The notes below the pieces were generated by a model that did no database searches, was not told the DNA's origin, and was given only the letters and a program-made list of their open reading frames with translations. From Frigoriglobus tundricola (GTDB lineage Bacteria > Planctomycetota > Planctomycetia > Gemmatales > Gemmataceae): a DNA stretch of 64,000 nt. Positions within the stretch are counted from its first letter, which is position 1; every line of letters starts with the position of its first letter. The translations under genes and the position numbers were made by a program. Of this stretch, positions 1-64,000 are shown piece after piece. The stretch spans positions 1,674,001 to 1,738,000 of the forward strand of contig NZ_CP053452.2 of assembly GCF_013128195.2 (NCBI RefSeq), written 5' to 3'.

Positions 1-393
1 TTTGGCCGCGTGCAAGCGAACGAACTGCACCGCCCGACAGGCATCGGCGGCGACGTAAGAGATCGGCACGGCCACCTTGTCGTCGGTGGCGTCGGTCATC
101 GTCCGCGTCTGCACGGCGATCACCGCGCACTGCGCCTTTCCGAAGTAATCGAGGGCGGCGGGGTGCTTGGCCGGCTTCCAGATCCCACCGTACCAGACCA
201 GGACCGGGTACGGGCCGTCGCCTTTGGGCGGCAGGTAGATGTCGAGCCGCTGGTGCTCGTGCGGGCCGTAGGCCACATCGGCGTGGGTCGGCGTGGGGGC
301 GGCCGCGGTCAGAGGCGCGCTGCCAGAAAGGGCGGCGACAACTCCGACGACGAGGGCGTGAGGAGAACCCGGGGTGAGGAAGATGGCTTTCAT
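1..393 (-). CDS. Secreted alpha/beta hydrolase, 3' part cut by window edge
   Basis: Reading the minus strand from an ATG at 391-393 gives 131 codons without a stop up to the window edge. The start MKAIFLTPGSPHALVVG followed by VAALSGSAPLTAAA looks like a signal peptide. The mature part contains YGPHEHQRLDIYLPP and then PVLVWYGGIWKP, the pattern of the esterase/lipase (BD-FAE-like) family in which HGGxW forms the oxyanion hole; here the motif reads YGGIW. The catalytic Ser, Asp and His would lie beyond the edge, so activity cannot be judged. Family assignment is from these motifs only. Likely a periplasmic or surface carbohydrate or lipid esterase. Confidence 0.7.
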   Translation of the reverse strand, partial: MKAIFLTPGSPHALVVGVVAALSGSAPLTAAAPTPTHADVAYGPHEHQRLDIYLPPKGDGPYPVLVWYGGIWKPAKHPAALDYFGKAQCAVIAVQTRTMTDATDDKVAVPISYVAADACRAVQFVRLHAAK

Positions 394-618
394 TGACGCC
401 ACTGTAACATGGCAGAGTTGAGAAGAAAACGTACTGCCTGGGAGGACACGAGTTGCTGAGTTTGTGAGGTATCGTTTCGCCCCTGTGGGCGAAACCCCGG
501 AGCGGGCTGGGGGGGCACGGCGACCGGGGCGTCCCCCCGAACCGTCACGAGGCACAACGTGACGCGGCTTTACTCGCGTCACGTTACGAGGTCATCAATC
601 GTCTTGCGGAAGCCACGA

Positions 619-1437
619 TCAGGAAAGTTCGCCGAGGGTAACGGGCGGGGACGACCCGATGGCCACGATGACCAGATCATGGGGCGGGGGCGGAGGGGGC
701 GGGGGGTTACCAACGGTGAGCACGTCCGGCGTGACAAACACGTCCTCCTGGACGGCCGTTTGGATCAAAGTTCCGTTCGGCGCGAATGTCAGGCTTTCGG
801 CACTCACACCGGTCGAAATCGTCGGTTGCGAGGGAACGCCTCCCGAATCGCCGTACCGGTCCACCGATCCGTCCACGCCGACAACGTCTAGCACCTCGGC
901 CCCGTTCGTGGCAAAGGCCACGCTCGCCGAGCGCACTCCACTCGTCAGAAGGCCAAATTTGCCATTTGTGTTTTGCTGGTAGAGATCGCCGTTCTGGAGC
1001 GTGAGTTCCCGCACCCGGTCCCCATTCGGGGCGAAGGCCACGCTCACGGCCGCCACCCCGTACCCGCTCGGCAGCACCGTCTGGACGCCCCCGACCGGCG
1101 CGCCGTAGGCGACGACACTGCCGTCCTTCATAACAACATCGATCTCTTCCGCCCCGAGCGGGTTGTACGCGACGCTGACCGACAGCACGCCGCCCATCAA
1201 GGGCGTAAACCCCGAGCCGTTTTGGTTGTAGCGGTAGAGCACGTCGCTCGCGGAGACAGCGAACAGGTCAAATTGTGACCCGTTCGGGGAGAAGGCCAAG
1301 CTCGCGGACGAGGGCACGTCTCGCCCCTCGAGGATTTCCAAACGGAGGCCACCGGTTGGGTACGCGTGTCCGGCTTGTGGCGGGGGCGGGTCTCCGGCAG
1401 GTACCGAGCGTAACGGTCGAATATAGCGTCGGAGCAT
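619..1437 (-). CDS. Planctomycete LE-x-R-x-VPS protein with propeller-like repeats
   Basis: About 272 residues from the ATG at 1437; an upstream in-frame ATG at 1485 would add 16 residues. I prefer 1437 because the family starts with a basic stretch (MLRRYIRPLRS) followed by LEILEGRDVPS, a variant of the short motif found near the N-terminus of many exported Gemmata proteins. The body has about five repeats of the form S-V-A-F-x-x-N-G followed by a Val-Asp-Gly-Ser strand, as in a beta-propeller, and ends in a proline run (PPPPPPPP) with a short tail. No catalytic motif is visible. I infer an exported structural or binding protein; its function is unknown. Confidence 0.6.
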   Translation of the reverse strand: MLRRYIRPLRSVPAGDPPPPQAGHAYPTGGLRLEILEGRDVPSSASLAFSPNGSQFDLFAVSASDVLYRYNQNGSGFTPLMGGVLSVSVAYNPLGAEEIDVVMKDGSVVAYGAPVGGVQTVLPSGYGVAAVSVAFAPNGDRVRELTLQNGDLYQQNTNGKFGLLTSGVRSASVAFATNGAEVLDVVGVDGSVDRYGDSGGVPSQPTISTGVSAESLTFAPNGTLIQTAVQEDVFVTPDVLTVGNPPPPPPPPHDLVIVAIGSSPPVTLGELS

Positions 1438-1852
1438 TAGCGCTCTCCGGTCGGACGAACACGATGGCACACCGAGAACCGACACCGATCCACGCGTGCC
1501 GGGATCTCAACCCCCGACAGACCCGTTCTGTACGGGAGTGAGCGGGAGATGCAATTTACGTTCCTCCGGCCGAGTCATTCCATTCCGCCTTGTATTTATG
1601 ACACGAACGGCAGTTTCTGTGGCTGCCTCACCGCATTCTTCGGTTAGACGGTTCCGATCCCGATCGGACCCCTCCCGTCCGGCGGCTCACCCGGACGCGA
1701 ACGGCGAGCACGAGGGTGCCCGCTATGAGACGGAGCGTGCCGGGTTTCATTCGGAAGCTCGGCGCGCGGTCGATCACGGGCCGGTGACCACCGGGACCGT
1801 TCTTCCACTTCTGCGCGGCGAACGGGTGGGGCCGTGCCAGAGTCGAGATCGG
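1438..1852. other. Gene-free spacer
   Basis: No convincing coding frame lies here. ORFs that cross the segment are out of frame with both neighbours and read as Arg/Pro-rich shadow protein. It should hold the promoter for the gene to its left (619-1437, minus strand), but I see no clear -35/-10 pair. Confidence 0.4.
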
Positions 1853-3319
1853 TCAGAACTGGCCCGTTTCGATGCGGTGAATCGACTGTTCGGCCTCGAA
1901 CCGCAGTTCGATGGCCCTCGCCTTCTTCGCCACCTCGCGCAGTGCCGGGAGCGCGTCCTTGGCCGCCGGTCCGATGAAGCCGAGCGCCCGCACCGCCAAG
2001 AGCGCGGTCTTCGCGTTCGGGCCGCGCGCGAGGTCGGCCAGCGCCGGCACCGCCGGGGCCGCCTGTTCCTTCATGTCGCTCATGATCCAGACGGAATAGT
2101 CCATCAGGGTCTCGTCCGGTCCCCGGAGGAGCTCGATCAGGGTCGGCAGGGCGACGGCCACGCCCTTGGCCAGTTGCCTCAGCTTGGCGTAGCTGGTGTT
2201 CCGCCGCAGCGGGTCGGTGCTCTTTAGATCGGCGAGGAGCGGGGCCACGAGACGGGTCTGGCCCGCGCTGCCCGCCCGCACCGGGAAGCGGTAGTACGAG
2301 TGGGCGCCGAGGCCGCCGTTGGGCGAGGCATCGATGAGTGCCAGCTCGTCCTGGTTGACGAGGTACTCGTAGCGCTGGACCGTGGGTTGCGTGTTGACAA
2401 AGGCCGGCGGGGCCGGGTGCCCCGGCATCGGAGCGAACGGCGACGGGGTGATGATTTCCAGGTACCGGTCGTCCACAACGCGGTAGGTCGGCCCGGCGCC
2501 CGGCAGCGCGGGGAACATGCTCAAAGCGGACAGTCGGCCGGTCCGGTCGAACAGGTAGCCGGCCGCGCTCTCGTCGCGCCACTCGCCGAGAAGCCGTTCA
2601 CGGGCCGTCGGCCCGCGCACCCATTTGGGGTCGTCTCGGAGGGCGGCTTCCTGTTTCCGGTCCGCGTTGAGTTTGTCGAGGTCGGAAAACCCGCCGAACG
2701 TGACGAACCCGTCCACCCGCTTGGACCCGCCGCCGGTCTGTTCGAGTGCCGTGCTGAACGCGGCCCGCTGGCCGTCCTTCGTGTTCGCGAACGCGACCCA
2801 CGCGCGCAGGTTCGCCCCTTCCCAGTGCCGCCAGGTGCTCCCCTCGCCCATTTTTGCGAACGCGACCTCGAACCCGGCCTCGATCTCGCCCTGCAAGCCG
2901 CCACCGGCCCTGCGAAACGCGTCCCGCATGTCGTTCTCGGACGACGCCGAACTGCCGCCCAGAAGGCCCTCGACTTCGGCGCGATCCATGCCCGGCTTCA
3001 CGCTCTTGAAGTTCGCCACCGTCACCTTCGACCGATCGGCGGCGGGCGAGCCCCCGTCTTTGCCGCCGCCGCCGACGATCAGAGCGATGGCCACCCCGAG
3101 GACGCCGAAGAGAAACAGGCTGCCGACAACGAGTGCAGCGATTTTCGTTCCCGACGACGAGGATCTGGCCGCCGGTCTGCGCCGCGGGCGCGGCGCTTCG
3201 TCCTCTTCGTCCCCGTCCGGGAGCGAAAACCTCTCGTCGCACTCCGGGCAGCGGAGCCGCGTCGAGCCCTCGCGCACCCGGACACGCGCGCCACACTCCG
3301 GGCACTTCACACTTGCCAT
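1853..3319 (-). CDS. Zinc-ribbon membrane protein with C-terminal HEAT-like repeats
   Basis: About 488 residues starting MASVKCPECG; an upstream in-frame ATG adds an unlikely 21-residue tail. The N-terminus has two CPEC motifs (CPECGARV and CPECDERFSLP), the MJ0042-type zinc ribbon often seen at the start of planctomycete membrane proteins. An Arg-rich stretch and one transmembrane helix (IAALVVGSLFLFGVLGVAIA, near residues 65-90) follow. The middle is of unknown fold. The last 120 residues (LADLKSTDPLRRN to the end) contain helical repeats with APAVPALADL and DALPALREVA, typical of HEAT/PBS-lyase-like repeats. It is probably a membrane-anchored scaffold facing the cytoplasm through its zinc ribbon. 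The function is not known. Confidence 0.65.
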   Translation of the reverse strand: MASVKCPECGARVRVREGSTRLRCPECDERFSLPDGDEEDEAPRPRRRPAARSSSSGTKIAALVVGSLFLFGVLGVAIALIVGGGGKDGGSPAADRSKVTVANFKSVKPGMDRAEVEGLLGGSSASSENDMRDAFRRAGGGLQGEIEAGFEVAFAKMGEGSTWRHWEGANLRAWVAFANTKDGQRAAFSTALEQTGGGSKRVDGFVTFGGFSDLDKLNADRKQEAALRDDPKWVRGPTARERLLGEWRDESAAGYLFDRTGRLSALSMFPALPGAGPTYRVVDDRYLEIITPSPFAPMPGHPAPPAFVNTQPTVQRYEYLVNQDELALIDASPNGGLGAHSYYRFPVRAGSAGQTRLVAPLLADLKSTDPLRRNTSYAKLRQLAKGVAVALPTLIELLRGPDETLMDYSVWIMSDMKEQAAPAVPALADLARGPNAKTALLAVRALGFIGPAAKDALPALREVAKKARAIELRFEAEQSIHRIETGQF

Positions 3320-3431
3320 GATGCCGGTTCCGTTGGAGAAGGGCCGTTCGATCATTCTGACCCAGGCGCGGCCCCCGGACAAGCTTTGACCGGCGCGTAA
3401 AACAAAGCACGTCGCCCTTGGAGGATGGTAC

Positions 3432-3908
3432 GTGTCCGACTACCCCGCCGCGGTCGCCGCGCTGCTCGCCGTGGACCACCCGCAAGCTCTGGGGCCGGGC
3501 CGGCCGAACGCGGCGCTGCACGGCCAACTCGTGACGGCGTGTGCCGCCCTTCCGCCCGCCTGCGCCGCCGGCCTGTGGCTCCGATTCGACTTCCTTGACG
3601 CGTCGCACGCCATCAGCCAGGACCTGGACACGGCCGAGGGGAGCTTCTGGCACGCCATCATGCACCGCCGCGAGCCCGATGCCTGGAACAGCAAATACTG
3701 GTGGCGAAGAGTCGGCCCGCACCCGGTGCTGACGGCGCTGGCGGAACAGGCCCCGGGACTCGGCTATCGGTACACCGGCCCCTTTGATTTCGTGGACTTC
3801 TGCGAGCGCGTGCGGGGATCAGGGAACGCTGAAGAAGAGATCGCCAAGCGCGTGCAGCAGCTCGAATGGCACCTCCTGTTTTGCCATTGTATAAATACAA
3901 AATCTTAA
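3432..3908 (+). CDS. Conserved hypothetical protein, 158 aa
   Basis: GTG start at 3432; no ATG is better placed. The protein begins MSDYPAAVAALLAVDHPQAL and contains FDFLDASHAISQDLDTAEG, then a conserved-looking HAIMHRREPDAWNSKYWW block and GPFDFVDFCERV near the end. There is no signal peptide or transmembrane helix. The composition (W, H, D, N in clusters) looks like a real protein and not a shadow. I do not recognise a named domain; small proteins with DAxNAKYWWRR-like blocks recur in planctomycetes, to my recollection. It diverges from the gene ending at 1853, and the two start codons are about 110 bases apart. Confidence 0.6.
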   Translation: MSDYPAAVAALLAVDHPQALGPGRPNAALHGQLVTACAALPPACAAGLWLRFDFLDASHAISQDLDTAEGSFWHAIMHRREPDAWNSKYWWRRVGPHPVLTALAEQAPGLGYRYTGPFDFVDFCERVRGSGNAEEEIAKRVQQLEWHLLFCHCINTKS

Positions 3909-3974
3909 CAGCATGCGCCTTTGATCAAACATTTTGCGGTTATAATGCACCGTACACCACTCCGAATAGTATTC

Positions 3975-4017
3975 CGTTAGAGGTGGGAATCGTCTCAACC
4001 GATTCGGGCCTCTAACG
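3975..4017. repeat. Two-storey hairpin before a dead transposase
   Basis: A perfect 9-base stem (CGTTAGAGG at 3975-3983 with CCTCTAACG at 4009-4017) encloses a 3+3 base internal loop and a second perfect 6-base stem (GAATCG at 3987-3992 with CGATTC at 4000-4005) closed by a 7-base loop. The outer arm ends four bases before the ATG at 4022. It may be the left end or a translation-blocking leader of the IS701-type element that follows. Confidence 0.6.
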
Positions 4018-4021
4018 TTGC

Positions 4022-4720
4022 ATGAGGACCTCCACTCCCGCTCTCGATCCTGCGACCCTCGACCGGCTCCGCGAGTACGCGGCCGTGTTCGCGGATGACT
4101 CCCCCCAGGCCGAGCCCGCCGCGTGGGCGGGCATCTACCTCCAAGGGTTGCGCCTGGACGGGGAACGCTAATCCATCGAACCGATCTCCCACCGGGTCCG
4201 GCTTCCCGAGGGACTCACCTCAACGGACCCCGAGCAGGCGCTCCAGCAGTTCGTCAACCAGAGCCCCTGGGATCACCATGCGGTCCTCCGCCGCTACCGG
4301 TCCATATGGCGCTCACGTTCGAGTCCCCCGACCGGATCTTCCTGTTCGACTACGTTTCTTTCCCCAAGCAGGGCACGCACTCCGTCGGGGTCCAGCGGCA
4401 ATACTGCGGGGCCCTGGGCAAGAAGGCCAATGGCCAGGTGCCGTCAGCGTTCACTACCTCGGCCCCAAAGGTCACTACCCTCTGGATCTCCGGCTCTACC
4501 TGCCGGATTCGTGGCTGAAAGACCGCAAGCGACTCGACAAGGTGGGCGTTCCCAAGGACCAGCGGCGATCCTTGACCAAACTGGAGATCGCCCTGGAATT
4601 GCTGATCGCTTCTGGGGGGCGAGACCTGTCGCGGAGGGCAACTTGCGCACTGGTGGCACGAGCCGGGCCTTGCCCCTCTCCTACCGCCCGGGACCGGACG
4701 CCTTCACGTGCATCTGCGTA
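4022..4720 (+). pseudogene. Degraded IS701-type (SRSO17/DDE) transposase
   Basis: The ATG at 4022 opens a frame ([34 protein letters not shown]) that is the N-terminus of the IS701/SRSO17 transposase family. It stops after 49 codons at a TAA where the family continues with a Ser-Ile-Glu-Pro stretch. The following frame reads [29 protein letters not shown] and [14 protein letters not shown] shift near 4300 moves to a frame with [19 protein letters not shown] and [13 protein letters not shown]. Another shift near 4440 gives [19 protein letters not shown] and then LTKLEIALELL. Homology fades near 4620. An Asp of the usual DD pair before the SFPKQG block appears as Tyr. The gene is dead by one nonsense codon, at least two frameshifts and loss of its 3' half. 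Confidence 0.8.
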
Positions 4721-5026
4721 GGGTGAACGCGGGACTCACAAAACGGCGCCGAAAAATTAATCACAATTAATTAACGATCGTCACGAAATATATCAGCGAA
4801 ATTTTCCGCGCCGGCAGAAATTCTCGAACCGCCAAGTGTACTCACTCAGCAAACGCTCGGGTTCGCGCTTGCAGTGCCTTTCTCCGCAATCATACTCATA
4901 AGGATATTACTCGCCTGAGTAATCGCGTATATTGCTCTCCCCCATGGCGCGTCGTGAACGGTCCGTCAACCCGCTCGGTGCCGAGCCGGTGACCGGCCCG
5001 GGCGCCCGGGCGCCAGAAGCGTTCGT
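4721..5026. other. AT-richer spacer upstream of the kinase
   Basis: This 306-base spacer contains the most AT-rich stretch of the left third (about 4740-4800, with ATTAATCACAATTAATTAAC). It probably combines the decayed tail of the insertion sequence with the promoter of the histidine kinase at 5027. A TATATT at 4928-4933 is a possible -10 box, but no good -35 box sits at the right distance. Confidence 0.35.
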
Positions 5027-7981
5027 ATGGCAGACGCACCCACCGAGCCGGCCCCGTACCCCGACTTCCGCGTGCTGTTCGAGTCCGCACCGGGGCTGTG
5101 CCTCGTTCTCGACCCCGACCTGGTCATCGTCGCGGCCAGCGACGCGTACCTCCGCGCCACCATGACCGCGCGCGAGCGGATCGTGGGGCGGCACATTTTC
5201 GACGCGTTTCCCGACAACCCGGACGACCCGGCGGCCACCGGCGTGCGGAACCTCCGCGCCTCGCTCGCCCGCGTCCTGGCCCACGGGGCCGCGGACGCGA
5301 TGGCCGTGCAGAAGTACGACGTCCGGCGGCCCGCCGCCGAGGGGGGCGCGTTCGAGGAGCGGTACTGGAGCCCGGTCAACTCGCCGGTGCTCGGCCCCGG
5401 CGGCGCGGTCGCCTACATCATCCACCGCGTCGAGGACGTGACCGAGTTCGTCCGCCTCCGGCACCGCGGGGCCGAGCAGGAGGCCCGGACCGAGCGGATG
5501 GAAGCCGAGGTCTACCAGCGCGCGCTCCACCTCGAGGACTCCAACCGCCGCCTGCGCGAGGCGAACGACGAGCTGACCCGCCTGCGCGCGGACCTCGAGC
5601 GCCGGGTCGAAGAGCGGACCGCCCTCCTGGCGGCCACGAACGCCGCGCTGCGGGCGGAAGTGGCCGAGCACGAGCGCACCGAGCGGCTCCTGTACCAGCA
5701 GCGCGAGAAGCTCCGGGTGACCCTGGCGAGCATCGGCGACGCGGTCGTGACCACCGACGCGAACGCCCGGGTGACGATGCTCAACCCGGTCGCGGAGGCG
5801 CTCACCGGCTGGCCGGAAGCCGACGCCGTCGGGCGGCCCCTCGAGGACGTGTTCCGCATCGTCAACCAGGGCACCCGTGACCCCGTGGAGAGCCCGGTCG
5901 GGCGGGCGCTGGCCGAGGGGGTCGTCGTCGGGCTGGCGAACCACACCGTCCTGATCGCGCGGGACGGCACCGAGCGCCCCATCGACGACAGCGCCGCCCC
6001 GATCCGGGACGAAACCGGGGCGGTCCTCGGCGTGGTGCTCATCTTCCGCGACGTGACCGCGCGGCACGCCGCCGAGGAGACGGTCCGGAGCGAGCGCACC
6101 CTCTTGCGCACGCTCATCGACGCCCTGCCGGACGCCGTCTGGACCAAGGACGCCACCGGGCGGTTCGTGATCTCCAACCCGGCGCACGTCGCGATGGTCG
6201 GCGCGGCGGACGAGGCCGCGGTCGCCGGCCGGACCGGGTCCGATTTTCACCCGCCGGAGCTGGCCGCCGAGTACGCCGCGGACGACCAGCGGGTGTTCGC
6301 CGGCGAGACCGTGTTCAACAAGGAGGAGCGGGTCCGGTACGCCGACGGGCGGGAGCGGTGGCACCTGGTCATCAAGGCGCCGCTCCGGGACCGCACCGGG
6401 CAGGTGTCCGGGCTGGTCGGGGTGAGCCGGAACGTCCAGTACCGGAAAGAGGCCGAGGACGCGCTGCGAACCAGCGAGGCGCGGCTCCGGCTGTTCATCG
6501 ACTCGGCGCGTGACTACGCCATCTTCATGACCGACCCGGCCGGTGTGGTGGTCACCTGGAACCCGGGCGCCGAGCGGGCCTACGGGTACCCGGCGGCCGA
6601 GGCCGTCGGGCTGCCCCTGGAGCGGTTCGACGTGCCCGAAGGGGGCACGACCGACGCCCCGGCCGAGCGCCTGGCGCGGGCGGCCGGGACCGGCAGCCAC
6701 CAGACCGAGGGGTGGCGCGTGCGGAAGGACGGCACCCGGTTCTGGGCCGAAACCACGACCAGCGCCCTGCGGGACGGCGCGCTGCGTGGGTTCGCCGTGA
6801 TCGCCCGCGACATGACCGAGCGGCGCAAACTGGAGGGGCAGTTTCGCCAGGCGCAGAAGCTGGAGGCCGTCGGCCGGCTGGCGGGCGGGGTGGCCCACGA
6901 CTTCAACAACATCCTCACCGTCATCAACGGGTACTCGGACGTGGTGCTCGCCGCGCTGCCGCCGGGCGCCCCGCACCGGGAGGCGCTGGCCGCCGTCCGG
7001 GACGCCGGCGAGCGGGCCGCCGGGCTCACCAGCCAGCTCCTCGCGTTCGGCCGCAAGACCATCGTCGAGCCCAAGGTGCTCGACCTGAACGGGGTGATCG
7101 ACCAGCTGGCGCGGCTGCTCCGCCGGCTCGTGGGCGAGGACGTGATCCTGGCGACCGCACTGGCCCCCGACCTGTCCCGCATCAGGGCCGACCCCACGCA
7201 GATCGAACAGATCGTCATGAACCTCGCGGTCAACGCCCGCGACGCGATGCCGCGGGGCGGCCGGTTGACGATCGAGACGCGCAACGTCCGGCTCGGCCCC
7301 GGCGACGCCGCCGCGTACCCCGATCTGCCCCCCGGGCCCTACGTCCAGCTCGCGGTCTCGGACACCGGGGTCGGGATGACCGACGAGGTGAAGGCGCGCG
7401 TGTTCGAGCCGTTCTTCACCACCAAGGAGCCGGGCGCGGGCACCGGGCTGGGGCTGGCGATGGCCTACGGGGCGGTGAAAACGCACAACGGGCACATCAC
7501 CGTGTACAGCGAAACGAACGTCGGGACGACGTTCAAGATCCTGCTCCCCGCCACCGGGGACGCGCCCAGCGGACCGCTCTCGGGCGAGCGCCGACCGGCC
7601 CCGCGCGGGGCGGAGACGGTGCTGCTCGCCGAGGACGACGACACGGTGCGCAAGTTCGCCCGGCTCGTTCTGGAGATGCAGGGGTACGCGGTCATCGAAG
7701 GGGCCGGCGGGGCCGACGCGCTGCGGGCCGCGACCGGCCATTCCGGGGCGATCAGCCTGCTGATCACGGACGTGGTGATGCCGGGCATGGGCGGGCGCGA
7801 CCTGGCCGAAGCGCTCCGGCTCCGCCACCCGGGACTGAAAGTGCTGTACGTCAGCGGCTACACGGACGACGCCGTAGTGCGGCACGGCATCGTGGCGGCG
7901 ACCGACGCCTTCCTCCAGAAGCCGTTCACCCCGCTGTCGCTGGCCCGGAAGACCCGCGCCGTCCTCGACGGCACCGGGTGA
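5027..7981 (+). CDS. Cytoplasmic hybrid histidine kinase with four PAS domains
   Basis: 984 residues with no transmembrane helix. Order: PAS 1 (about 10-140), a long coiled coil (about 150-230, rich in [19 protein letters not shown]-like heptads), PAS 2 (235-355), PAS 3 (360-480), PAS 4 (485-605), HisKA with H-box GGVAHDFNN (His624), HATPase_c with N-box [10 protein letters not shown] and G-boxes DTGVGM and GTGLGLAM, and a C-terminal receiver with phospho-acceptor Asp915 in [13 protein letters not shown] and the conserved KPF lysine. The AHDFNN H-box marks the PAS-rich soluble kinase class. The output is unclear: the receiver is terminal and no DNA-binding regulator is adjacent. The gene converges on oleD, 111 bases away, so no operon link to the lipid locus is implied. 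Confidence 0.93.
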
Positions 7982-8092
7982 CGCGCTCACGGTCAACGAC
8001 ACGCAAACGCGGCCGCGCGACAAACCACCTTGGGAGTGACCGCCAACGCTCAGAGAGTCGGTCACCCGAGTGGAAAATAACCGCCCAGCCAC

Positions 8093-9082
8093 TCATCCCA
8101 CCCGTAACCGCTCGCCCAACCTCTTCAGCCCTTCCTCAACCGTCACCGTCGGTTCGTAGCCCAGGTCGCGGCGCGCGGCCGAGATGTCGTACCAGTGCGA
8201 CGTGGAGAGCTGGCTCGCGACGAACCGCGTCATCGGCGGTTCGCCCGGCAGCGGGAGCAGCCAGTACACGTATTCGAGGACGCGCCCGGCGAGTTTCGCT
8301 TTCCACGCCGACACGCGCCTCGTGACGGGGGGCGCGCCGGCTTCCGCGAGAATGCGGTCGAGGAACGGCCACAATTCGACCGGCTCGCCGTTGGAGATGA
8401 AGTACGCCTTGCCCGCGGGCGCGGTGCCGATGTCGAGCCGGTCGGCCGCATCCAGGTGCGCCTGCGCGGCGTTGTCGACGTACGTGACATCGACCTTCAC
8501 CGGCCGGGAGCCGACCCGCCGGAGCTTGCCCTTGCGGGCGCTGTCGATGATGCGCGGAACCAAATGCGGGTCGCCCGGACCGAAGATCAGGTGCGGGCGG
8601 AGCGAGACGGTCGCGAGGTCCGGGCCGTTGGCGGCGAGCACGGCCTTTTCGGCCTTCGCCTTCGTCTCCGAATACGCCGCCTCGAAGTGCGCCGGGTACG
8701 GCAGCGCCTCGTTCGCGCCCTCGACGTCCTTGCCGGCGTGGACGACGCTCGGCGTGGACGTGTACACCAGCCGCCGGACGCCGTGCTTTTTGCACGCGGC
8801 AACGACGCTTAGTGTGCCGGTCACGTTCGTGTCGAAGAAGGCGGAGTACCGGCCCCACACGCCGGCCTTCGCCGCCACGTGGAACACGACGTCGCACCCG
8901 CTCACGGCCCGTTCGACGTCGGTGAGTTGCGCGAGGTCGCCGAGGGTCTGCTCGACCCCGAATTCGTCCAGCCAGGGGTACCGCGAGCGGGTGAACGAGC
9001 GCACGGAGTCGCCCCGCTGACGGAGCAGCCGGACGACCGCCCCGCCGAGGAACCCGCCGCCGCCGGTCACCAGCGCCTTCAC
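8093..9082 (-). CDS. oleD: OleD, NAD(P)H-dependent 2-alkyl-3-ketoacid reductase
   Basis: 329 residues of the extended short-chain dehydrogenase (3-beta-HSD/epimerase-like) family. The nucleotide-binding GGGGFLGGAV lies at residues 7-16 and the catalytic YSETK at 137-141, with Ser in VYTSTPS at 107-113. In the Ole pathway this enzyme reduces the beta-keto acid made by OleA to a beta-hydroxy acid. The start is GTG at 9080-9082, inside a GTGA overlap with the oleC stop codon, so translation is coupled. It is the last gene of the locus. Family membership alone would allow an NAD-dependent epimerase, but the position directly after oleC makes OleD the secure call. Confidence 0.9.
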   Translation of the reverse strand: MKALVTGGGGFLGGAVVRLLRQRGDSVRSFTRSRYPWLDEFGVEQTLGDLAQLTDVERAVSGCDVVFHVAAKAGVWGRYSAFFDTNVTGTLSVVAACKKHGVRRLVYTSTPSVVHAGKDVEGANEALPYPAHFEAAYSETKAKAEKAVLAANGPDLATVSLRPHLIFGPGDPHLVPRIIDSARKGKLRRVGSRPVKVDVTYVDNAAQAHLDAADRLDIGTAPAGKAYFISNGEPVELWPFLDRILAEAGAPPVTRRVSAWKAKLAGRVLEYVYWLLPLPGEPPMTRFVASQLSTSHWYDISAARRDLGYEPTVTVEEGLKRLGERLRVG

Positions 9083-10920
9083 GCTTCAACCTCCGGGGTC
9101 CACTTCGGGCCGAGTTGCTCGTCCGCCCACACGGCCAGCTTCTCGCGGAAGATCTTCGAGTTGTGCCGCACGTCCACGGGAAACTTGGGGTGTTCGAGGA
9201 ACGTGGTGATGCCGCGCGTCTGGTTCCCGCGCCGGCCGGTCTCGCGCAAGCGGGGTTCAAGGGCCGAGAACCGCCCGCTCTTCGCCCGCGGTGTAATCGG
9301 GCCATCGAACTCAACGCAGATCACCGGATGCATCACGCCGCTTCGCCGAACGCCCACAAGGGCCGTTCGTGCTACTCCGGGCACCGTGTTGAAGATCGGT
9401 TCGACCATGTCCGTGAACAGTGTGCCGTGCGGGGTGACGACGCGGTGCGACTTCCGGCCGCAGAACCAGAGCCGCCCGCGGTCGTCAAGATACCCCACAT
9501 CACCCATGCGGTGGTACACATCACCTGTGATTGGATCGTGAATCTTTGCGAGTTTGGTCGCGTCGGGCCGGTTGTAGTACTGCCGCGTGACGACCGGCCC
9601 GCGAACGACGAACTCACCGACCTCGCCCGGGGGGGCGAGCAACGAATCGGCCCATTCCGCGATCGGTTCGTCGCTGATTCGTATGACGCGCACCTCCACA
9701 CCCCCGACGGGCCGCCCGACGCACACGCCCCTCCCCTGCTCGGTGAGGAACCGCGTTTCGGCGAGGATCTCGCGGCTGCCGATGTTCGCAACGGGGAGCG
9801 CTTCGGTCGCGCCATACGGCGTGAACACCTCCACGCCGTCGGGAAGGAGCCGAACGAACCGTTCGATTGAGGCCGCGGAAGCCGCGGCGCCCGCGGAGAT
9901 GACGCGGCGGAGGGTGGAAAGCGGACCTCCCCCCCCGGCCCCCCTCCCTGAAGGGAAGGGGGTGACGGCGCGCGATGCCCCACCCGATTCCGCAGGGGCA
10001 ACGGAGTTCCGAAGGTCTTCCCCCCCCTTCCCTTTAGGGAGGGGGGATGGGGGGGTAGGTTCTTCTGCCATCTCCCCCAACCGCCGGATCACCGCCGGCG
10101 AGCCGAACAGGTTCGTCACCCCGAACTGGCGGATCTGTGCCACGGCCTTCCGCGGGTCGATCCGCGCCGGCCGGCTCGCGTCCATGTCCGGGATCACGCA
10201 CGTCATGCCCAGCGCCGGCCCGAACAGCGCGAACAACGGGAACGTGCAGAGGTCGATCTCGCCCGGAGCAATGCCGTAGGTCGATTTCAGCAACTCCACC
10301 TGGGCGGCGAAGATGCCGTGCGTGTACACAACGCCCTTCGCGGGGCCCGTGCTGCCGCTCGTGAATAGGACCGCGGCCGACTCGTCCGCGGTCGGTTCGG
10401 GGATCGGGTACGCGCCCCGGCCGCGGCCGGCGGCCCGCAGCCGCGCGAGCGAGGTGTCGCAGGCGAACCGCCACCGGCCGACGTTCACCGTCGTGCGCAC
10501 CGTCCGCTTCGCCCAGCCGAGCACGCGGCGCGCGGCGTGGGCCTTGGCGATGCCGACGAACGCGTCCGGACCCGCCTCCGCGAGACACGTACCGAGGTTC
10601 CTCACCCCCATACCGGGATCGATCAGCACCGGCACCGCGCCGACCTTGAACAGCGCGAAGGTGAGCGCGAAGAAGTCCGGCGACGGGGGCACCATGAGCG
10701 CCGTTCGGGTCCCGCGCCCGATCCCGGCCGCGTGGAGCCCGTGGGCGATGGCGTCGGCGTCGGCGTTCAGTTCGGCGAAGGTGATCGCGCGGTGGCCGGT
10801 GGGGCCGTCGGGGCTCACGCGCCCGCGGGGGGCGTGAACCGCCACCTGGGCCGGGTGCGCGGCCGCCATCCGCGCGAGGTGCGAAGCGACGTTGAGGGAA
10901 GGCACGACGCTCCCCCTCAC
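9079..10920 (-). CDS. oleC: OleC, beta-lactone synthetase (AMP-forming ligase fold)
   Basis: 613 residues of the ANL acyl-adenylate superfamily. The P-loop VLFTSGSTGPAKGVVYTH lies near residues 183-200, the YGATE motif follows (FTPYGATEALPV), and MGDVGYLDDRGRLWFCGRK carries the Asp of the adenylation signature. OleC uses ATP to close the beta-hydroxy acid to a beta-lactone. An in-frame insert of about 47 residues, starting at EEPTPPSPLPKGKGG and rich in Pro, Gly and Ser, interrupts the domain and coincides with a palindromic DNA element (9926-10066). The start is GTG at 10918-10920, overlapping the HU-type gene's TGA. The insert lies where I expect a surface loop, so function may be kept. Confidence 0.9.
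   Translation of the reverse strand: MRGSVVPSLNVASHLARMAAAHPAQVAVHAPRGRVSPDGPTGHRAITFAELNADADAIAHGLHAAGIGRGTRTALMVPPSPDFFALTFALFKVGAVPVLIDPGMGVRNLGTCLAEAGPDAFVGIAKAHAARRVLGWAKRTVRTTVNVGRWRFACDTSLARLRAAGRGRGAYPIPEPTADESAAVLFTSGSTGPAKGVVYTHGIFAAQVELLKSTYGIAPGEIDLCTFPLFALFGPALGMTCVIPDMDASRPARIDPRKAVAQIRQFGVTNLFGSPAVIRRLGEMAEEPTPPSPLPKGKGGEDLRNSVAPAESGGASRAVTPFPSGRGAGGGGPLSTLRRVISAGAAASAASIERFVRLLPDGVEVFTPYGATEALPVANIGSREILAETRFLTEQGRGVCVGRPVGGVEVRVIRISDEPIAEWADSLLAPPGEVGEFVVRGPVVTRQYYNRPDATKLAKIHDPITGDVYHRMGDVGYLDDRGRLWFCGRKSHRVVTPHGTLFTDMVEPIFNTVPGVARTALVGVRRSGVMHPVICVEFDGPITPRAKSGRFSALEPRLRETGRRGNQTRGITTFLEHPKFPVDVRHNSKIFREKLAVWADEQLGPKWTPEVEA
9926..10066. repeat. In-frame palindromic mini-element, copy A (inside oleC)
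   Basis: The edges carry C-rich and G-rich arms: CCCCTCCCTGAAGGGAAGGGGG on the left is echoed inverted at 10022-10050, and the right end reads GGGGGTAGGTTCTTCT. The right end matches those of copies B (14736-14920), C (16138-16319) and D (25892-25984). It stays open in the oleC frame. Confidence 0.65.
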
Positions 10921-11189
10921 GCTCGGCCCGGCGCGTCGGGAAGTTGTTCGGCTCGCCGCTTCAACGCGTTGGCCGGCTTGAACTTCACGGCTCGTTTTGC
11001 GGGAACGTCGAGCCGGGCGCCCGTCCGCGGATTCCGTGCGATGCGAGCCTTTCGCTCGAACACCTCGAACGCACCGAACCCGTCGATCTCTACCCGCTTC
11101 TGCGTCATCAGTACTTCAGCGACCGTATCGAAGACCTTCCTCGCCGCGTCTTCGGTGCCGAGCGCCTTGCTCAGTTCGGGTGTGGTCAT
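10917..11189 (-). CDS. HU/IHF-family DNA-binding protein inside the ole operon
   Basis: 90 residues from the ATG at 11187-11189. An upstream in-frame start would add 60 residues that are a shadow of oleB. The C-terminal half shows the HU core: VEIDGFGAFEVFERKAR, then ARNPRTGARLDVPAKRAVKF (the DNA-contacting arm with the conserved RNPxTG) and FKPANALKRR. HU proteins bind and bend DNA as dimers. The ATG overlaps the oleB stop (ATGA), and the TGA overlaps the oleC GTG start (GTGA), so the gene is locked in frame-coupled translation between two lipid enzymes. It could regulate or compact the locus DNA, or be a chance passenger. No role for HU in hydrocarbon synthesis is known to me. Confidence 0.9.
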   Translation of the reverse strand: MTTPELSKALGTEDAARKVFDTVAEVLMTQKRVEIDGFGAFEVFERKARIARNPRTGARLDVPAKRAVKFKPANALKRRAEQLPDAPGRA

Positions 11190-12166
11190 GGCGCGTCCTG
11201 AATTGGGTGCCGCTGCAAAAACTCCCACACGCGCATGATGGCGAGTTCGCCGGCGTCGTCCAGAAGGTAGTGGCCGCAGTCCGGCCAGGTGTGAACCTCG
11301 GCGTGGGGGAAGTGCCGCTTCCACTCCTCGAGGAAGTGGCCGTCGAACACGAAGTCCTTCATCCCCCACAGCAGGAGCGTCGGCGTGGTGCGGAACCGGT
11401 CCAGAGCCGCCGCGGTGCCGCTGACGATGTCGAACCCGTCGTCACCCGGCTTCAGCGGGATCGTCTGCACGAACTTCAGCACTGCGACGCGGTGGGCCGG
11501 GGTGTCATACGGGGCGAGGTACGCCGCCCTCACCTCGGCCGGGAGCGGCTTGCGGGTCACGCACCACTTCGCGGCGTATTCGCAGAACGCGTTGCGCCGG
11601 GTGATGAGCCACGCCCCGAGCCGCGTGTTGCGGCCGAGCCACAGCGACCGCGGGAACCGCTTGCCGGGCGGCAGCGGGAACGCGCCGGTGTTGCTCGCGA
11701 CGATGCGCTTGATGCGGTCGGGGTGCCGGGCCGCGAAGCCCATGCCGATCATCCCGCCCCAGTCGTGCAGGACGAGCGTGAGGTCCTTGGTCAGCCCGCG
11801 CTCTTCGAGGAGCCATTCGAGGTCGTCGATGCGGTGCTTCAGCGAGTAGTCGTACTCACTCGGCGACGGCTTGTCCGAGAGGCCGCAGCCGATGTGATCG
11901 GGCACGATGCAGCGGTACGACTCGCGGAGCGCGAGGACCAGGTTGCGGTAGTAGAAGCTCCACGTCGGGTTGCCGTGCAGCATCACGACGGGGTCGCCCC
12001 GGCCCTCGTCCAGGTAGCTCATGCGGAGCCCGCGCCGCGCCGCGACCCGCGGCGTGAACGGGTACAGGTCCGGCGCGGGGTTCGGAAACGGTGCCGCTTC
12101 GTCGGCGGCCGGGAGGCGGGTGGTGCGAAGGGGCGGAGGCGCGTCGGAGGCCGGGGTGTTGCTCAT
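11186..12166 (-). CDS. oleB: OleB, beta-lactone decarboxylase (haloalkane dehalogenase fold)
   Basis: 326 residues starting MSNTPASDAPPP; a longer frame reaches 12325 but its first 53 residues are translated repeat DNA. Alpha/beta hydrolase fold: oxyanion motif HGNPTWS (residues 65-70), nucleophile elbow HDWGG with Asp135, acid Asp271 (GMKDF) and base His299 (DCGHY). An Asp nucleophile followed by Trp is the haloalkane dehalogenase-like signature that OleB shares. OleB removes CO2 from the cis-beta-lactone to give the cis-olefin. In many bacteria oleB is fused to oleC; here they are separate, with the HU-type gene between them. The stop codon overlaps the ATG of that gene. Confidence 0.88.
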   Translation of the reverse strand: MSNTPASDAPPPLRTTRLPAADEAAPFPNPAPDLYPFTPRVAARRGLRMSYLDEGRGDPVVMLHGNPTWSFYYRNLVLALRESYRCIVPDHIGCGLSDKPSPSEYDYSLKHRIDDLEWLLEERGLTKDLTLVLHDWGGMIGMGFAARHPDRIKRIVASNTGAFPLPPGKRFPRSLWLGRNTRLGAWLITRRNAFCEYAAKWCVTRKPLPAEVRAAYLAPYDTPAHRVAVLKFVQTIPLKPGDDGFDIVSGTAAALDRFRTTPTLLLWGMKDFVFDGHFLEEWKRHFPHAEVHTWPDCGHYLLDDAGELAIMRVWEFLQRHPIQDAP

Positions 12167-12221
12167 GGAGATTCGTTCGTCCGCTCGCGTCTGCCGGTTA
12201 ACAGCGATCTTAACAGACCCA

Positions 12222-12266
12222 CCCAGGGCGTTGCCCTGGGCTATGCTGTCCCAGCCTTTCAGGCTG
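12222..12266. repeat. Twin hairpin repeat between oleA and oleB
   Basis: Two adjacent perfect hairpins: CCCAGGGC/GCCCTGGG (12222-12240, loop of 3) and CAGCCT/AGGCTG (12252-12266, loop of 3). I recall near-identical twin hairpins as extragenic repeats in Gemmata-type genomes. It lies just upstream of the oleB start. Confidence 0.7.
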
Positions 12267-12335
12267 AGAGCCATCCGCGCCCAACCGACTTCGTTGAATC
12301 TGCTGTTACGGTCGCGGTTCACCAAAAATACAGGT

Positions 12336-13493
12336 TCACCACTCCAGGCCGAGCATCAGGCAGTTCAGCCCGCTGCCGATGCCGAGGAAGCCCACGCGGT
12401 CGCCCGGCTGGAGGAACTCGCGTTCCTCCGCGATGGCCGCGGTGATGGGCAGCGACACCGTGCCGACGTTGCCCAGGTACTCGAACGTGCTGAACTCTTT
12501 TTCCCGCGGCACGCCGATCGCTTTCAGCACCGCGTCCCGGTGGCCGGCACCGACCTGGTGGCAGATCACCTTGTCGAGCTGGTCCGTGCGCCAGCCGAAC
12601 TTGGTGAGAAACTTCTGCCAGGTGCGGTTGCCGAGTTCGACACCGTACTTGAGCACCTCGCCGGCGTGCGTCTCCATGAAGGGGATCATCACGTGCCGCA
12701 GGCCGAGATCGACGCCCTTCTGAACCAGCCCGGTGGCGTTATCGACGCCCTTCTGCACCAGCCCCGCGGCGTTGTGGCCGAGGACGCGCTCCACCGTGCC
12801 GACCGCCGCCGGCAGGATGGACTGGAGCCCCCACCGGCACAGCGTGTTGTACTGCGGGGCGTTCTGGGTGACGCCGCCGAGCAGCTTCCGCCGCTTCCCG
12901 CGGGACAGCTCCTCGCTCACCACCAGCACCGCCACGGCGCCCGAACCGCCGGTCAGCGTCGCCACGCTCTCGCGGAACAGTTCGACCGACTTCGTCCGCA
13001 CCATGCGGTCGATGACGTTCTCGTTGATCTCGCGGGCGGTCTCGGCGGACACCACTAGGCCGGCCTTGGCCTGCCCGAGTTCGATCTTGTTCGCGATCTC
13101 GACGATGCCGTTGAGCACGCCGAGGCAGGCGTTCGACAGGTCGAAGACGGCCGCGTTCGGGTTGATGTTCAGCTCGTGGGCGACGGCGCACGCCGTGGCC
13201 GGCTCGAAGTTCTCGCGGCACACGCCGGCGTAGATGAGCACGTCGATGTCGGCGGCCGACATGTCGGCGGCGGCGAGCGCCTTTTTCGCGGCCGCCGCGG
13301 CGCCGAGCGAGAGCCGGTAGCCCGGCTCCCACCACCGCCGCTCGTTGATGCCGGTGAGCAGTTCCAGTTGCCCCGGCGCCATCTTGAGCGCCTGGTACAC
13401 GGGCGCGAGGCGCGCCTCCAGTTCGGCGGTGGACACCACCACCGGCGGGAGTTCGTACCCGATCGCTTCGAGGTGGACGCGGTTGTAGTTCAT
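12336..13493 (-). CDS. oleA: OleA, thiolase-fold head-to-head acyl condensing enzyme
   Basis: 385 residues from the ATG at 13491-13493 (MNYNRVHLEAIGYELPP); the 50 residues upstream in frame are repeat-derived. KAS III-like thiolase fold with catalytic Cys123 (DLSNACLGVLNG), His312 (CHQVGAGH) and Asn342 (GNVGTVSLP). OleA joins two fatty acyl thioesters by a decarboxylation-free Claisen condensation, giving a 2-alkyl-3-keto acid. The protein is longer than typical OleA (about 340-350 residues); extra length sits near 240-300 and contains a short duplicated motif (GLVQKGVDNATGLVQKGVD). A FabH-like role is less likely because oleBCD follow directly. The 3' end is 169 bases before the oleB start. 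Confidence 0.9.
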   Translation of the reverse strand: MNYNRVHLEAIGYELPPVVVSTAELEARLAPVYQALKMAPGQLELLTGINERRWWEPGYRLSLGAAAAAKKALAAADMSAADIDVLIYAGVCRENFEPATACAVAHELNINPNAAVFDLSNACLGVLNGIVEIANKIELGQAKAGLVVSAETAREINENVIDRMVRTKSVELFRESVATLTGGSGAVAVLVVSEELSRGKRRKLLGGVTQNAPQYNTLCRWGLQSILPAAVGTVERVLGHNAAGLVQKGVDNATGLVQKGVDLGLRHVMIPFMETHAGEVLKYGVELGNRTWQKFLTKFGWRTDQLDKVICHQVGAGHRDAVLKAIGVPREKEFSTFEYLGNVGTVSLPITAAIAEEREFLQPGDRVGFLGIGSGLNCLMLGLEW

Positions 13494-13556
13494 GCGCGGG
13501 TCGGCAACTTCCGGTGTTGGGGCGAGTGCGAGTCTCGGCAGCCTCATTGTAGGGCG

Positions 13557-13622
13557 GGACAAGGCTTTGCGCCGGCCCACCCGTGCCACACGAACGCGGC
13601 GGGCCGGCGCAAAGCCCTGTCC
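13557..13622. repeat. Inverted repeat between the synthase gene and oleA
   Basis: 22-base arms (13557-13578 and 13601-13622) pair with one mismatch around a 22-base loop; the arm core is GGCTTTGCGCCGGCCC. It lies in the short gap upstream of the oleA start and downstream of the synthase stop codon at 13666. Its sequence is unrelated to the palindromes at the other junctions of the locus. Confidence 0.7.
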
Positions 13623-13665
13623 ACCCCGCGAGGGAGCTACCAAGAAAGCGCCTCTGTATCGTCAC

Positions 13666-16600
13666 TCACTCTAGGGAAAAGTCGATCATCTGGTAGATGA
13701 CACGGCCGTCCACGGTGAGGAACCCGTTCGCGGTGAGGCGCCGATTATGGTCATCGGCCGCGACGATTTCCAGTACGACCGTCACCTCGCGGTCGGTGGG
13801 GAGCACCTGCCCGCGGTACACCCAACTGTGCGGGCGGTTCACGGCGACCGTTTGCCACGGGTTCCCGTCTTCGCCCCAGCGCCGCCACGCGGCGTACTTC
13901 AGGAGCTGCAAGAACGACTCCAGACCGAGCGAGCCGGGCCACACCGGGTCCTGGTAGAAGTGGGCCTTGAAGAACCAGAACCCGGGGTCCACCGCGATCG
14001 TTCCGACCACGAGCCCCAGCCCCTTCGAGCCGCCGTCCGGGACGTACGCGGTGACGCGGTCCACCATGCGCATCATCGGCGCGGGGAACGGGGCGGTATG
14101 CGGGAGCACGTCGGTCTGCGCCCGAATCCGCTCTTGCTCGTTGGGCCAGGGCACTTTGGCGTCGCGGATGCCGATCTGGTTCGCCAGCGCCGGTTTCGTG
14201 AAGAACCCGAAATACGTCGTCCCCTTGTACACGTCGCCCGCACTGTCTCTCACCAGCATGTCGTAATGCTGGATGATCATGCCGGCGGAATTGGACACGC
14301 TCGTCATTTTCACGGTGGTCGTCAGCGTGCCCGTGGCGGGCGTAACGGGCCGGAACTGCGTCGCCTTCCCCCCGAGGTTGCGGAAACTCAGATCCTCCGT
14401 GCTCGTGAGGGCCGATCCGCAGTACGCGGCGAGCCAGCCGCACGGCTGGAGGGCTATTTCCAACAGGACCGCGAACGGCATGTTCTCGCACCGGTTCGCA
14501 CCGAAGTACCACGCATCCGAGGGCACCGCGTACTGCGCGTCGCACGCGGCGCCGGCCTTCAGCACGAACGGCTCGCCGGTGACCGCGGTGATGCAGTCGA
14601 GGAACTGGAACGGCGGGCCGGGCAGCCGCGCGATGACCCGCCCCGAATCGAAGATGCGGTACGGTTCGCCGAACGCCTCCGACGGGTTGCCGTTGGAGTA
14701 CGCCATGATGCGCGCGGAGTCGTAGAGGGGGCGCGAAGAAGAACCCACCCCCAACCCCTCGGTTCGCTCCCCGGCCCTGTCAGCGGAGCTTCTCGCGGGC
14801 CGAGGGAAGGGAGGGGAGCCAGACCTTCGGAAGCTCGGAGCATTCGGAGAGTCGGAGGAGGCGTTTCGCGCGTTCACCCCGCTCCCTTCAGGGAGCGGGG
14901 CCGGGGGGGTAGGTTCTTCCCCACTTCGCGCCCACACGGCCTCCAACCGCTCGCGCGACAGGCCCGACATCCGCAGGCTCATGTTGGTGATTTCGACGAT
15001 CGGCTTCCCGTCGGCGTACATGAGCGCGTCGGCGAGGCAGTACGGTTCTGGGCGGTAGCCGAGTTCCTTCACCGTCACCTCGTAGGTGACGGTCCTCGTC
15101 GTCGGCAGCACCTGGCCGCGGCACTTGAGCCGGCTGTTGACGCCCGGCACCGGTTCGTGAGCGACCTCGTACCGCTCGCCCACCCAGCCCAGCCGCATCA
15201 ACAACACGCGGAGCGTGTGCAGGCAGCACTCGTACATGAGCGTACCGGGCATCACCTGATCGTCCACGAAGTGACAGGTGATGAACCAGTCGTCCGGGTG
15301 GATGTCGAACTCGGCCCGCACGAAGCCGATGCCGAACCGCCCGCCCCGCGGTTCGATGAGCGACACGCGGTCCACGAGTCGCAGCATCCCGCCGGGGATT
15401 GTGGCCGGGTGCTGCACGTTCGCCTGAGCAAAATCGGGACCGAATGCCGTAACGAGGTCGCCCGCGCGGAGCGCGTCCACCTGGGCCGGCGCGAGCGCGC
15501 AATCGGATTGGGGCACGAGGTCGCGCCAGTCGGCGGGTTTCTTACCGGGCAGCCGCTTGCGGTCGAGCGCGGTCTGCACGATCCCCTTGCCCGCGGCGAG
15601 CGCTTCCGCGGTGAAGAACCCCGCCACGCCGTTCCGCATGGTGATCAGCGGCTCGCCGTTCACCGTCCCGTCGAACCAGAAGTGGAACAGCCACGCCCCG
15701 GCCTGCTGAACGAACCGGTCGATGTGGATGTCGTACACCACCGTCTCGCCGACCGTCGGCAGCCCGCGGTGGAACGAGACGACCGCGTCGAGGAGGCGGT
15801 ACACGGCGAGGCCGCGGGTCTGGAAGTCGATGCCCAGGTAGCCAGAGAGGAACAGGTCGGCCTGACCGCTTTCGACGCAGATGGCGGTGGGGATGCGGCC
15901 GGCTTCGAGGTACCAGCGGTCCGCGTGGACCGTGTGTTCGGTGACGACCCGGCCGCTCGTCATCGACCGCGGCTCGCCCTCGATGAGGGTGATGCGGTCC
16001 ACGAGTTGGAGCGGGCCGTCGGGCAGGCGGACACGGGTCGGGAACGTGTCCACTTCCGCGAACAGCGGCCCGAGCGCGTCGGCGATTTTGCCCGCGGCGA
16101 ACTCGCAGCACTGTTCGTAGGTGAGAGCGCGAGGTGGAGAAGAACCCACCCCCCGGCCCCCTCCCGGAAGGGAGGGGGTGAACGCGCGCAAAGCCTCCTC
16201 GGACCCGCCGGAGGCGCGGGCGTTCCGTAGGTCTTGCTCCCCTCCCTTCCCTCGGCCCGCGAGAAGCTCCGCTGACAGGGCCGGGGAGCGAACCGAGGGG
16301 CTGGGGGTGGGGTCTTCGTCTGTCGCCCCATTCCCTGAAGGAAGAAGCGGGAACGCCGCTCCGCCGCCCCGCACCCACGCTTCGAGGAGCGCGGTCTGGA
16401 ACCGCAGCACGCCGGCGGCAGATTCCATCAGCCGACTGTTGACGCGGAGGAACGCTTCCTGTGCCTGCGTGTTCAGGACTTGCACGTTGGCCGCCGATTC
16501 GATGAGCGGGGCGATCATGGTGGAAAGCGCCACGCCGCTCATACTCACAGCGGCACCGGTCAACTGTGTATCCGTTTCGACGAAGCCGGGCCGGGGCACT

Positions 16601-18219
16601 TCGGCGAGCGCGCTCGGAACTCGTACTGGCGGCTGGTTCCGCACAACCGGTTCATCCGCACGCACCGGTTGCGCGACCACCGGCGTTTCGAGCACGACCG
16701 GGCGCGCTCCGACCGGGATCGCGATTTCGGGGTGTTTCGTGCCATCACGTTCCCGGTGCCCGACGCACGCCGTCTCGTTGCCGTAAAGTGCCGCCAGATC
16801 GACCGGCAGGCGTTCGGCCGCGAGGTGCGCGACCAGCCGCAGCACCTGCGAAACCGCGTCCTGCCGCGCCGCGTGTGCCGCGCGGGCGAAGTGCCGGCGG
16901 TCGCCGAGGACCGCGCCGATCATGCGGGTACACGAGTTGCCCGGCCCGACCTCCACGAACGCCCGCACCCCGTCGCGGTACGCCGACTCGATCACCCGCG
17001 GCACGTCGATCGGCCCCACCAGCCCGGCGGTGATCGAATCGGCGCAGAGCTTCTCGCTCGGCCGGTAGCTCTTGCCCCACGCCCCGCTGTAGATCGTGAC
17101 CCGCGCCGGCGGCGTGACGGGCAGCGTGTGCAGGTCGCGGTACGGCCCCTCGACCGGGCGGCCGACCTCGCAGTGCGCGAGCGTCACCCCGTCCAGCAGG
17201 TGGAGCGGCCTGTTGACCGCCGCGGCCAGTTTCTCCACGTCCGCGCGCCGGCCGCCGATGACGCACTCGGTCGGGGTGTTCACGATGAGCAGGTACGCGA
17301 GCAGCCCGGGGCGCAGCGCGGCGGCGACGTCGTCGGGGGTCGCGGCCACGATCCCCGTGGCCCAGTCGGCCGAAGCGCCGGGCGGTGTTTCCCAGAACGT
17401 GCGGGCCGCGTCGTAGGGCGGCGCGAGGTCCGACGTGAACAGTGTGGACGCCCGCATCCGCCGATACATTTCGTCGCGCGACCGCCACGCCCGGACGCCG
17501 AACAGCCCGGCCGATTCGCCCAGGCTCAGACCGATCATCGCGTCGGTCCGCACGCCGAGCGCCGCCGCGACGTCGGCCACGAGCGCGCCGACCGTGACCT
17601 GCCCGAACATCAGGTCGCGGGCGGTCGCGTCCCCGGTGCGCCCGGCCCAGAACACGTGTGGGGCGAACTGGTCGCGGAGCCACTCGTTCTCCGCGTGCTG
17701 GCGGCGGAACACCTCCGGCCAGTGCGGCGACAGGTCGCGCCCCATACCGTCGAACTGGTTGCCCGAGCCGGGGAACACGAACGCGACCTTCGCCTTCGGG
17801 CCGAGCGGCTTCGGGGCGTAGAACACGCGGTCCCGGAGGGCCGGCTTCGCGCTCGCCGGTAGCGGCGCGTCCGGGTTTGCGGTGAGCGACTCCGCGGCGA
17901 ACACGAGCTGCTCCGCCAGTTCGTCGGTCGAGCGGGCGACGCAGGCCACCGCGAGCCGGTGAGACAAGTTCGGCGGCGCGGCGCGAAACCACTCGCGGGC
18001 CTCCGCTTCGATCGGCCGCGCGGGCCGCGCGGCCACGAGCGCACCGAGGGCGGTCAGCCCCGCGAGCAGGTCGGCCGGGGTGTCGCCGCTGACGACGAAC
18101 GCCGCTTCGTCGCGCGCGCCGAGCGGCTGCTCCCGTTCGGGCGTGCGCGCCGTTGTGTGCGACCCGTATTCTTCGAGCACGAACGCGAAGTGCGTGCCGT
18201 CCGCGCCGCCCGCGCCCAC
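13666..18219 (-). CDS. PfaC-like synthase, 3' portion: end of CLF, acyltransferase, four hotdog (dehydratase) units
   Basis: 1517 residues. It begins inside a ketosynthase-like end (FAFVLEEYGSH), showing that it is the continuation of the 18310-20619 product; two indels near 18240 and 18343 break the frame. Next is an acyltransferase (KVAFVFPGSGNQFDGMG near 144-160, nucleophile Ser232 in GLSLGES), equivalent to PfaB. Four hotdog units in two pairs then follow, as in the PfaC dehydratases; unit 2 has CHFVDDQVMPGTLMYECC, the FabA-like active helix, and unit 4 has AHFYQDPVWPGSLGLESF. Two Pro/Gly-rich inserts (after PSGNGATDE and after WARSGEEPTP) are palindromic DNA elements read in frame. Role: dehydration/isomerisation that creates cis double bonds in the growing acyl chain. 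Confidence 0.88.
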   Translation of the reverse strand: MGAGGADGTHFAFVLEEYGSHTTARTPEREQPLGARDEAAFVVSGDTPADLLAGLTALGALVAARPARPIEAEAREWFRAAPPNLSHRLAVACVARSTDELAEQLVFAAESLTANPDAPLPASAKPALRDRVFYAPKPLGPKAKVAFVFPGSGNQFDGMGRDLSPHWPEVFRRQHAENEWLRDQFAPHVFWAGRTGDATARDLMFGQVTVGALVADVAAALGVRTDAMIGLSLGESAGLFGVRAWRSRDEMYRRMRASTLFTSDLAPPYDAARTFWETPPGASADWATGIVAATPDDVAAALRPGLLAYLLIVNTPTECVIGGRRADVEKLAAAVNRPLHLLDGVTLAHCEVGRPVEGPYRDLHTLPVTPPARVTIYSGAWGKSYRPSEKLCADSITAGLVGPIDVPRVIESAYRDGVRAFVEVGPGNSCTRMIGAVLGDRRHFARAAHAARQDAVSQVLRLVAHLAAERLPVDLAALYGNETACVGHRERDGTKHPEIAIPVGARPVVLETPVVAQPVRADEPVVRNQPPVRVPSALAEVPRPGFVETDTQLTGAAVSMSGVALSTMIAPLIESAANVQVLNTQAQEAFLRVNSRLMESAAGVLRFQTALLEAWVRGGGAAFPLLPSGNGATDEDPTPSPSVRSPALSAELLAGRGKGGEQDLRNARASGGSEEALRAFTPSLPGGGRGVGSSPPRALTYEQCCEFAAGKIADALGPLFAEVDTFPTRVRLPDGPLQLVDRITLIEGEPRSMTSGRVVTEHTVHADRWYLEAGRIPTAICVESGQADLFLSGYLGIDFQTRGLAVYRLLDAVVSFHRGLPTVGETVVYDIHIDRFVQQAGAWLFHFWFDGTVNGEPLITMRNGVAGFFTAEALAAGKGIVQTALDRKRLPGKKPADWRDLVPQSDCALAPAQVDALRAGDLVTAFGPDFAQANVQHPATIPGGMLRLVDRVSLIEPRGGRFGIGFVRAEFDIHPDDWFITCHFVDDQVMPGTLMYECCLHTLRVLLMRLGWVGERYEVAHEPVPGVNSRLKCRGQVLPTTRTVTYEVTVKELGYRPEPYCLADALMYADGKPIVEITNMSLRMSGLSRERLEAVWARSGEEPTPPAPLPEGSGVNARNASSDSPNAPSFRRSGSPPFPRPARSSADRAGERTEGLGVGSSSRPLYDSARIMAYSNGNPSEAFGEPYRIFDSGRVIARLPGPPFQFLDCITAVTGEPFVLKAGAACDAQYAVPSDAWYFGANRCENMPFAVLLEIALQPCGWLAAYCGSALTSTEDLSFRNLGGKATQFRPVTPATGTLTTTVKMTSVSNSAGMIIQHYDMLVRDSAGDVYKGTTYFGFFTKPALANQIGIRDAKVPWPNEQERIRAQTDVLPHTAPFPAPMMRMVDRVTAYVPDGGSKGLGLVVGTIAVDPGFWFFKAHFYQDPVWPGSLGLESFLQLLKYAAWRRWGEDGNPWQTVAVNRPHSWVYRGQVLPTDREVTVVLEIVAADDHNRRLTANGFLTVDGRVIYQMIDFSLE
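14736..14920. repeat. In-frame palindromic mini-element, copy B (between dehydratase pairs)
   Basis: Left end AGAAGAACCCACCCCC and right end GGGGGGGTAGGTTCTTCC form terminal inverted repeats. The interior (CTCGGTTCGCTCCCCGGCC, GGAGCTTCTCGCGGGCC) is the reverse complement of the interior of copy C, so the two copies lie in opposite orientation. It encodes a stretch starting GEEPTPPAPLPEGSGV, without a stop. Confidence 0.75.
16138..16319. repeat. In-frame palindromic mini-element, copy C (between acyltransferase and dehydratases)
   Basis: Left end AGAAGAACCCACCCCCC and right end GGGGGTGGGGTCTTC. The interior shares a roughly 60-base block with copy B in the opposite orientation (GCCCGCGAGAAGCTCCGCTG). 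It is open in the synthase frame and codes for a Pro/Ser/Gly-rich linker starting DEDPTPSPSVRSP. Confidence 0.75.
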
Positions 18220-18309
18220 GGTCGCGCCGCGGGCCGTCGGCGCGGTTGTGGAGCCAGTAGTGCGGGGCGTCGCCGGGCAGCACCTCCTGGTACAGCGCGA
18301 GACACGCCT

Positions 18310-20619
18310 TCAGGAGCGACACCGCACCGGACGCGGCGCCCGCCGCCCCACGTCCGACACCGCTTCGAACGGGACCGCGGACGCGACCGGTGCGGCCGCG
18401 TCCGCGGCGGCCCGTTTCAGCGCGGTCTTCGGGTCCGCTGCAACGCCCACACCGCGTATGACCGCGTACACGCGGTCACCGGCGCGCTCGGCGTCGGCCA
18501 GCCGCTTCAGCACGAGTACCACCGCACCTTCGCCGGGGAGCCGCACGGCGCCCGGCAGCACCAACCGCGGATCGCCCGCGAGGTCCACGCCGCCAACGAG
18601 TACGCGGTCCAGTTCGTGCGCGCGGAGCGCGCGGACGCCGAGTTCGACCGCCCGCGCCCCGGAGCCGTCCTCACTACAGACCGTGTGGCTCGGTCCGCCG
18701 AAGTGGAAGGCCCGCGCCACGCGGCTGGCCGCGATGCTCCCGAGCGCGCCCATCGTGCGGTTCGCGGTCAGCGGCGGGCCGGCGGTGGCGGGGTCGGCGC
18801 CGGCCGCGATCACGCTCCAGCGGAGGTGAAAATTCGTCGTGTTCGGGTCCAGGCCGAGACCGAGAAACACGCCCGTTGTCGGCGCGTCGCCCGCGGGCGC
18901 GGTCTCGGGGTCCGCCCGCCCGGCGTCGTCCAGCGCCGCGGCGGCGACCTGGAGCGCGAGCAACTGCTGCGGCAGCGTTTCCGCAATTTCCTTCGGCGGG
19001 ATGCGGAAGCGGTCGATGGGTAATTTCAGCTCGTCGATGTAGAAGCCGGGCGGGCACGGGGCGTGCGCCAGTGCCCAGCCGTTCGCCTTCGGTACCGGGC
19101 GCGAGGTCTCGCCGGAGAGCAGGTGCTCCTGAAGGGCGCGGGCGTCGGCCCAGGGGCCGACGTGAGCGGCCACGCCCACGACGGCGATCGGGTCCGCGCC
19201 GCCCGGCCCCCGCCCCACCGGTGCCGCCCAGACCTGCTCCGGGGTCGCCAGCCTCGGCACCGGACCGGTGTCCCCGCGCGGGGCCGGCTTTTGCGGAACC
19301 CCCGTCCACTCCTCGATCAACAGGTGGGCGTTCACCCCTCCGAAACCGAACCCGCTGACGGCCGCGCGGCGCGGGTCGAGCGGCGCCCGCCGGGCCCACG
19401 GTTCGGCGCGCGTGAGAACACGGAACGGGCCGTTGGCGTACCTCAAGCCGGAAGCGGGTTCGGCGAAATTCGCCTGCGGCGGGAGCGTTTCCGCCTTCAG
19501 CGCGAGCAGCACTTTCGTCAGCGCCGCCGCCCCGGCCCCGGTCAGCAGGTGCCCGACCGTGGACTTCACCGACCCGATCGCGCACCGCCCGGGTTCCCAC
19601 CCCGAATCGCCCCACAGTTCCCTCAAGCTGTCGAACTCGACCGCGTCGCCGACCGGGGTGCCCGTCGCGTGGCACTCGATCAGGTCCGCGTCCTGCGGCC
19701 GCCACCCGGCGCGGGCGTAAGCGGCCCGCATCGCGCGGAGCTGCCCCTCCTTCGCCGGGGCCAGCAAGTTGCCGTGCATGTCGTTCGACAGCCCAGCGCC
19801 CGCGACGACGGCGTGGACCGTGTCGCCGTGCTTGAGCGCGTCGCTGAGCCGCTTCAGCACGAACACGCCGGCGCCCTCGCCCACGACGAGGCCGTCGGCG
19901 CGCGTGTCGAACGGCGCGCACCGGCCGCTCGGGGCCAGCGCGCGGAGCTGGGCGAAGCCCATCTGCGTGTACTGACAATCGGGCCGGGAGGCGCCGCCGG
20001 CGAGCATCGCGTCGGCCCGACCGGCGAGCAGTTCGTCGCACGCGAGTTTGATCGCGTACAGCGACGACGCGCACGCCGCGTCCAGCGTGAAGCTCCCGCC
20101 GCCGAGCTTCAACCCTTTGGCCAGGAGCCCCGCCGGGAGCCCGGCGACGTACCGGTTGAGCGGGTGCGGCACCGGCTCGGACGGCAGGCCGAGTTTGGGG
20201 CCGAGAACCGCGCGGCAGATGGCGTTGGCACTGTCGGTGGGCAGGCAGATGTTGCCGAGGACGACGCCGACGCGCGTGCGGTCCACCGCATCGGTCTTCG
20301 CCCCGCGCCAGGCGCGGTTGCCGACATCGAGAACGAGGTGAAAGAGCGGGTCGAGGGCCCCGACCAGACCGTGTTCGAGGTCGAGGCCGGTGAGGTCCGG
20401 GTCGAACGGATCGAGGTAATAACCGCGCGCGGAATAAACGGTGTCCGGGTTGGCGATGCGCGGATCGGAGCAGCGCTCGGGGGGCAGCCTCCAGCGGCCC
20501 GGCGGGACCTCGCGCGAACCGTCCACGGCGCCGGCGATGTGGTCCCAGAACCGGCCCAGGTCGGCACCGGCGCCGGGGAAGCGGCCGGCGAGCGACACGA
20601 TCGCAACACGTTCGGTCAT
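18310..20619 (-). CDS. PfaC-like synthase, 5' portion: ketosynthase plus chain-length factor
   Basis: 769 residues ending in a frameshifted tail (after AVSDVGRRAP). Ketosynthase 1 is complete: Cys183 in DAACASSLYA, His317 in HATGT and His357 in KSTVGHLLTGAG. From about residue 485 a second, degenerate ketosynthase (VGVAAHVGPWADARALQEHL onward; SHTVCSEDGSGARAVELG where an active-site helix would be) looks like the chain-length factor of PUFA synthases. Its last part (LLKACLALYQEVLPGDAPHY) lies in a different frame at about 18240-18320 and continues in the 13666-18219 product. In PfaC proteins KS-CLF precedes the dehydratases, so the original gene was probably 13666-20619. The start lies 83 bases downstream of the pfaA stop codon. 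Confidence 0.88.
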   Translation of the reverse strand: MTERVAIVSLAGRFPGAGADLGRFWDHIAGAVDGSREVPPGRWRLPPERCSDPRIANPDTVYSARGYYLDPFDPDLTGLDLEHGLVGALDPLFHLVLDVGNRAWRGAKTDAVDRTRVGVVLGNICLPTDSANAICRAVLGPKLGLPSEPVPHPLNRYVAGLPAGLLAKGLKLGGGSFTLDAACASSLYAIKLACDELLAGRADAMLAGGASRPDCQYTQMGFAQLRALAPSGRCAPFDTRADGLVVGEGAGVFVLKRLSDALKHGDTVHAVVAGAGLSNDMHGNLLAPAKEGQLRAMRAAYARAGWRPQDADLIECHATGTPVGDAVEFDSLRELWGDSGWEPGRCAIGSVKSTVGHLLTGAGAAALTKVLLALKAETLPPQANFAEPASGLRYANGPFRVLTRAEPWARRAPLDPRRAAVSGFGFGGVNAHLLIEEWTGVPQKPAPRGDTGPVPRLATPEQVWAAPVGRGPGGADPIAVVGVAAHVGPWADARALQEHLLSGETSRPVPKANGWALAHAPCPPGFYIDELKLPIDRFRIPPKEIAETLPQQLLALQVAAAALDDAGRADPETAPAGDAPTTGVFLGLGLDPNTTNFHLRWSVIAAGADPATAGPPLTANRTMGALGSIAASRVARAFHFGGPSHTVCSEDGSGARAVELGVRALRAHELDRVLVGGVDLAGDPRLVLPGAVRLPGEGAVVLVLKRLADAERAGDRVYAVIRGVGVAADPKTALKRAAADAAAPVASAVPFEAVSDVGRRAPRPVRCRS

Positions 20620-20648
20620 CGGAAAAGTCTCAGGTCATAAAGTCGAAG

Positions 20649-20695
20649 GTCGTAAAGTCGAAGACCGAAGAGCCACCGGTCTTCGACTTTACGAC
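20649..20695. repeat. Inverted repeat between pfaA and the KS-CLF gene
   Basis: Perfect 18-base arms (20649-20666 and 20678-20695; core AAAGTCGAAGACC) with an 11-base loop, flanked by extra direct copies of the same AAAGTCGAAG words. AT-richer than the coding DNA around it. Long hairpin in the transcript between two synthase genes. Confidence 0.75.
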
Positions 20696-20702
20696 TTTAC
20701 GA

Positions 20703-23700
20703 CTACTTAAGAGCGAGCTGGTTCTTGCGGAACGAGGCGTTGAGCGTCGGCTCCATGACGCACTCGTAGTCCTGCATCTGGGCGATCACCTGGCCGTCCG
20801 CGGCGAGGAAGTCGATATCGGCCCGCGCGAACCGGGCGTCGTCGCGGGTGACGCGGATCACCACCGTGACCGGGTCGGCCGGGAACCCCTTGCGGAACTG
20901 CCGGTACCGGCCCACGAAGCTCGGCAGCGAGCCCGTGTTGTGTTCGCCCTGCGTCCAGAGGATCATCATCTGGAACGCCGCGTCCAGCACGAGCGGGTCC
21001 GCGGTCCAGCCGGACCGGAGCGGCGCGTCGAACCAGTCGGCCGGCGGCGGGGCCGGGTGCGCGCTGCCGACGAACGCGCGCGGGGCGCGGCCGGCGATCT
21101 CAGCGATGCCGTGCAGGTCCGGGCCGTGGAACAGGAGCTCGCGGTACGCCTGGGGCACGGTGTACGGCACCGGCGTCACGGCCGGCGCCGCGTCGGCCGG
21201 CGGCGGCTTGGGCAGCGCCGGGGCGAGGACGATCTCCGCCCGCGAGTACACCACCTCGCGCCCGTCCTTCCTCCGCCCGCGCAGCTCCACCGGCACCACG
21301 AACGTCTTGTCCTGCTTCACCGCCTTACCGGCCAGGGCCCGGAGCGGCACCGCCGCGCCGGCCTCCACCTTCAGCCCGGCCGTCACCCGCAGGTCGTTGA
21401 ACCCGATGAACTGGAGGCCCGGGTTCCCGTGCATGGCGGCGTGCGCGAGCCACTCCAGGTGCAGCGCCACCGGCAGCACGGCGAGCCCGTCGAGGACGTG
21501 CGACTTCAGCACCGGGTGCGAGGCCACGTCCACGGCGCGCTCGAACGCCTGCGTGAGATCGGCGGACGGGAGCGGACTCGGCGGGGACAGCACCGGGCCG
21601 GTCGGGGCCGCGGCGGGCACCGGCGCGATCCCGGAGCCGCCCGGGCCCCGGGCCGGCGGCTTCGCCAGCGCGGTCACCTCCACCGCGCGCCCGGCCGCGT
21701 TCAACTCCTGAATCAGGAACATCGCGCCGTCCTGGAGCGGGATGACGCCCACGCCCTCGGACTCGAACAGCTTCCGCAGGCCGGGCGTGACCATGCCGCC
21801 GTCCCACGGCCCCCAGTTGATCGCCACCACCCGCGCGCCCGGCCGGCGCCGCGCTTCAACCTGGGCGGTCTTGTTCAGCACCTCGTTGGCACAGGCGTAC
21901 GCGAGCTGGCCGACGCGCCCCAGCCGGGCGGTCGTGGAGCTGAACAGCACCAGCGCCTTCAGGTCCTCGTGGCCCAGCAGATCGAGGACCGTGCGGAGCC
22001 CGTCCACCTTGGTGGAGTACACGCGGTCGAACTGCTCGCCGGCCAGGTCCTCGATCCGCTTGTCGGCCAGCACGCCGGCCCCGTGAACGACGGCGGACAC
22101 CGGACCGTACTTGACGCGCACCTGGTGGAGCATGTCGGCCACGGCCCGGCCGTCGGTGATGTCCACCGGGAAGTACACCGCCTTCGCGCCGGCCTGCCGG
22201 ACGCGCTCCAGGGTGCGGCGGACCTCGCGCTGGGCGACCACTTTCTTGTACGCGTCCCCGACCGCCCGCGGCGCCGCGTCGCCGAGCGCGTCGGCGAGGG
22301 CCTTCTTGATGTCCGCCTCGGCCGTTAGACCGGCGAGGTACTCGGGCTCCGCCGCCGGGGTCGGGGTCCGGCCGGTGAGGATGAACGTTGAGCCGTACGT
22401 ATCGGCCAGCGCCACCACCACCTCGGCCGTGACCCCGCGGGCGCCGCCGGTGACGAGGACCACGTCCCGCGCGCCGAGGTTGATGAGCTGGGCGTTCGGT
22501 CGCCGCGCGGCACGGGCCAGTTCCAGCGAGCAGCGGTGCGTCGGGGCGATGCCGACTTCCGCCGGGCCGACCGACAGCACCTCTTCGACGACGGCGGTCG
22601 CCGCGGCGACCGGGTCGGTGAACGCGGCCGACAGGTCGATCGCCTTGCAGGCCACCTCCGGCCACTCCTGGCGCGCGGTCTTCGCGAGCCCGGCCAGCCC
22701 GCCGGCGGTCGGGTCGGCGTCCGCGGTCAGGTCGCCCAGGCCGAACGCGCCGTCCAACCGGGCGACGGTGGCGAACGCCGCGGCCCCGGCCCGACCGGCC
22801 GGGCGGAGCTTCGCCGCCGCCAGCTTCAACCAGTCGAACGCCCGCCGGTTCAGGCCGGAGTCCGGTCCGGGCTGGACCGGCGCCAGAAGCACCAGCCCCA
22901 CGAGCGGCCCGGCGGGGAGCTTCGTGCCGCTCGCGTCGCCCCAGCCCAGCACCTTCACGTTCAGCCCGCGGGCGGTCAACTGTTGGGCCGTCGCGGTGGT
23001 CAGCGGGTCGGCATCAGCCACCACCCAGAACTCGGCCCCGGCCGGCAACGGCACCTGCGCCCGCGGCGCACGCGGGTCCAGATCCACCACCTGGAGGGTG
23101 CTGCGGTCCACGGTTTCGGTACTGAACGGGCCGACCGGCAGCCGGACGGTTTCGGTCGGCTGCCGCGGGGCGGGCGCCGGAGCGCCGGCCCCCTTCCCCG
23201 GCTTCGTTGTTCCGTTCGCGACCGGTTCCCCCGCCGCTAACTTCCCCGACGTCTGAGTGGCCAGTTGCACCGTGTCCGGAGGGAGCGGCTCAACGGCGAT
23301 TTGCGGGGTAACGGGCTTGGTGGACAGGCTCTCGCCCGCGTCGAAGAGCGGAATCCGGGCGGTCGCGGGTGCGGCGGGTCCGGCGAGGAAGTCGGCCACG
23401 TCCTGGAGCGTGTGCAGCGTGCCCAGGTGCTCCGGCTTCACCACCGGCGCCTCGGGCAGCTTCTCCTGAAGCGCCGACAGGATCTCCACGCGCTTGATCG
23501 AGTCCACACCCAGGTCCGCGTCCAGGGACAGCGACAGGTCCAGGCTGTCCACCGGGTACCCCGTCTTCTCCGACACCACACCCAGAAGGACCGCGGACAC
23601 GTCCGCGGAGCCGTTCCCGCCGCGGACCTGGAGCAGTTGCTCGTGGCTCACCGCCATCGTGCGGGCGAGCGCGTCCTCGTCGTCCTGCGCGGCCGCGGGT

Positions 23701-26700
23701 GCGGCGGGTCCGGCGAGGAAGTCGGCCACGTCCTGGAGCGTGTGCAGCGTGCCCAGGTGCTCCGGCTTCACCACCGGCGCCTCGGGCAGCTTCTCCTGAA
23801 GCGCCGACAGGATCTCCACGCGCTTGATCGAGTCCACACCCAGGTCCGCGTCCAGGGACAGCGACAGGTCCAGGCTGTCCACCGGGTACCCCGTCTTCTC
23901 CGACACCACGCCCAGAAGCGCCGTTGCGACCTGATCGCGGGCCGGCGCCTTCGCCACGGGAGCCGGGGCCGGCCGGGGTTGCGGCGCGGGGGCCGGCGGT
24001 ACGAGCTTGGTTGTCGGCAGCGCCGATGCGGGCAAAATGGTCGTCGCCGGCGGGCCCGACGACCGAGCCGGCGCCGCGGGGACGGGTGCCGGAGCCGGAA
24101 CTGGAGGCGGTGGTGCGAAAACCGGTGCCGGCGCGGGGGCGAAAGCGGCGACAGACGGGCGCGCCGCGGCGGGCAGTGCCGGCGCCGCACCGAGCCCGGT
24201 GAGCAGGAGCGTTTGTTGCTGATCGACGAGCGTCTGGAGCGTCCGCTGGGCCGACTCCTGGGAGTCGAGGAACTGCTTGTGCAGCGCCGCCGTCTGCTCC
24301 TGCATCCGCTGGAGCGCGGCCAGGCTCTGCTGGGTCATCGCGAGCGCCTGAGCGAGCGCGTTCGGGTCGGGTGTGGTGTGTGGCGAATCGGACATCGCGG
24401 CCCCCTTCGGCCGTGCGAGAATCGCGTGTGCGGGTGTTCCGGCCGGCTTGCCGTTGCCATTAGTCAGGGCGAGGTGTTGCGGGGCACGGGGCGGTCGTGC
24501 GGCGCGTGGCGTGACGGAGTTCGCTCCGCACACGCTCACCGTCAGGCCGGGCCTCCCAGCCGGGACCGCGGGCGGCCGGCAGCGGCTGCCCTTCTCCCAC
24601 TCGGTGAGCGCGATGGGGTGGCCTCCGGCGGCCAGACGCGCCAGTGCGTGCCCCAAATCTAGCACACCCGAACGCCTACCCCCAGACGCATCGAGAGCGA
24701 AGGCGTCAACCGCCGCCCCCGGCACGTCCGCCACAATCAGCTCAACCAGCCGCGTCAGCACCGCTCCGGGACCGACTTCCAGGAACGTGCGGACCCCGGC
24801 GTCGGCCATCGCCTTCACCTGTTCCACAAACGCGACCGGTTGCGCGAGCTGGTTGGCGAGCAGGTCCTTCGCCGCGCCCGCGTCGTCCGGATACTCGGCC
24901 GCGGTCGTGTTCGCGTAAACCGGCGAAGTTTTAGGGTGAACCCCGTTGGCGGCGGCCCCGGAAGTACCGTTCCGGCTGTTGAACGCCAGCCCGTCGAGCG
25001 CGGCGCGGAACGGCACCGCGGCGTCGGCAACGAGGGCGGAATGGAACGCGGCCGCGACCGGCAGCCGGGTGGCCTTCAGGCCGGCATCGGAGAGCAGCCG
25101 GCCGGCCCGCTCGATGTGGTCGGTGGGGCCTGAAAGGACCGTTTGCTTCGGCGCGTTGCGGTTCGCGACGACGACGTTCAGTTTTTCGCGGGCCATCGCG
25201 GCATCGATCTCCGATGGGGTGGCGAAGACGGCCAGCATGGTGCCGGGATCGCCGCTCCGCTGGGTCGCCATCAGTTGCCCGCGCACGCGGGAGAGGGTGA
25301 ACAGGTCGTGCGCACTCATACGACCAGCGGCGGCGAGCGCGACGAGTTCGCCGTAGCTGTGGCCGGCGAACGCGTCCGGCTTCAGCCCGAACCGTTCGGC
25401 CAGGGCGCGCCACGCCCCGAAGCTCACCGCGCCGATGGCCGGTTGCGCGTTCCGCGTGGCGCGGAGTGTGCGGTCGGCCTCATTTTTCCGCTCGGGGTCG
25501 AAAGTGGTCGGCGGGTAAATGCGGTCCGTCAGGCGGCTCGAATCGGTGTTCTCGTGTGTGAACTCAGCAACCGCGGCGTTCGCATCTGCGAGGGCGTCCA
25601 GCGCTTCGGGGAACAGACAGGCGACTTCGCGCAACATTCCGACGTACTGCGATCCCTGGCCGGGGAACAGCACCGCGAGTTTGCCCGCAGGGCCGCGGCC
25701 GAAATGCGCGCCGTCCGGAGTGTGCCACGCGGTCGCGTCCGGGTCGGCGGCGAGCGTGGCCCTGGCGTTGGCGAGCAGTTTCGGCAGGTCGGTCAGCGTG
25801 CGGTGCGCCGCAAAGGCGAGTCGGCACGCGGCGGACGGGTGGAACGCCGCGCGGGCCGTTTCCGCGGCGCGGGCGAAGGCCTCCCAGGTGGGAGAACCCA
25901 GCCCCCCACCCCCCCTCCCTGAAGGGAGGGGGGCTTCAAGCCCCCCTCCCTTCAGGGAGGGGGGGTGGGGGGCTGGGTCTTCTTGCGTCACCTGCACCAA
26001 CAGCCGATCGAGTTCCTGAATCAGCCCTTGCACCGTGTCGGCGCCGAGCGCGACGACCTCCACCGAGCCGTCCCAGTCCGGCTCGCTCTTCTCGGCGCGG
26101 TACTCTTCGAGCACCGCGTGGAAGTTGCTCCCGCCGAAACCGAACGCGGACAGGGCGGCGCGGCGCGGGTGCTCGCGCCGCGGGAGCCACGGCCGCATTT
26201 CGCCGTTCACGTAGAACGGCGAATCGGCCGCGAGCAGCGGATCGACCGGCCGCTTCACCTTGATCGTCGGCGGCAGCACCTTGGAGTACACCGCGAGCGC
26301 CGCCTTGATGAGCGACGCGGCCCCCGCCGCCGACTTCGTGTGCCCGATCTGCGACTTCACGGAGCCGATGGCGGCCCACGGGCGCGGCTTCGCGGTCGTG
26401 CCGGCGGTCGTGGTGTACACGTCGGTCAGGGCGGTGATCTCGACCGTGTCGCCGACCTTCGTGCCGGTACCGTGCGCCTCGACGAGTTCGATGGTGTCGG
26501 GGGTCACGCCCGCGAGGCGGTACGCGGCCAGCAGCGCCTTCTTCTGCCCGGCGGCGCTCGGCGCGTAGATCGCGTTGCCCTTACCGTCACTGGACGAGGC
26601 GACGCTCTTGAGGACCGCGTAAATCGTGTCGCCGGCGCGCTCGGCGTCCGCGAGGCGCTTCAGCACCACCACCCCCAGCCCCTCGCCGAGAATGGTGCCG

Positions 26701-27632
26701 TCCCCGTCGGCGTCGAACGGCTTCGCGTCGCCCGTCGGCGACAGCGCCGGGGTCTTGCTGAAGCACATGAACATGAAGATGTCGTTGAACGTGTCGCACC
26801 CGCCGGTCACCGCGACGTCGCAGCGCCCGGCTTGCAGCTCGAGCGCCGCGAGGTGAACGGCGCTGAGCGAACTGGCGCACGCGGCATCGACGACACAGTT
26901 GGTGCCGCCGAGGTCCAGCTTGTTGGCGATGCGCCCCGCGACCACGTTCCCGAGCAGGCCGGGGAAGCTGTTCTCCTGCCACGGGACGTAACTTTCGGCG
27001 ATGCGGGCGGCCGCGTCGTCCGCGAGTTCGTCCGGAATGCCGGCGTCGCGCATCGCCCGCTTCCACTTCGGGTGGCCGAGCCGCGCGCCGAGCGGAATCA
27101 CGAGTTCCAGGGTGCCCGTCACTCCGAGAATGACCGACACGCGGTCGCGATCCACGGTCTTGTCGGAGCGGGGGGCGTAAGCCCCCTGTGTACCGTTTGG
27201 CACAACTCCGTTGGGCACAACTCCGTCGGGCACAGGGGGCTTACGCCCCCCGCTCAGAATCACGCCCGCGTCCGTCAGCGCTTGCTTCGCCGCAACGAGG
27301 CCGAGCAGTTGGGTGGTGTCGGTGGCCTCGATGTCGCGCGGGGCGATGCCGAACTCGAGCGGGTTGAAATCGACCGCGGAGAGGAACCCGCCGCGGCGGG
27401 CGTAGGTCATGTCCGGCGCCTTGGGGTCGGCGTCGAAGTAGTCGTCCGGGTTCCAGTGCGTCGGCGGCACGTCGGTGATGCCGTCGGCGCCGTGCTTGAC
27501 GTTCGCCCAGAAGAACCCCGGCCCGGCCGCTTTCGGGAACAGGCAGCCGATGCCGACGATGGCCAGCGGTTCGAAGTCCGGTTCACGTTTCGCGTGCGAC
27601 GTTACGGCTTTTGCGTCTGCAATCGGTGTCAT
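20703..27632 (-). CDS. pfaA: PfaA-like multidomain PUFA synthase: KS-AT-ACP-ACP-KR-DH
   Basis: 2309 residues. Ketosynthase: Cys252 (DAACASSLSAVHL), EAHGTGT and KSQIGHTKSAAG. Acyltransferase: FPGQGSQYVGM and GHSYGE with Ser759. A Pro/Ala-rich linker precedes two acyl carrier domains with phosphopantetheine sites GVDSIKRVEIL at Ser1268 and Ser1378. The ketoreductase has VTGGARGVTAEVV and YACANEVLNK, and the C-terminal hotdog dehydratase starts near SHPVLKSHVLDG. This order matches PfaA of PUFA synthases, which elongate and reduce the chain; PfaA often has 4-9 ACPs, so two is few. The AT-KS region holds two in-frame palindromic DNA inserts (27166-27255 and 25892-25984). A PfaE-type phosphopantetheinyl transferase is needed but absent here. 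The pfaD gene lies upstream, separated by a palindrome. Confidence 0.92.
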   Translation of the reverse strand: MTPIADAKAVTSHAKREPDFEPLAIVGIGCLFPKAAGPGFFWANVKHGADGITDVPPTHWNPDDYFDADPKAPDMTYARRGGFLSAVDFNPLEFGIAPRDIEATDTTQLLGLVAAKQALTDAGVILSGGRKPPVPDGVVPNGVVPNGTQGAYAPRSDKTVDRDRVSVILGVTGTLELVIPLGARLGHPKWKRAMRDAGIPDELADDAAARIAESYVPWQENSFPGLLGNVVAGRIANKLDLGGTNCVVDAACASSLSAVHLAALELQAGRCDVAVTGGCDTFNDIFMFMCFSKTPALSPTGDAKPFDADGDGTILGEGLGVVVLKRLADAERAGDTIYAVLKSVASSSDGKGNAIYAPSAAGQKKALLAAYRLAGVTPDTIELVEAHGTGTKVGDTVEITALTDVYTTTAGTTAKPRPWAAIGSVKSQIGHTKSAAGAASLIKAALAVYSKVLPPTIKVKRPVDPLLAADSPFYVNGEMRPWLPRREHPRRAALSAFGFGGSNFHAVLEEYRAEKSEPDWDGSVEVVALGADTVQGLIQELDRLLVQVTQEDPAPHPPSLKGGGLEAPLPSGRGGGGLGSPTWEAFARAAETARAAFHPSAACRLAFAAHRTLTDLPKLLANARATLAADPDATAWHTPDGAHFGRGPAGKLAVLFPGQGSQYVGMLREVACLFPEALDALADANAAVAEFTHENTDSSRLTDRIYPPTTFDPERKNEADRTLRATRNAQPAIGAVSFGAWRALAERFGLKPDAFAGHSYGELVALAAAGRMSAHDLFTLSRVRGQLMATQRSGDPGTMLAVFATPSEIDAAMAREKLNVVVANRNAPKQTVLSGPTDHIERAGRLLSDAGLKATRLPVAAAFHSALVADAAVPFRAALDGLAFNSRNGTSGAAANGVHPKTSPVYANTTAAEYPDDAGAAKDLLANQLAQPVAFVEQVKAMADAGVRTFLEVGPGAVLTRLVELIVADVPGAAVDAFALDASGGRRSGVLDLGHALARLAAGGHPIALTEWEKGSRCRPPAVPAGRPGLTVSVCGANSVTPRAARPPRAPQHLALTNGNGKPAGTPAHAILARPKGAAMSDSPHTTPDPNALAQALAMTQQSLAALQRMQEQTAALHKQFLDSQESAQRTLQTLVDQQQTLLLTGLGAAPALPAAARPSVAAFAPAPAPVFAPPPPVPAPAPVPAAPARSSGPPATTILPASALPTTKLVPPAPAPQPRPAPAPVAKAPARDQVATALLGVVSEKTGYPVDSLDLSLSLDADLGVDSIKRVEILSALQEKLPEAPVVKPEHLGTLHTLQDVADFLAGPAAPAAAQDDEDALARTMAVSHEQLLQVRGGNGSADVSAVLLGVVSEKTGYPVDSLDLSLSLDADLGVDSIKRVEILSALQEKLPEAPVVKPEHLGTLHTLQDVADFLAGPAAPATARIPLFDAGESLSTKPVTPQIAVEPLPPDTVQLATQTSGKLAAGEPVANGTTKPGKGAGAPAPAPRQPTETVRLPVGPFSTETVDRSTLQVVDLDPRAPRAQVPLPAGAEFWVVADADPLTTATAQQLTARGLNVKVLGWGDASGTKLPAGPLVGLVLLAPVQPGPDSGLNRRAFDWLKLAAAKLRPAGRAGAAAFATVARLDGAFGLGDLTADADPTAGGLAGLAKTARQEWPEVACKAIDLSAAFTDPVAAATAVVEEVLSVGPAEVGIAPTHRCSLELARAARRPNAQLINLGARDVVLVTGGARGVTAEVVVALADTYGSTFILTGRTPTPAAEPEYLAGLTAEADIKKALADALGDAAPRAVGDAYKKVVAQREVRRTLERVRQAGAKAVYFPVDITDGRAVADMLHQVRVKYGPVSAVVHGAGVLADKRIEDLAGEQFDRVYSTKVDGLRTVLDLLGHEDLKALVLFSSTTARLGRVGQLAYACANEVLNKTAQVEARRRPGARVVAINWGPWDGGMVTPGLRKLFESEGVGVIPLQDGAMFLIQELNAAGRAVEVTALAKPPARGPGGSGIAPVPAAAPTGPVLSPPSPLPSADLTQAFERAVDVASHPVLKSHVLDGLAVLPVALHLEWLAHAAMHGNPGLQFIGFNDLRVTAGLKVEAGAAVPLRALAGKAVKQDKTFVVPVELRGRRKDGREVVYSRAEIVLAPALPKPPPADAAPAVTPVPYTVPQAYRELLFHGPDLHGIAEIAGRAPRAFVGSAHPAPPPADWFDAPLRSGWTADPLVLDAAFQMMILWTQGEHNTGSLPSFVGRYRQFRKGFPADPVTVVIRVTRDDARFARADIDFLAADGQVIAQMQDYECVMEPTLNASFRKNQLALK
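23364..23918 (-). repeat. Near-identical tandem ACP-coding repeat
   Basis: Segments 23364-23588 and 23694-23918 (225 bases each, period 330) differ at one visible base (23580 versus 23910). They encode the two carrier domains. The perfection at wobble positions points to recent duplication or gene conversion, and also means an assembler could have collapsed extra copies. Confidence 0.9.
25892..25984. repeat. In-frame palindromic mini-element, copy D (inside pfaA)
   Basis: An almost perfect palindrome of about 92 bases: left AGAACCCAGCCCCCCACC, right GGTGGGGGGCTGGGTCTTCT, with CTCCCTGAAGGGAGG blocks in both arms and a 7-base centre. It is translated as a Pro/Gly-rich loop (starting EDPAPHPPSLKGGG) between ketosynthase and acyltransferase. 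Ends match copies A-C. Confidence 0.8.
27166..27255. repeat. In-frame palindromic element of a second class, inside the pfaA ketosynthase
   Basis: Perfect 25-base inverted arms (27166-27190 and 27231-27255; core GGGGGGCGTAAGCCCCC) flank 40 bases holding short tandem CAACTCCG words. Total 90 bases, 30 codons, no stop. The encoded insert (GGRKPPVPDGVVPNG onward) sits in the N-terminal part of the ketosynthase. Confidence 0.85.
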
Positions 27633-27720
27633 CGTGGTGCTGTCTTCAAACGTGAAACGTTAGAGGCGAAACGAGGGGCTCAGCACAGAGCTGGCGCCTG
27701 CGAGGTCCCGAATTCTTACT

Positions 27721-27783
27721 TTGTGGCACAGGCTTTCCAGCCCGTGCTTCCAAGCCACACAGGCTGGAAAGCCTGTGCCACAA
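27721..27783. repeat. Long inverted repeat between pfaD and pfaA
   Basis: Perfect 22-base arms (27721-27742 and 27762-27783; core GGCACAGGCTTTCCAGCC) with a 19-base loop. It lies 89 bases upstream of the pfaA start and 31 bases downstream of the pfaD stop, so it would fold in the intercistronic mRNA. Confidence 0.8.
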
Positions 27784-27813
27784 ACCATTGGACGCACTCA
27801 ACCGGAGCGGGTA

Positions 27814-29460
27814 TCACGCCAGCCGCGCCGCGACCTCCTCCGCGGGCAGCGGGCGGAGCGGGAAGCACGCGTCCGGGAGGTTCACGCCCTGTTGCCGGAG
27901 CGCCTGGCGCCTCAGAACCACGCACGCACCGTACAGCAGGTTCAGCGCGACCCCGACCACCGTCCGGTTCTGGGGCTGTTCGAGGTGCGACCCCTTCGCC
28001 CATTCGTTGAACGCGCCCATCGCCGGGCCGCACCACACCTGGTAGTCCACCAGCCGCCCGGCCTCGCCCGCGTTCGCCCACCGGCTCGAGAGCCCCAGGT
28101 ACCAGCGGAACACGAGTGCCATCCGGTGCCGCGGGTCGGTCTCGGCCTTCGCGAGCTGTGCCGGCTCCCGCTTCGCCCAGAAGTCGCGGGTCAGCGCCCA
28201 GACCTCCTCGAAGGTGGCCCGGAACTGCGTCTTCTCAACCTGGACGCGCTCGGCCGCGGGTATCGCTTCCCAACTGGTGTACGATTTGTACAGGTCGTAC
28301 AGTTTTTGTGCCCGCATCGCGAACATGGTGCCGCGCTTGAGCACCTGCACCTTCACGCCCATTTCGAACATATCGGCCGCCGGCGCCATGATGACATCGG
28401 CCTGTCCGGCTTCCGCCAGCATCTTCCGCACGCCGTCCGAACTGCCGGACTCGACACACGCCTGATTCACGCTCCCCGTGACGACGTACGCCGCGCCCAT
28501 CGCGAACGCTCCCGCCACGGACGCCGGTGTCGCGATGCCGCCGGCCAACCCGACACGCGGCGGGGACGCGTACTTGAACTGGGCCTGGAGGCGATCACGG
28601 AGGGCGATGATCGTGGGCAGGAGGGTGATCGCGGGGCGGTTGTCCGTGTGGCCGCCGCTGTCGGCCTCGACCGTGACGTCGTCGGCGACCGGAAAGCGTG
28701 CGGCCATCGCGACTTGCTGGGGCGTAACGTGTCCGGCCGCGAGCAACTCCTTGACGATCCGCTCCGGCGGCGGACTGAGGAACTTCGTCGCGACTTCGGT
28801 CCGTGACACCTTCGCCACGACACGGTTGAGCGGCACCACCAGCCCGCCCACGCCGCCGCGGAAGCCGGCGATCCGGTACCGGACGATGGCCGGAGTGAGG
28901 TCGAGGTAGGCGCTGGCTTCGACGAGCGGCACGCCCTTCTTGAGCAACAGTTCGGCCGTCGCCATTTCGTGCGCCGGCTCGTTCGGGCTGTGGATCAGGT
29001 TCACGCAGTACGGGCCGTCGCCGACGCTCGCTTTCATCCGGTCGATGGCGGTGCCGATGCGTTCGAGCGACAGCCCGGCGGCGCCGTAGCTGCCGAACAT
29101 CCCGGCGCGGCTCATCGCCTCCGCGATCTCGACGGAGGCGATGCCGTTCGCCATCGCGCCGGTCATGTACGCGAAGCGCACGCCGTGGTCGTGCCGAAAC
29201 GCCGGGTCACCAAGCTGTTCCGCGGGCAGCGGCGGCAGGTACGCCGCGACCGGCCGCCCCTCCTTCGCGGCCGTTCCGAGCGTAACCGTACCGCCACGGG
29301 CGACCGCCAGACCGCCGTTATCGTGAACGACGACCACCGGTGCGCGGAGGTCACCAATAGCGGCCTGGAAGCCTTCGGGTGTGTCCGTGGGCTGTGGGCC
29401 GTTCGGGAGCCAATGTCCGAGCGGGGGCGGACTTCCGTCGGTTCCGGCCGGGTGAATCAT
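27814..29460 (-). CDS. pfaD: PfaD-type flavin enoyl reductase of PUFA/polyketide synthases
   Basis: 548 residues of the PfaD family (nitronate monooxygenase-like TIM barrel, FMN-dependent trans-acting enoyl-ACP reductase). Visible family segments: FAYMTGAMANGIASVEIAEA, GMFGSYGAAGLSLERI, VNLIHSPNEPAHE, EADSGGHTDNRP, RVGLAGGIATPASVAGAFAM and VTGSVNQACVESG. The C-terminal third (NRTVVGVALNLLYGACVVLR near the end) is the helical part special to PfaD. It is the first gene of the locus on the minus strand; the pfaA start is about 180 bases downstream. It should saturate chosen double bonds and so set the unsaturation pattern. The length agrees with PfaD proteins. Confidence 0.93.
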   Translation of the reverse strand: MIHPAGTDGSPPPLGHWLPNGPQPTDTPEGFQAAIGDLRAPVVVVHDNGGLAVARGGTVTLGTAAKEGRPVAAYLPPLPAEQLGDPAFRHDHGVRFAYMTGAMANGIASVEIAEAMSRAGMFGSYGAAGLSLERIGTAIDRMKASVGDGPYCVNLIHSPNEPAHEMATAELLLKKGVPLVEASAYLDLTPAIVRYRIAGFRGGVGGLVVPLNRVVAKVSRTEVATKFLSPPPERIVKELLAAGHVTPQQVAMAARFPVADDVTVEADSGGHTDNRPAITLLPTIIALRDRLQAQFKYASPPRVGLAGGIATPASVAGAFAMGAAYVVTGSVNQACVESGSSDGVRKMLAEAGQADVIMAPAADMFEMGVKVQVLKRGTMFAMRAQKLYDLYKSYTSWEAIPAAERVQVEKTQFRATFEEVWALTRDFWAKREPAQLAKAETDPRHRMALVFRWYLGLSSRWANAGEAGRLVDYQVWCGPAMGAFNEWAKGSHLEQPQNRTVVGVALNLLYGACVVLRRQALRQQGVNLPDACFPLRPLPAEEVAARLA

Positions 29461-29633
29461 CGGGGTGTTTGCGGCGTCTTCGGGAGCGAATCAGTTACGG
29501 ATTACAGGCTATGGAATTCGGGCGGATCGTCTTGTCGGTCGCGGCGTTCCGCGACGAGGCCCGACGGGTAACCACTTTTTCCGTGTTTTGCTTGCGCCGA
29601 TACGAACGTCGCATCCGCCGTCGGACCGTTGTT

Positions 29634-29765
29634 GTAGGTCGCGGTCGAGGAGGCTTGGCGACGAGGCCCGACGGCCCTCCGCTTGGCGCATCTCGCTTGC
29701 GCGGAACCGCATATCGCATCCGCCGTCGGGCCTCGCGTGCAAAGCCACGCTCGACCGCGACCTAC
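29634..29765. repeat. Inverted-repeat-bounded element upstream of pfaD
   Basis: 16-base arms GTAGGTCGCGGTCGAG (29634-29649) and CTCGACCGCGACCTAC (29750-29765) bound 132 bases. Inside and just outside, the words GACGAGGCCCGACGG and CATCCGCCGTCGG recur in both orientations. It fills most of the 324-base gap 29461-29784, where I see no gene. The pfaD promoter should lie in the remainder. Confidence 0.7.
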
Positions 29766-29784
29766 AAGACGAGCCCGGTTCGCG

Positions 29785-30660
29785 TCAGAACAGATCGACG
29801 CGCCCGCCGAACCGACGGAGCAGTGCGGCTTGCCCCACCTGCCCGATGTTGGTGAACCGCAGGTTCAGGTGTTCGAGGCGGTCCGCGGCGCCGGTCGGCC
29901 ACCCCTCCGCGAGCGCGATGGCGCCTGCGTCGGTGATGTCGTTCCCGCCAAGGATCAGGCGTCGGAGATGTCCGGGCAAGGTGGTGCGAATCAGGTCGGT
30001 TACGCCCTGATCGGTGATGAGGTTGTTTGACAGATCGAGGCTGCGGAGAGAGGGAACGGAGAAATTGAACGCCAGATCGCAATGCAAATCGCTGACAGCA
30101 CAGCCTTCCAGATCGAGCGACTCCAACCGTGTCATTCGCTCGACACCATCGATCAGATCCTCTTCTGAAACGGAATACTCCGGGGCCAGGTCTTCGGGGT
30201 GATTGGAATAGCCACTGAGTTGAGTCACGCAGTCCGTGTGCGGGTTCATAAGGAACGCGAGCCACCGGTCAGCGACACCGGTCACACCAACACGAGGGAG
30301 CGGTCGCTGCCCCGCAATTCGCTCGGAGTGCGTGAGAAAACTCCTCACGGGTAACTCGATGAATTCTGGAAATCCCCGCCGGAACTCGATTTGCGTCTCG
30401 GCCGGCAGCACCGCAAGCGGCCCGAGCAGTTCGCCCCGATGGTCGTCGATCAGTTCCTGATTCCGCTGGAAGAGATCGACGTACTGGTTGAGAGCTTGCC
30501 GGGGCAGGTGATCGATTCGCGCGATCTCGATCTGCACGCGGATGAACTCGGCGCGCACGGGTCGGCCGTTCTCCTGTAGCCAGTCGGCGTACATGAGCCG
30601 CGGCGTGTCTTCGTGGGGGTTGGCCGCTATGGCAGCCAGGAGTGCGTTCTCGTCGGACAT
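29785..30660 (-). CDS. TIGR02996-type repeat-companion protein with leucine-rich repeats
   Basis: 291 residues. The N-terminus, MSDENALLAAIAANPHEDT followed by PRLMYADWLQENG and RAEFIRVQIE, is the short helical domain TIGR02996, described from Gemmata obscuriglobus and abundant in that genus. The C-terminal half carries irregular leucine-rich repeats (LESLDLEGC, LRSLDLSNNLITDQG, LRRLILGGNDITDAGAIAL, LEHLNLRFTNIGQVG). There is no signal peptide, so it is probably a cytoplasmic protein-binding module. Its end lies about 320 bases from the pfaD start; its 5' end is 19 bases from the cyclase stop codon, so it may be co-transcribed behind the cyclase gene. Confidence 0.85.
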   Translation of the reverse strand: MSDENALLAAIAANPHEDTPRLMYADWLQENGRPVRAEFIRVQIEIARIDHLPRQALNQYVDLFQRNQELIDDHRGELLGPLAVLPAETQIEFRRGFPEFIELPVRSFLTHSERIAGQRPLPRVGVTGVADRWLAFLMNPHTDCVTQLSGYSNHPEDLAPEYSVSEEDLIDGVERMTRLESLDLEGCAVSDLHCDLAFNFSVPSLRSLDLSNNLITDQGVTDLIRTTLPGHLRRLILGGNDITDAGAIALAEGWPTGAADRLEHLNLRFTNIGQVGQAALLRRFGGRVDLF

Positions 30661-30679
30661 GCGAGAATTGTACGCCGCG

Positions 30680-32497
30680 TTACCCCTTGGTTCCGAGCGG
30701 AATCACGCCGTCCCAGCCGGGCGGCGGGGTGCGGTTGTGCTTCAGGATGAACTCGGTCAGCACGTCCTTCCCGCGGTCGTCCGGCGGGACGTGGTGCAGG
30801 TGCTTGTACGCCGCGGTCCAGTCGCCCGCCAGGAACGCGTCGAGCGCCTTGTCGTACGCGTCGAGGTCGGCGTCGGTGAGACCGCCTTCTGTCTCGGTGC
30901 CCGGGGACGGAGCCGGCGGGATCAGTTCGGCCACGACGAGCGGCGTGTCCAGGCCATAGGGAAGCACTTTCACCATCCTTCGCACGCGCCCCACGTCGCG
31001 CGGGAGGTGGGCACGCACCGCGGCGGCCGTCGGCTCGTCGATCAGGATCGGCACGCGGAGCAACTTCGTCATGCTTTCCAGCCGCGAGGCGAGATTCACG
31101 ACCGGTCCGAACACGGTCACCTTCGCTTGCTCCGGCGTGCCGATCCCGCCGGCGACGGCGCGGCCGGTGGCGATCCCGATACCGATCCGGAAGTCGGACA
31201 GCGGGTGCGCCGGGTCGCGCGCGACCGCCTCGAACGCCGCCCGGATGCCGAGCGCGGCCCGACAGGCGTGCTCCACCTTCCCGGGTTGCTCCAGCGGCCA
31301 GCCCCAGAAGCCCATCGCCGCGTCGCCCAGAAAGTCCGCGATCGCACCGCGGTTGTCGAGGATGTTCCGCGTCATCAGGCCGAGGGCCGCGCTCACGCGG
31401 GTGAGCAGGTCGAGCAGGCGGTCGCCGGCCTCCTCCGCCTTGCGCGAGAACCCACGTAAATCGCCGAACAGGACGGTCACATCGGCCTCGCGCGGCTCCA
31501 GCGCCCGTGCCGGGTCGCCGCCGGAAATGACGCTCATGACGCCGGGCGAGAAGAACCGGCGGAACACCCCCTGCCGCTCGCGCAGCACCTGCACCTGACG
31601 GAGCGAGCCGAGGATGTCCGCGACCAGTTCGGTGAACTTCACGTCGTCGCGCAGTTCGTTCGACTCCCACGGCGCGAGCAGCGTCGAGGCCGCGGCCCCG
31701 TCGAACCGGCCGGCGACGTACAGTCCCCAGCCCTGGCACGCGTCGTAAAGGACGGGGGTGCAGAACGCCCAATCGAATTGCCCCTGGAGCGTAAAGGGGT
31801 CGTCCCCCGTCGCTTCGGGCGTCGAACCCCACACATGAAGGACCGTCTGTTTCTGTTCGGACACGGCCGCGGTCACCAGGCGCTTGCTCGGCTCGAACCC
31901 TCCGCCACTGGCACGGCGACGGTCCCAGTGGCGCACACTCACATGCCCATCCGTACCCGGAGGCAGTGCCACGACGGCGACCGCTTCCGCCCGCCGGATG
32001 CCCGCGAGCAGCATGTCCGCCAGTCGGCCGAACAGATCGGTCTCGTCAACGGCGCTGGAGATCACGTCGGGCAGCTTGCTCAGCACGTCGAGGCGGTGCG
32101 GCGCGTCGCGGAACGCGAGCCGGTCGAGTTCGTGGTGTGCGACCGTGCGTTCCTCTAGCAACGGCCGGTCGTCGCCGGGTTCACCCGGCGAAACGGGCTG
32201 CCGCACACCGTCGGCAAGCGTGAAGGTGGTGCGCCCGATGACGAACGACCCGCCCGGGAGCAGATCGAACGCGTCGCACTCACCGCCGGCGTGGAACATC
32301 GGGTTGGCGGCGCCCGGGAGCCGGCGCACCTTTACCTTTTTGCCGCGCGCGACGAGTTCGGCGTGCTTCCGCGCGAGGAACGGCTCCCACGGCACGGCCC
32401 ACTCTGCCGACGCCCGCCCGAGAGCGACTGGGACGTCGATTGGGAGCGCCTTGCGCCACGAATCCGCCGCGTTCGGTCCTTGCGCGATGAGGAACAT
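30680..32497 (-). CDS. FHA-GAF class III nucleotide cyclase
   Basis: 605 residues without transmembrane helices. An FHA-like domain sits at about 15-95 (VALGRASAEW, LARKHAEL, FVIGRTTF), so the protein may dock onto phosphothreonine of a Ser/Thr kinase such as the neighbour at 32708. A GAF-like domain follows (about 150-300). The C-terminal cyclase domain has VLFGDLRGFSRKAEE with the first metal Asp, FLGDAAMGFWG with the second, and GPVVNLASRLESM with the Asn/Arg pair of active class III enzymes. All key catalytic residues appear present. It should make cAMP or cGMP; the purine-selecting residues do not let me decide. The start is about 210 bases from the kinase stop, across repeat DNA. Confidence 0.88.
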   Translation of the reverse strand: MFLIAQGPNAADSWRKALPIDVPVALGRASAEWAVPWEPFLARKHAELVARGKKVKVRRLPGAANPMFHAGGECDAFDLLPGGSFVIGRTTFTLADGVRQPVSPGEPGDDRPLLEERTVAHHELDRLAFRDAPHRLDVLSKLPDVISSAVDETDLFGRLADMLLAGIRRAEAVAVVALPPGTDGHVSVRHWDRRRASGGGFEPSKRLVTAAVSEQKQTVLHVWGSTPEATGDDPFTLQGQFDWAFCTPVLYDACQGWGLYVAGRFDGAAASTLLAPWESNELRDDVKFTELVADILGSLRQVQVLRERQGVFRRFFSPGVMSVISGGDPARALEPREADVTVLFGDLRGFSRKAEEAGDRLLDLLTRVSAALGLMTRNILDNRGAIADFLGDAAMGFWGWPLEQPGKVEHACRAALGIRAAFEAVARDPAHPLSDFRIGIGIATGRAVAGGIGTPEQAKVTVFGPVVNLASRLESMTKLLRVPILIDEPTAAAVRAHLPRDVGRVRRMVKVLPYGLDTPLVVAELIPPAPSPGTETEGGLTDADLDAYDKALDAFLAGDWTAAYKHLHHVPPDDRGKDVLTEFILKHNRTPPPGWDGVIPLGTKG

Positions 32498-32532
32498 GAG
32501 CGCTTTTTCTCAAGGCGACCGGGCGACTTTTG

Positions 32533-32724
32533 CTTGAGGCGAGCTGGGGCGTAAGCCCCCCGAGGAAGCCAACGCATACGAGGAAGCCGAGGAAACTGAG
32601 TTTCTTGAGGCGAGCGGGGGGCGTAAGCCCCCCGAGGGAATATACGAGTAAGCCAACGCATACGAAGCTACCGAAGTGGCTCGTCTGTCTTCGTCCACTC
32701 GGGCGACTTACGCCCCCCGCTCGT
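32533..32724. repeat. Cluster of three GGGGGGCGTAAGCCCCC-type palindromes
   Basis: Two direct copies (32533-32564 and 32604-32636, each CTTGAGGCGAGC then the palindrome) and one inverted copy (32699-32724), plus a duplicated AAGCCAACGCATACG word. The core is the same as the arms of the pfaA insert at 27166-27255. The inverted copy supplies the last five residues and the stop codon of the kinase at 32708. Confidence 0.8.
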
Positions 32725-34936
32725 TGCCGGGAGTCGGTGTACCGGTTGCTCGCGCCGTGATGCCGGCGGGCAGCGAACTCCCGCCCGCGCCCGCCGCCCC
32801 GAACGTGCCCGCGGTGCCCGTCGGCAGTCCGGCCCAGCGCCGCAGCACGCGCGTCACCGGCGACCGCGGCGACGGGTCCATCACCAGCACCATCCCGCCC
32901 CACATCAGCCCCACCAGCCCCGTCACCAGCACGACCGCCATCAGGCCGACGTAACCGAGGCGCCACTGCAGCTCGCGCACCGGCCGCAGCGCCTCGTCGC
33001 GGCGCTCCTGTACCAGCACCACCCAGCCGGTGTCGGCACGTTCCGGACCGACCCGCACGCGGTGCACCGCCGCGAGCCACGGCCCCGAGTAGTCGGTGAT
33101 GCCGGGCGCGGCCCCACTCGCCCGCGAAACCGGATCGGTGTACGCCTGCGTGTTCGGGAGCGGCGCGGCGTCATCGCCCGCGTCGGCCCACTTCACGACC
33201 TCGTCGGCATAATACAGCGGCGGATCGGCGGCGCCCTTCATCGTGGCCCAGTACGGGTGCCGCAGGACGAGTCCGCGGCGGCCGTTCGTCGCGTCCGGCC
33301 GCGTGTCGATCAGGACCGCGAACCGGTCGGCGTTCACGGTCTCCGCTTCGGTCAGATCGATCGTCAGCCCGACAACGCCGATCGGTTTGTGGTCCGCCCC
33401 GTCGCCCGGCACCGGCACGCTGAACGCGACCGACCAGACGTATTCGCTGTTTTGCAGCGCGCGGCGGAAGGCGACCGACCGGTGCGGGCCCTCAATGATG
33501 CCCGCTACAGGCGGCGGGGTCGTCGCGGGGCGCTCGCCGAGACCGGAGAAGTAGTCGCGGTAGCCGCGGTACTGGTGGCGGTGGTCCGGGAACGGCGGGG
33601 CGGTGCCGCGCTGGTAACCGGCGGCGTCGTCCGCGAACCAGACGGACGCCTTATCCGGCGCCGGGAACTGCTTGTCGCCGCGCTCCTTTCGCTCGGCGAG
33701 CAGTTGGTCGAGCTTCGGCCCCGCGGTCGGATCGTCCTTGATCCGCTCGCCGCGCTGGAGGAGTTCGCGCAGGTGAACGTGGCGGGCCATCGCTTCGAGC
33801 TGCACGTACCGCAACTGGATGTGCGCCGCGAACTGCCGGGCCTGCGCCTGCGCCGCAAAGCGATTCGCTTCCAGCGACCGGCTCTCGACGCCGGTCTCGG
33901 CCGTTCCCACCGTTGTGCGGAACAAATACTGGCCGATGATGGCCATCAGCAGGAACAGCGCCGCGAACGTCAGCCCGGTGATCCAGAGCAGCGGCTTGCG
34001 CGCCCGCTGGAGGTGCCACGCATCGAGCGCCGCGACCACCGCCTGCGGGTTCGGGAACCGCTTGTTGGGGGCCGGTTCGAGGCACCGGTCGATGATCGCG
34101 GCCAGACCGGCATCGACGCCCGGTACGACGCGGTGCGCGTTGGGTCTCGGTGCGTCGAGGATGAGCTTGCGGTACGCGGCGAGTTGGGCATCGATCGGGC
34201 CGCTCGTGGCGACACCGGACGCGCCCGGCTCGTCGCGGTGGGGCGGCCGGCCGGTCAGCATGCGGTACATGACCGCGCCGAGGGCGTACACGTCCCACCG
34301 CGCGTCCGGCGCCGCCGTCAGGTCGGCCTGCTCGGGGGCCATGTAGAACAGCGTGCCGAGGGCGGGCGACATCTCGTTGGTGAGCCGCGACTGGCCGAAG
34401 TCCGCGAGCCGCGGCTTCTTGTCGTGGTCCAGAAGGACGTTCGCGGGCTTCAGGTCGCAGTGGAGGATGCCCTTGTCGTGGGCGTGGACGAGCGCGACGG
34501 CCACCTCGCGGAAGAGCGCCACCGCGTCGTGGGCCGACGGCCGGTAGTCGCGGAGCAGGTCTTCGAGCGACCCGTTCTCCATGTACTCCATCACGTAGTA
34601 CGGCGGGTCGGCCTCCCAGCCGATCTCGAAGAGCTGCACCACGTAGCGGTCGGAGAAGAGGTACCGGAGCTTCTCGACCTCGCGGGCGAGCGCGCCCCAG
34701 TCCAGCCCGCCGCGGCGGGTGAAGAACTTGATCGCGACGCGCCGCCCGCTGTTCCGGTTGACCGCGGTCCACACTTCGCCGTACGCGCCGTGGCCGAGGA
34801 ACTGTTCACCGTCGTAACCCGGCACCTTGACCGGCAGCCGCACGCCGCGCAAGCTCAGCGCGCGGGCCGCGTCGCGGTCGGCATCGCCCATCACGGGTGT
34901 GTGCCCGGAGTCGCTCACGGTGGCCGAGTCTCCCAT
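32708..34936 (-). CDS. Membrane Ser/Thr kinase with extracytoplasmic sensor
   Basis: 742 residues from the ATG at 34934-34936 (MGDSATVSDSGHTPVMGD); the frame opens further upstream but that part is Arg/Pro-rich. Kinase domain near residues 40-310: glycine loop LGHGAYGEVW, Lys in VAIKFF, HCDLKPANVLL and ADFGQSRL. Cys replaces Arg before the catalytic Asp, so it is a non-RD kinase with little need for activation-loop phosphorylation. Transmembrane helix 1 (LLWITGLTFAALFLLMAIIG), a roughly 300-residue outer segment that reads like a double-Cache sensor, and transmembrane helix 2 (VGLMAVVLVTGLVGLMWGG) follow. The last residues (GNERGA and stop) come from a palindromic repeat. Likely an environmental sensor kinase; partner unknown, but the FHA cyclase downstream is a candidate. 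Confidence 0.88.
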   Translation of the reverse strand: MGDSATVSDSGHTPVMGDADRDAARALSLRGVRLPVKVPGYDGEQFLGHGAYGEVWTAVNRNSGRRVAIKFFTRRGGLDWGALAREVEKLRYLFSDRYVVQLFEIGWEADPPYYVMEYMENGSLEDLLRDYRPSAHDAVALFREVAVALVHAHDKGILHCDLKPANVLLDHDKKPRLADFGQSRLTNEMSPALGTLFYMAPEQADLTAAPDARWDVYALGAVMYRMLTGRPPHRDEPGASGVATSGPIDAQLAAYRKLILDAPRPNAHRVVPGVDAGLAAIIDRCLEPAPNKRFPNPQAVVAALDAWHLQRARKPLLWITGLTFAALFLLMAIIGQYLFRTTVGTAETGVESRSLEANRFAAQAQARQFAAHIQLRYVQLEAMARHVHLRELLQRGERIKDDPTAGPKLDQLLAERKERGDKQFPAPDKASVWFADDAAGYQRGTAPPFPDHRHQYRGYRDYFSGLGERPATTPPPVAGIIEGPHRSVAFRRALQNSEYVWSVAFSVPVPGDGADHKPIGVVGLTIDLTEAETVNADRFAVLIDTRPDATNGRRGLVLRHPYWATMKGAADPPLYYADEVVKWADAGDDAAPLPNTQAYTDPVSRASGAAPGITDYSGPWLAAVHRVRVGPERADTGWVVLVQERRDEALRPVRELQWRLGYVGLMAVVLVTGLVGLMWGGMVLVMDPSPRSPVTRVLRRWAGLPTGTAGTFGAAGAGGSSLPAGITARATGTPTPGNERGA

Positions 34937-35188
34937 GCCCAGAAACAGCGGCGGGCCGCCGGCTTGCGCCGCGCGCGTCGAAAGATACTGTACGCCGGTG
35001 GTTCTGGCGCCGCTACGAGTTCGGCTTCGACGAGGTGCAGGGGAACGCGCTCCAGCAAAAACCGGATTCGCCGCCGCACCTAAATAAATGTGCGGCGGCG
35101 AAGCGGGGGACGGGTGCTTTGTTGAAATGTTGAGGAGTTTTCGGGCGTGTCGCGAAGCGCACCGCACTTCCCAAACACCGCGCGCCGA

Positions 35189-35815
35189 TCAGCCCTTTCC
35201 CAATACCCCGTCCACTACCCAGCACCCGCGGACGTGCGGCCCGTTGCCCCGACAATGGCCCAGTACGTCGGTGTCGTCGCAGCCGGCGTCCTGGAGCGCG
35301 TCCGCGAGAATGGGCAGTGCGGAGAAGTCGCGCGACTCGTACAGCTGCCGCGCGAGTGACACCGCGGTGCCCGTGCGCCACGGGGCGAAATCGACCGGTC
35401 GGAACGGGTTCCCGAAGATTTCGCGAAGGCCCCCCCGCGGCAAGACGGCATCGGCTCCTGAATCCTTCAGGGATGCCAGCACCCAATGTGCTTCGTCGTA
35501 GATGTCGTCTCCGACCGTGAATTGAAGGAGACCCGCGCGACTGCTGGAGAGCCCCCTCCCAATCCCTGTCCGCTCTTCCAGTTCCGGGTGCAGAACCGCC
35601 CAGTCGTCCGAGCCCACATTCACTTCGTCGTCGGCGATCCGTTCGGCAAAAGCAAGGACTTCGGCTTCCGCTCTCTCGATCTGCGCGGGCAACTGGTGAC
35701 GCACGCAAGTGCAGACGAAGTGTCGGAGCTTCCGTCGACTGATGACGAAGTGCCTCGCGATGAGCTGGATCAGCTCGTGCGGATCCGCTTCGCGCAGCCA
35801 CGCTTCTTCGCTCAT
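35189..35815 (-). CDS. Planctomycete family protein ending in an HVRGCWVVD block
   Basis: 208 residues starting MSEEAWLREADPHELI. It contains RKLRHFVCTCVRHQL, GLREIFGNPFRPV and LPILADALQDAGCDDTDVLG, and ends with HCRGNGPHVRGCWVVD and then GVLGKG. I recall this block order from a multi-copy family restricted to Gemmata-like planctomycetes (often starting MTEAEWL, with IFGNPFRP and HVRGCWVVD); no function is assigned to it. No signal peptide. It follows the histidine kinase gene after an 11-base gap, so the two are probably one operon. Confidence 0.7.
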   Translation of the reverse strand: MSEEAWLREADPHELIQLIARHFVISRRKLRHFVCTCVRHQLPAQIERAEAEVLAFAERIADDEVNVGSDDWAVLHPELEERTGIGRGLSSSRAGLLQFTVGDDIYDEAHWVLASLKDSGADAVLPRGGLREIFGNPFRPVDFAPWRTGTAVSLARQLYESRDFSALPILADALQDAGCDDTDVLGHCRGNGPHVRGCWVVDGVLGKG

Positions 35816-35826
35816 CCCTCTCGTCC

Positions 35827-37210
35827 TCACGCGCTCCCGGCGCGCGGCAGCGTGACGCGGAACGTCGTCCCCTTGCCGAGCTTGCTGTTCACCCGGACCT
35901 GGCCGCGCATCGCCTGGAGCAGGTGCTTCACGATGGACAGGCCCAGGCCGGTGCTGCCCTGCGCCCGGTCGCGGGCCTTGTCCACGCGGTAGAACCGCTC
36001 GAACACCCGGTTCACGTCCGCCTCCGGGATGCCCACGCCGGTGTCCTCCACCTCGAAGCTCACCGTGTCGGCGGTCGCGCCCCACCGCACCGTGATCCGC
36101 CCGCCGTTGGGCGTGTACTTGATCGCGTTGTCGACGAGGTTGTCCATCACCTGCCGCAGCGCGTCCGGGTCGGCCCACGCGGCCACGTCGGCCGGCGCGT
36201 CCGCCGGCGGCTTCTCCACGAGCGTCAGCGTCTTCGTGTCGGCCCGCGGGTGGTGCCGCTCCATGCAGTCGGTGATGGCCTTGTCCAGCTTCACCACCCG
36301 CGGCTCCAGCCCCAGCGCCCCGGACTCGATCCGCGCCAGGCTCAGCATGTCCTTGATGAGGTCCGCCAGCCGGTCCGCCTCGCGGGCCACCTGGTCGAGG
36401 AACGCCGCGCGGGCCTCGGGGTCCTCGGCCGCGCCGTCGATGAGCGTCTCCACGCTCGACTTGATGACCGCCAGCGGCGTCTTCAGCTCGTGCGACGCGT
36501 TCGCCACGAAGTCCTGCCGCATCCGCTCGGCCTGGCGCACGTCGGTGGTGTCGTCGATCACCACCACCGCGCCGGGCATCCCGTGGCCGGTGAACCGCGA
36601 CACGTACACCGCGAGGTGGCGGGCGCCCGCGCCCGGCACGTCGAACTCCTCGCGGTGCGGCTCGGCGCCGGTCAGCCCCCGCTCCACGACGTCGTGGAAC
36701 GTCGCCAGCCGGGTCACGTTACAGAGCCACTCGTGGACCGCCTTCCGCGGGTCGAACTCGAGGAGCTGCCCGGCGCGGTCGTTGGCGAACAGCACCCGGC
36801 GGCGGTCGTCGATGGCGATGACCCCCTCCACCATGCCCGAGAGGATGGCCCGCAGCTGCTCCCGGTCGTGTTCGAGCAACCGGAACGTGGCCGCCAGCCG
36901 GGCGCTCATCGCGTTGAACGTCTCGGCGAGTTCGGCGTGTTCCGCGCCGCCGCTCACGCGGATCGCGTGCCCCAGGTCGCCGTCGGCGAGCCGCCCGCGC
37001 CCTCGCGCGCGCGGCCAGCGGCCGGGTGAACCGCCGGGCCAGGACGTACGCGGCGCCGGTCGCCGCCGCCACCACCACCACGACCGCCGCGGCGACCTCG
37101 CGGTAGAGCGCGCCGAACACCGCGGCGTCGCGCTGGTAGGTGAGCACGCCCAACAGGCCGACGGTCGCGAGGACCAACAACAGGTAGGTGCAGAAGAGCC
37201 GCCAGAACAT
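35827..37210 (-). CDS. PhoR-like membrane histidine kinase, frame broken once near 37005
   Basis: The true N-terminus starts at the ATG at 37208-37210: MFWRLFCTYLLLVLATVGLL (transmembrane helix 1), then a second helix (VAAAVVVVVAAATGAAYVLA) and the HAMP start RRFTRPLAA. The frame is lost in a GCGCGCGAGGGCGCGGG tract near 37005; the next frame resumes with GRLADGDLGHAIRV and continues to the end. PAS (about ILSGMVEGVIAIDDRRRVLF), HisKA H-box FVANASHELKTPL, N-box DNLVDNAIKYTPNGG, and DTGVGIPE, GLGLSIVKH follow, matching the PhoR class. The short region between the transmembrane helices gives little room for an outer sensor. No cognate response regulator is adjacent. The indel is likely a sequencing error in a GC repeat. 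Confidence 0.85.
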
Positions 37211-37400
37211 AGGGGACGTGCGTGGTTGGGGGTGAGTGTAGGGGCCGACGGCGCGGGCCGATTCCGATTGTGGTACCGATTCACCGAGAGACTAACCAGC
37301 CGCTAACCGGACATTCACACTTCCATCTACGCTATCTACTCACACGAGTGTAGTGTCGTGGCCCGGGTGAACCGCGCCGCACCGGCGGCGCGCGGCCCGC

Positions 37401-37655
37401 CTACTCGCTCGTGAACCCGTACTCGGTCCTCATGCGCTCGTTGACGTCGGCGGGCGGCTCGGTACCGAACCCGGACGCGATGATGCGCCCGTAGGCGTTC
37501 AGCTCGAGCTGCCCGGCCGCGGCCTTGCGGAACGCGGCCCGTTTCGCCGCATCGACCAGCACGAAGTACCACGCGGCGCGCCCGGTCGCGTCGCGCCCGC
37601 GGACGAGGAACACGTTCCCGGCCCGCTCGCGGCGGACGCGGTCGGCGAAACTCAT
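37401..37655 (-). CDS. Small conserved hypothetical protein, 84 aa
   Basis: 84 residues, MSFADRVRRERAGNVFLVRG to the end, with one compact block (AAWYFVLVDAAKRAAFRKAA, then LNAYGRIIASGFG). Its ATG overlaps the stop codon of the kinase at 37652 (ATGA), so it is translationally coupled to it. The family is unknown to me; it may be a partner or inhibitor of the kinase, but that is guesswork from position. Confidence 0.6.
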   Translation of the reverse strand: MSFADRVRRERAGNVFLVRGRDATGRAAWYFVLVDAAKRAAFRKAAAGQLELNAYGRIIASGFGTEPPADVNERMRTEYGFTSE

Positions 37656-39670
37656 GGGCGCCCCTCCTCGCTCCGGTCGTCGCGGCGCTGCGGCCCCACG
37701 ACGTCGAACACGGTCGTCAGCAGCTCGTCCGTGCGGAACGGCTTCCGCAGGAAGCCGGCCAGCCCCTTGCCCGCGAACCCGGACATCGCCTCCTCGGCGG
37801 CGAAGCCGCTGGTCAGTACCACGCGCACGTCGGACCGGTGGCGGCGCATCTCGCGGTAGGCGTCCGCCCCGCCGAGCCGGGGCATCGTGAGGTCGAGCAG
37901 GACCACCGCGAAGCCGGCCGGGTCGGCCGCGAACGCCTCCACCCCGGCCCGCCCGTCCGGCGCGAGGGCGACCGCGAAGCCCGCCAGCTCCAGCACCTTC
38001 CGCGCGAAGACCCGCACGTCCTCCTCGTCGTCCACCACCAGTACCCGGCGGCCCTGCCCGTCCCGCACCGGGACCGCGGGTTCGGGGCGCGGGGCGTCAT
38101 CGGGCCGGTCCAGCGCGGGGAACAGCACTTTGAACGTGGACCCGCGCCCCGGCTGGGTGTACACCCTGATCGCGCCCTTGTGCCCGCGGACGATGCCGAG
38201 GACCGCGGCCAGCCCCAGCCCGCGCCCGGTGAACTTGGTGGTGTAGAACGGGTCGAAGATCTTCGCCCGCACCTCGTCCGTCATCCCGCACCCGGTATCG
38301 GACACCTCCAGGTACACGTACCGCCCGGGCGCCAGGTACCGCGCGTCGGCGTCGATCAGCCCGGTCGTCAGGGTGATGACCCCGCTCCGCTCCCCGATCG
38401 CGTCCGACGCGTTGGTGATGAGGTTCATCACCACCTGGCGGACCTGCGTCGCGTCCGCCTGGACCGCGGGGAGCCCGGCGGTCAGGTTGTACTTGAGGAC
38501 CGCTTTTTTCGACAGCACCGTCGCCAGGAGCTGGGTCATCTCCTGGGTGAGCGCGTTCAGATCGACGGGGCGGACGACGAACTGCCCGCGGCCGGCGTAG
38601 GCGAGCATCTGCTGGCACAGCTCGGCGGCGCGCTGGGCGGCGCGCTCGATCCGCTTCAGGTCGTCGCTCATCGGGTCGTCCGGCGGGAGCCGCATCCGGC
38701 ACAGGGACGCGTACCCGAGCATCCCGGTGAGCAGGTTGTTGAAGTCGTGGGCGATCCCGCCGGCCAGCACGCCGAGGCTCTCCAGCTTCTGCGACTGGAC
38801 CAGTTGGCGCTCGTACCGCTGCTGCTGCTCGCGGGCCCGGAGGTCGGCCTCCAGTTCGCGCCGGGCGTCCTCGGCGGCGCGGCGGTCGGTCACGTCCCGG
38901 CCGACGGCCTGGATCTCGACCAGTTCGCCCACGGGCGTGTAGAACCCGCGGTTGACGAACTCCATCCACCGCACCCGCCCGCTCTTATCGAACGCCCGGT
39001 TCTCGATCCGGACGACGGGATTGTTGGGTGCCATCTCCGCGAGCTGTGACTCGATGTGCGGGCGGTCCTCCGGGAAGACGAGCGGCTGCCAGCGGGACCC
39101 GATCAGTTGGTCGGCGCGCTTCCCGAACATCCGGCAGTACACGTCGTTAATGAACGTGATGGTCCCGTCCGGGCGGAACCGGCACACGATCTCCGTCTGG
39201 TCCTCGACGACCGCTCGGTACCGCTCCTCGCTCTCCCGCAAGGCGCGCTCGACCGCCACCTGCGCGGTCACATCGGCCGACGCCCCGACCACGGCCACGA
39301 CCGTCCCGTCCGGGCCGAACTCCGGCACGAGCCGGGTGAGGAACGCCACGTCACCCGCGTGCGTCGGCGCGGTCAGCAGGTACTCGGCGGGGGCGCCGGT
39401 CGTGAGGACGGCCTGGACGTGTTTCTCGATCACGGCGACCAGGTGCGGGGGGATGCCGGCCTCGCCGGGCGTGAGCCCGATGATCCGGTCCGGTTCGCAC
39501 CCGACGGCCCGGGCCGCGGCGGCGTTGGCGAACGTGTGGCGGCCGTCGCGGCCCAGGCGGAAGACCGGGCCGGGGAGCAGATCGAGGATCGCGTGCAGCG
39601 CGTCGCGGGTCGGTTCGGGCACGGTTCCGGGTCCGTGGGCGGGGGCGAACGGATTCCCCGGATTGTACAC
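37652..39670 (-). CDS. Soluble hybrid histidine kinase with two PAS domains
   Basis: 672 residues, no transmembrane helix. PAS 1 (about 25-140), PAS 2 (about 150-265), a short coiled coil (RRELEADLRAREQQQRYERQ), HisKA with GGIAHDFNN (His308), HATPase_c with NLITNASDAIGE and DTGCGMTDE and GRGLGLAAVLG, and a receiver with Asp593 in LLDLTMPRLGG and KPFRTDEL. It has the same architecture class as the kinase at 5027. The terminal receiver suggests phosphotransfer to a distant partner. It overlaps the 84-residue gene by four bases. Confidence 0.92.
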   Translation of the reverse strand: MYNPGNPFAPAHGPGTVPEPTRDALHAILDLLPGPVFRLGRDGRHTFANAAAARAVGCEPDRIIGLTPGEAGIPPHLVAVIEKHVQAVLTTGAPAEYLLTAPTHAGDVAFLTRLVPEFGPDGTVVAVVGASADVTAQVAVERALRESEERYRAVVEDQTEIVCRFRPDGTITFINDVYCRMFGKRADQLIGSRWQPLVFPEDRPHIESQLAEMAPNNPVVRIENRAFDKSGRVRWMEFVNRGFYTPVGELVEIQAVGRDVTDRRAAEDARRELEADLRAREQQQRYERQLVQSQKLESLGVLAGGIAHDFNNLLTGMLGYASLCRMRLPPDDPMSDDLKRIERAAQRAAELCQQMLAYAGRGQFVVRPVDLNALTQEMTQLLATVLSKKAVLKYNLTAGLPAVQADATQVRQVVMNLITNASDAIGERSGVITLTTGLIDADARYLAPGRYVYLEVSDTGCGMTDEVRAKIFDPFYTTKFTGRGLGLAAVLGIVRGHKGAIRVYTQPGRGSTFKVLFPALDRPDDAPRPEPAVPVRDGQGRRVLVVDDEEDVRVFARKVLELAGFAVALAPDGRAGVEAFAADPAGFAVVLLDLTMPRLGGADAYREMRRHRSDVRVVLTSGFAAEEAMSGFAGKGLAGFLRKPFRTDELLTTVFDVVGPQRRDDRSEEGRP

Positions 39671-39867
39671 GCGCGCCGACCAACGGCCGAGCGCGAATTG
39701 GACCGAACCCGCCGTCCGACAATCGCGGCGTCACCCCGGCGCGAGTCCGGTGCGCGAGTCGGTGCCGTCGCGTGTTACAAGGCCGCGGGTCGTAGAGCCA
39801 AAGGCCCGAACGGGTACGGGCTTTTGACTCCATAATTGGAGCCCCCATCCGGCCCGCCGGCCACCTG

Positions 39868-41349
39868 CTACGGCCCGGTCTTCTCGCGCGCGTGCAGCGC
39901 CGCCGCCATCTCCTCGTTCATCCGCTTCCGGAGCGCCGCGTCCACGAGGTTCCCGTGGTGCCGCTTGGGGAACAGTTCCACCACCGCGTCGCTCTTGAGC
40001 GTCGCGAGCGACGCCTTGAGCAACCGGGTGGCCCCGTCGAGGTAGAACGTGTCGTCCTCGCCCATGTAAACGTGGATCTTGCCGGCCAGTTTCGGGCCGA
40101 GCGTCTCCCAGTTCCGCTCCAGAACCAGGCGAATGTCGTAGCTCTCCCAAGCTTTCGCGACCGCCGCATCGATCGCGCCGGTCTTGCGGTTCCAGAGGCG
40201 CTGCGGCTTGCCGTCGGGGCCGCGGGGGCTGAACACGGCCTCAAAGGAGCCGAGTTGCCCGCCGCGGTTCATGTACTCCTCCATGTCCGAGAACGGCTGG
40301 AAGAACAGGGCCGGCTTCCCGTCCCGTCGGGCGAGCGGGCGCGGGCTCCCGGCCGCGTCGGTGAACGCGTTCGCGCCCTTCGCGTAAATGTCGATCAACT
40401 GGAAATCGCGGAAATCGACCGGGTCCGGCGCGGTGGACCAGCACCCCGAGAACGTGTCCGGGTACGCCACCTGTAACCACAGGCTGCTCCACCCGCCCGA
40501 CGAGTGCCCCGTGGTGAACCGCACGCCGCTGCCGCGGTACGCCTTTTCGATGTGCGGGACCAGTTCCTCAACGAGGGCCGTGCCGACCGGACCGTTGTTC
40601 GCGGAGTCCGCGAATACGTGGTGCCCGAGCCGGCAGTTCGCGTCGAGGACCACCCAGATCATTTCCGCGTCGCCCACGGCCCACGCTTTGCGTGCGGCGG
40701 CACCGACCGCACCGAAGTGGTTCCCGCCGAAGCCGGTGACTTCGTACACGACCGCATACTTACGGTTGGGCTCCTTGCCGAACGACGGCGGCAGCACCAC
40801 ACCGGCCCGCACCCGCATCGGGGTGCGGTGAAACTGTGTCAGCAGCTTGCTCTCAATGTCCACCAGTTTGACCGCATCGGTCTCCTTGAACTCGCGCGGC
40901 TTGACCACCTGATCGAGCTTCAACTCGATGGTACCAGACGACTTCGGATCGAGTTCGACCGGGAGCGGCTTCGCGTAGACGTTGCCGGGGCTGGCGAGGA
41001 AATCGATCCCGCCGAGGTCGCGGTCCATCACCGCGGACACGTGGTACTTGCCGGGCTTCAGGTCCGCCAGCGGCGCCGGGTACGCGATGGCTTTCGCGTC
41101 CAGAACGAGCGGTTCGCCGGGCTTCCAGTCCTTCACGTCCCGGGCGAGTCCGGGTTCGGGCTTGAACCAGTTGAGCCCGGCCGGCGGCGAAGCGGGGGTC
41201 GGGCGGATGGTGACGTACACCCGGCCGGTGAACGGTTTATCGAACGCGGCCTTGTCGAACGTGAGTTTGAACTCGAGCGGCTTCGGCTCCGCGGCGGGCG
41301 CGTGATGTGCGAAAACGAGGAGCGCAAGGACAGCAAGGGATCGGCGCAT
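39868..41349 (-). CDS. Secreted esterase-like alpha/beta hydrolase
   Basis: 493 residues from MRRSLAVLALLVFAHHAPAA (signal peptide); the frame extends to 41496 but the earlier part is repeat-derived. After an N-terminal beta-rich domain (about 25-180) comes a Fes/EstD-like hydrolase: nucleophile elbow TTGHSSGGWSS, preceded by VVYEVTGFGGNHFGAV. The C-terminal part has HVYMGEDDTFYLDGATRLL (acid) and PKRHHGNLVD (candidate His). It should hydrolyse ester bonds in the periplasm or outside. Substrate unknown; enterobactin-esterase-like and acetyl-esterase relatives share this layout. It lies 125 bases downstream of the DUF1549 gene, with a hairpin between them. Confidence 0.75.
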   Translation of the reverse strand: MRRSLAVLALLVFAHHAPAAEPKPLEFKLTFDKAAFDKPFTGRVYVTIRPTPASPPAGLNWFKPEPGLARDVKDWKPGEPLVLDAKAIAYPAPLADLKPGKYHVSAVMDRDLGGIDFLASPGNVYAKPLPVELDPKSSGTIELKLDQVVKPREFKETDAVKLVDIESKLLTQFHRTPMRVRAGVVLPPSFGKEPNRKYAVVYEVTGFGGNHFGAVGAAARKAWAVGDAEMIWVVLDANCRLGHHVFADSANNGPVGTALVEELVPHIEKAYRGSGVRFTTGHSSGGWSSLWLQVAYPDTFSGCWSTAPDPVDFRDFQLIDIYAKGANAFTDAAGSPRPLARRDGKPALFFQPFSDMEEYMNRGGQLGSFEAVFSPRGPDGKPQRLWNRKTGAIDAAVAKAWESYDIRLVLERNWETLGPKLAGKIHVYMGEDDTFYLDGATRLLKASLATLKSDAVVELFPKRHHGNLVDAALRKRMNEEMAAALHAREKTGP

Positions 41350-41431
41350 GAGGGGGAAGCCCACAAGAAAGGTGTTCGTCTGTCCGTTGGGACTTGGCTT
41401 TTGGTCTACATCATTCGTCCGCCGGGAGAAG

Positions 41432-41469
41432 CCCCCAAACCACAGGGCTTCCGCCCTGTGGTTTGGGGG
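41432..41469. repeat. Perfect 17-base-pair hairpin after the DUF1549/1553 stop codon
   Basis: CCCCCAAACCACAGGGC (41432-41448) pairs perfectly with 41453-41469 around a 4-base loop. It lies four bases past the stop codon at 41474. There is no T-run on the minus strand, so a REP-like or mRNA-stabilising element is more likely than a classical terminator. Confidence 0.75.
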
Positions 41470-41473
41470 GGCA

Positions 41474-43993
41474 TTAGTGCCGGAACAGGAACTCACGGGT
41501 GTTGATGAGCGCCCAGGCCACGTCTTCCCACGCCTTCCGCTTGTCCTCGCGCTTCGCCACGTGGTCGAGCGCGATCTGCTTCTCGTCGTCGAACGGCGCC
41601 CGCCCCAGCGCGGCGAAATAGAGATCGGTCAGGATTTCGGCGTCGGTCTTTTTCGCGGCGAGCAGTCGGCCCAGGCGGTTGTTCGGGTTCCGCACCTTCT
41701 CGTTCACGGTCGGCCCGTTGATGAGCTGAAGAGCCTGTGCCAGGTTGCCGTCGCTCTCCCGCTCGCACTCGCACGCCAGTTCGCGCGCCGGCTGGCCGAA
41801 CGCCTTCAGGAAAGGGTGGTTCACCTCACCGTCGGGCAACTGGGTCGCCCGGGTGCCGGCCGGCAGCCCGGCGAACTTCTCCGGCACCGCCGTGAAATCG
41901 CAGATCGCGTCGAGGAGCTGCTCCGCGGTCAGCAGCTTCGTGACGGTGTGCGAGAAGTACTTGTTGTCGTCCCTGTTGAAGTCGTTCGGCTGCGCGGAGA
42001 GTTGGTACGTCCGCGACTTCATGACCGTCTTCACCAGGCGCTTCATGTCGAACTTGTTCTTGGCGAAGTCCTTGGCGAGCGCGTCGAGCAGTTCGTCGTT
42101 GCACGACGGGTTGGACTCGCGGAAGTCGTCCACCGGGTCGACGATGCCCTTGCCCATCAGGTGGAACCACACGCGGTTGGCCACCGACTTGCTGAAGAAC
42201 GCGTTTTCGGGCGCCGTGAGCCACGCCGCGAGGACCGCCCGGCGGTCCTCACCGGGCTTCACGTCGGCGTCGCCGGTGCCGATGTACCGCGGCTTCATCT
42301 GCTTGCCGGTCCGCGGCTGGTTCACCTCGCCGTCGCGGGCCGTGAAGACCACTTCGGCGCCGCCCTGCGGCTTGGGGCCGCCCGGCTCCGGCTTCGTCCG
42401 CACGCGGGCGAACCACGCGGCCATCCCGTAGTAGTCGTCCTGGCTCCAGCGCTCGAACGGGTGGTTGTGGCACTTGGCGCACTGCATCCGCACGCCGAGG
42501 AACAGTTGGGCCGTCGTCTCGGCGAGCGCGGTCGGGTCCTTGGCGATGCGGTAGTAGTTGGCCGGCGGGTTCGCGTAGGAGTTGCCGTTGGACGTGATGA
42601 TTTCCTGAACGATCTTGTCCATCGGCGTGTTCTTGAGGAAGTGGCCGCGGAGCCACGCCTGCATCCCGTAACTGCCCTTCACCTGGATCGTCTTCCGGCT
42701 CGACCGCAACACGTCGGCCCATTTCAGCGCCCAGAAGTCCGCGAACTCGGGCGTGTCCACGAGGGCGTCGATCAGCGTCTCGCGCTTCTTCGCGGCTTTA
42801 TCGGCGAGGAAGGCTTTCGCCTCGTCCGCGGTCGGCATCCGGCCGATGCAGTCCAGGTACGCCCGGCGAACGAACTCGTGGTCCTCGCTCAGCCCGCTCG
42901 GCGTGATGCTCATCTGCTTCAGCTTGGCGAACACGAGCGTGTCCACGAAGTTCGTTTCCGGCGGGTTCGGCCACGCGAACCCGTCGCGCGGTTCGAGGTA
43001 CGTCAGCCGCACCGACACCATCTCTTCCAGGTACCGGACCAGCACCGCGATCTCGCCCGCGCGCTTGAACTCGACGAGCCCGCCCGGCGTCACGTCGGCG
43101 ATGGACGGGTCGCTGCTGCTGAACACGGTGAGCCGGGTCACGTCCCGGCTCGTGTTATCGGCAAAGTTCGCGACCACCGAGAGCTGCTGCCACCGGGCCG
43201 GCGTCTTCAGGATGCGCGCGCCCGGGGCCACGTCGAGCCGCTTGACCGGCGGCAGGGTGGGCGCATCGTCCCTCAGCCCCTCGGCGAGCCAGGCGAGCGT
43301 CATTTCGCCCGGCACGCTCGTCGCGCCGAACCGCTGGCCGCCCTCGTGCGGCACCCGGCCGATGCCCTTGAGGAACAGGAGGCTCGCTTCCGGGTCGTGC
43401 TTGTCGGTGCGGCGGCCGAACTGTTCGCGGGTGAGCTGGAGGAAGTCGGCGGCCGGGTCGAACCCGCGGAGCGAGAGCTTGAACCCGTTCTTCCCGCTGG
43501 GCGTGCCGTGGCACGCGCCCGCGTTGCACCCGCCGACGTTCATGGCGGCGATCAGGTCGCGGCGGAAGCTCACCGGGCTCGGCTTGTCCATACCCGTCAC
43601 GGTCACGGGCACCCGCGTGACGCCGCCGTTCGCGGTGACGACCACAGTCGCGGTGCCGTTCTTCACGGGCCGGAGGTAGAGGCCGTCTTGTAAATCCACC
43701 ACGCCGGCCGGTTCGACCCGGGCTTCGACCACGGCGGTCAGGTCGCGTGCGGAGCCGTCGGCGTACTTGCCGGTAACGACGAGTTGCCGGGCGTCACGGG
43801 CGCCTCTGAGGGTGACGGCCTGCGGAACCACTTCCACTCCCGCGGGCTGACCGATCACGACCTTCCGCTCGTCGGCCTCGCTCGGGGGCGCTGCCACACC
43901 CGTCGCGGGCGCGGCAGCAGCAAACAAGGCGAGGAAGAAACCCACTTTTCGCGCGCAAACAGATGGGGTGACGTGTGTCATGGCGGATTGCAT
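41474..43993 (-). CDS. DUF1549/DUF1553 planctomycete surface protein with Ig-like and heme-like motif
   Basis: 839 residues. The N-terminal signal peptide (VGFFLALFAAAAPATGVAA) is followed by an Ig-like (BIG2) domain at about 55-135. CNAGACHG near residue 155 resembles a c-type heme attachment motif with one extra residue, as in the planctomycete PSCyt-linked family. DUF1549 follows (FVRRAYLDCIGRMPTADEAK) and then DUF1553 (WLTAPENAFFSKSVANRVW, FRESNPSCNDELLDAL, SRTYQLSAQPN). Many copies per genome occur in Rhodopirellula and Gemmata; function is unknown. In many genomes a DUF1501 partner is adjacent; here I see none. I place the start at 43993; an alternative Met lies 12 bases later. Confidence 0.9.
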   Translation of the reverse strand: MQSAMTHVTPSVCARKVGFFLALFAAAAPATGVAAPPSEADERKVVIGQPAGVEVVPQAVTLRGARDARQLVVTGKYADGSARDLTAVVEARVEPAGVVDLQDGLYLRPVKNGTATVVVTANGGVTRVPVTVTGMDKPSPVSFRRDLIAAMNVGGCNAGACHGTPSGKNGFKLSLRGFDPAADFLQLTREQFGRRTDKHDPEASLLFLKGIGRVPHEGGQRFGATSVPGEMTLAWLAEGLRDDAPTLPPVKRLDVAPGARILKTPARWQQLSVVANFADNTSRDVTRLTVFSSSDPSIADVTPGGLVEFKRAGEIAVLVRYLEEMVSVRLTYLEPRDGFAWPNPPETNFVDTLVFAKLKQMSITPSGLSEDHEFVRRAYLDCIGRMPTADEAKAFLADKAAKKRETLIDALVDTPEFADFWALKWADVLRSSRKTIQVKGSYGMQAWLRGHFLKNTPMDKIVQEIITSNGNSYANPPANYYRIAKDPTALAETTAQLFLGVRMQCAKCHNHPFERWSQDDYYGMAAWFARVRTKPEPGGPKPQGGAEVVFTARDGEVNQPRTGKQMKPRYIGTGDADVKPGEDRRAVLAAWLTAPENAFFSKSVANRVWFHLMGKGIVDPVDDFRESNPSCNDELLDALAKDFAKNKFDMKRLVKTVMKSRTYQLSAQPNDFNRDDNKYFSHTVTKLLTAEQLLDAICDFTAVPEKFAGLPAGTRATQLPDGEVNHPFLKAFGQPARELACECERESDGNLAQALQLINGPTVNEKVRNPNNRLGRLLAAKKTDAEILTDLYFAALGRAPFDDEKQIALDHVAKREDKRKAWEDVAWALINTREFLFRH

Positions 43994-45121
43994 GGCGGAT
44001 GACCTCGCGAGAGCGGCGAGCCGGGCTGTGAACGCCCGGTGGGTGGGGGAGGCAGTGGGCGGGTAGCAGGAAAGCTGAGGGAGATATTAACACAAACTAA
44101 CCGCTCACCGCGAGCGCGAAGAAAAAAATACCGCCGCCGTCCCAGACGGCCGCGGTCGCAAAACGCCGAATACTCTACCCTGCAAGGAGTTGCAGCTTGG
44201 ACGCTGCAACCCCTCCTCCGCCCCATCTGTTTGGCGCGAACCCGCGAATTCCTCCCTCGAAGACGGGCGCCGCGACTGCTCATGGTACTCAGCCTCGACG
44301 GCGAACATCGTAACACCTGGTGCTGGGGGCGCCTCACCTCCGCACCGGCCGCCGACACTGTGGGGCGATCGATTCCTCACGCGATGTGATCTTGTGCGCG
44401 AAGCCGGTTGGGCAGCGAGAACCCGATCGGCCACGTCCTCCGGCACAGCAAAAAAAGATTCTCCGCGCGACACGTCACAGGTGAAGTTTAATCGAGATAG
44501 ACTTAATGACGAGCGATCACGAACGAAACACCAATTACCCCGTCACAAGGCACGAGAGCTGTCAACAACCGGTTTCGGACCGATCGCCTCGTCCGCACGT
44601 CACCTCTGACACACCACCTGTTCCTATGCCACATTAAAAATCAATGTCCCCAGGTACTCAACAATCTAATTATTCTTGACATTTCATACTAACGATTACT
44701 TATTTTGTTCTGGCGTGAATCGCCCCGTGTCCCGCGGCGGCCGTCTCGTGCTCAAGAGACCCGCTACGAAATGATGGGTACAGGTGTTTCCGGCCCCATC
44801 GGAGCGGGGCGCGCGTTTGTTGGAGTGTTACTCGTGCGTTACACCGGAACGCGGGGGCTGCTCGTCTGGAGATATGGGGAGAGTTGAAACCGCGTTCGCC
44901 CCGCCGCCGATTCGGCCGGAACGGTCGGCGCCGGCCTGAAACGTCTCCTACACTCGGAGTGGTGTCCCCAGGTTCGATCGATGATCGTACCTTCGCCGAT
45001 ACGGTTGTGTCGGCGTCCGGCTCCAACAACTCAGCGGGTTCCGGCCCGGTGAGACGTCGGGAGCGGACCCCCGCCCTCCGAACCCGCTGGTAACCTTCAC
45101 GCCGACACGGTGTGTCGCCCT
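43994..45121. other. Long gene-free gap with an AT-richer core
   Basis: No frame here looks coding: the ORFs in it are short and Arg/Pro-rich. The core (about 44480-44710) is clearly AT-richer than the rest of the window. It holds a hairpin (GTTGCAGC/GCTGCAAC at 44189-44210) and a TTGACA at 44676-44681 with only a poor TTATTT about 18 bases downstream. It may be decayed DNA, or hold the promoters of the divergent genes at 43993 and 45122. Confidence 0.4.
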
Positions 45122-46456
45122 ATGCTGTCCCCCGTTACAGACGCGCCGACCACCCGTGACACTTTCCTGGAAGCGGTGCGCGCGGCAGATGTTCTTACGC
45201 CGAGCCAGCAAACGAAGGCGCGGGCGCTCGCGCCGCCCGGCCCCGCCGACTCGACCGCGGACGCGCTCGTCGCGGCCGGGCTGCTCACGCGGTTCCAGGC
45301 CGACCGCCTGCTCTCCGGCCGCACCGACGGGTTCCTCCTCGGCCCCTACACCGTCCTCGAACAGATCGGCCGCGGCACGCTGAGCCGCGTGTACAAGGCG
45401 AAGCACCGCACCATGAACCGCCCGGTGGCGATCAAGGTGCTGGCGGCGGCCCTGACCCGCACGCGGGCCGAGCGCGAGGCCTTCCAGCGCGAGGTCCGCG
45501 CGGCCGGGAAGCTCGCGCACCCGAACATCGTCACCGCCGTCGACGCCGGTGACCTGCACGACCGCTGCTACCTGGTGCTGGAGTTCGTGGACGGGCCGAA
45601 CCTCGAGGCGCTCGTACGCCAGCGGGGGCCGCTGCCCGTGGCGCAGGCCTGCGAGTTCGTCCGCCAGACCGCGGCCGGGCTCCACCACGCCCACGAAAAG
45701 GGCCTGGTTCACCGCGACCTCAAGCCGACGAACCTGATGGTCGTGCGGCCGACGCCGTCCGCCCCGCTCACGGTCAAGATCGCGGATTTCGGCGTTCCGA
45801 AGGACGGCACCGAGCCGACCGCTTACAGCGCCCCGGAGCTGTCCGAAGCCGCCGCGGCGCCGGCCGCCCCCCGCGCCGATCTGTACGCGCTCGGCGGCGT
45901 GTTCTACTTCCTGCTCACCGGTCGGCCCCCGGAGGGCGACGGCACGGTCCCGCTGAGTCAGTGCCGACCGGACGTGCCCCCGGAGGTCGCGGCGATCGTT
46001 CACCGCCTGCTCGAACGGAGCCCGGCCCTCCGCGTCGGATCGGCAGAGGAGTTGCTGTACGACCTGGACGCGGTGTGCGTTCCGGTCGCCGTTCCGCTGG
46101 ACGGCGCGGTGGACTTCGACGCCCCCGCCCCGCTGCCCTACCCGGGCCAGGACACGGGCTACCTGACGGGCCGCAACGCGATCCCCACCGATGTCGTCCA
46201 CCCGCTTCCGGGATCGGGCGCCTACAGCCTCTCGGACGCGGTCCCGTCGCCGTGGGAGCAGATCACCAACGAATCGGACGGCGACACGATGCCGCTCGAA
46301 CCCGACGCGACCCCCACGCCGCGCACAATGCGGCGGCCGAAGCCCACCGGCCGCGGCGAATCGGTGCCCCTATGGGTCACGGCGAGCCTGCTCGTCAGCA
46401 TCGTGCTGGTGTGTCTGATGAGCATCGGCGCCATTGCCAAAATGCTGCTGAAGTAG
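45122..46456 (+). CDS. Ser/Thr protein kinase with C-terminal membrane anchor
   Basis: 444 residues starting MLSPVTDAPTTRDTF; a GTG at 45110 would add four residues. A short helical N-terminus (about 10-70) precedes the kinase domain (about 70-335): LEQIGRGTLSRVYKAKH, VAIKVLAAAL, HRDLKPTNLMVV, IADFGVPKD and YSAPELSEAA. The activation loop is very short. After a Pro-rich linker, one transmembrane helix (PLWVTASLLVSIVLVCLMS) ends the protein in AKMLLK, so the kinase faces the cytoplasm. The glycine loop is GRGTLSRV. Its stop codon is followed immediately by the end of a broken Uma2-type gene on the other strand. Target unknown. Confidence 0.9.
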   Translation: MLSPVTDAPTTRDTFLEAVRAADVLTPSQQTKARALAPPGPADSTADALVAAGLLTRFQADRLLSGRTDGFLLGPYTVLEQIGRGTLSRVYKAKHRTMNRPVAIKVLAAALTRTRAEREAFQREVRAAGKLAHPNIVTAVDAGDLHDRCYLVLEFVDGPNLEALVRQRGPLPVAQACEFVRQTAAGLHHAHEKGLVHRDLKPTNLMVVRPTPSAPLTVKIADFGVPKDGTEPTAYSAPELSEAAAAPAAPRADLYALGGVFYFLLTGRPPEGDGTVPLSQCRPDVPPEVAAIVHRLLERSPALRVGSAEELLYDLDAVCVPVAVPLDGAVDFDAPAPLPYPGQDTGYLTGRNAIPTDVVHPLPGSGAYSLSDAVPSPWEQITNESDGDTMPLEPDATPTPRTMRRPKPTGRGESVPLWVTASLLVSIVLVCLMSIGAIAKMLLK

Positions 46457-47358
46457 TCAGGGCTGCGCGGTCCCCGGCTTCGCCCCGGCCCGCAACCGCG
46501 CCAGTTCGGCTTCCAGAGCCGCCCGCGCCTGGCGCTCGGCGTCGAGTTCGGACCTGGCGGCCGTGAGTTCCGTTTTCGCAGCCGTGAGTGCTGTGGCCGC
46601 CGCCGCAAGTTCATCGCGGGTCGCGTTCAGTTGACGGAGCAGGTCGCCGAGAAGCGGCAGCAACTCACCACGGAACCAGTACCGCACCCAGCCATCGAGC
46701 AGAGCGATCTCGAGTTCCAGTTCCGGGATCGGACGCCGGCCAGCCGCGTTCGGTAGGTCGGCGGAGTAGCCCTTCTCCCCGAGGCGGAAGAGGCTCAGTT
46801 CGTCCGCGTCCGGGTCGAAGAGCAAGTAATACGGACGGCGAGTTCCCTTTCGTACTTTTCGTAATTGGAGCGGCCGTGAAGCCCGGCTTTGAGGGCGACA
46901 GGTCGCGACCCTCGTGACCGCGGCCGTGAAGCCCGGCTTTGAGGGCGACAGGTCGCGAGGAACGAGTGCCCTCGTAGTCTTTGTGCACGCTCCCCTTCGA
47001 CACGTACTCCAGCACCAGCAGCGAGCCGACGGGCTGGAGCGAGGTCATGTAGCTGCCGTCCGCCGCGATCGGCTCGGGGTGAGCGACCACCAGGTTGTTG
47101 GGCACCACCCGCCCCGGCTTGTCCGGGTTCTGACCGGGCCGCGGGTACTGCACGAGCAGTTCGTTGAAGCACTGGACGTCCGGCCGCGCGACGGGAAACC
47201 AGGTCGAAGCTCTCCAGGGTGATTTTCCGCTACGTGGACTGCGGGGTCGATTCCATGAAGTCCTCCAGCGGGAGTGCCTTCAGGTAGCGCTGCTCGGCCC
47301 ACTCGTAGAGCAGTTTCAGCCGTCGCAGGTCGGTGCCCGGCGGAACGGTCGGTGTCAT
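46457..47358 (-). pseudogene. Broken Uma2-family (DUF820) putative nuclease gene
   Basis: The start MTPTVPPGTDLRRLKLLYEW matches the usual N-terminus of long planctomycete Uma2 proteins. An in-frame TAG follows after ESTPQST. A different frame then reads QYPRPGQNPDKPGRVVPNNL, VAHPEPIAADGSYM and VGSLLVLEYVSKGSVHKDYE, the PD-(D/E)XK-type core. This runs into a tandem 38-base repeat (46871-46958). The frame after it, YEKYERELAV and LFDPDADELSLFRLGEKGY, ends in a coiled coil (TALTAAKTELTAARSELDAE). At least one nonsense codon, a frameshift and a repeat insertion have destroyed it. The Uma2 family is expanded in Gemmata-like genomes and its function is uncertain. Confidence 0.8.
46871..46958. repeat. 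38-base direct repeat inside the Uma2 pseudogene
   Basis: Two identical 38-base units (46871-46908 and 46921-46958), period 50, core GAAGCCCGGCTTTGAGGGCG. They sit where a conserved KYE-type motif should be, so the array probably arose by insertion of a mobile repeat. Confidence 0.85.
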
Positions 47359-47431
47359 GGTCGGTCCTCAACGACGTGGCCCGGACGCGGGCACTTTACC
47401 GGTCCGCATTCGGGAACGGAAGACGAGCCGG

Positions 47432-48931
47432 TCACGCGAGTGGGGGCTCGTCAACGGGTTTGGTCGCATCGAGCACCAGTCCGCAGACGGCGGCGCAGGT
47501 GAACGCGACCCCGCAGCACAGGAACGCGGCGTTCCAGCCGGCCGACTGGCGGACGGCGTTGAGGAGCACCGGCGACACCGCCGCGCCGAGGTTGCCCCAC
47601 ATGTTCCCCCAGCCGAGCGCCGCCCCCACGTTCTTCCCGCCCACGTCCTGAGCGAACGACCAGAGCGACGGGTTGTGCATGTCCACCAGGAACGCCATCA
47701 CCCCCAGGGCCACCACCGCGGCCCACGCGGTCGGCAGCGTGGGCACCACGAAAAAGACCAACGCCCCGCCGCTCAGCGCGACCACGATCGGCACCGAGCG
47801 GCCGTACTTAGGCCCCAGGCGCGCGCGGGCCAGGTCGGTGAACGCGCCGCCGCAGATCATGCCGCACGCCCCGATGGCCAGCGCGACCGTCTGCATCGGC
47901 CCGACCGTCTCCACGGGCGTACCGAACTCCTGTTTGAGGTACGTCGGCAGGAGCGTCACGATGAAGGCCCAGCCCATGTTGACGCCGAACTGCACGCCGC
48001 CGAAGCACCACATGTTACGAGTCCGGGCGAGGAGGCCGATGCGCTGCACGAGCGTGAGTTCGGCCGGCGCCGCGGAGCGGCCGGTGTCGGCTTCGGCTTC
48101 GGTGCCCGGCGGGCGGTCGCGGACGACGAGCCAGAACAGGGCGGCGACGGCGAGCCCGCACGCCCCGTAGACGACGAACACGCCGCGCCAGTTGGTCGGC
48201 GTTTCGCCCGGTTCGGGCGGGACGGCGTCCGGTGTAACGGCCCATTCGACCAGCGCGGCCCCCACCAGCCCGACCGCGAGAAGCGCGGTGAGCCACGGGG
48301 CGATCACGCCGCCGATGCGCCCGCCGAGAGCGACGACGGAACTGCAGAGCCCGCGCCGGCTCGGCGGCGCCCAGCGCTTCACCAGCCCGGCGGCGGCGGG
48401 GTAGGCGCCGGCCTCCGTGACGCCGAGCAACAGCCGGATGCCGAGAAGGGCGGCGAACCCGAGTACGAACCCGGTCGCCATCGTCACGAGCGACCACGCC
48501 GCGATGGACAGGGCGAGGACCCGGCGCGCGCCGTACCGGTCCGCGAGCGTGCCCATCGGGATCTGGAAGAGGGCGTAGGTGAGGAAGAACGCGCCGAGGG
48601 CGAAGGACATGCGGGTGTCGGCCCATTTCCGCTTCTTCGCGGCCGTGACCTCGGCGTCGGTCAGTTCCCCCGCGCCGGCCGGGGCGCCGTCGCCGAGGCT
48701 CTTGCGCTTCATTTTCTTCGCGGCCGCGAGGTCGTCGTCCGAGAGCGCGTCCGAGAGGAACCACCGCACGACCCGCTGAAAGGCCCCCGGCGGCTCGTCC
48801 GGTTCCGGCGCGAGCGGGAGGAGCAGCTCCACCTTCATCGGCTCGGAGAGCGTGGCGAAGCACACGCGGTCGATGTACATCCAGAGGGCCGCAACGGCGG
48901 TGATGGCGACGATGACGTAGCGCTGGGGCAT
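47432..48931 (-). CDS. MFS transporter with a large first loop
   Basis: 499 residues from MPQRYVIVAITAVAALWMYI; the first helix ends at IDRVCFATLSEPM. A loop of about 70-80 residues (PLAPEPDEPPGAF, LSDDDLAAAKKMKRKS, LTDAEVTAAKKRKWADTR) separates it from helix 2, where other MFS members have a short loop. The next signature, GTLADRYGARRVL, is the MFS A-motif. Later GVTEAGAYPAAAGLVKRWAP (helix 5 region) and a second half (GGAFTDLARARLGPKYGRSV) follow. The sequence resembles the anion-cation symporter (ACS) family, which moves organic acids such as hexuronates. Substrate not predictable. It is divergent from the 49142 operon. Confidence 0.8.
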   Translation of the reverse strand: MPQRYVIVAITAVAALWMYIDRVCFATLSEPMKVELLLPLAPEPDEPPGAFQRVVRWFLSDALSDDDLAAAKKMKRKSLGDGAPAGAGELTDAEVTAAKKRKWADTRMSFALGAFFLTYALFQIPMGTLADRYGARRVLALSIAAWSLVTMATGFVLGFAALLGIRLLLGVTEAGAYPAAAGLVKRWAPPSRRGLCSSVVALGGRIGGVIAPWLTALLAVGLVGAALVEWAVTPDAVPPEPGETPTNWRGVFVVYGACGLAVAALFWLVVRDRPPGTEAEADTGRSAAPAELTLVQRIGLLARTRNMWCFGGVQFGVNMGWAFIVTLLPTYLKQEFGTPVETVGPMQTVALAIGACGMICGGAFTDLARARLGPKYGRSVPIVVALSGGALVFFVVPTLPTAWAAVVALGVMAFLVDMHNPSLWSFAQDVGGKNVGAALGWGNMWGNLGAAVSPVLLNAVRQSAGWNAAFLCCGVAFTCAAVCGLVLDATKPVDEPPLA

Positions 48932-49078
48932 GACGACTCGGCGGGCGGGTGAACGGGGGGATACCGGCGGGGTGCGCGCGGCCGGACCGGGCGGGGAGAT
49001 GTCGGAGTGTAGCAAGACCCGTAGGAAGATGCACGGAGAAAGGCCGGCGCGGTGGGGTCACAAACTCACGGCGGCCGA

Positions 49079-49107
49079 TTGCGTCTCTGGCAAACGCTGA
49101 ATATACT
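49079..49107 (+). promoter_or_regulatory. Sigma-70-like promoter of the three-gene operon
   Basis: TTGCGT at 49079-49084, a 17-base spacer, and TATACT at 49102-49107 (one mismatch to TATAAT). The predicted start is near 49114, giving a leader of about 28 bases, and GGAG (49130-49133) sits eight bases before the ATG at 49142. Confidence 0.5.
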
Positions 49108-49141
49108 CTCCAACCATAACCACCGAACCGGAGATCGTTCG

Positions 49142-50110
49142 ATGAGCGAGGTTCCTGTCCTTGACCCCGCACAACGAGACGCGGTGCGCTCTGCGGTGCT
49201 TGCGGCAGCGGTGACACCTCAGAAACGGGCCGATCTCGTCAAGGCGGCGAAGGCGGTGGTAACGGCCAAAAAAGATAAGGAGAAGAAGGCGGTGGCGGAG
49301 GGGGTCATCGACGAGATGATCCAGGCGGGCGAACTCCACAAGCAATCCGCCGCGGCAACGGCTCCGATCGGGATCACGAAGCCTCCGCTAAAGAACGATC
49401 CCGAGAAGGTCCGCGCGGCCCTGCTTGCGTCGGCCGAAACTCCTCAAACGCTTGCGAAACTGATTACCGCCGCAGTCGCTGCGACGAAGGCCGATAAGGC
49501 GTTCGTCACCGACGAGGCCAACAAGCTCATTTCGTCCGAACAACTCCATAAACATTCGACGGCGGCGAAGCCGCCATACGGTGCTAAGAAAAAGGAAGCC
49601 CCGCACGCTCTGGACATTGCCCCGGGTAAGGCGGCCTTCGCCGGGTTATTGAAAGCCGCGAAGAAGGTCACCAACGTCGCACCGGGCGTGTCCCTCGATG
49701 AAGTGATCCAACGGCTACGGGCCGCTCTGGCAAACGAAGTAGCGCGGCCCGTACCTGTCGTGGCGGCTCCGCCGCCGGTCGCACCTCCCCTTGCTCACCC
49801 CGAACCCGCGCCCGTTGCGGCCCCGATTACGCCGGAGCAGATCCGCTCCGGTCTGAGGGCCGCTTACGACGAACTCTGCTTGTTCCCCGAATTCGAGGAC
49901 AAGCTCGTCGAGATCCGCCGGCTCTACCACACCGCCGCGCGACTCCTTCCCGGCTTGACCGTGCCCCAGTTCCACCACGAGCTGGAACACCTCCAGGGCC
50001 TGCGGCAACTCGAACTACACAGCCTGAATGAGGTCCAACAGGCGAAGGAGCCGGAACTCGCTATCCGCCACAACGACCGCCTGCTTTATTACGTGATGTG
50101 GGGTAAATAA
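49142..50110 (+). CDS. Repeat/wHTH-like protein, first gene of a three-gene operon
   Basis: 322 residues starting MSEVPVLDPAQRDAVRSAV. Two similar helical units at about 5-68 and 84-142 share the pattern V-R-x-A-x-L-A-x-A-x-T-P-Q ... LI/V-x-A-A ... LHK, as in tandem winged-helix-like repeats. A less conserved third unit follows (about 155-200), then a Pro/Ala linker (APPPVAPPLAHPEPAPVAAP). The C-terminal 80 residues (PEQIRSGLRAAYDELCLF to the end) form a separate domain ending HNDRLLYYVMWGK. I do not recognise a named family. The stop codon overlaps the next start (TAATG), so translation is coupled. Wobble usage is visibly less GC-biased than in neighbours. Confidence 0.7.
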   Translation: MSEVPVLDPAQRDAVRSAVLAAAVTPQKRADLVKAAKAVVTAKKDKEKKAVAEGVIDEMIQAGELHKQSAAATAPIGITKPPLKNDPEKVRAALLASAETPQTLAKLITAAVAATKADKAFVTDEANKLISSEQLHKHSTAAKPPYGAKKKEAPHALDIAPGKAAFAGLLKAAKKVTNVAPGVSLDEVIQRLRAALANEVARPVPVVAAPPPVAPPLAHPEPAPVAAPITPEQIRSGLRAAYDELCLFPEFEDKLVEIRRLYHTAARLLPGLTVPQFHHELEHLQGLRQLELHSLNEVQQAKEPELAIRHNDRLLYYVMWGK

Positions 50111-52107
50111 TGAGCACTCCGCCCGACACCAGCCCTGAACTCTGTCGGCTCTCTCTGCTCCGCGAATTCAAATTGCGGCGGTTACACCGCAGCGGCGATA
50201 CATCTTCCCCGTTCGCCGATCGGATTGTCACCGCCCATAACGATCGTGGGCTCATCGACCTCTGCGAGTTGCACGGCGAGGTGCGTGACGCCATCGCCCA
50301 ACAGATCGAGGGCGTACACACCAACCGTCGATCGCAAGTCGTGTTACTTTCAGGCGATGCGGGAACGGGGAAGAGTCACATTTTGCGGTACTTCGCTCAA
50401 CCGGCCGTCGCGGAGCAGCAGGGGTATGTGTGCGTCGGCGGATCGAACGACTGGAAGGTAAACGAGTTTCAGCCGTGCCTCCTCGACTGGATGATTACGG
50501 CTCTCACACTTCCGGCCCCTTCGGAGGACCACACCCTTCTCGAGCGCGTGCGCGCCATCGGGTTCCGCGCCGTCGAACAACTGTTGGAGAACCGCACTGC
50601 GCTCAAGCGCTGCACGGCGAAGGGCCGCCGGCGGTTCTTTGGTCTCCTGAGCGGGCAGCGCGCGAGCTACGAAACCATCCAGCAGTTGACCCACGAGCGC
50701 GACCCGGCCGTGTTCCGGTTGCTGGATTTCACCAAGTTCGGCGAGGAGGTCTGCACGCGCTTCCTGGCCGAGTCCAGCAACCCGGTTCACCGCTACGCGA
50801 TGCGCGTCCTGCTGACGTACCTGTTTCCCGACGCCGTGGAAATGGGAATGGGCACCCGCGACCGGGTCCTCAACTGGTTCCGGCGCCGACCCGATGACGG
50901 CTACTGGCTGAAACGGTTGGGAGTGAGCGACGATCTCGACCGGCGGTACGCGGTGGCGGATGCCATCAGGTTGCTCGTCCACCTCTTCAGCCCGGACCTG
51001 AGTCACCGCCTTTCTGTCCCCGGCGACGAACACCGCTCCTTGGTGTTTCTGTTGGTGTTCGATCAGGCCGAGGGCCGGGACGAACTGTTCGACAGTCTCG
51101 AGGACTGGAACCGCTTCTTCGCGCACCTCAGCGAACTCTACAACACGCTCCCGAACGTCCTCGTTCTGTTCACGATGACACTCCATTTGCGCAACGAGCT
51201 GCACCCGAGAATGGAGCGACAGTTCAAGGACCGCATTCGGAAAGACGAGCGGTTCGTCCTCCGGCAGCCCGCGCCCGTCGAAATTCAATCGCTCTACCGC
51301 GCCCGGCTGGCCGCGTGGCTCGCGGACGACCCCATTCAGCAAGAACACTTCGCGGCGCTACCGGCGGATGAGCAGTACCTCCCTTTTGGTCCCGAACAGG
51401 TGGTCGAGATCGGCGGCACACAGTCCTTACGGGCGGCCCTTGAGCAGTTCGACCTCAGGTTCAAGGAGGCGCTCGAAGCCCTGGTGATCGAGCCCGGCTA
51501 CGACTTCGAGTACGTGCTCCAGGAGCAACAAGCCCTGATTCAGAGCCAGTCCGAGTGGGACTACACGGCCGACCACCTCGACGAGGTCTGGGAGCTGCTC
51601 GAACCGCTCGTCGAACTGCTGGCCGTCGAATACGGCGGCGTTCAATTGATCAAAATCGAGGACGACGCGGCCGATAACGTGCGTGTTCTCAAGCTCACGT
51701 TCGAGGACCCGGCCTTCAGTGGCACGTGGGTTTGTGTATATCTCGCGCGGTTCGCGTCCCAGTACAAGGCGCAAATTCAGAAGTGTGCGGAGCTGCTCAG
51801 GGGCAAGCAGACCGCTCGCTATTCCGTCTGGATGGTCCGGGCGCGGGAGATGGACGCGGAGTTCCCGAAGCCAGACCAGATGTTCGGCGGGCTCATCGAC
51901 ACGGACACCGAGGCCCGGCTGTGGGCGGTGAAGCACCTGTTGGACAAGCGCGCCGAATACGAAACGAACCGCACATGGCCCGACGCCTGGAAGCTGATCC
52001 GCGACGAAATCGGCAAATCGTATCTCGGTGCGATGTTCGCCCACGCCCGCGACCGGGTGAACGCGAAAAAGGCCAGCGTCCTGTCCGACGAATCCGTCGC
52101 CACGTAA
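50110..52107 (+). CDS. P-loop ATPase, core gene of the three-gene operon
   Basis: 665 residues. Walker A GDAGTGKSH at residues 82-90; Walker B-like SLVFLLVFDQAEG at 310-322 with Asp318 followed by Gln, not Glu; a sensor-1-like strand NVLVLFTMTLHLRNEL at 349-364; basic HPRMERQFKDRIRKDERF at 365-382, a possible arginine-finger region. The C-terminal half is mixed helix and strand (FEYVLQEQQALIQSQSEWDY, GVQLIKIEDDAADNVRV) with no known domain. The shape resembles AAA/STAND-like ATPases that switch a partner on; family unknown. It overlaps the previous gene by one base and precedes the third by a 12-base gap, so all three should be made together. Confidence 0.75.
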   Translation: MSTPPDTSPELCRLSLLREFKLRRLHRSGDTSSPFADRIVTAHNDRGLIDLCELHGEVRDAIAQQIEGVHTNRRSQVVLLSGDAGTGKSHILRYFAQPAVAEQQGYVCVGGSNDWKVNEFQPCLLDWMITALTLPAPSEDHTLLERVRAIGFRAVEQLLENRTALKRCTAKGRRRFFGLLSGQRASYETIQQLTHERDPAVFRLLDFTKFGEEVCTRFLAESSNPVHRYAMRVLLTYLFPDAVEMGMGTRDRVLNWFRRRPDDGYWLKRLGVSDDLDRRYAVADAIRLLVHLFSPDLSHRLSVPGDEHRSLVFLLVFDQAEGRDELFDSLEDWNRFFAHLSELYNTLPNVLVLFTMTLHLRNELHPRMERQFKDRIRKDERFVLRQPAPVEIQSLYRARLAAWLADDPIQQEHFAALPADEQYLPFGPEQVVEIGGTQSLRAALEQFDLRFKEALEALVIEPGYDFEYVLQEQQALIQSQSEWDYTADHLDEVWELLEPLVELLAVEYGGVQLIKIEDDAADNVRVLKLTFEDPAFSGTWVCVYLARFASQYKAQIQKCAELLRGKQTARYSVWMVRAREMDAEFPKPDQMFGGLIDTDTEARLWAVKHLLDKRAEYETNRTWPDAWKLIRDEIGKSYLGAMFAHARDRVNAKKASVLSDESVAT

Positions 52108-52119
52108 CGGGGTGTCCGC

Positions 52120-53367
52120 GTGACCGACCAGCCGATCACAATCGAGTTGCTGAACCCGACGCCTGTGGCGTTCGTGGGCGAACCGCTGCCGCTGCGGCTC
52201 GTCATCCGCTGCCCGGACCAGGGCCGGCCGACGACGCTCCGGACCATCCGCTCGCGCAACACCCAGATCGCCGAACTCGATGCCGACATCTTCGAGCGCG
52301 ACACGCCCATCGGACCAGGCGACGTCTATCGGTGTACCGTTGTGGCGCTCTTTCGCACGACGGGGCACATTGCCGATCCGCTCTTTGTCGTCCTCGCCGG
52401 GGTCGATGCCGACGCCCGTGTGGTCCCGGTGCCGACACCGCCGATGCGGGTTGTACCGTCGTTACGGGGCGAGCTGCGCGCGAGCGCCGAGTCGATCTGT
52501 ACCTACGACACGGGCACGAAAGTCGATGTCACCCTCGCGCACGCGGGACCGACACGGTTCGACAACTTTCGGCTCGCCATCGGACCGGTGGACTCGGTCC
52601 GTGCCGGCGTCTCCGATCAGTACCGCCCCACCTTCGCAAAAGGAGAACAGATCAAGTTTTCGACCGTCGTGTCGGCCGAACGGCTCAGCCTGGAACTGGA
52701 CGCCTTCGTCGCGGGTGAACGAATCGGGCCGGTTTCTGTTCCGCTTGCGATTCCGAAGGTCAAAGACGTCGATGCCGCCGCCCTCTTCCGGTTTCTGGAG
52801 CCGAAGAAGCTCACCCGAGCCGATGTTCGCGTTTTCACACTCGACGAAGACCGTACCGACGTTCGCCCGCTTGCGGGCCTGTTTCCCGTGTACGGCGGCG
52901 GAAACAAATACCGCGTCGAGATCAAGCCCGCACACCCACACACTCAGGGGGTTAAACTGCGTGGCGCGTCGGGCGTCGTTGAGGTCAGCGATATGCCTCC
53001 GGACGCGGGCATCTGGTCGTTTCAAATGGTCGTGGTGAGCAACGCCGTGTTCACGACGTCTGCCACGCTACACTTCGATGTTGTTACACCGGACGGGCCG
53101 CAGCAGGGCGAACTCAACCTGTCGATTCGCCCCCAGAACGGGAAGCTGTGGATCGTCGCCGTAACGGCCGGCGCGGCCGTTACGGTCAAGGGCATGGCGG
53201 CCGTGGTCCCGACCGTGCTCAACCCGGGCGATCTCTGGACCACTCTGCAAACGGCGATGCTGAAGATCGAAACCGCCTGGGACCTGCTCCAGCTCGTCTC
53301 GATCCCCGTGATCCGAGTCGGGCTCTGGCTCGCGGACCAATTGATCCGTCCCTTCCAGGACGATTGA
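52120..53367 (+). CDS. Beta-sandwich protein with hydrophobic C-terminus, third gene of the operon
   Basis: 415 residues from a GTG at 52120; the gap to the ATPase is 12 bases. The N-terminal 300 residues are strand-rich (VAFVGEPLPLRLVIRC, GDVYRCTVVALFRTTGHIA, GIWSFQMVVVSNAVFTTSAT) and look like two or three Ig-like beta sandwiches. The last 70 residues have two hydrophobic stretches (WIVAVTAGAAVTVKGMAAVV and LVSIPVIRVGLWLADQLI) that could enter or cross the membrane. No signal peptide. I do not recognise a family. With the ATPase it could form a membrane-targeted pair, but that is inference from gene order. Confidence 0.65.
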   Translation: MTDQPITIELLNPTPVAFVGEPLPLRLVIRCPDQGRPTTLRTIRSRNTQIAELDADIFERDTPIGPGDVYRCTVVALFRTTGHIADPLFVVLAGVDADARVVPVPTPPMRVVPSLRGELRASAESICTYDTGTKVDVTLAHAGPTRFDNFRLAIGPVDSVRAGVSDQYRPTFAKGEQIKFSTVVSAERLSLELDAFVAGERIGPVSVPLAIPKVKDVDAAALFRFLEPKKLTRADVRVFTLDEDRTDVRPLAGLFPVYGGGNKYRVEIKPAHPHTQGVKLRGASGVVEVSDMPPDAGIWSFQMVVVSNAVFTTSATLHFDVVTPDGPQQGELNLSIRPQNGKLWIVAVTAGAAVTVKGMAAVVPTVLNPGDLWTTLQTAMLKIETAWDLLQLVSIPVIRVGLWLADQLIRPFQDD

Positions 53368-53462
53368 CCACGCACGCGGGCCGTCGCGCCCCACGTCTCT
53401 TCTGCCCGCCGCTGATACACTACCAGTAGTACTCCTCTCCTCCCCGTATGTCGGAGGCCCCG

Positions 53463-54329
53463 ATGGCCGCACCCGCACTCCCGATGGACGACCGCGACGG
53501 CGTCATCTGGCTCAACGGACACCTCGTTCCCTGGCGCGAGGCCAAGGTCCACGTCCTCGTCCACAGCCTCCACTACGGCAACTCCGTCTTCGAGGGCGAG
53601 CGCATTTACGGCGGGAAGGTGTTCAAGCTCACCGAGCACTCCCAGCGGCTCCACAAGTCCGCCAACATGCTCGCCTACGAGCTGCCCTTTTCGGTCGCGG
53701 AACTGGACGCCGCCACCAAGCTCGTCGTCGCCGAGAACAAGCTCGACTCCGGGTACGTCCGGCCGCTCGCGTGGCGCGGGCCGGAGGTGATCGGCGTGTC
53801 GGCCATCGGCACCAAGGTCCACGTCGCCATCGCGGCCTTTCCCTGGGGCGCGTACTACGGCCAGAGGGCCATCAAACTCATTACCAGCCGGTGGAAGCGG
53901 CCCAGCCCCGAGAGCTCCCCCGCCGGGAGCAAGGCCGCCGGCCTGTACATCATCTGCACCCTCGCCAAGGACGAGGCGCTCGCGGCCGGCGCGCAGGACG
54001 CGCTCATGCACGACTACAAGGGCCGGCTCTCCGAAGCCACCGGGGCCAACTTGTTCCTCGTCCTTAACGGCGAGCTGCACACGCCCACCACCGAGACCAT
54101 CCTCAACGGCATCACCCGCCAGACCGTCATGGACCTCGCCCGCACGCGCGGCATCAAGGTCGTCGAGCGCGAAATCTGGCCCGACGAACTCGCGAGGGCC
54201 AGCGAAGTGTTCCTCACCGGTACCGCCGTCGAGGTGCAGCCCGTGGCCGCGATCGACAAGCTGACGTTCGAGGTCGGCCCGATCACCCAACAGATGATCG
54301 CCGACTACTCCGCGGCCGTGCGGAGCTAG
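53463..54329 (+). CDS. ilvE: Branched-chain-type aminotransferase (PLP fold class IV)
   Basis: 288 residues. I place the start at the ATG at 53463, five bases after GGAGG (53453-53457); an ATG at 53448 would add five residues. Motifs of the IlvE family: HVLVHSLHYGNSVFEGERIY near the N-terminus, Lys in AGSKAAGLYIICTLAKDEAL (the PLP-binding lysine), LSEATGANLFLV and NGITRQTVMDLA. The family transfers amino groups between 2-oxoglutarate and branched-chain oxoacids; D-amino-acid and ADC lyase relatives share the fold, but HYGNSVFEG and the length favour IlvE. It is co-directional with the isomerase gene, 87 bases downstream. Confidence 0.88.
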   Translation: MAAPALPMDDRDGVIWLNGHLVPWREAKVHVLVHSLHYGNSVFEGERIYGGKVFKLTEHSQRLHKSANMLAYELPFSVAELDAATKLVVAENKLDSGYVRPLAWRGPEVIGVSAIGTKVHVAIAAFPWGAYYGQRAIKLITSRWKRPSPESSPAGSKAAGLYIICTLAKDEALAAGAQDALMHDYKGRLSEATGANLFLVLNGELHTPTTETILNGITRQTVMDLARTRGIKVVEREIWPDELARASEVFLTGTAVEVQPVAAIDKLTFEVGPITQQMIADYSAAVRS

Positions 54330-54416
54330 TGTTTTAGCGTTGAACATCGGCGTTCCGCAGGGGTCCGGGGCCGAAGCCCCGGGCGCCCGCATCCCGTCAC
54401 TCACCGCGCGCCAACC

Positions 54417-55229
54417 ATGAAATCGGCCGTCACCATCTCGCTCGTTCCGGAAGCCCGCGGCGGCCCGTTCGTGTACTGGGACGATCTCGCCGCCGGGTGC
54501 CGGGCCGCCGCGGCGCTGGGCTTCGACGCGGTCGAGGTGTTCCCCCCCGGCCCGGACGCGGTGAGCCCCGACGACCTCCGCGCCCTTCTCGACGACAACG
54601 GGCTCGCCCTCGCGGCCGTCGGCACCGGGGCCGGGTGGGTGAAACACAAGCTCTCGCTCACCAGCCCGGACGACGCCACCCGCGACCGGGCGGTCGCGTT
54701 CGTCCGGTCGGTCATGGACCTCGCGGCCCGGTTCGAGGCCCCCGCGATCATCGGCTCCATGCAGGGGAAGTGGGAGGGCGCGGTCTCCAAGCCCGTCGCG
54801 CTCCGCTACCTCGGCCACGCGCTCTTCAAGCTCGACCAGCACGCGGCCGACCTGGGCACCACGCTCCTGTACGAACCGCTCAACCGGTACGAGACGAACC
54901 TCGTCAACACGCTCGGCGACGCGGCGCAGCTCCTCACCGGCGCGTCGCTGGAGCACGTGAAGATCCTCGCCGACCTCTATCACATGAACATTGAGGAGGC
55001 GAACCTGCCGGGCGCGATCCGCGCCGCCGGCCGGCACATCGGACACGTCCACTTCGCCGACTCGAACCGCCGCGCCGCCGGCCTCGGCCACACCGACTTC
55101 GCCCCGATCGTCGCGGCGCTGGCGGACGTCGGCTACAGCGGCTACCTCTCCGCCGAAGTGCTCCCCCTGCCCGACACGGACGCCGCCGCCCGCCAGACCA
55201 TCGACACCTTCCGCCGGCTCGTGGGCTGA
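54417..55229 (+). CDS. Sugar-phosphate isomerase/epimerase-like TIM barrel
   Basis: 270 residues of the xylose-isomerase-like TIM barrel (AP_endonuc_2) family. Barrel strands include FDAVEVFPPGPDAVS, LYEPLNRYETNLVNT (Glu metal ligand), KILADLYHMNIEEANLPGAI (Asp/His ligands) and HVHFADSNRRAAGLGHTDF. The His-x-His plus Asp/Glu pattern fits a metal-dependent isomerase. Hydroxypyruvate isomerase and sugar epimerases share these motifs; I cannot pick a substrate. Lies between ilvE and a palindrome-rich spacer. Confidence 0.8.
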   Translation: MKSAVTISLVPEARGGPFVYWDDLAAGCRAAAALGFDAVEVFPPGPDAVSPDDLRALLDDNGLALAAVGTGAGWVKHKLSLTSPDDATRDRAVAFVRSVMDLAARFEAPAIIGSMQGKWEGAVSKPVALRYLGHALFKLDQHAADLGTTLLYEPLNRYETNLVNTLGDAAQLLTGASLEHVKILADLYHMNIEEANLPGAIRAAGRHIGHVHFADSNRRAAGLGHTDFAPIVAALADVGYSGYLSAEVLPLPDTDAAARQTIDTFRRLVG

Positions 55230-55236
55230 GGGGCCA

Positions 55237-55356
55237 TTTCGGGTGGCCGACGGGCTCCGACAGTCGGTGGTCGCACCCCCGGTGTCGCAGCACGGCTCCT
55301 CTCGAAGCGACCACCCCCCGTCGCCGTCGCTGTCGGAGACAGCGACCCACCCGAAA
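55237..55356. repeat. Nested palindrome in the spacer downstream of the isomerase
   Basis: Three nested arm pairs: TTTCGGGTGG/CCACCCGAAA (55237-55246 with 55347-55356), CTCCGACAG/CTGTCGGAG (55255-55263 with 55330-55338) and GTGGTCGC/GCGACCAC (55267-55274 with 55307-55314). It starts seven bases after the isomerase stop. The spacer 55230-55658 contains no gene that I can support. Confidence 0.75.
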
Positions 55357-55644
55357 AAGCCGTTCCCCAGTCTCATCCGCCCCCCCATCACCACACCCCT
55401 CGCCCAGATTCACGCGCGCAGAAGCCCGGAAACTTGAGTCAAAACGCTTGACGCCCTTCGGGGGCGGAGTTATAGCCGCCCCGCTTTCTCAAACACTCTC
55501 TACGCGGGGCTTAAACGCCCCAGGCAGACGGGAGCCGGACCGCTGGGGCGGTTTCGGCGTCTGTGCCGGCTACCGCGCGATGGGTCGGACCATCGCGTGA
55601 CGGGGGTATGTCGCCGGCCCGGCCCGTTCGTCCAGCGCAGGGTC

Positions 55645-55652
55645 AAAGGAGG
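55645..55652 (+). promoter_or_regulatory. Strong Shine-Dalgarno for the secretin
   Basis: AAAGGAGG at 55645-55652 lies six bases before GTG at 55659. It decides for the GTG start over the in-frame ATG upstream. Its strength suggests high expression. Confidence 0.75.
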
Positions 55653-55658
55653 CCATTG

Positions 55659-58600
55659 GTGTTCCAGGCAAAGAAGTGGAGCTGGAAGCGGGTGGCGGCC
55701 AACCTGCTGCTGGTGCCGGTGCTGAGCGGGGGCTCGGTCGCCGTCGTGCACGCCCAGCTCGGTCGAACCAGCGGCGGTTCGGACGGCAACAGTTTGCCGT
55801 CGATGCCGTCCGTGCCGTCTACCGCGCCGAAGCCGGCCGCGGCGTCCCAGACGACCAGCAGCGACCCGAAGCAGTTGCTCAAAGAGGGGCGCAAGGCGCT
55901 CGCCGAGGGCCGGTTCGCCGACGCCCAGGATCTGGCGCAGCGGGCCGCGCACTACAACCCCACCGACAAATGGGGGCTGTTCGACGACACGCCGGCCGCG
56001 CTCCGCAAGGACATTGATGCGGCCAAGGCGCGGGCCAACAAGGCGCAGTCCGAACAGTTGGTGAAGCAGGCCAAGGCGCTCGCGGCCAAGCCCGGCGCCA
56101 ACGACGCCGAGCGCGCGTACAACCTGGACACCGCGATCCAGATGGCCCGCAAGGCCGACCAGCTCCACGGACCGTACTCGACCTGGGACATGGGGGACCG
56201 GGCCGACAAATTGGTGAAGGAGCTCCAGGAGTCGCGCGCCAAGATCAAGGTCGCGGCGGCCAAACCGCCGGCCGGCCCGCAGACCGCCGGGACCCCGGCC
56301 GCCCGCCCGACCACGGGCGCCCCGGCCTCCGGGGCCCAGACCGCCGGGACCCCGACCGCCCGCCCGACCACGGGCGCCCCGGCCGCGGGTACCGACACCA
56401 AGCCGCGCCGCCGCGGACAAGCTGATGGCCGAGGGCCGCACGCTCGCCGCCCAGGGCAACTTCGCCGCCGCGCGGAACAAGTACACCGAGGCCGACCGGC
56501 TCGGGGCCAACTACAGCACGGGCGAGTACAGCCCCGGGTACGCGCTCCAGGAGCTGAACGCCCGGGGCTCCGCGGCGGTCGACAAGCTGCTCCGCGACTC
56601 GCAGACCTTCACCGCCCAGAAGGAGTACGCGAAGGCCGAGGCCGCGCTCTCGAACGCGATGAAGATCGCGATGCCGCTCGGCCTGTTCCCGAAGCCCATC
56701 ACCGACGCCCAGGCGGCGCTGTACGCCGCGTCCGCGGGTAAGGCCGGCGTGCCGGGCAAGGGCGCGCCCAACGGCATCACCGCGGCCGGCGGCCCCGAGT
56801 ACCTGGTCAAAGCGCCCGACCCGATCGGGGGCACCGCCCCGGTCGTCCCGGCCGGCACGCAGACCGTGTACGCCAAGCCGCCCGCGCCGGGCGGCCCGGC
56901 GACCGGCCGCCAGCTGCTCGACCAGGCCGCGATCGAGTTCAAGGCCGGCGACTACGAGACCGCCGAGCGCCTGGCGCGCGCAGGCGCACAACCTGGGCGT
57001 GCCCGAAGAGGCCCGCGGCCTGCTGAACAGCATCGACGCGGAACGGTTCGCGCGGAAGCAGCGCACCGCCGCCGAGGCGGTCAAGAACGCGAAGGCGGCG
57101 TTCGAGCAGAAGGACTACCAGCGCACCCTCAGCGTGCTGGTGATGATCGACCCGAACCTGCTGACGCCCGAGGCCAAGGGCACCCGCGACCAACTGCTGG
57201 CCACGTGCAAGGTCGAGCTGGGCAAGTCCGGTCCGGGCGGCGACGTGGTCGCCACCGGCGGCGCCCAGCCGGACAAGTCGCTGCTGCCGCCGGCCGACCC
57301 GGCGCCGCCGAACCCGCCGGGCGTCGCCCGCGTCGGCCCGGACGCCAAGACCGACGGGCCGGCCGCCCAGGCGGACGCGCTCCGGCGGGTGGAGGTCCAG
57401 AAGCTCCGCAGCGAGGGGCTCAAGGTCCAGCAGGACGCGGGGGCCGCGTTCGGCCGGGGCGAGACCGACCTCGCCATGCAGTTGCTCATGGACTACTCGA
57501 ACCGCGTCCGGTCCAGCGGGCTCGACGCCGCGGCGATCGCGCAGCTGCTCCGCCCGGTGGAGGGCCGGCTGGACACGTTCCGGATCATGAAGGGCCAGCA
57601 GGACGCCCTCACCCGGCAGACCAAGGAGAAGCGCGAGGCCCGCGAGCAACTCACCACCCGCGGCGTGGTCGAAGAGGAGCGCAAGCAGGAGGTGGCGGCC
57701 CTCGTGCGCCGGTACCACGACCTGGTGAAGAAGAACGACTTCGCCGGGGCCGAGCGCGTCGCGCTCCAGGCCAAGCAGCTCGACCCGGACGACCCCGCCG
57801 TCACCGCGCTGGCCGAGATGGCGAAGCTGCAAAAGCGGGTCAAGTACGCCGAAAAGGCCAAGTCCGACCGCGAGCAGATCTTCCTCGACGGCCTGAACAA
57901 CGCCGAGGAGATGGGGCCGCTCGTCACCACCGAGGACCCGGTCGCCATCCAGCTGCGGTCCCTGGCCCGGTCCCGGAACCGCGGGTCGCTGGACAACGCC
58001 CACCTGCGGACCCGCACCCCGGCCGAGTTCGACATCGAACTGAAGCTCGACAAGCCGATCTCGATCGAGTTCACCCAGACGCCGCTCGACCAGGTGATCG
58101 ACAACCTGAAGGTGAGCACCGGGCTGCCACTGGTGATCGACTACCGGGCCCTTGACGACGAGAAGATCAGCCAGGTCCAGCCCATCACCATCAAGCCGGG
58201 CACGGCGGTGGCGGCCAAGAACGTGCTCGCGTTCGCCCTCGAGCAGGCCGGGCTGAGCTACGTCGTCGAGCACGACATGGTGAAGGTGACGACCCTCAAG
58301 AAGTCCAAGGGGCGGCTGGTCACGAAGGTGTTCTCGGTGGCCGACCTCGTCACCCCGGTGCCGAACTTCGCGCTGCCCGACTACGCCAACTTCGACAAGA
58401 TGCTCAAGAGCAACCCGCTCAACAGCGGGCAGATCATGCTGCAAGGGCTGAACACCCCGGGCAGCACGACGCCGAACGTGCCGCCCAACGGGCTGACCGG
58501 GGGCCAGGGCGTGAGCAACCCGCTGCCGGCGGCGGCGCTGGGCCAGGGCGCGATGCCCGGGATCCAGGGCCAGCACTGGACCGGCGGGCGGCTCGAAACC

Positions 58601-59833
58601 CACCCGCTGAACAGCTCGTCCACCATGACGAGCGAGAACAACACCAAGCAGGAGCAGCTCATCCGGCTCATCACGAGCATGGTGCGCCCCTACGCCTGGG
58701 ACGGGCACGGCGGGGCCGGTAAGGTCGAGTTCTTCGACATCGGGAACGCCCTCGTGGTGAACCAGACGGCCGACGTGATCCAGGAGGTCGCCGACCTGCT
58801 GGAGGCGCTCCGCCGGCTGCAGGACCTGGCGGTCGCGGTCGAGGTCCGCATCGTGTCGCTGTCCGAATCGTTCTTCGAGCGCATGGGCGTGGACTTCTCG
58901 ATCAACATCCAGACCCACAACACCAGCCTCGAGCCGGCGCTGACCAGCGGCAACTCCCGGCAGAGCCCGTTCATCAACAGCCTGAACGGGTACAACGGCT
59001 ACACGGTCGGGCTCACGCCGGCCGGGACGTTCACCCCGGACCTGAACGTGCCCATCCAGTCCACCAGCTTCTCGCGGGCCATCCCGGGCTTCGGGAACTA
59101 CCCGAACACGCCGGGCAACGACGGCGGGATCTCGCTGGGCCTGGCGTTCCTGAACGACATCCAGGTGTACACGTTCATGGAAATGGCCCAGGGCGACCAG
59201 CGGGCCAACATCATGCAGGCCCCGAAGCTGACGCTGTTCAACGGGCAGACCGCGACCCTGACGGTCACCAACACCCAGTTCTTCGTGACGAACGTGCAGG
59301 TGGTGTCGGTGAACGGGCAGATCGTGTTCATCCCGCAGAACCAGGCCCTGCCCGGCCCCGGTAACTTCAACCAGGGCGGCTCGACGACCATCAGCATCCA
59401 GGCGGTGGTTTCGGCCGACCGCCGGTTCGTCCGGCTCAACCTGCCGGTGAACCTGTCCGTGCAGTCGGGCGCGTCCGTGCCGCTGTTCCCGATCACCACG
59501 TTCATCACGCCGGTGTTCGAGGGCGGCAGCCAGGGCCAGCCGATCCCGTTCACCCAGTTCCTCCAACAGCCGGCGTTCACCACCATGAACATCCAGACGA
59601 CGGTGGTGTGCCCGGACGGTGGTACGGTGCTCCTGGGCGGGCTGAAGACGCTCCGCGAGAGCCGCAACGAGTTCGGCCCGCCGTTCCTGAGCAAGATCCC
59701 GTACCTGAACCGGTTGTTCAAGAACGTGGGCGTGGGCCGCGACACCACGCACGTGATGATCATGGTGACGCCGCGCATCATCATCAACTCGGAGGAAGAG
59801 ATCGTTCAGACCGAGGGCGGCCTGCGGCCGTGA
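55659..59833 (+). CDS. Large secretin (type II/III secretion outer-membrane pore), frame broken twice
   Basis: About 1390 residues in three overlapping frames. Frame 1 starts at GTG 55659 (MFQAKKWSWKRVAANLLLVP, a signal-like start), with TPR-like helical units and Thr/Ala/Pro linkers (ARPTTGAP repeated). It breaks near 56405; frame 2 continues with MAEGRTLAAQGNFAAARNKY and a similar TPR. It breaks again near 56985, and frame 3 continues (EEARGLLNSIDAERFARKQR) to the end. The C-terminus has a secretin N-domain (FTQTPLDQVIDNLKVSTGLP), LVVNQTADVIQEVADLLEAL, and the secretin core (VEVRIVSLSESFFERMGVD, TVVCPDGGTVLLGGLKTLRE, PYLNRLFKNVGVG, VMIMVTPRIII). TPR plus secretin fits planctomycete GspD-like pores. 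No other secretion gene is adjacent. Frameshifts are probably sequencing errors in GC repeats. Confidence 0.88.
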
Positions 59834-59863
59834 CCGGGTCCGCGTGACCGAAAGAAAACCCAG

Positions 59864-59891
59864 CGGCCCGCGAGCCCACGCTCGCGGGCCG
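59864..59891 (+). terminator. Intrinsic terminator after the secretin
   Basis: Perfect 12-base stem CGGCCCGCGAGC/GCTCGCGGGCCG (59864-59875 with 59880-59891), 4-base loop, followed by TTCGCATTT, starting 31 bases past the stop codon. The 320-base spacer 59834-60153 otherwise holds the promoter region of the sigma-factor gene, with no clear boxes. Confidence 0.65.
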
Positions 59892-60153
59892 TTCGCATTT
59901 CGGCGGGCGCGGCCCGCGCCCCACGCCCCCTGTGCGTCTCGAGCGACCGCCCGTCCACTTCCCGCCCCCTCCCCCCCGCCCCGGTATTCGGTCCCCGCAC
60001 GCGCCGCAAACGAACCGCGGAACCGCGGCGTTAGTGTCACCGGACGGTGCGGGGCCGCTTGGCCCCGCACGCGCGACGAATTCGGTTCGCTTTTTTCGAA
60101 GGGTCCGCGTCCGGGCGGGAACTCTACCCGTGTCGGCACCCGGTGGAGGGGGA

Positions 60154-61872
60154 ATGGGCACGTCATCCCGCGGACTCTTCGGCTTTCTGGCCCGGCTCCG
60201 GCCGCCGCCACCGGTCGATTCCGACGCGGACCTGCTCGGGCGGTACGTGAACACTGCCGACCAGCTCGCGTTTACGGGTCTGGTCCGCCGCCACGGCCCG
60301 ATGGTGCTGGCCGTTTGCCGCCGCCGGCTGGGCCGCGGGGCCGACGCCGAGGACGCCTTCCAGGCCGTGTTCCTGGCGCGCGCGCGCTCCGCGCACGCGA
60401 TCGCCCGGCGCGAGCGCTGCCCGGCTGGCTCTACCGGGCGGCGTACCAGATCGCACTCAAGGCGGCCGGGCGCCGGGGCCGGGCGCCCCACGACCGAACT
60501 GGCGACCGAGGTGCCGATGCCCGCCGCGCCGCCCGCCTGGGAAACCGACGAGCTGAAAGCGGCCCTGGACGCGGAGGTCGCGGACCTGCCCGACCGGTTC
60601 CGCTCGGTGGTCGTCCTGTGCCTGGTCGAGGCGCGCCCCCGCGCGGAGGCGGCGGCGGTCCTGGGGGTTCCGGTCGGTACGGTCGATTCGCGGCTGAACG
60701 CCGCCCGCAAGCGGCTCCAGGCGCGGCTGACCCGACGCGGGATCGCGATCGGCCTCGGCGCCGCGCTCGACCCGATGCTCTGCGAACCCGCCGCGGCGAC
60801 CGGGGGCCGCGTTCTGGAACTGATTACGAGTACCGTTTCGGCGGTCCTCGCGGAAGCGGCCGGGTCCGAGACGGGTGCCGTCTCACCGGCGGTGGTTGAA
60901 CTCTCACGAGGGGTAACAATGACGACGACGAAGCTCCGCCTCCTGGCCGCCCTGGGCGTGACGCTCGGGCTCATCGGCGGCGCGGGAGCCGGCATCTATT
61001 TCGCAACGGCCGCCGACCCGGTGCCGCCGGTCACCCGGGTGACCGAGACTCCGACGACCGCGACCGAACAGCCCAAGGCCGGAGCCCCCGATCGACCGGA
61101 TGCGAAGGCCGAGCCACGGGCCAGCGGAGAAGCGGCGCTCCTCAAGCCGTTCGGGAAGGAGGTTGGGGACGGAACCAATCTGAGGGACCTGTTCGCTTAT
61201 ATCGAAAACCAGACCCAACTGGTTCTGCGTGTGGACGTGGCCGCGTTCCAGCGAATCGGCGTCATCAGCAGGGGGGACGCCGACACACCCGATCTGTTCC
61301 TGAACGCCGTTTACGCAACCAAAGTCGTCCTCCCCCGCCGGGTCGAGTTGCTGCCGACCCGCGACGTACTGGCGGACGCGCTGGCCCAAATACAATCATC
61401 GCATCCGTGTACGTATCAGGTGCGCGGGTCGCAGTTGGTCATCGTCCCGGCCTTCATACCGCCGGTGCGCCCCGGAGTCGATCCGTTGGGTCCCGGCGAT
61501 GCCGACGGCAATACCCCCTCCATCACGGAAAGGATACTCAGCGAACAGATCTACGGCGGGGTCGTGCGTGTGACGGTCGATCGCAAGCCGGCGACCGAAA
61601 TTCTCGCCGACCTGCGGGCACAAACGGGCGCGAACATCGTACTCGACCCGCGGTGCGAAGCCCTGGATAAGAAGGTGCTGACCGTCACTCTGAGCGACGT
61701 GCGGCTCTACGACGCCCTGCGGGTACTCGCCGACATGGCGGACCTGAAAATGGTCTGCGTCGGCAACATCTACTACATCACGACCGCGGCCAACGCCAAG
61801 GCGTTCCAGCCGCCCGCGCCGCGCCCGGCGGTTCCGATGGCACCGCAACCGCCCTCGGTCGGCGGGAAGTGA
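60154..61872 (+). CDS. ECF sigma factor fused to a membrane-anchored secretin-N-like domain
   Basis: 572 residues from the ATG at 60154 (MGTSSRGLFGFLARLRP), preceded by GGTGGAGGGGGA. Sigma region 2 near residues 30-90 (FTGLVRRHGPMVLAVCRRRL, AEDAFQAVFL); region 4 near 145-195 (ADLPDRFRSVVVLCLVEAR, VPVGTVDSRLNAARKRL). Between them a block of about 30 residues is shifted: another frame reads ALPGWLYRAAYQIALKAAGR, the normal sequence, so two compensating indels lie near 60400 and 60475. After residue 250 come a transmembrane helix (LLAALGVTLGLIGGAGAGIY) and an STN-like periplasmic domain (LRDLFAYIENQTQLVLRVDV, TEILADLRAQTGANIVLDPR). Sigma factor with its own outer sensor domain: a one-protein signal path. 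A separate anti-sigma factor is not seen next door. Confidence 0.85.
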   Translation: MGTSSRGLFGFLARLRPPPPVDSDADLLGRYVNTADQLAFTGLVRRHGPMVLAVCRRRLGRGADAEDAFQAVFLARARSAHAIARRERCPAGSTGRRTRSHSRRPGAGAGRPTTELATEVPMPAAPPAWETDELKAALDAEVADLPDRFRSVVVLCLVEARPRAEAAAVLGVPVGTVDSRLNAARKRLQARLTRRGIAIGLGAALDPMLCEPAAATGGRVLELITSTVSAVLAEAAGSETGAVSPAVVELSRGVTMTTTKLRLLAALGVTLGLIGGAGAGIYFATAADPVPPVTRVTETPTTATEQPKAGAPDRPDAKAEPRASGEAALLKPFGKEVGDGTNLRDLFAYIENQTQLVLRVDVAAFQRIGVISRGDADTPDLFLNAVYATKVVLPRRVELLPTRDVLADALAQIQSSHPCTYQVRGSQLVIVPAFIPPVRPGVDPLGPGDADGNTPSITERILSEQIYGGVVRVTVDRKPATEILADLRAQTGANIVLDPRCEALDKKVLTVTLSDVRLYDALRVLADMADLKMVCVGNIYYITTAANAKAFQPPAPRPAVPMAPQPPSVGGK

Positions 61873-61990
61873 TTCACCCGCCCAGCGCGGCCCGTCGAAC
61901 AGGAGCCAAAGGTCCGCTCTGGGCCGGCCCGTCCAACACGAACTCGAATCGCCGTCCCGATCGACCGGTACACAGAAGGCCCGATCGCGT

Positions 61991-62025
61991 GCGGACCCGG
62001 GCTCGCTCTGCGAGCCCGGGTCCGC
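61991..62025. terminator. Bidirectional hairpin terminator between convergent genes
   Basis: Perfect 15-base stem GCGGACCCGGGCTCG (61991-62005) with 62011-62025 around a 5-base loop. It lies between the sigma-factor gene (ends 61872) and the LRR gene on the other strand (ends 62046). There is no strong T-run, so it may act as a two-way barrier. Confidence 0.65.
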
Positions 62026-62045
62026 ATGAAGCCGAACGGTCGCGC

Positions 62046-64000
62046 TCAGTCATCAGCGAAAACGCGCACGTTCGGGAGCGCGCCGCGCAGCTTCTCGGCG
62101 CCGGCGCCGGTCACCTGGGTCTGGTTGGCGTTCACGGTCTGAAGGGCCTTCAGCCCCGCCAGGCCCGCCAGCCCCGCGTCGGTGATGCGGGTGCCCTGCA
62201 CGTTGACGAACTGGAGCTTCGGCAGGTCCTTCATGCGGGCCAGCCCCCCGTCCCAGACGAGCGTCTGCTCCAGGTACAAATTGGTCAGCTCCGGGAAGTT
62301 TTTGAGGTGCTCCAGTCCCTCACCGGTGGCCCGCGTCTGGCTCAAGTTGATCGAACTCACTTTCGCCAGGGCCGTTACGTCCTTCAGCCCGGCCCCGGTC
62401 ACCCTCGTTCCCTCAAGGGCGAGGTGCTGGAGCCGGGTGAGGCCGTTGAGAGCCGGAAGCCCGGCGTCCGTGATCCGCGTGCGGCCGAGGGCGAGTACGC
62501 CCAGATCGGTCAGCTCTCCGACCTCCTTCAGCCCCGCGTCGTTCAACTGCGAGCCCTGCAACAACAGGCTCCGAAGGGCCTTCAGCCCCTTCAGTTTCGC
62601 GAACCCGGCGCCGGTCACGGGCGTGTCGGAGAGGTCGAGGGTCTGGAGCCGTTTCATCCCGGCGAGGTGGCCCGCCCCCGCGTCCGTGAACGCGCTGCCC
62701 GTCGCCCGCAGGTCGGCCAGCGCGGGCAGTTCGCCGACGGCGGCGAAGCCGGTACCGGTCACCCGCGTCCGGACGAGTGACAGGCGCCCGAGCTGGTTCA
62801 TCCCCTTGAGGTGTTCGAGCCCCGCGTCGGTCACGTCCGTACCGTCGAGTACGAGGTCATTGAGCCCGGGGAGCGCCGCCCGGAGGTGCTTCACCCCGGC
62901 GTCCGAGAACGGAGCGCCCTCGACCGAGAGCTCCTCCAGGTTCGGGAGCGCCTTCAGTTTTTCGAACCCGGTCCCGGTCACCCGCGTGGAACCGAGGTGC
63001 AACTCGCGCAGCTCGGTCAGGGCGCCGAGGTGTTCGAGCCCGGCGTCGGTCACGTTCGTGCGGACCAGGCTCAGCGCGCGGAGGCCCGTCAGCGCCCGGA
63101 CCTCCTTCAGCCCCTCGTCCCCGAACGGCGCCCCGTCGAGGCGCAGCTCCTCCAGTTGCGTCAGGCCCGCGAGGTGTTTGAACCCGGTCCCGGAGACGGC
63201 CGCCCCGGGGAGCGAGAGCACCTTGAGGTTCTTCAGCCCCTTGAAGTGGGCCAGCCCCGCGTCCGTCAGGCGCCACTCGCCCGACGCGGGGACGAACAGG
63301 GCCCGAAGGCCGGCCATCTTGCCGATGTGTTCCAGCGCCGGGTCCGTCAGCCCGCGCCCGGGCAGGTCGAGGTGGCGCAACTTGGTCAGGTGGGACAGCA
63401 CCTGCAACTTCGCCGCCGCTTCACCGTTCAGGTTGCACGGAAAGTCTTCGAGGTCGACGAGGGCCGCGAGCGGGGCGAGCTGTTTCGCCGTGAGGTCGGA
63501 CCCGGGCAGGTACAGCCGCTTCAGCTTCGTGAGCTTGGCGAGGTACATCAGCCCGTCGCCGCGCACGGCCGTGCCGGACAGGTGCAGCTCCTCGAGATTC
63601 GTCAGCCCCTTCAGGTAAAACAGACCGGCATCGGTGACCGCGTTCCCGAAACCCAGATTGAGAACCCGCAGGTCCTTCAGCTCGCGCAGGTCGGCGAGGT
63701 CGGCGTCCGTGAGCTTGCCCTCGTCGAACACGACCGAGACGATCGGCTTGTCGCCCCCTTCGCCTTCGGTCAGTTTGCCGTTGAGCCGCTTGACCATCGC
63801 GCGCGGGTCGGCCGGCTTCAGCTTGCCGGCCACCGGGGGCTTGAGCTTCTTCAGTCGGTAGGCGTTGCTCACCTTCGACCCCCACAGTACGAGTTCGTCG
63901 AGGTCCTCCAGCGCGTCGAGTTCCTTCAGCCCCGCGTCGGTCAGGGCGGTTTGCGAGAGGTTGAGGGCCCGCAAATTCTTGAGCCCCTTGAGATGCGCGG
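62046..64000 (-). CDS. Long leucine-rich-repeat protein, 5' end cut by window edge
   Basis: About 650 residues are visible and the frame continues past the edge. At least 22 LRR units of about 24 residues occur with the pattern L-x-x-L-x-L-x-x-T-x-V-T-D-A-G-L, e.g. LEELHLSGTAVRGDGLMYLA, LRALSLVRTNVTDAGLEHLG and LQTLDLSDTPVTGAGFAKLK. Units alternate between DAGL and GTGF types. This 24-residue type is typical of planctomycetes and of bacterial GALA-like LRR proteins. One non-repeat stretch (NAYRLKKLKPPVAGKLKPAD onward) interrupts near the visible N-terminus. No catalytic domain is visible. The missing part could hold a signal peptide. Confidence 0.85.
   Translation of the reverse strand, partial: AHLKGLKNLRALNLSQTALTDAGLKELDALEDLDELVLWGSKVSNAYRLKKLKPPVAGKLKPADPRAMVKRLNGKLTEGEGGDKPIVSVVFDEGKLTDADLADLRELKDLRVLNLGFGNAVTDAGLFYLKGLTNLEELHLSGTAVRGDGLMYLAKLTKLKRLYLPGSDLTAKQLAPLAALVDLEDFPCNLNGEAAAKLQVLSHLTKLRHLDLPGRGLTDPALEHIGKMAGLRALFVPASGEWRLTDAGLAHFKGLKNLKVLSLPGAAVSGTGFKHLAGLTQLEELRLDGAPFGDEGLKEVRALTGLRALSLVRTNVTDAGLEHLGALTELRELHLGSTRVTGTGFEKLKALPNLEELSVEGAPFSDAGVKHLRAALPGLNDLVLDGTDVTDAGLEHLKGMNQLGRLSLVRTRVTGTGFAAVGELPALADLRATGSAFTDAGAGHLAGMKRLQTLDLSDTPVTGAGFAKLKGLKALRSLLLQGSQLNDAGLKEVGELTDLGVLALGRTRITDAGLPALNGLTRLQHLALEGTRVTGAGLKDVTALAKVSSINLSQTRATGEGLEHLKNFPELTNLYLEQTLVWDGGLARMKDLPKLQFVNVQGTRITDAGLAGLAGLKALQTVNANQTQVTGAGAEKLRGALPNVRVFADD

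What the first reader, a model, noticed from the sequence alone, without database searches (positions are those of the whole stretch)
8093..29460. A PUFA-type synthase and a complete oleABCD pathway in one co-directional locus
The sequence shows pfaD, pfaA, a KS-CLF-AT-dehydratase synthase, oleA, oleB, an HU-type gene, oleC and oleD in a row on one strand. In marine Shewanella-type bacteria PUFA-derived chains and Ole enzymes make a polyunsaturated C31 hydrocarbon, but to my knowledge the genes lie apart. Linking them suggests a dedicated polyunsaturated hydrocarbon (or a new cyclic or ketone variant) in a Gemmata-type planctomycete. The fused acyltransferase and lone OleB support a lineage-specific pathway. 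The product is inference.
Basis: partly seen in the sequence, partly recalled or inferred. Interest (0 to 1): 0.88.

Follow-up and report, generated by a model that had tools for sequence, protein, structure and literature searches.

The report
Known polyunsaturated-hydrocarbon gene cluster in Gemmata
This stretch of a Gemmata-type planctomycete genome carries a gene cluster that very probably builds polyunsaturated fatty chains and joins two of them into a long oily hydrocarbon; the same kind of cluster is already described from Geobacter and others, so it is a good but ordinary example.

Summary
The gene row is real: pfaD, pfaA, pfaBC, oleA, oleB, an HU-like gene, oleC and oleD lie co-directionally on the minus strand. 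One correction: in this assembly pfaBC is two ORFs (18310-20619, 13666-18219); about 130 bases between them keep the conserved sequence only in a shifted frame, while 18 of 19 relatives have one open frame. That is a sequencing error or a lesion.

Shulse and Allen (2011) put Gemmata obscuriglobus in the 'Type I' pfa class, said ole genes are often linked to such clusters, and proposed that Type I feeds olefin synthesis. A 2016 review gives the same order for Geobacter bemidjiensis, which makes C31:9. pfaBC lies directly upstream of oleA in 67 of 80 OleA-selected loci, over Planctomycetota, Desulfuromonadales and Gammaproteobacteria. Of 95 family genomes, 72 have both oleA and pfaD; all 29 with both on one contig have them within 18 kb. 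OleA keeps its catalytic residues. Most likely product, inferred: hentriacontanonaene or a near relative. The ketone, cyclic and lineage-specific readings lack support.

The parts
27814..29460 (-). pfaD, trans-acting enoyl reductase of the synthase
   Evidence: TIGR02814 pfaD_fam 639 bits, cut-off 449; the only match in the genome at E up to 0.001
20703..27632 (-). pfaA, KS-AT(GHSYG)-ACP-ACP-KR-DH(PS-DH); 2309 aa
   Evidence: Pfam domains; KS site VEAHGTGT, AT GHSYG, two LGVDSIK ACP sites; repeat of 235 nt, copies 98% alike, spaced 330
18310..20619 (-). pfaBC, first ORF: KS and start of chain-length factor
   Evidence: ketoacyl-synt 252 bits and its C-terminal domain 113 bits; stop inside the CLF; the two ORFs are one open frame in 18 of 19 relatives
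13666..18219 (-). pfaBC, second ORF: end of CLF, AT (GLSLG), hot-dog dehydratases
   Evidence: FabA-like domain, two stretches, E 6.6e-77; PDB match to PfaBs 9ry8, E 3.7e-19, over residues 44-479; DH motifs HFVDDQVMPG and HFYQDPVWPG
12336..13493 (-). oleA, head-to-head condensing thiolase (likely ATG start 13493; the ORF extends to 13643)
   Evidence: NF006720 460 bits, cut-off 285; the 28 best PDB fold matches are all OleA-family chains of Xanthomonas; E97, C123, H312, N342 invariant in 61 of 61
11186..12166 (-). oleB, alpha/beta hydrolase (likely start 12166; ORF to 12325)
   Evidence: Abhydrolase_1 E 2.4e-31; best NCBIfam model haloalkane dehalogenase 165 bits, below its cut-off 241
10917..11189 (-). 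HU/IHF-like DNA-binding protein; its start overlaps the oleB stop by 4 bases
   Evidence: Bac_DNA_binding 70 bits; junction read; matched in 5 of 100 related loci, of which L043 and L067 are the same place
9079..10920 (-). oleC, AMP-dependent olefin beta-lactone synthetase, with an in-frame insert at about aa 287-330
   Evidence: NF006754 712 bits, cut-off 478; NF045786 olefin beta-lactone synthetase 652 bits, cut-off 900 not reached; the only match in the genome at E up to 1e-40
8093..9082 (-). oleD, 2-alkyl-3-oxoalkanoate reductase
   Evidence: NF042422 OleD 437 bits over nearly the whole length, cut-off 580 not reached

Best explanation
A Type I-like secondary-lipid cluster. The PfaA/PfaBC/PfaD synthase, switched on by a phosphopantetheinyl transferase encoded elsewhere (candidate about 146 kb from pfaD), builds a polyunsaturated acyl chain, probably about C16:4. 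OleA condenses two chains head to head to a beta-keto acid, OleD reduces it, OleC closes a beta-lactone and OleB splits out CO2 to leave a long polyene, most likely hentriacontanonaene (C31:9) or a near relative. Shown here: gene order, domains, OleA catalytic residues, conservation and parallel inheritance. From published work on relatives: C31:9, its dependence on Pfa, and the 16:4 precursor. The OleD-OleC-OleB order of steps is recalled knowledge of the pathway. Inferred: the product here, transcription as one unit, and any physiological role.
For: Domain and family matches. OleA fold and catalytic residues. Conserved order: 29 of 29 family genomes with both genes on one contig have oleA and pfaD 12.9-17.1 kb apart; pfaBC ends within 1.5 kb upstream of oleA in 67 of 80 OleA-selected loci, and 40 of 80 also hold oleB, oleC and oleD in the flank. 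OleA and PfaBC distances correlate, r 0.77, 0 of 1000 permutations reaching it, 60 of the 67 linked loci used. Geobacter bemidjiensis has the same order and makes C31:9 (PMC4882568); Type I was proposed to feed olefin synthesis (PMC3098273).
Against: No chemistry for this organism. pfaBC is broken in this assembly. OleC and OleD fall below the strict olefin-pathway cut-offs. Photobacterium profundum SS9 has adjacent pfa and ole yet made no detectable C31:9 (PMC6463001). The 2016 review argues that aerobic carriers would likely not need such products. Some family members have oleC apart from oleA, and G001 has oleA without a pfa gene in the 20 kb fetched. One promoter-like site on the minus strand, 13772-13744, just upstream of oleA (1 found, 0.4 expected), would allow separate expression.
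Confidence: 0.82

Rival explanations
1. The synthase makes a polyunsaturated fatty acid or lipid for the membrane, and OleABCD works mainly on ordinary fatty acids; the genes are only neighbours.
For: In Shewanella the Pfa synthase makes EPA as well as the OleA substrate (PMC6463001). G001 carries both gene sets on different contigs, with no pfa gene in the 20 kb fetched around oleA.
Against: Of 80 family genomes with either gene 72 have both, and 29 of 29 on one contig are linked; distances of OleA and PfaBC track each other.
Confidence: 0.1
2. The pathway is non-functional in this strain because pfaBC is truncated inside the chain-length factor (compatible with the best explanation for the cluster type).
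For: Stop at 18310 and frame excursion in the assembly.
Against: Two frame changes that cancel within about 130 bases of a stretch of about 75% GC look like sequencing errors; the other ORFs of the cluster are open.
Confidence: 0.15
3. The product is a ketone or beta-lactone rather than an olefin.
For: OleA expressed with the Pfa proteins gives a 31:8 ketone in E. coli (PMC6463001).
Against: oleB, oleC and oleD are all present beside oleA here.
Confidence: 0.05

Closest known systems
Geobacter bemidjiensis pfaDABC-oleABCD-pfaE tandem cluster (PMC4882568, passages seen)
   Same: Same gene set and order; producer of C31:9; Geobacter bemidjiensis is in Type I
   Different: Here no pfaE at the cluster end (the candidate PPTase is about 146 kb from pfaD), an HU-like gene sits between oleB and oleC, and the variable OleA segment is 56 residues against 18 in the nine Desulfuromonadales/Deltaproteobacteria loci measured
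Type I secondary-lipid synthase of Gemmata obscuriglobus and Deltaproteobacteria (Shulse and Allen 2011, PMC3098273, passages seen)
   Same: Gemmata-type host, pfaBC fusion, olefin role proposed
   Different: pfaBC split in this assembly; figures are not held, so domain order was compared by text only
Shewanella / Photobacterium pfa and ole operons (PMC6463001, passages seen)
   Same: Pfa-derived chains condensed by OleA; adjacent operons in P. profundum SS9
   Different: PfaB and PfaC separate and 4-6 ACPs in the marine Type A; here the fused PfaBC type and 2 ACPs

Membership tests
Type I pfa cluster (Shulse and Allen) | pfaD, pfaA and a pfaBC fusion | tested here: met
   the fusion is one frame in 18 of 19 relatives but split in this assembly
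Type I pfa cluster (Shulse and Allen) | KS tree placement in the Type I clade | not tested
   No KS tree with their reference sequences was built
Type I pfa cluster (Shulse and Allen) | PPTase with P1b motif (F/S)NxSH | tested here: inconclusive
   Of two PPTases in the genome the 293-aa one has FNVTH, Thr for Ser, read by eye; its partner is unproven
OleABCD olefin pathway | OleA with catalytic Cys, His, Asn and Glu | tested here: met
   E97, C123, H312, N342 invariant in 61 of 61; C143, E117, H285 are named in PDB titles, the Asn is recalled; positions matched through the alignment
OleABCD olefin pathway | OleC and OleD pass the strict olefin-pathway equivalog cut-offs | tested here: not met
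   652 of 900 and 437 of 580 bits; two of the models are named for Xanthomonas or Shewanella, so this weighs little against the function
OleABCD olefin pathway | OleB alpha/beta hydrolase in the cluster | tested here: met
OleABCD olefin pathway | Long-chain olefin produced | not testable with these tools
   Needs GC-MS

The most novel reading that the evidence does not exclude
The Gemmata-lineage version makes its own product or places it in its own cell site: OleA carries a lineage-specific segment next to the catalytic domain, here with two near-identical 11-residue units (NAAGLVQKGVD, NATGLVQKGVD), which could act as a lipid-surface or synthase-docking helix; together with the divergent AT (GLSLG instead of the GYSxG of marine PfaB) this could shift chain length or deposition.
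Probability: 0.1. Interest if true: 0.45.

Novelty: new member of a known kind. Interest (0 to 1): 0.2.

Why it matters
It shows that a cluster known from anaerobic Geobacter is common and stable in a planctomycete family. That makes cultured relatives such as Zavarzinella formosa and Limnoglobus roseus, which carry linked clusters, good places to look for C31:9-type hydrocarbons and to ask why they are kept. It does not open a new kind of pathway.

Tried and rejected
Ketone, beta-lactone or cyclic product: not favoured, since oleB, oleC and oleD are all present and no other enzyme gene lies in the row. 'Lineage-specific pathway': rejected by linked loci in Geobacteraceae, Desulfuromonadales and Gammaproteobacteria. 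A minus-strand gene at 4907-8092 downstream of oleD: rejected; it has no Pfam match, and the plus-strand ORF 5027-7981 is a PAS histidine kinase with receiver domain, so the cluster ends at oleD. A general role for the HU-like gene: not supported; it was matched in 5 of 100 loci, 4 distinct places, though some loci are too short to show the oleB-oleC gap. A diagnostic AT motif for hydrocarbon clusters: rejected, since Tyr, Leu, Gln, Asn, Lys and Val all occur at that site. Paper searches for C31:9 in planctomycetes gave no usable report; probably could not match 'C31:9' as printed. Recalled, confirmed by no call: that some planctomycete species descriptions list C31:9 among neutral lipids, and that Planctomyces maris was among tested olefin producers.

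Full report
What is there. On the minus strand between 29460 and 8093 lie, in order, pfaD, pfaA, pfaBC, oleA, oleB, an HU-like gene, oleC and oleD. The genome is in the same genus as G009, whose oleA contig has the length of that of Gemmata sp. IIL30. pfaD passes its TIGR02814 cut-off (639 against 449 bits). pfaA has KS, acyltransferase, two ACPs, KR and a PS-DH domain. The ACPs lie on a 235-nt repeat whose copies are 98% alike, so their number may have been altered in assembly; among 15 other loci scanned with the same motif, 10 show two, 4 show one, and one with gap Ns shows none. OleA passes the NF006720 cut-off. OleC and OleD match olefin-pathway models but stay below those models' strict cut-offs.

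A correction. pfaBC is not one ORF here. The KS-CLF part stops at 18310, and the CLF end-AT-DH part opens at 18219 in the same frame; about 130 bases between them keep the conserved CLF sequence only in another frame. In 18 of 19 relatives the region is one open frame; the nineteenth (L039) contains gap Ns. Local alignment with three relatives shows small length differences at both edges that cancel. Two cancelling sequencing errors in a stretch of about 75% GC are the simplest reading; a real lesion cannot be excluded.

Junctions. oleB/HU, HU/oleC and oleC/oleD overlap by four bases each. The gaps pfaD/pfaA, pfaA/pfaBC, pfaBC/oleA and oleA/oleB are about 80-180 bases with the starts chosen here, and by eye hold palindromes (sequence printed). 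In 7900-27000 the two minus-strand terminator-like sites lie inside pfaBC and none lies between genes (6 found on both strands, 9.6 expected by chance). The one promoter-like site, on the minus strand at 13772-13744, lies in the end of pfaBC upstream of oleA (0.4 expected), so a separate ole promoter is possible. 27000-29460 was not scanned. One transcript is plausible but unproven.

Conservation in the family. In 95 genomes all have some match to OleA at E up to 0.001, because other thiolases match weakly; I counted the 75 with a match of at least 100 bits (G046 on a 107-bit partial match). 77 have a pfaD match at E up to 0.001, 71 over the cut-off. 72 have both. In 29 of the 72 both lie on one contig, and in all 29 they are 12.9-17.1 kb apart. 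The other 43 have them on different contigs; many of these assemblies are fragmented, but G001 is a clear unlinked case, with no pfa gene in the 20 kb fetched around oleA. Of 20 stretches fetched, 19 have pfaBC next to oleA. G087, G051 and G053 lack oleC and oleD there, and G053 also lacks pfaA beside pfaBC; their oleC lies elsewhere.

Beyond the family. A scan of named genomes with an OleA alignment kept the best 80 of 572 confirmed places, so it is biased towards OleA most like the query, and it overlaps the family set. pfaBC ends within 1.5 kb upstream of oleA in 67; 4 contigs are too short to tell; 9 have no pfaBC there; 40 of the 80 hold pfaBC and oleB, oleC and oleD together. Linked loci include Zavarzinella formosa, Limnoglobus roseus, Aquisphaera insulae, Singulisphaera sp. 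GP187, and MAGs of Geobacteraceae, Desulfuromonadales and Gammaproteobacteria. Pairwise distances of OleA and PfaBC correlate (r 0.77, 60 of the 67 linked loci long enough to use, 0 of 1000 permutations reaching it). Shared species history alone can give such a correlation.

OleA. The AlphaFold2 model (mean pLDDT 74) matches Xanthomonas OleA best in the PDB. E97, C123, H312 and N342, which correspond to E117, C143, H285 and N315 of Xanthomonas OleA through the alignment, are invariant in 61 of 61 sequences. Between G222 and E279 lies a segment of 17-70 residues that varies by lineage; it is 56 here, mostly helical in the model, with low confidence at 252-271.

Acyltransferase. The AT of pfaBC has GLSLG. 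In marine PfaB the residue before the serine is Tyr, reported as not interchangeable with His or Leu (PMC12895367, passages seen). Of the 80 loci 64 gave an AT match: Tyr in 39, Leu in 11, others in 10, 4 unreadable. Of the 20 family stretches 18 gave one: Leu in 12, Tyr in 3, others in 3 (the sets overlap). So this site does not mark the hydrocarbon clusters as a class.

PPTase. The genome has two matches to the ACPS family. The 293-aa one lies at contig position 1849173, about 146 kb from pfaD, with FNVTH at the P1b motif (read by eye). It is a candidate activator only.

Literature, all seen as passages. [quoted passage not shown] The 2016 review (PMC4882568) states that G. bemidjiensis carries pfaD, A, B, C, oleA, B, C, D and pfaE in tandem and makes C31:9; it also argues that aerobic carriers would likely not need such products. 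PMC6463001 notes that pfa and ole can be clustered or apart, with adjacency in P. profundum SS9, which made no detectable hydrocarbon. A 2023 study (PMC10176705) reports olefin genes in Gemmataceae MAGs. I found no report of the hydrocarbon from a Gemmata culture in the searches made, which cover open-licence papers only.

Verdict. A real, conserved and probably functional hydrocarbon cluster of a known kind.

Noticed in passing
window 9901-10089 (oleC), 16120-16314 and 14704-14937 (pfaBC), 25893-25991 (pfaA): In-frame palindrome-flanked inserts (ends like GAAGAACCTACCCCCC ... GGTTCTTC) inside the enzyme genes, roughly 25-65 residues each; a similar insert sits in the CLF of relative L040. The 16-base end occurs 10 times in the genome against 0 for the reversed control; all 10 lie in some long open frame of either strand (weak evidence at this GC), and my search for a partner end succeeded in only 1 of 10. 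They resemble REP-like elements reported inside genes.
   Followed up: partly
window 12708-12773 (oleA): Two 33-nt repeats, 91% alike, encode 11-residue units in the variable OleA segment; related lineages have other lengths and units.
   Followed up: partly
window 23359-23923 (pfaA): Two ACP-region copies 98% alike over 235 nt, which suggests gene conversion or recent duplication.
   Followed up: no
window 10917-11189: HU/IHF-like gene overlapping oleB and oleC by 4 bases each, matched in 5 of 100 related loci, 4 distinct places.
   Followed up: partly
window 5027-7981 (+): Multi-PAS histidine kinase with receiver domain, convergent with oleD; the long antisense ORF 4907-8092 has no Pfam match.
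   Followed up: no
window about 27720-27785, 20630-20700 and 29590-29732: Palindromes in the pfaD/pfaA and pfaA/pfaBC gaps, read by eye, and a 38-nt direct repeat (82%) upstream of pfaD; not counted genome-wide.
   Followed up: no
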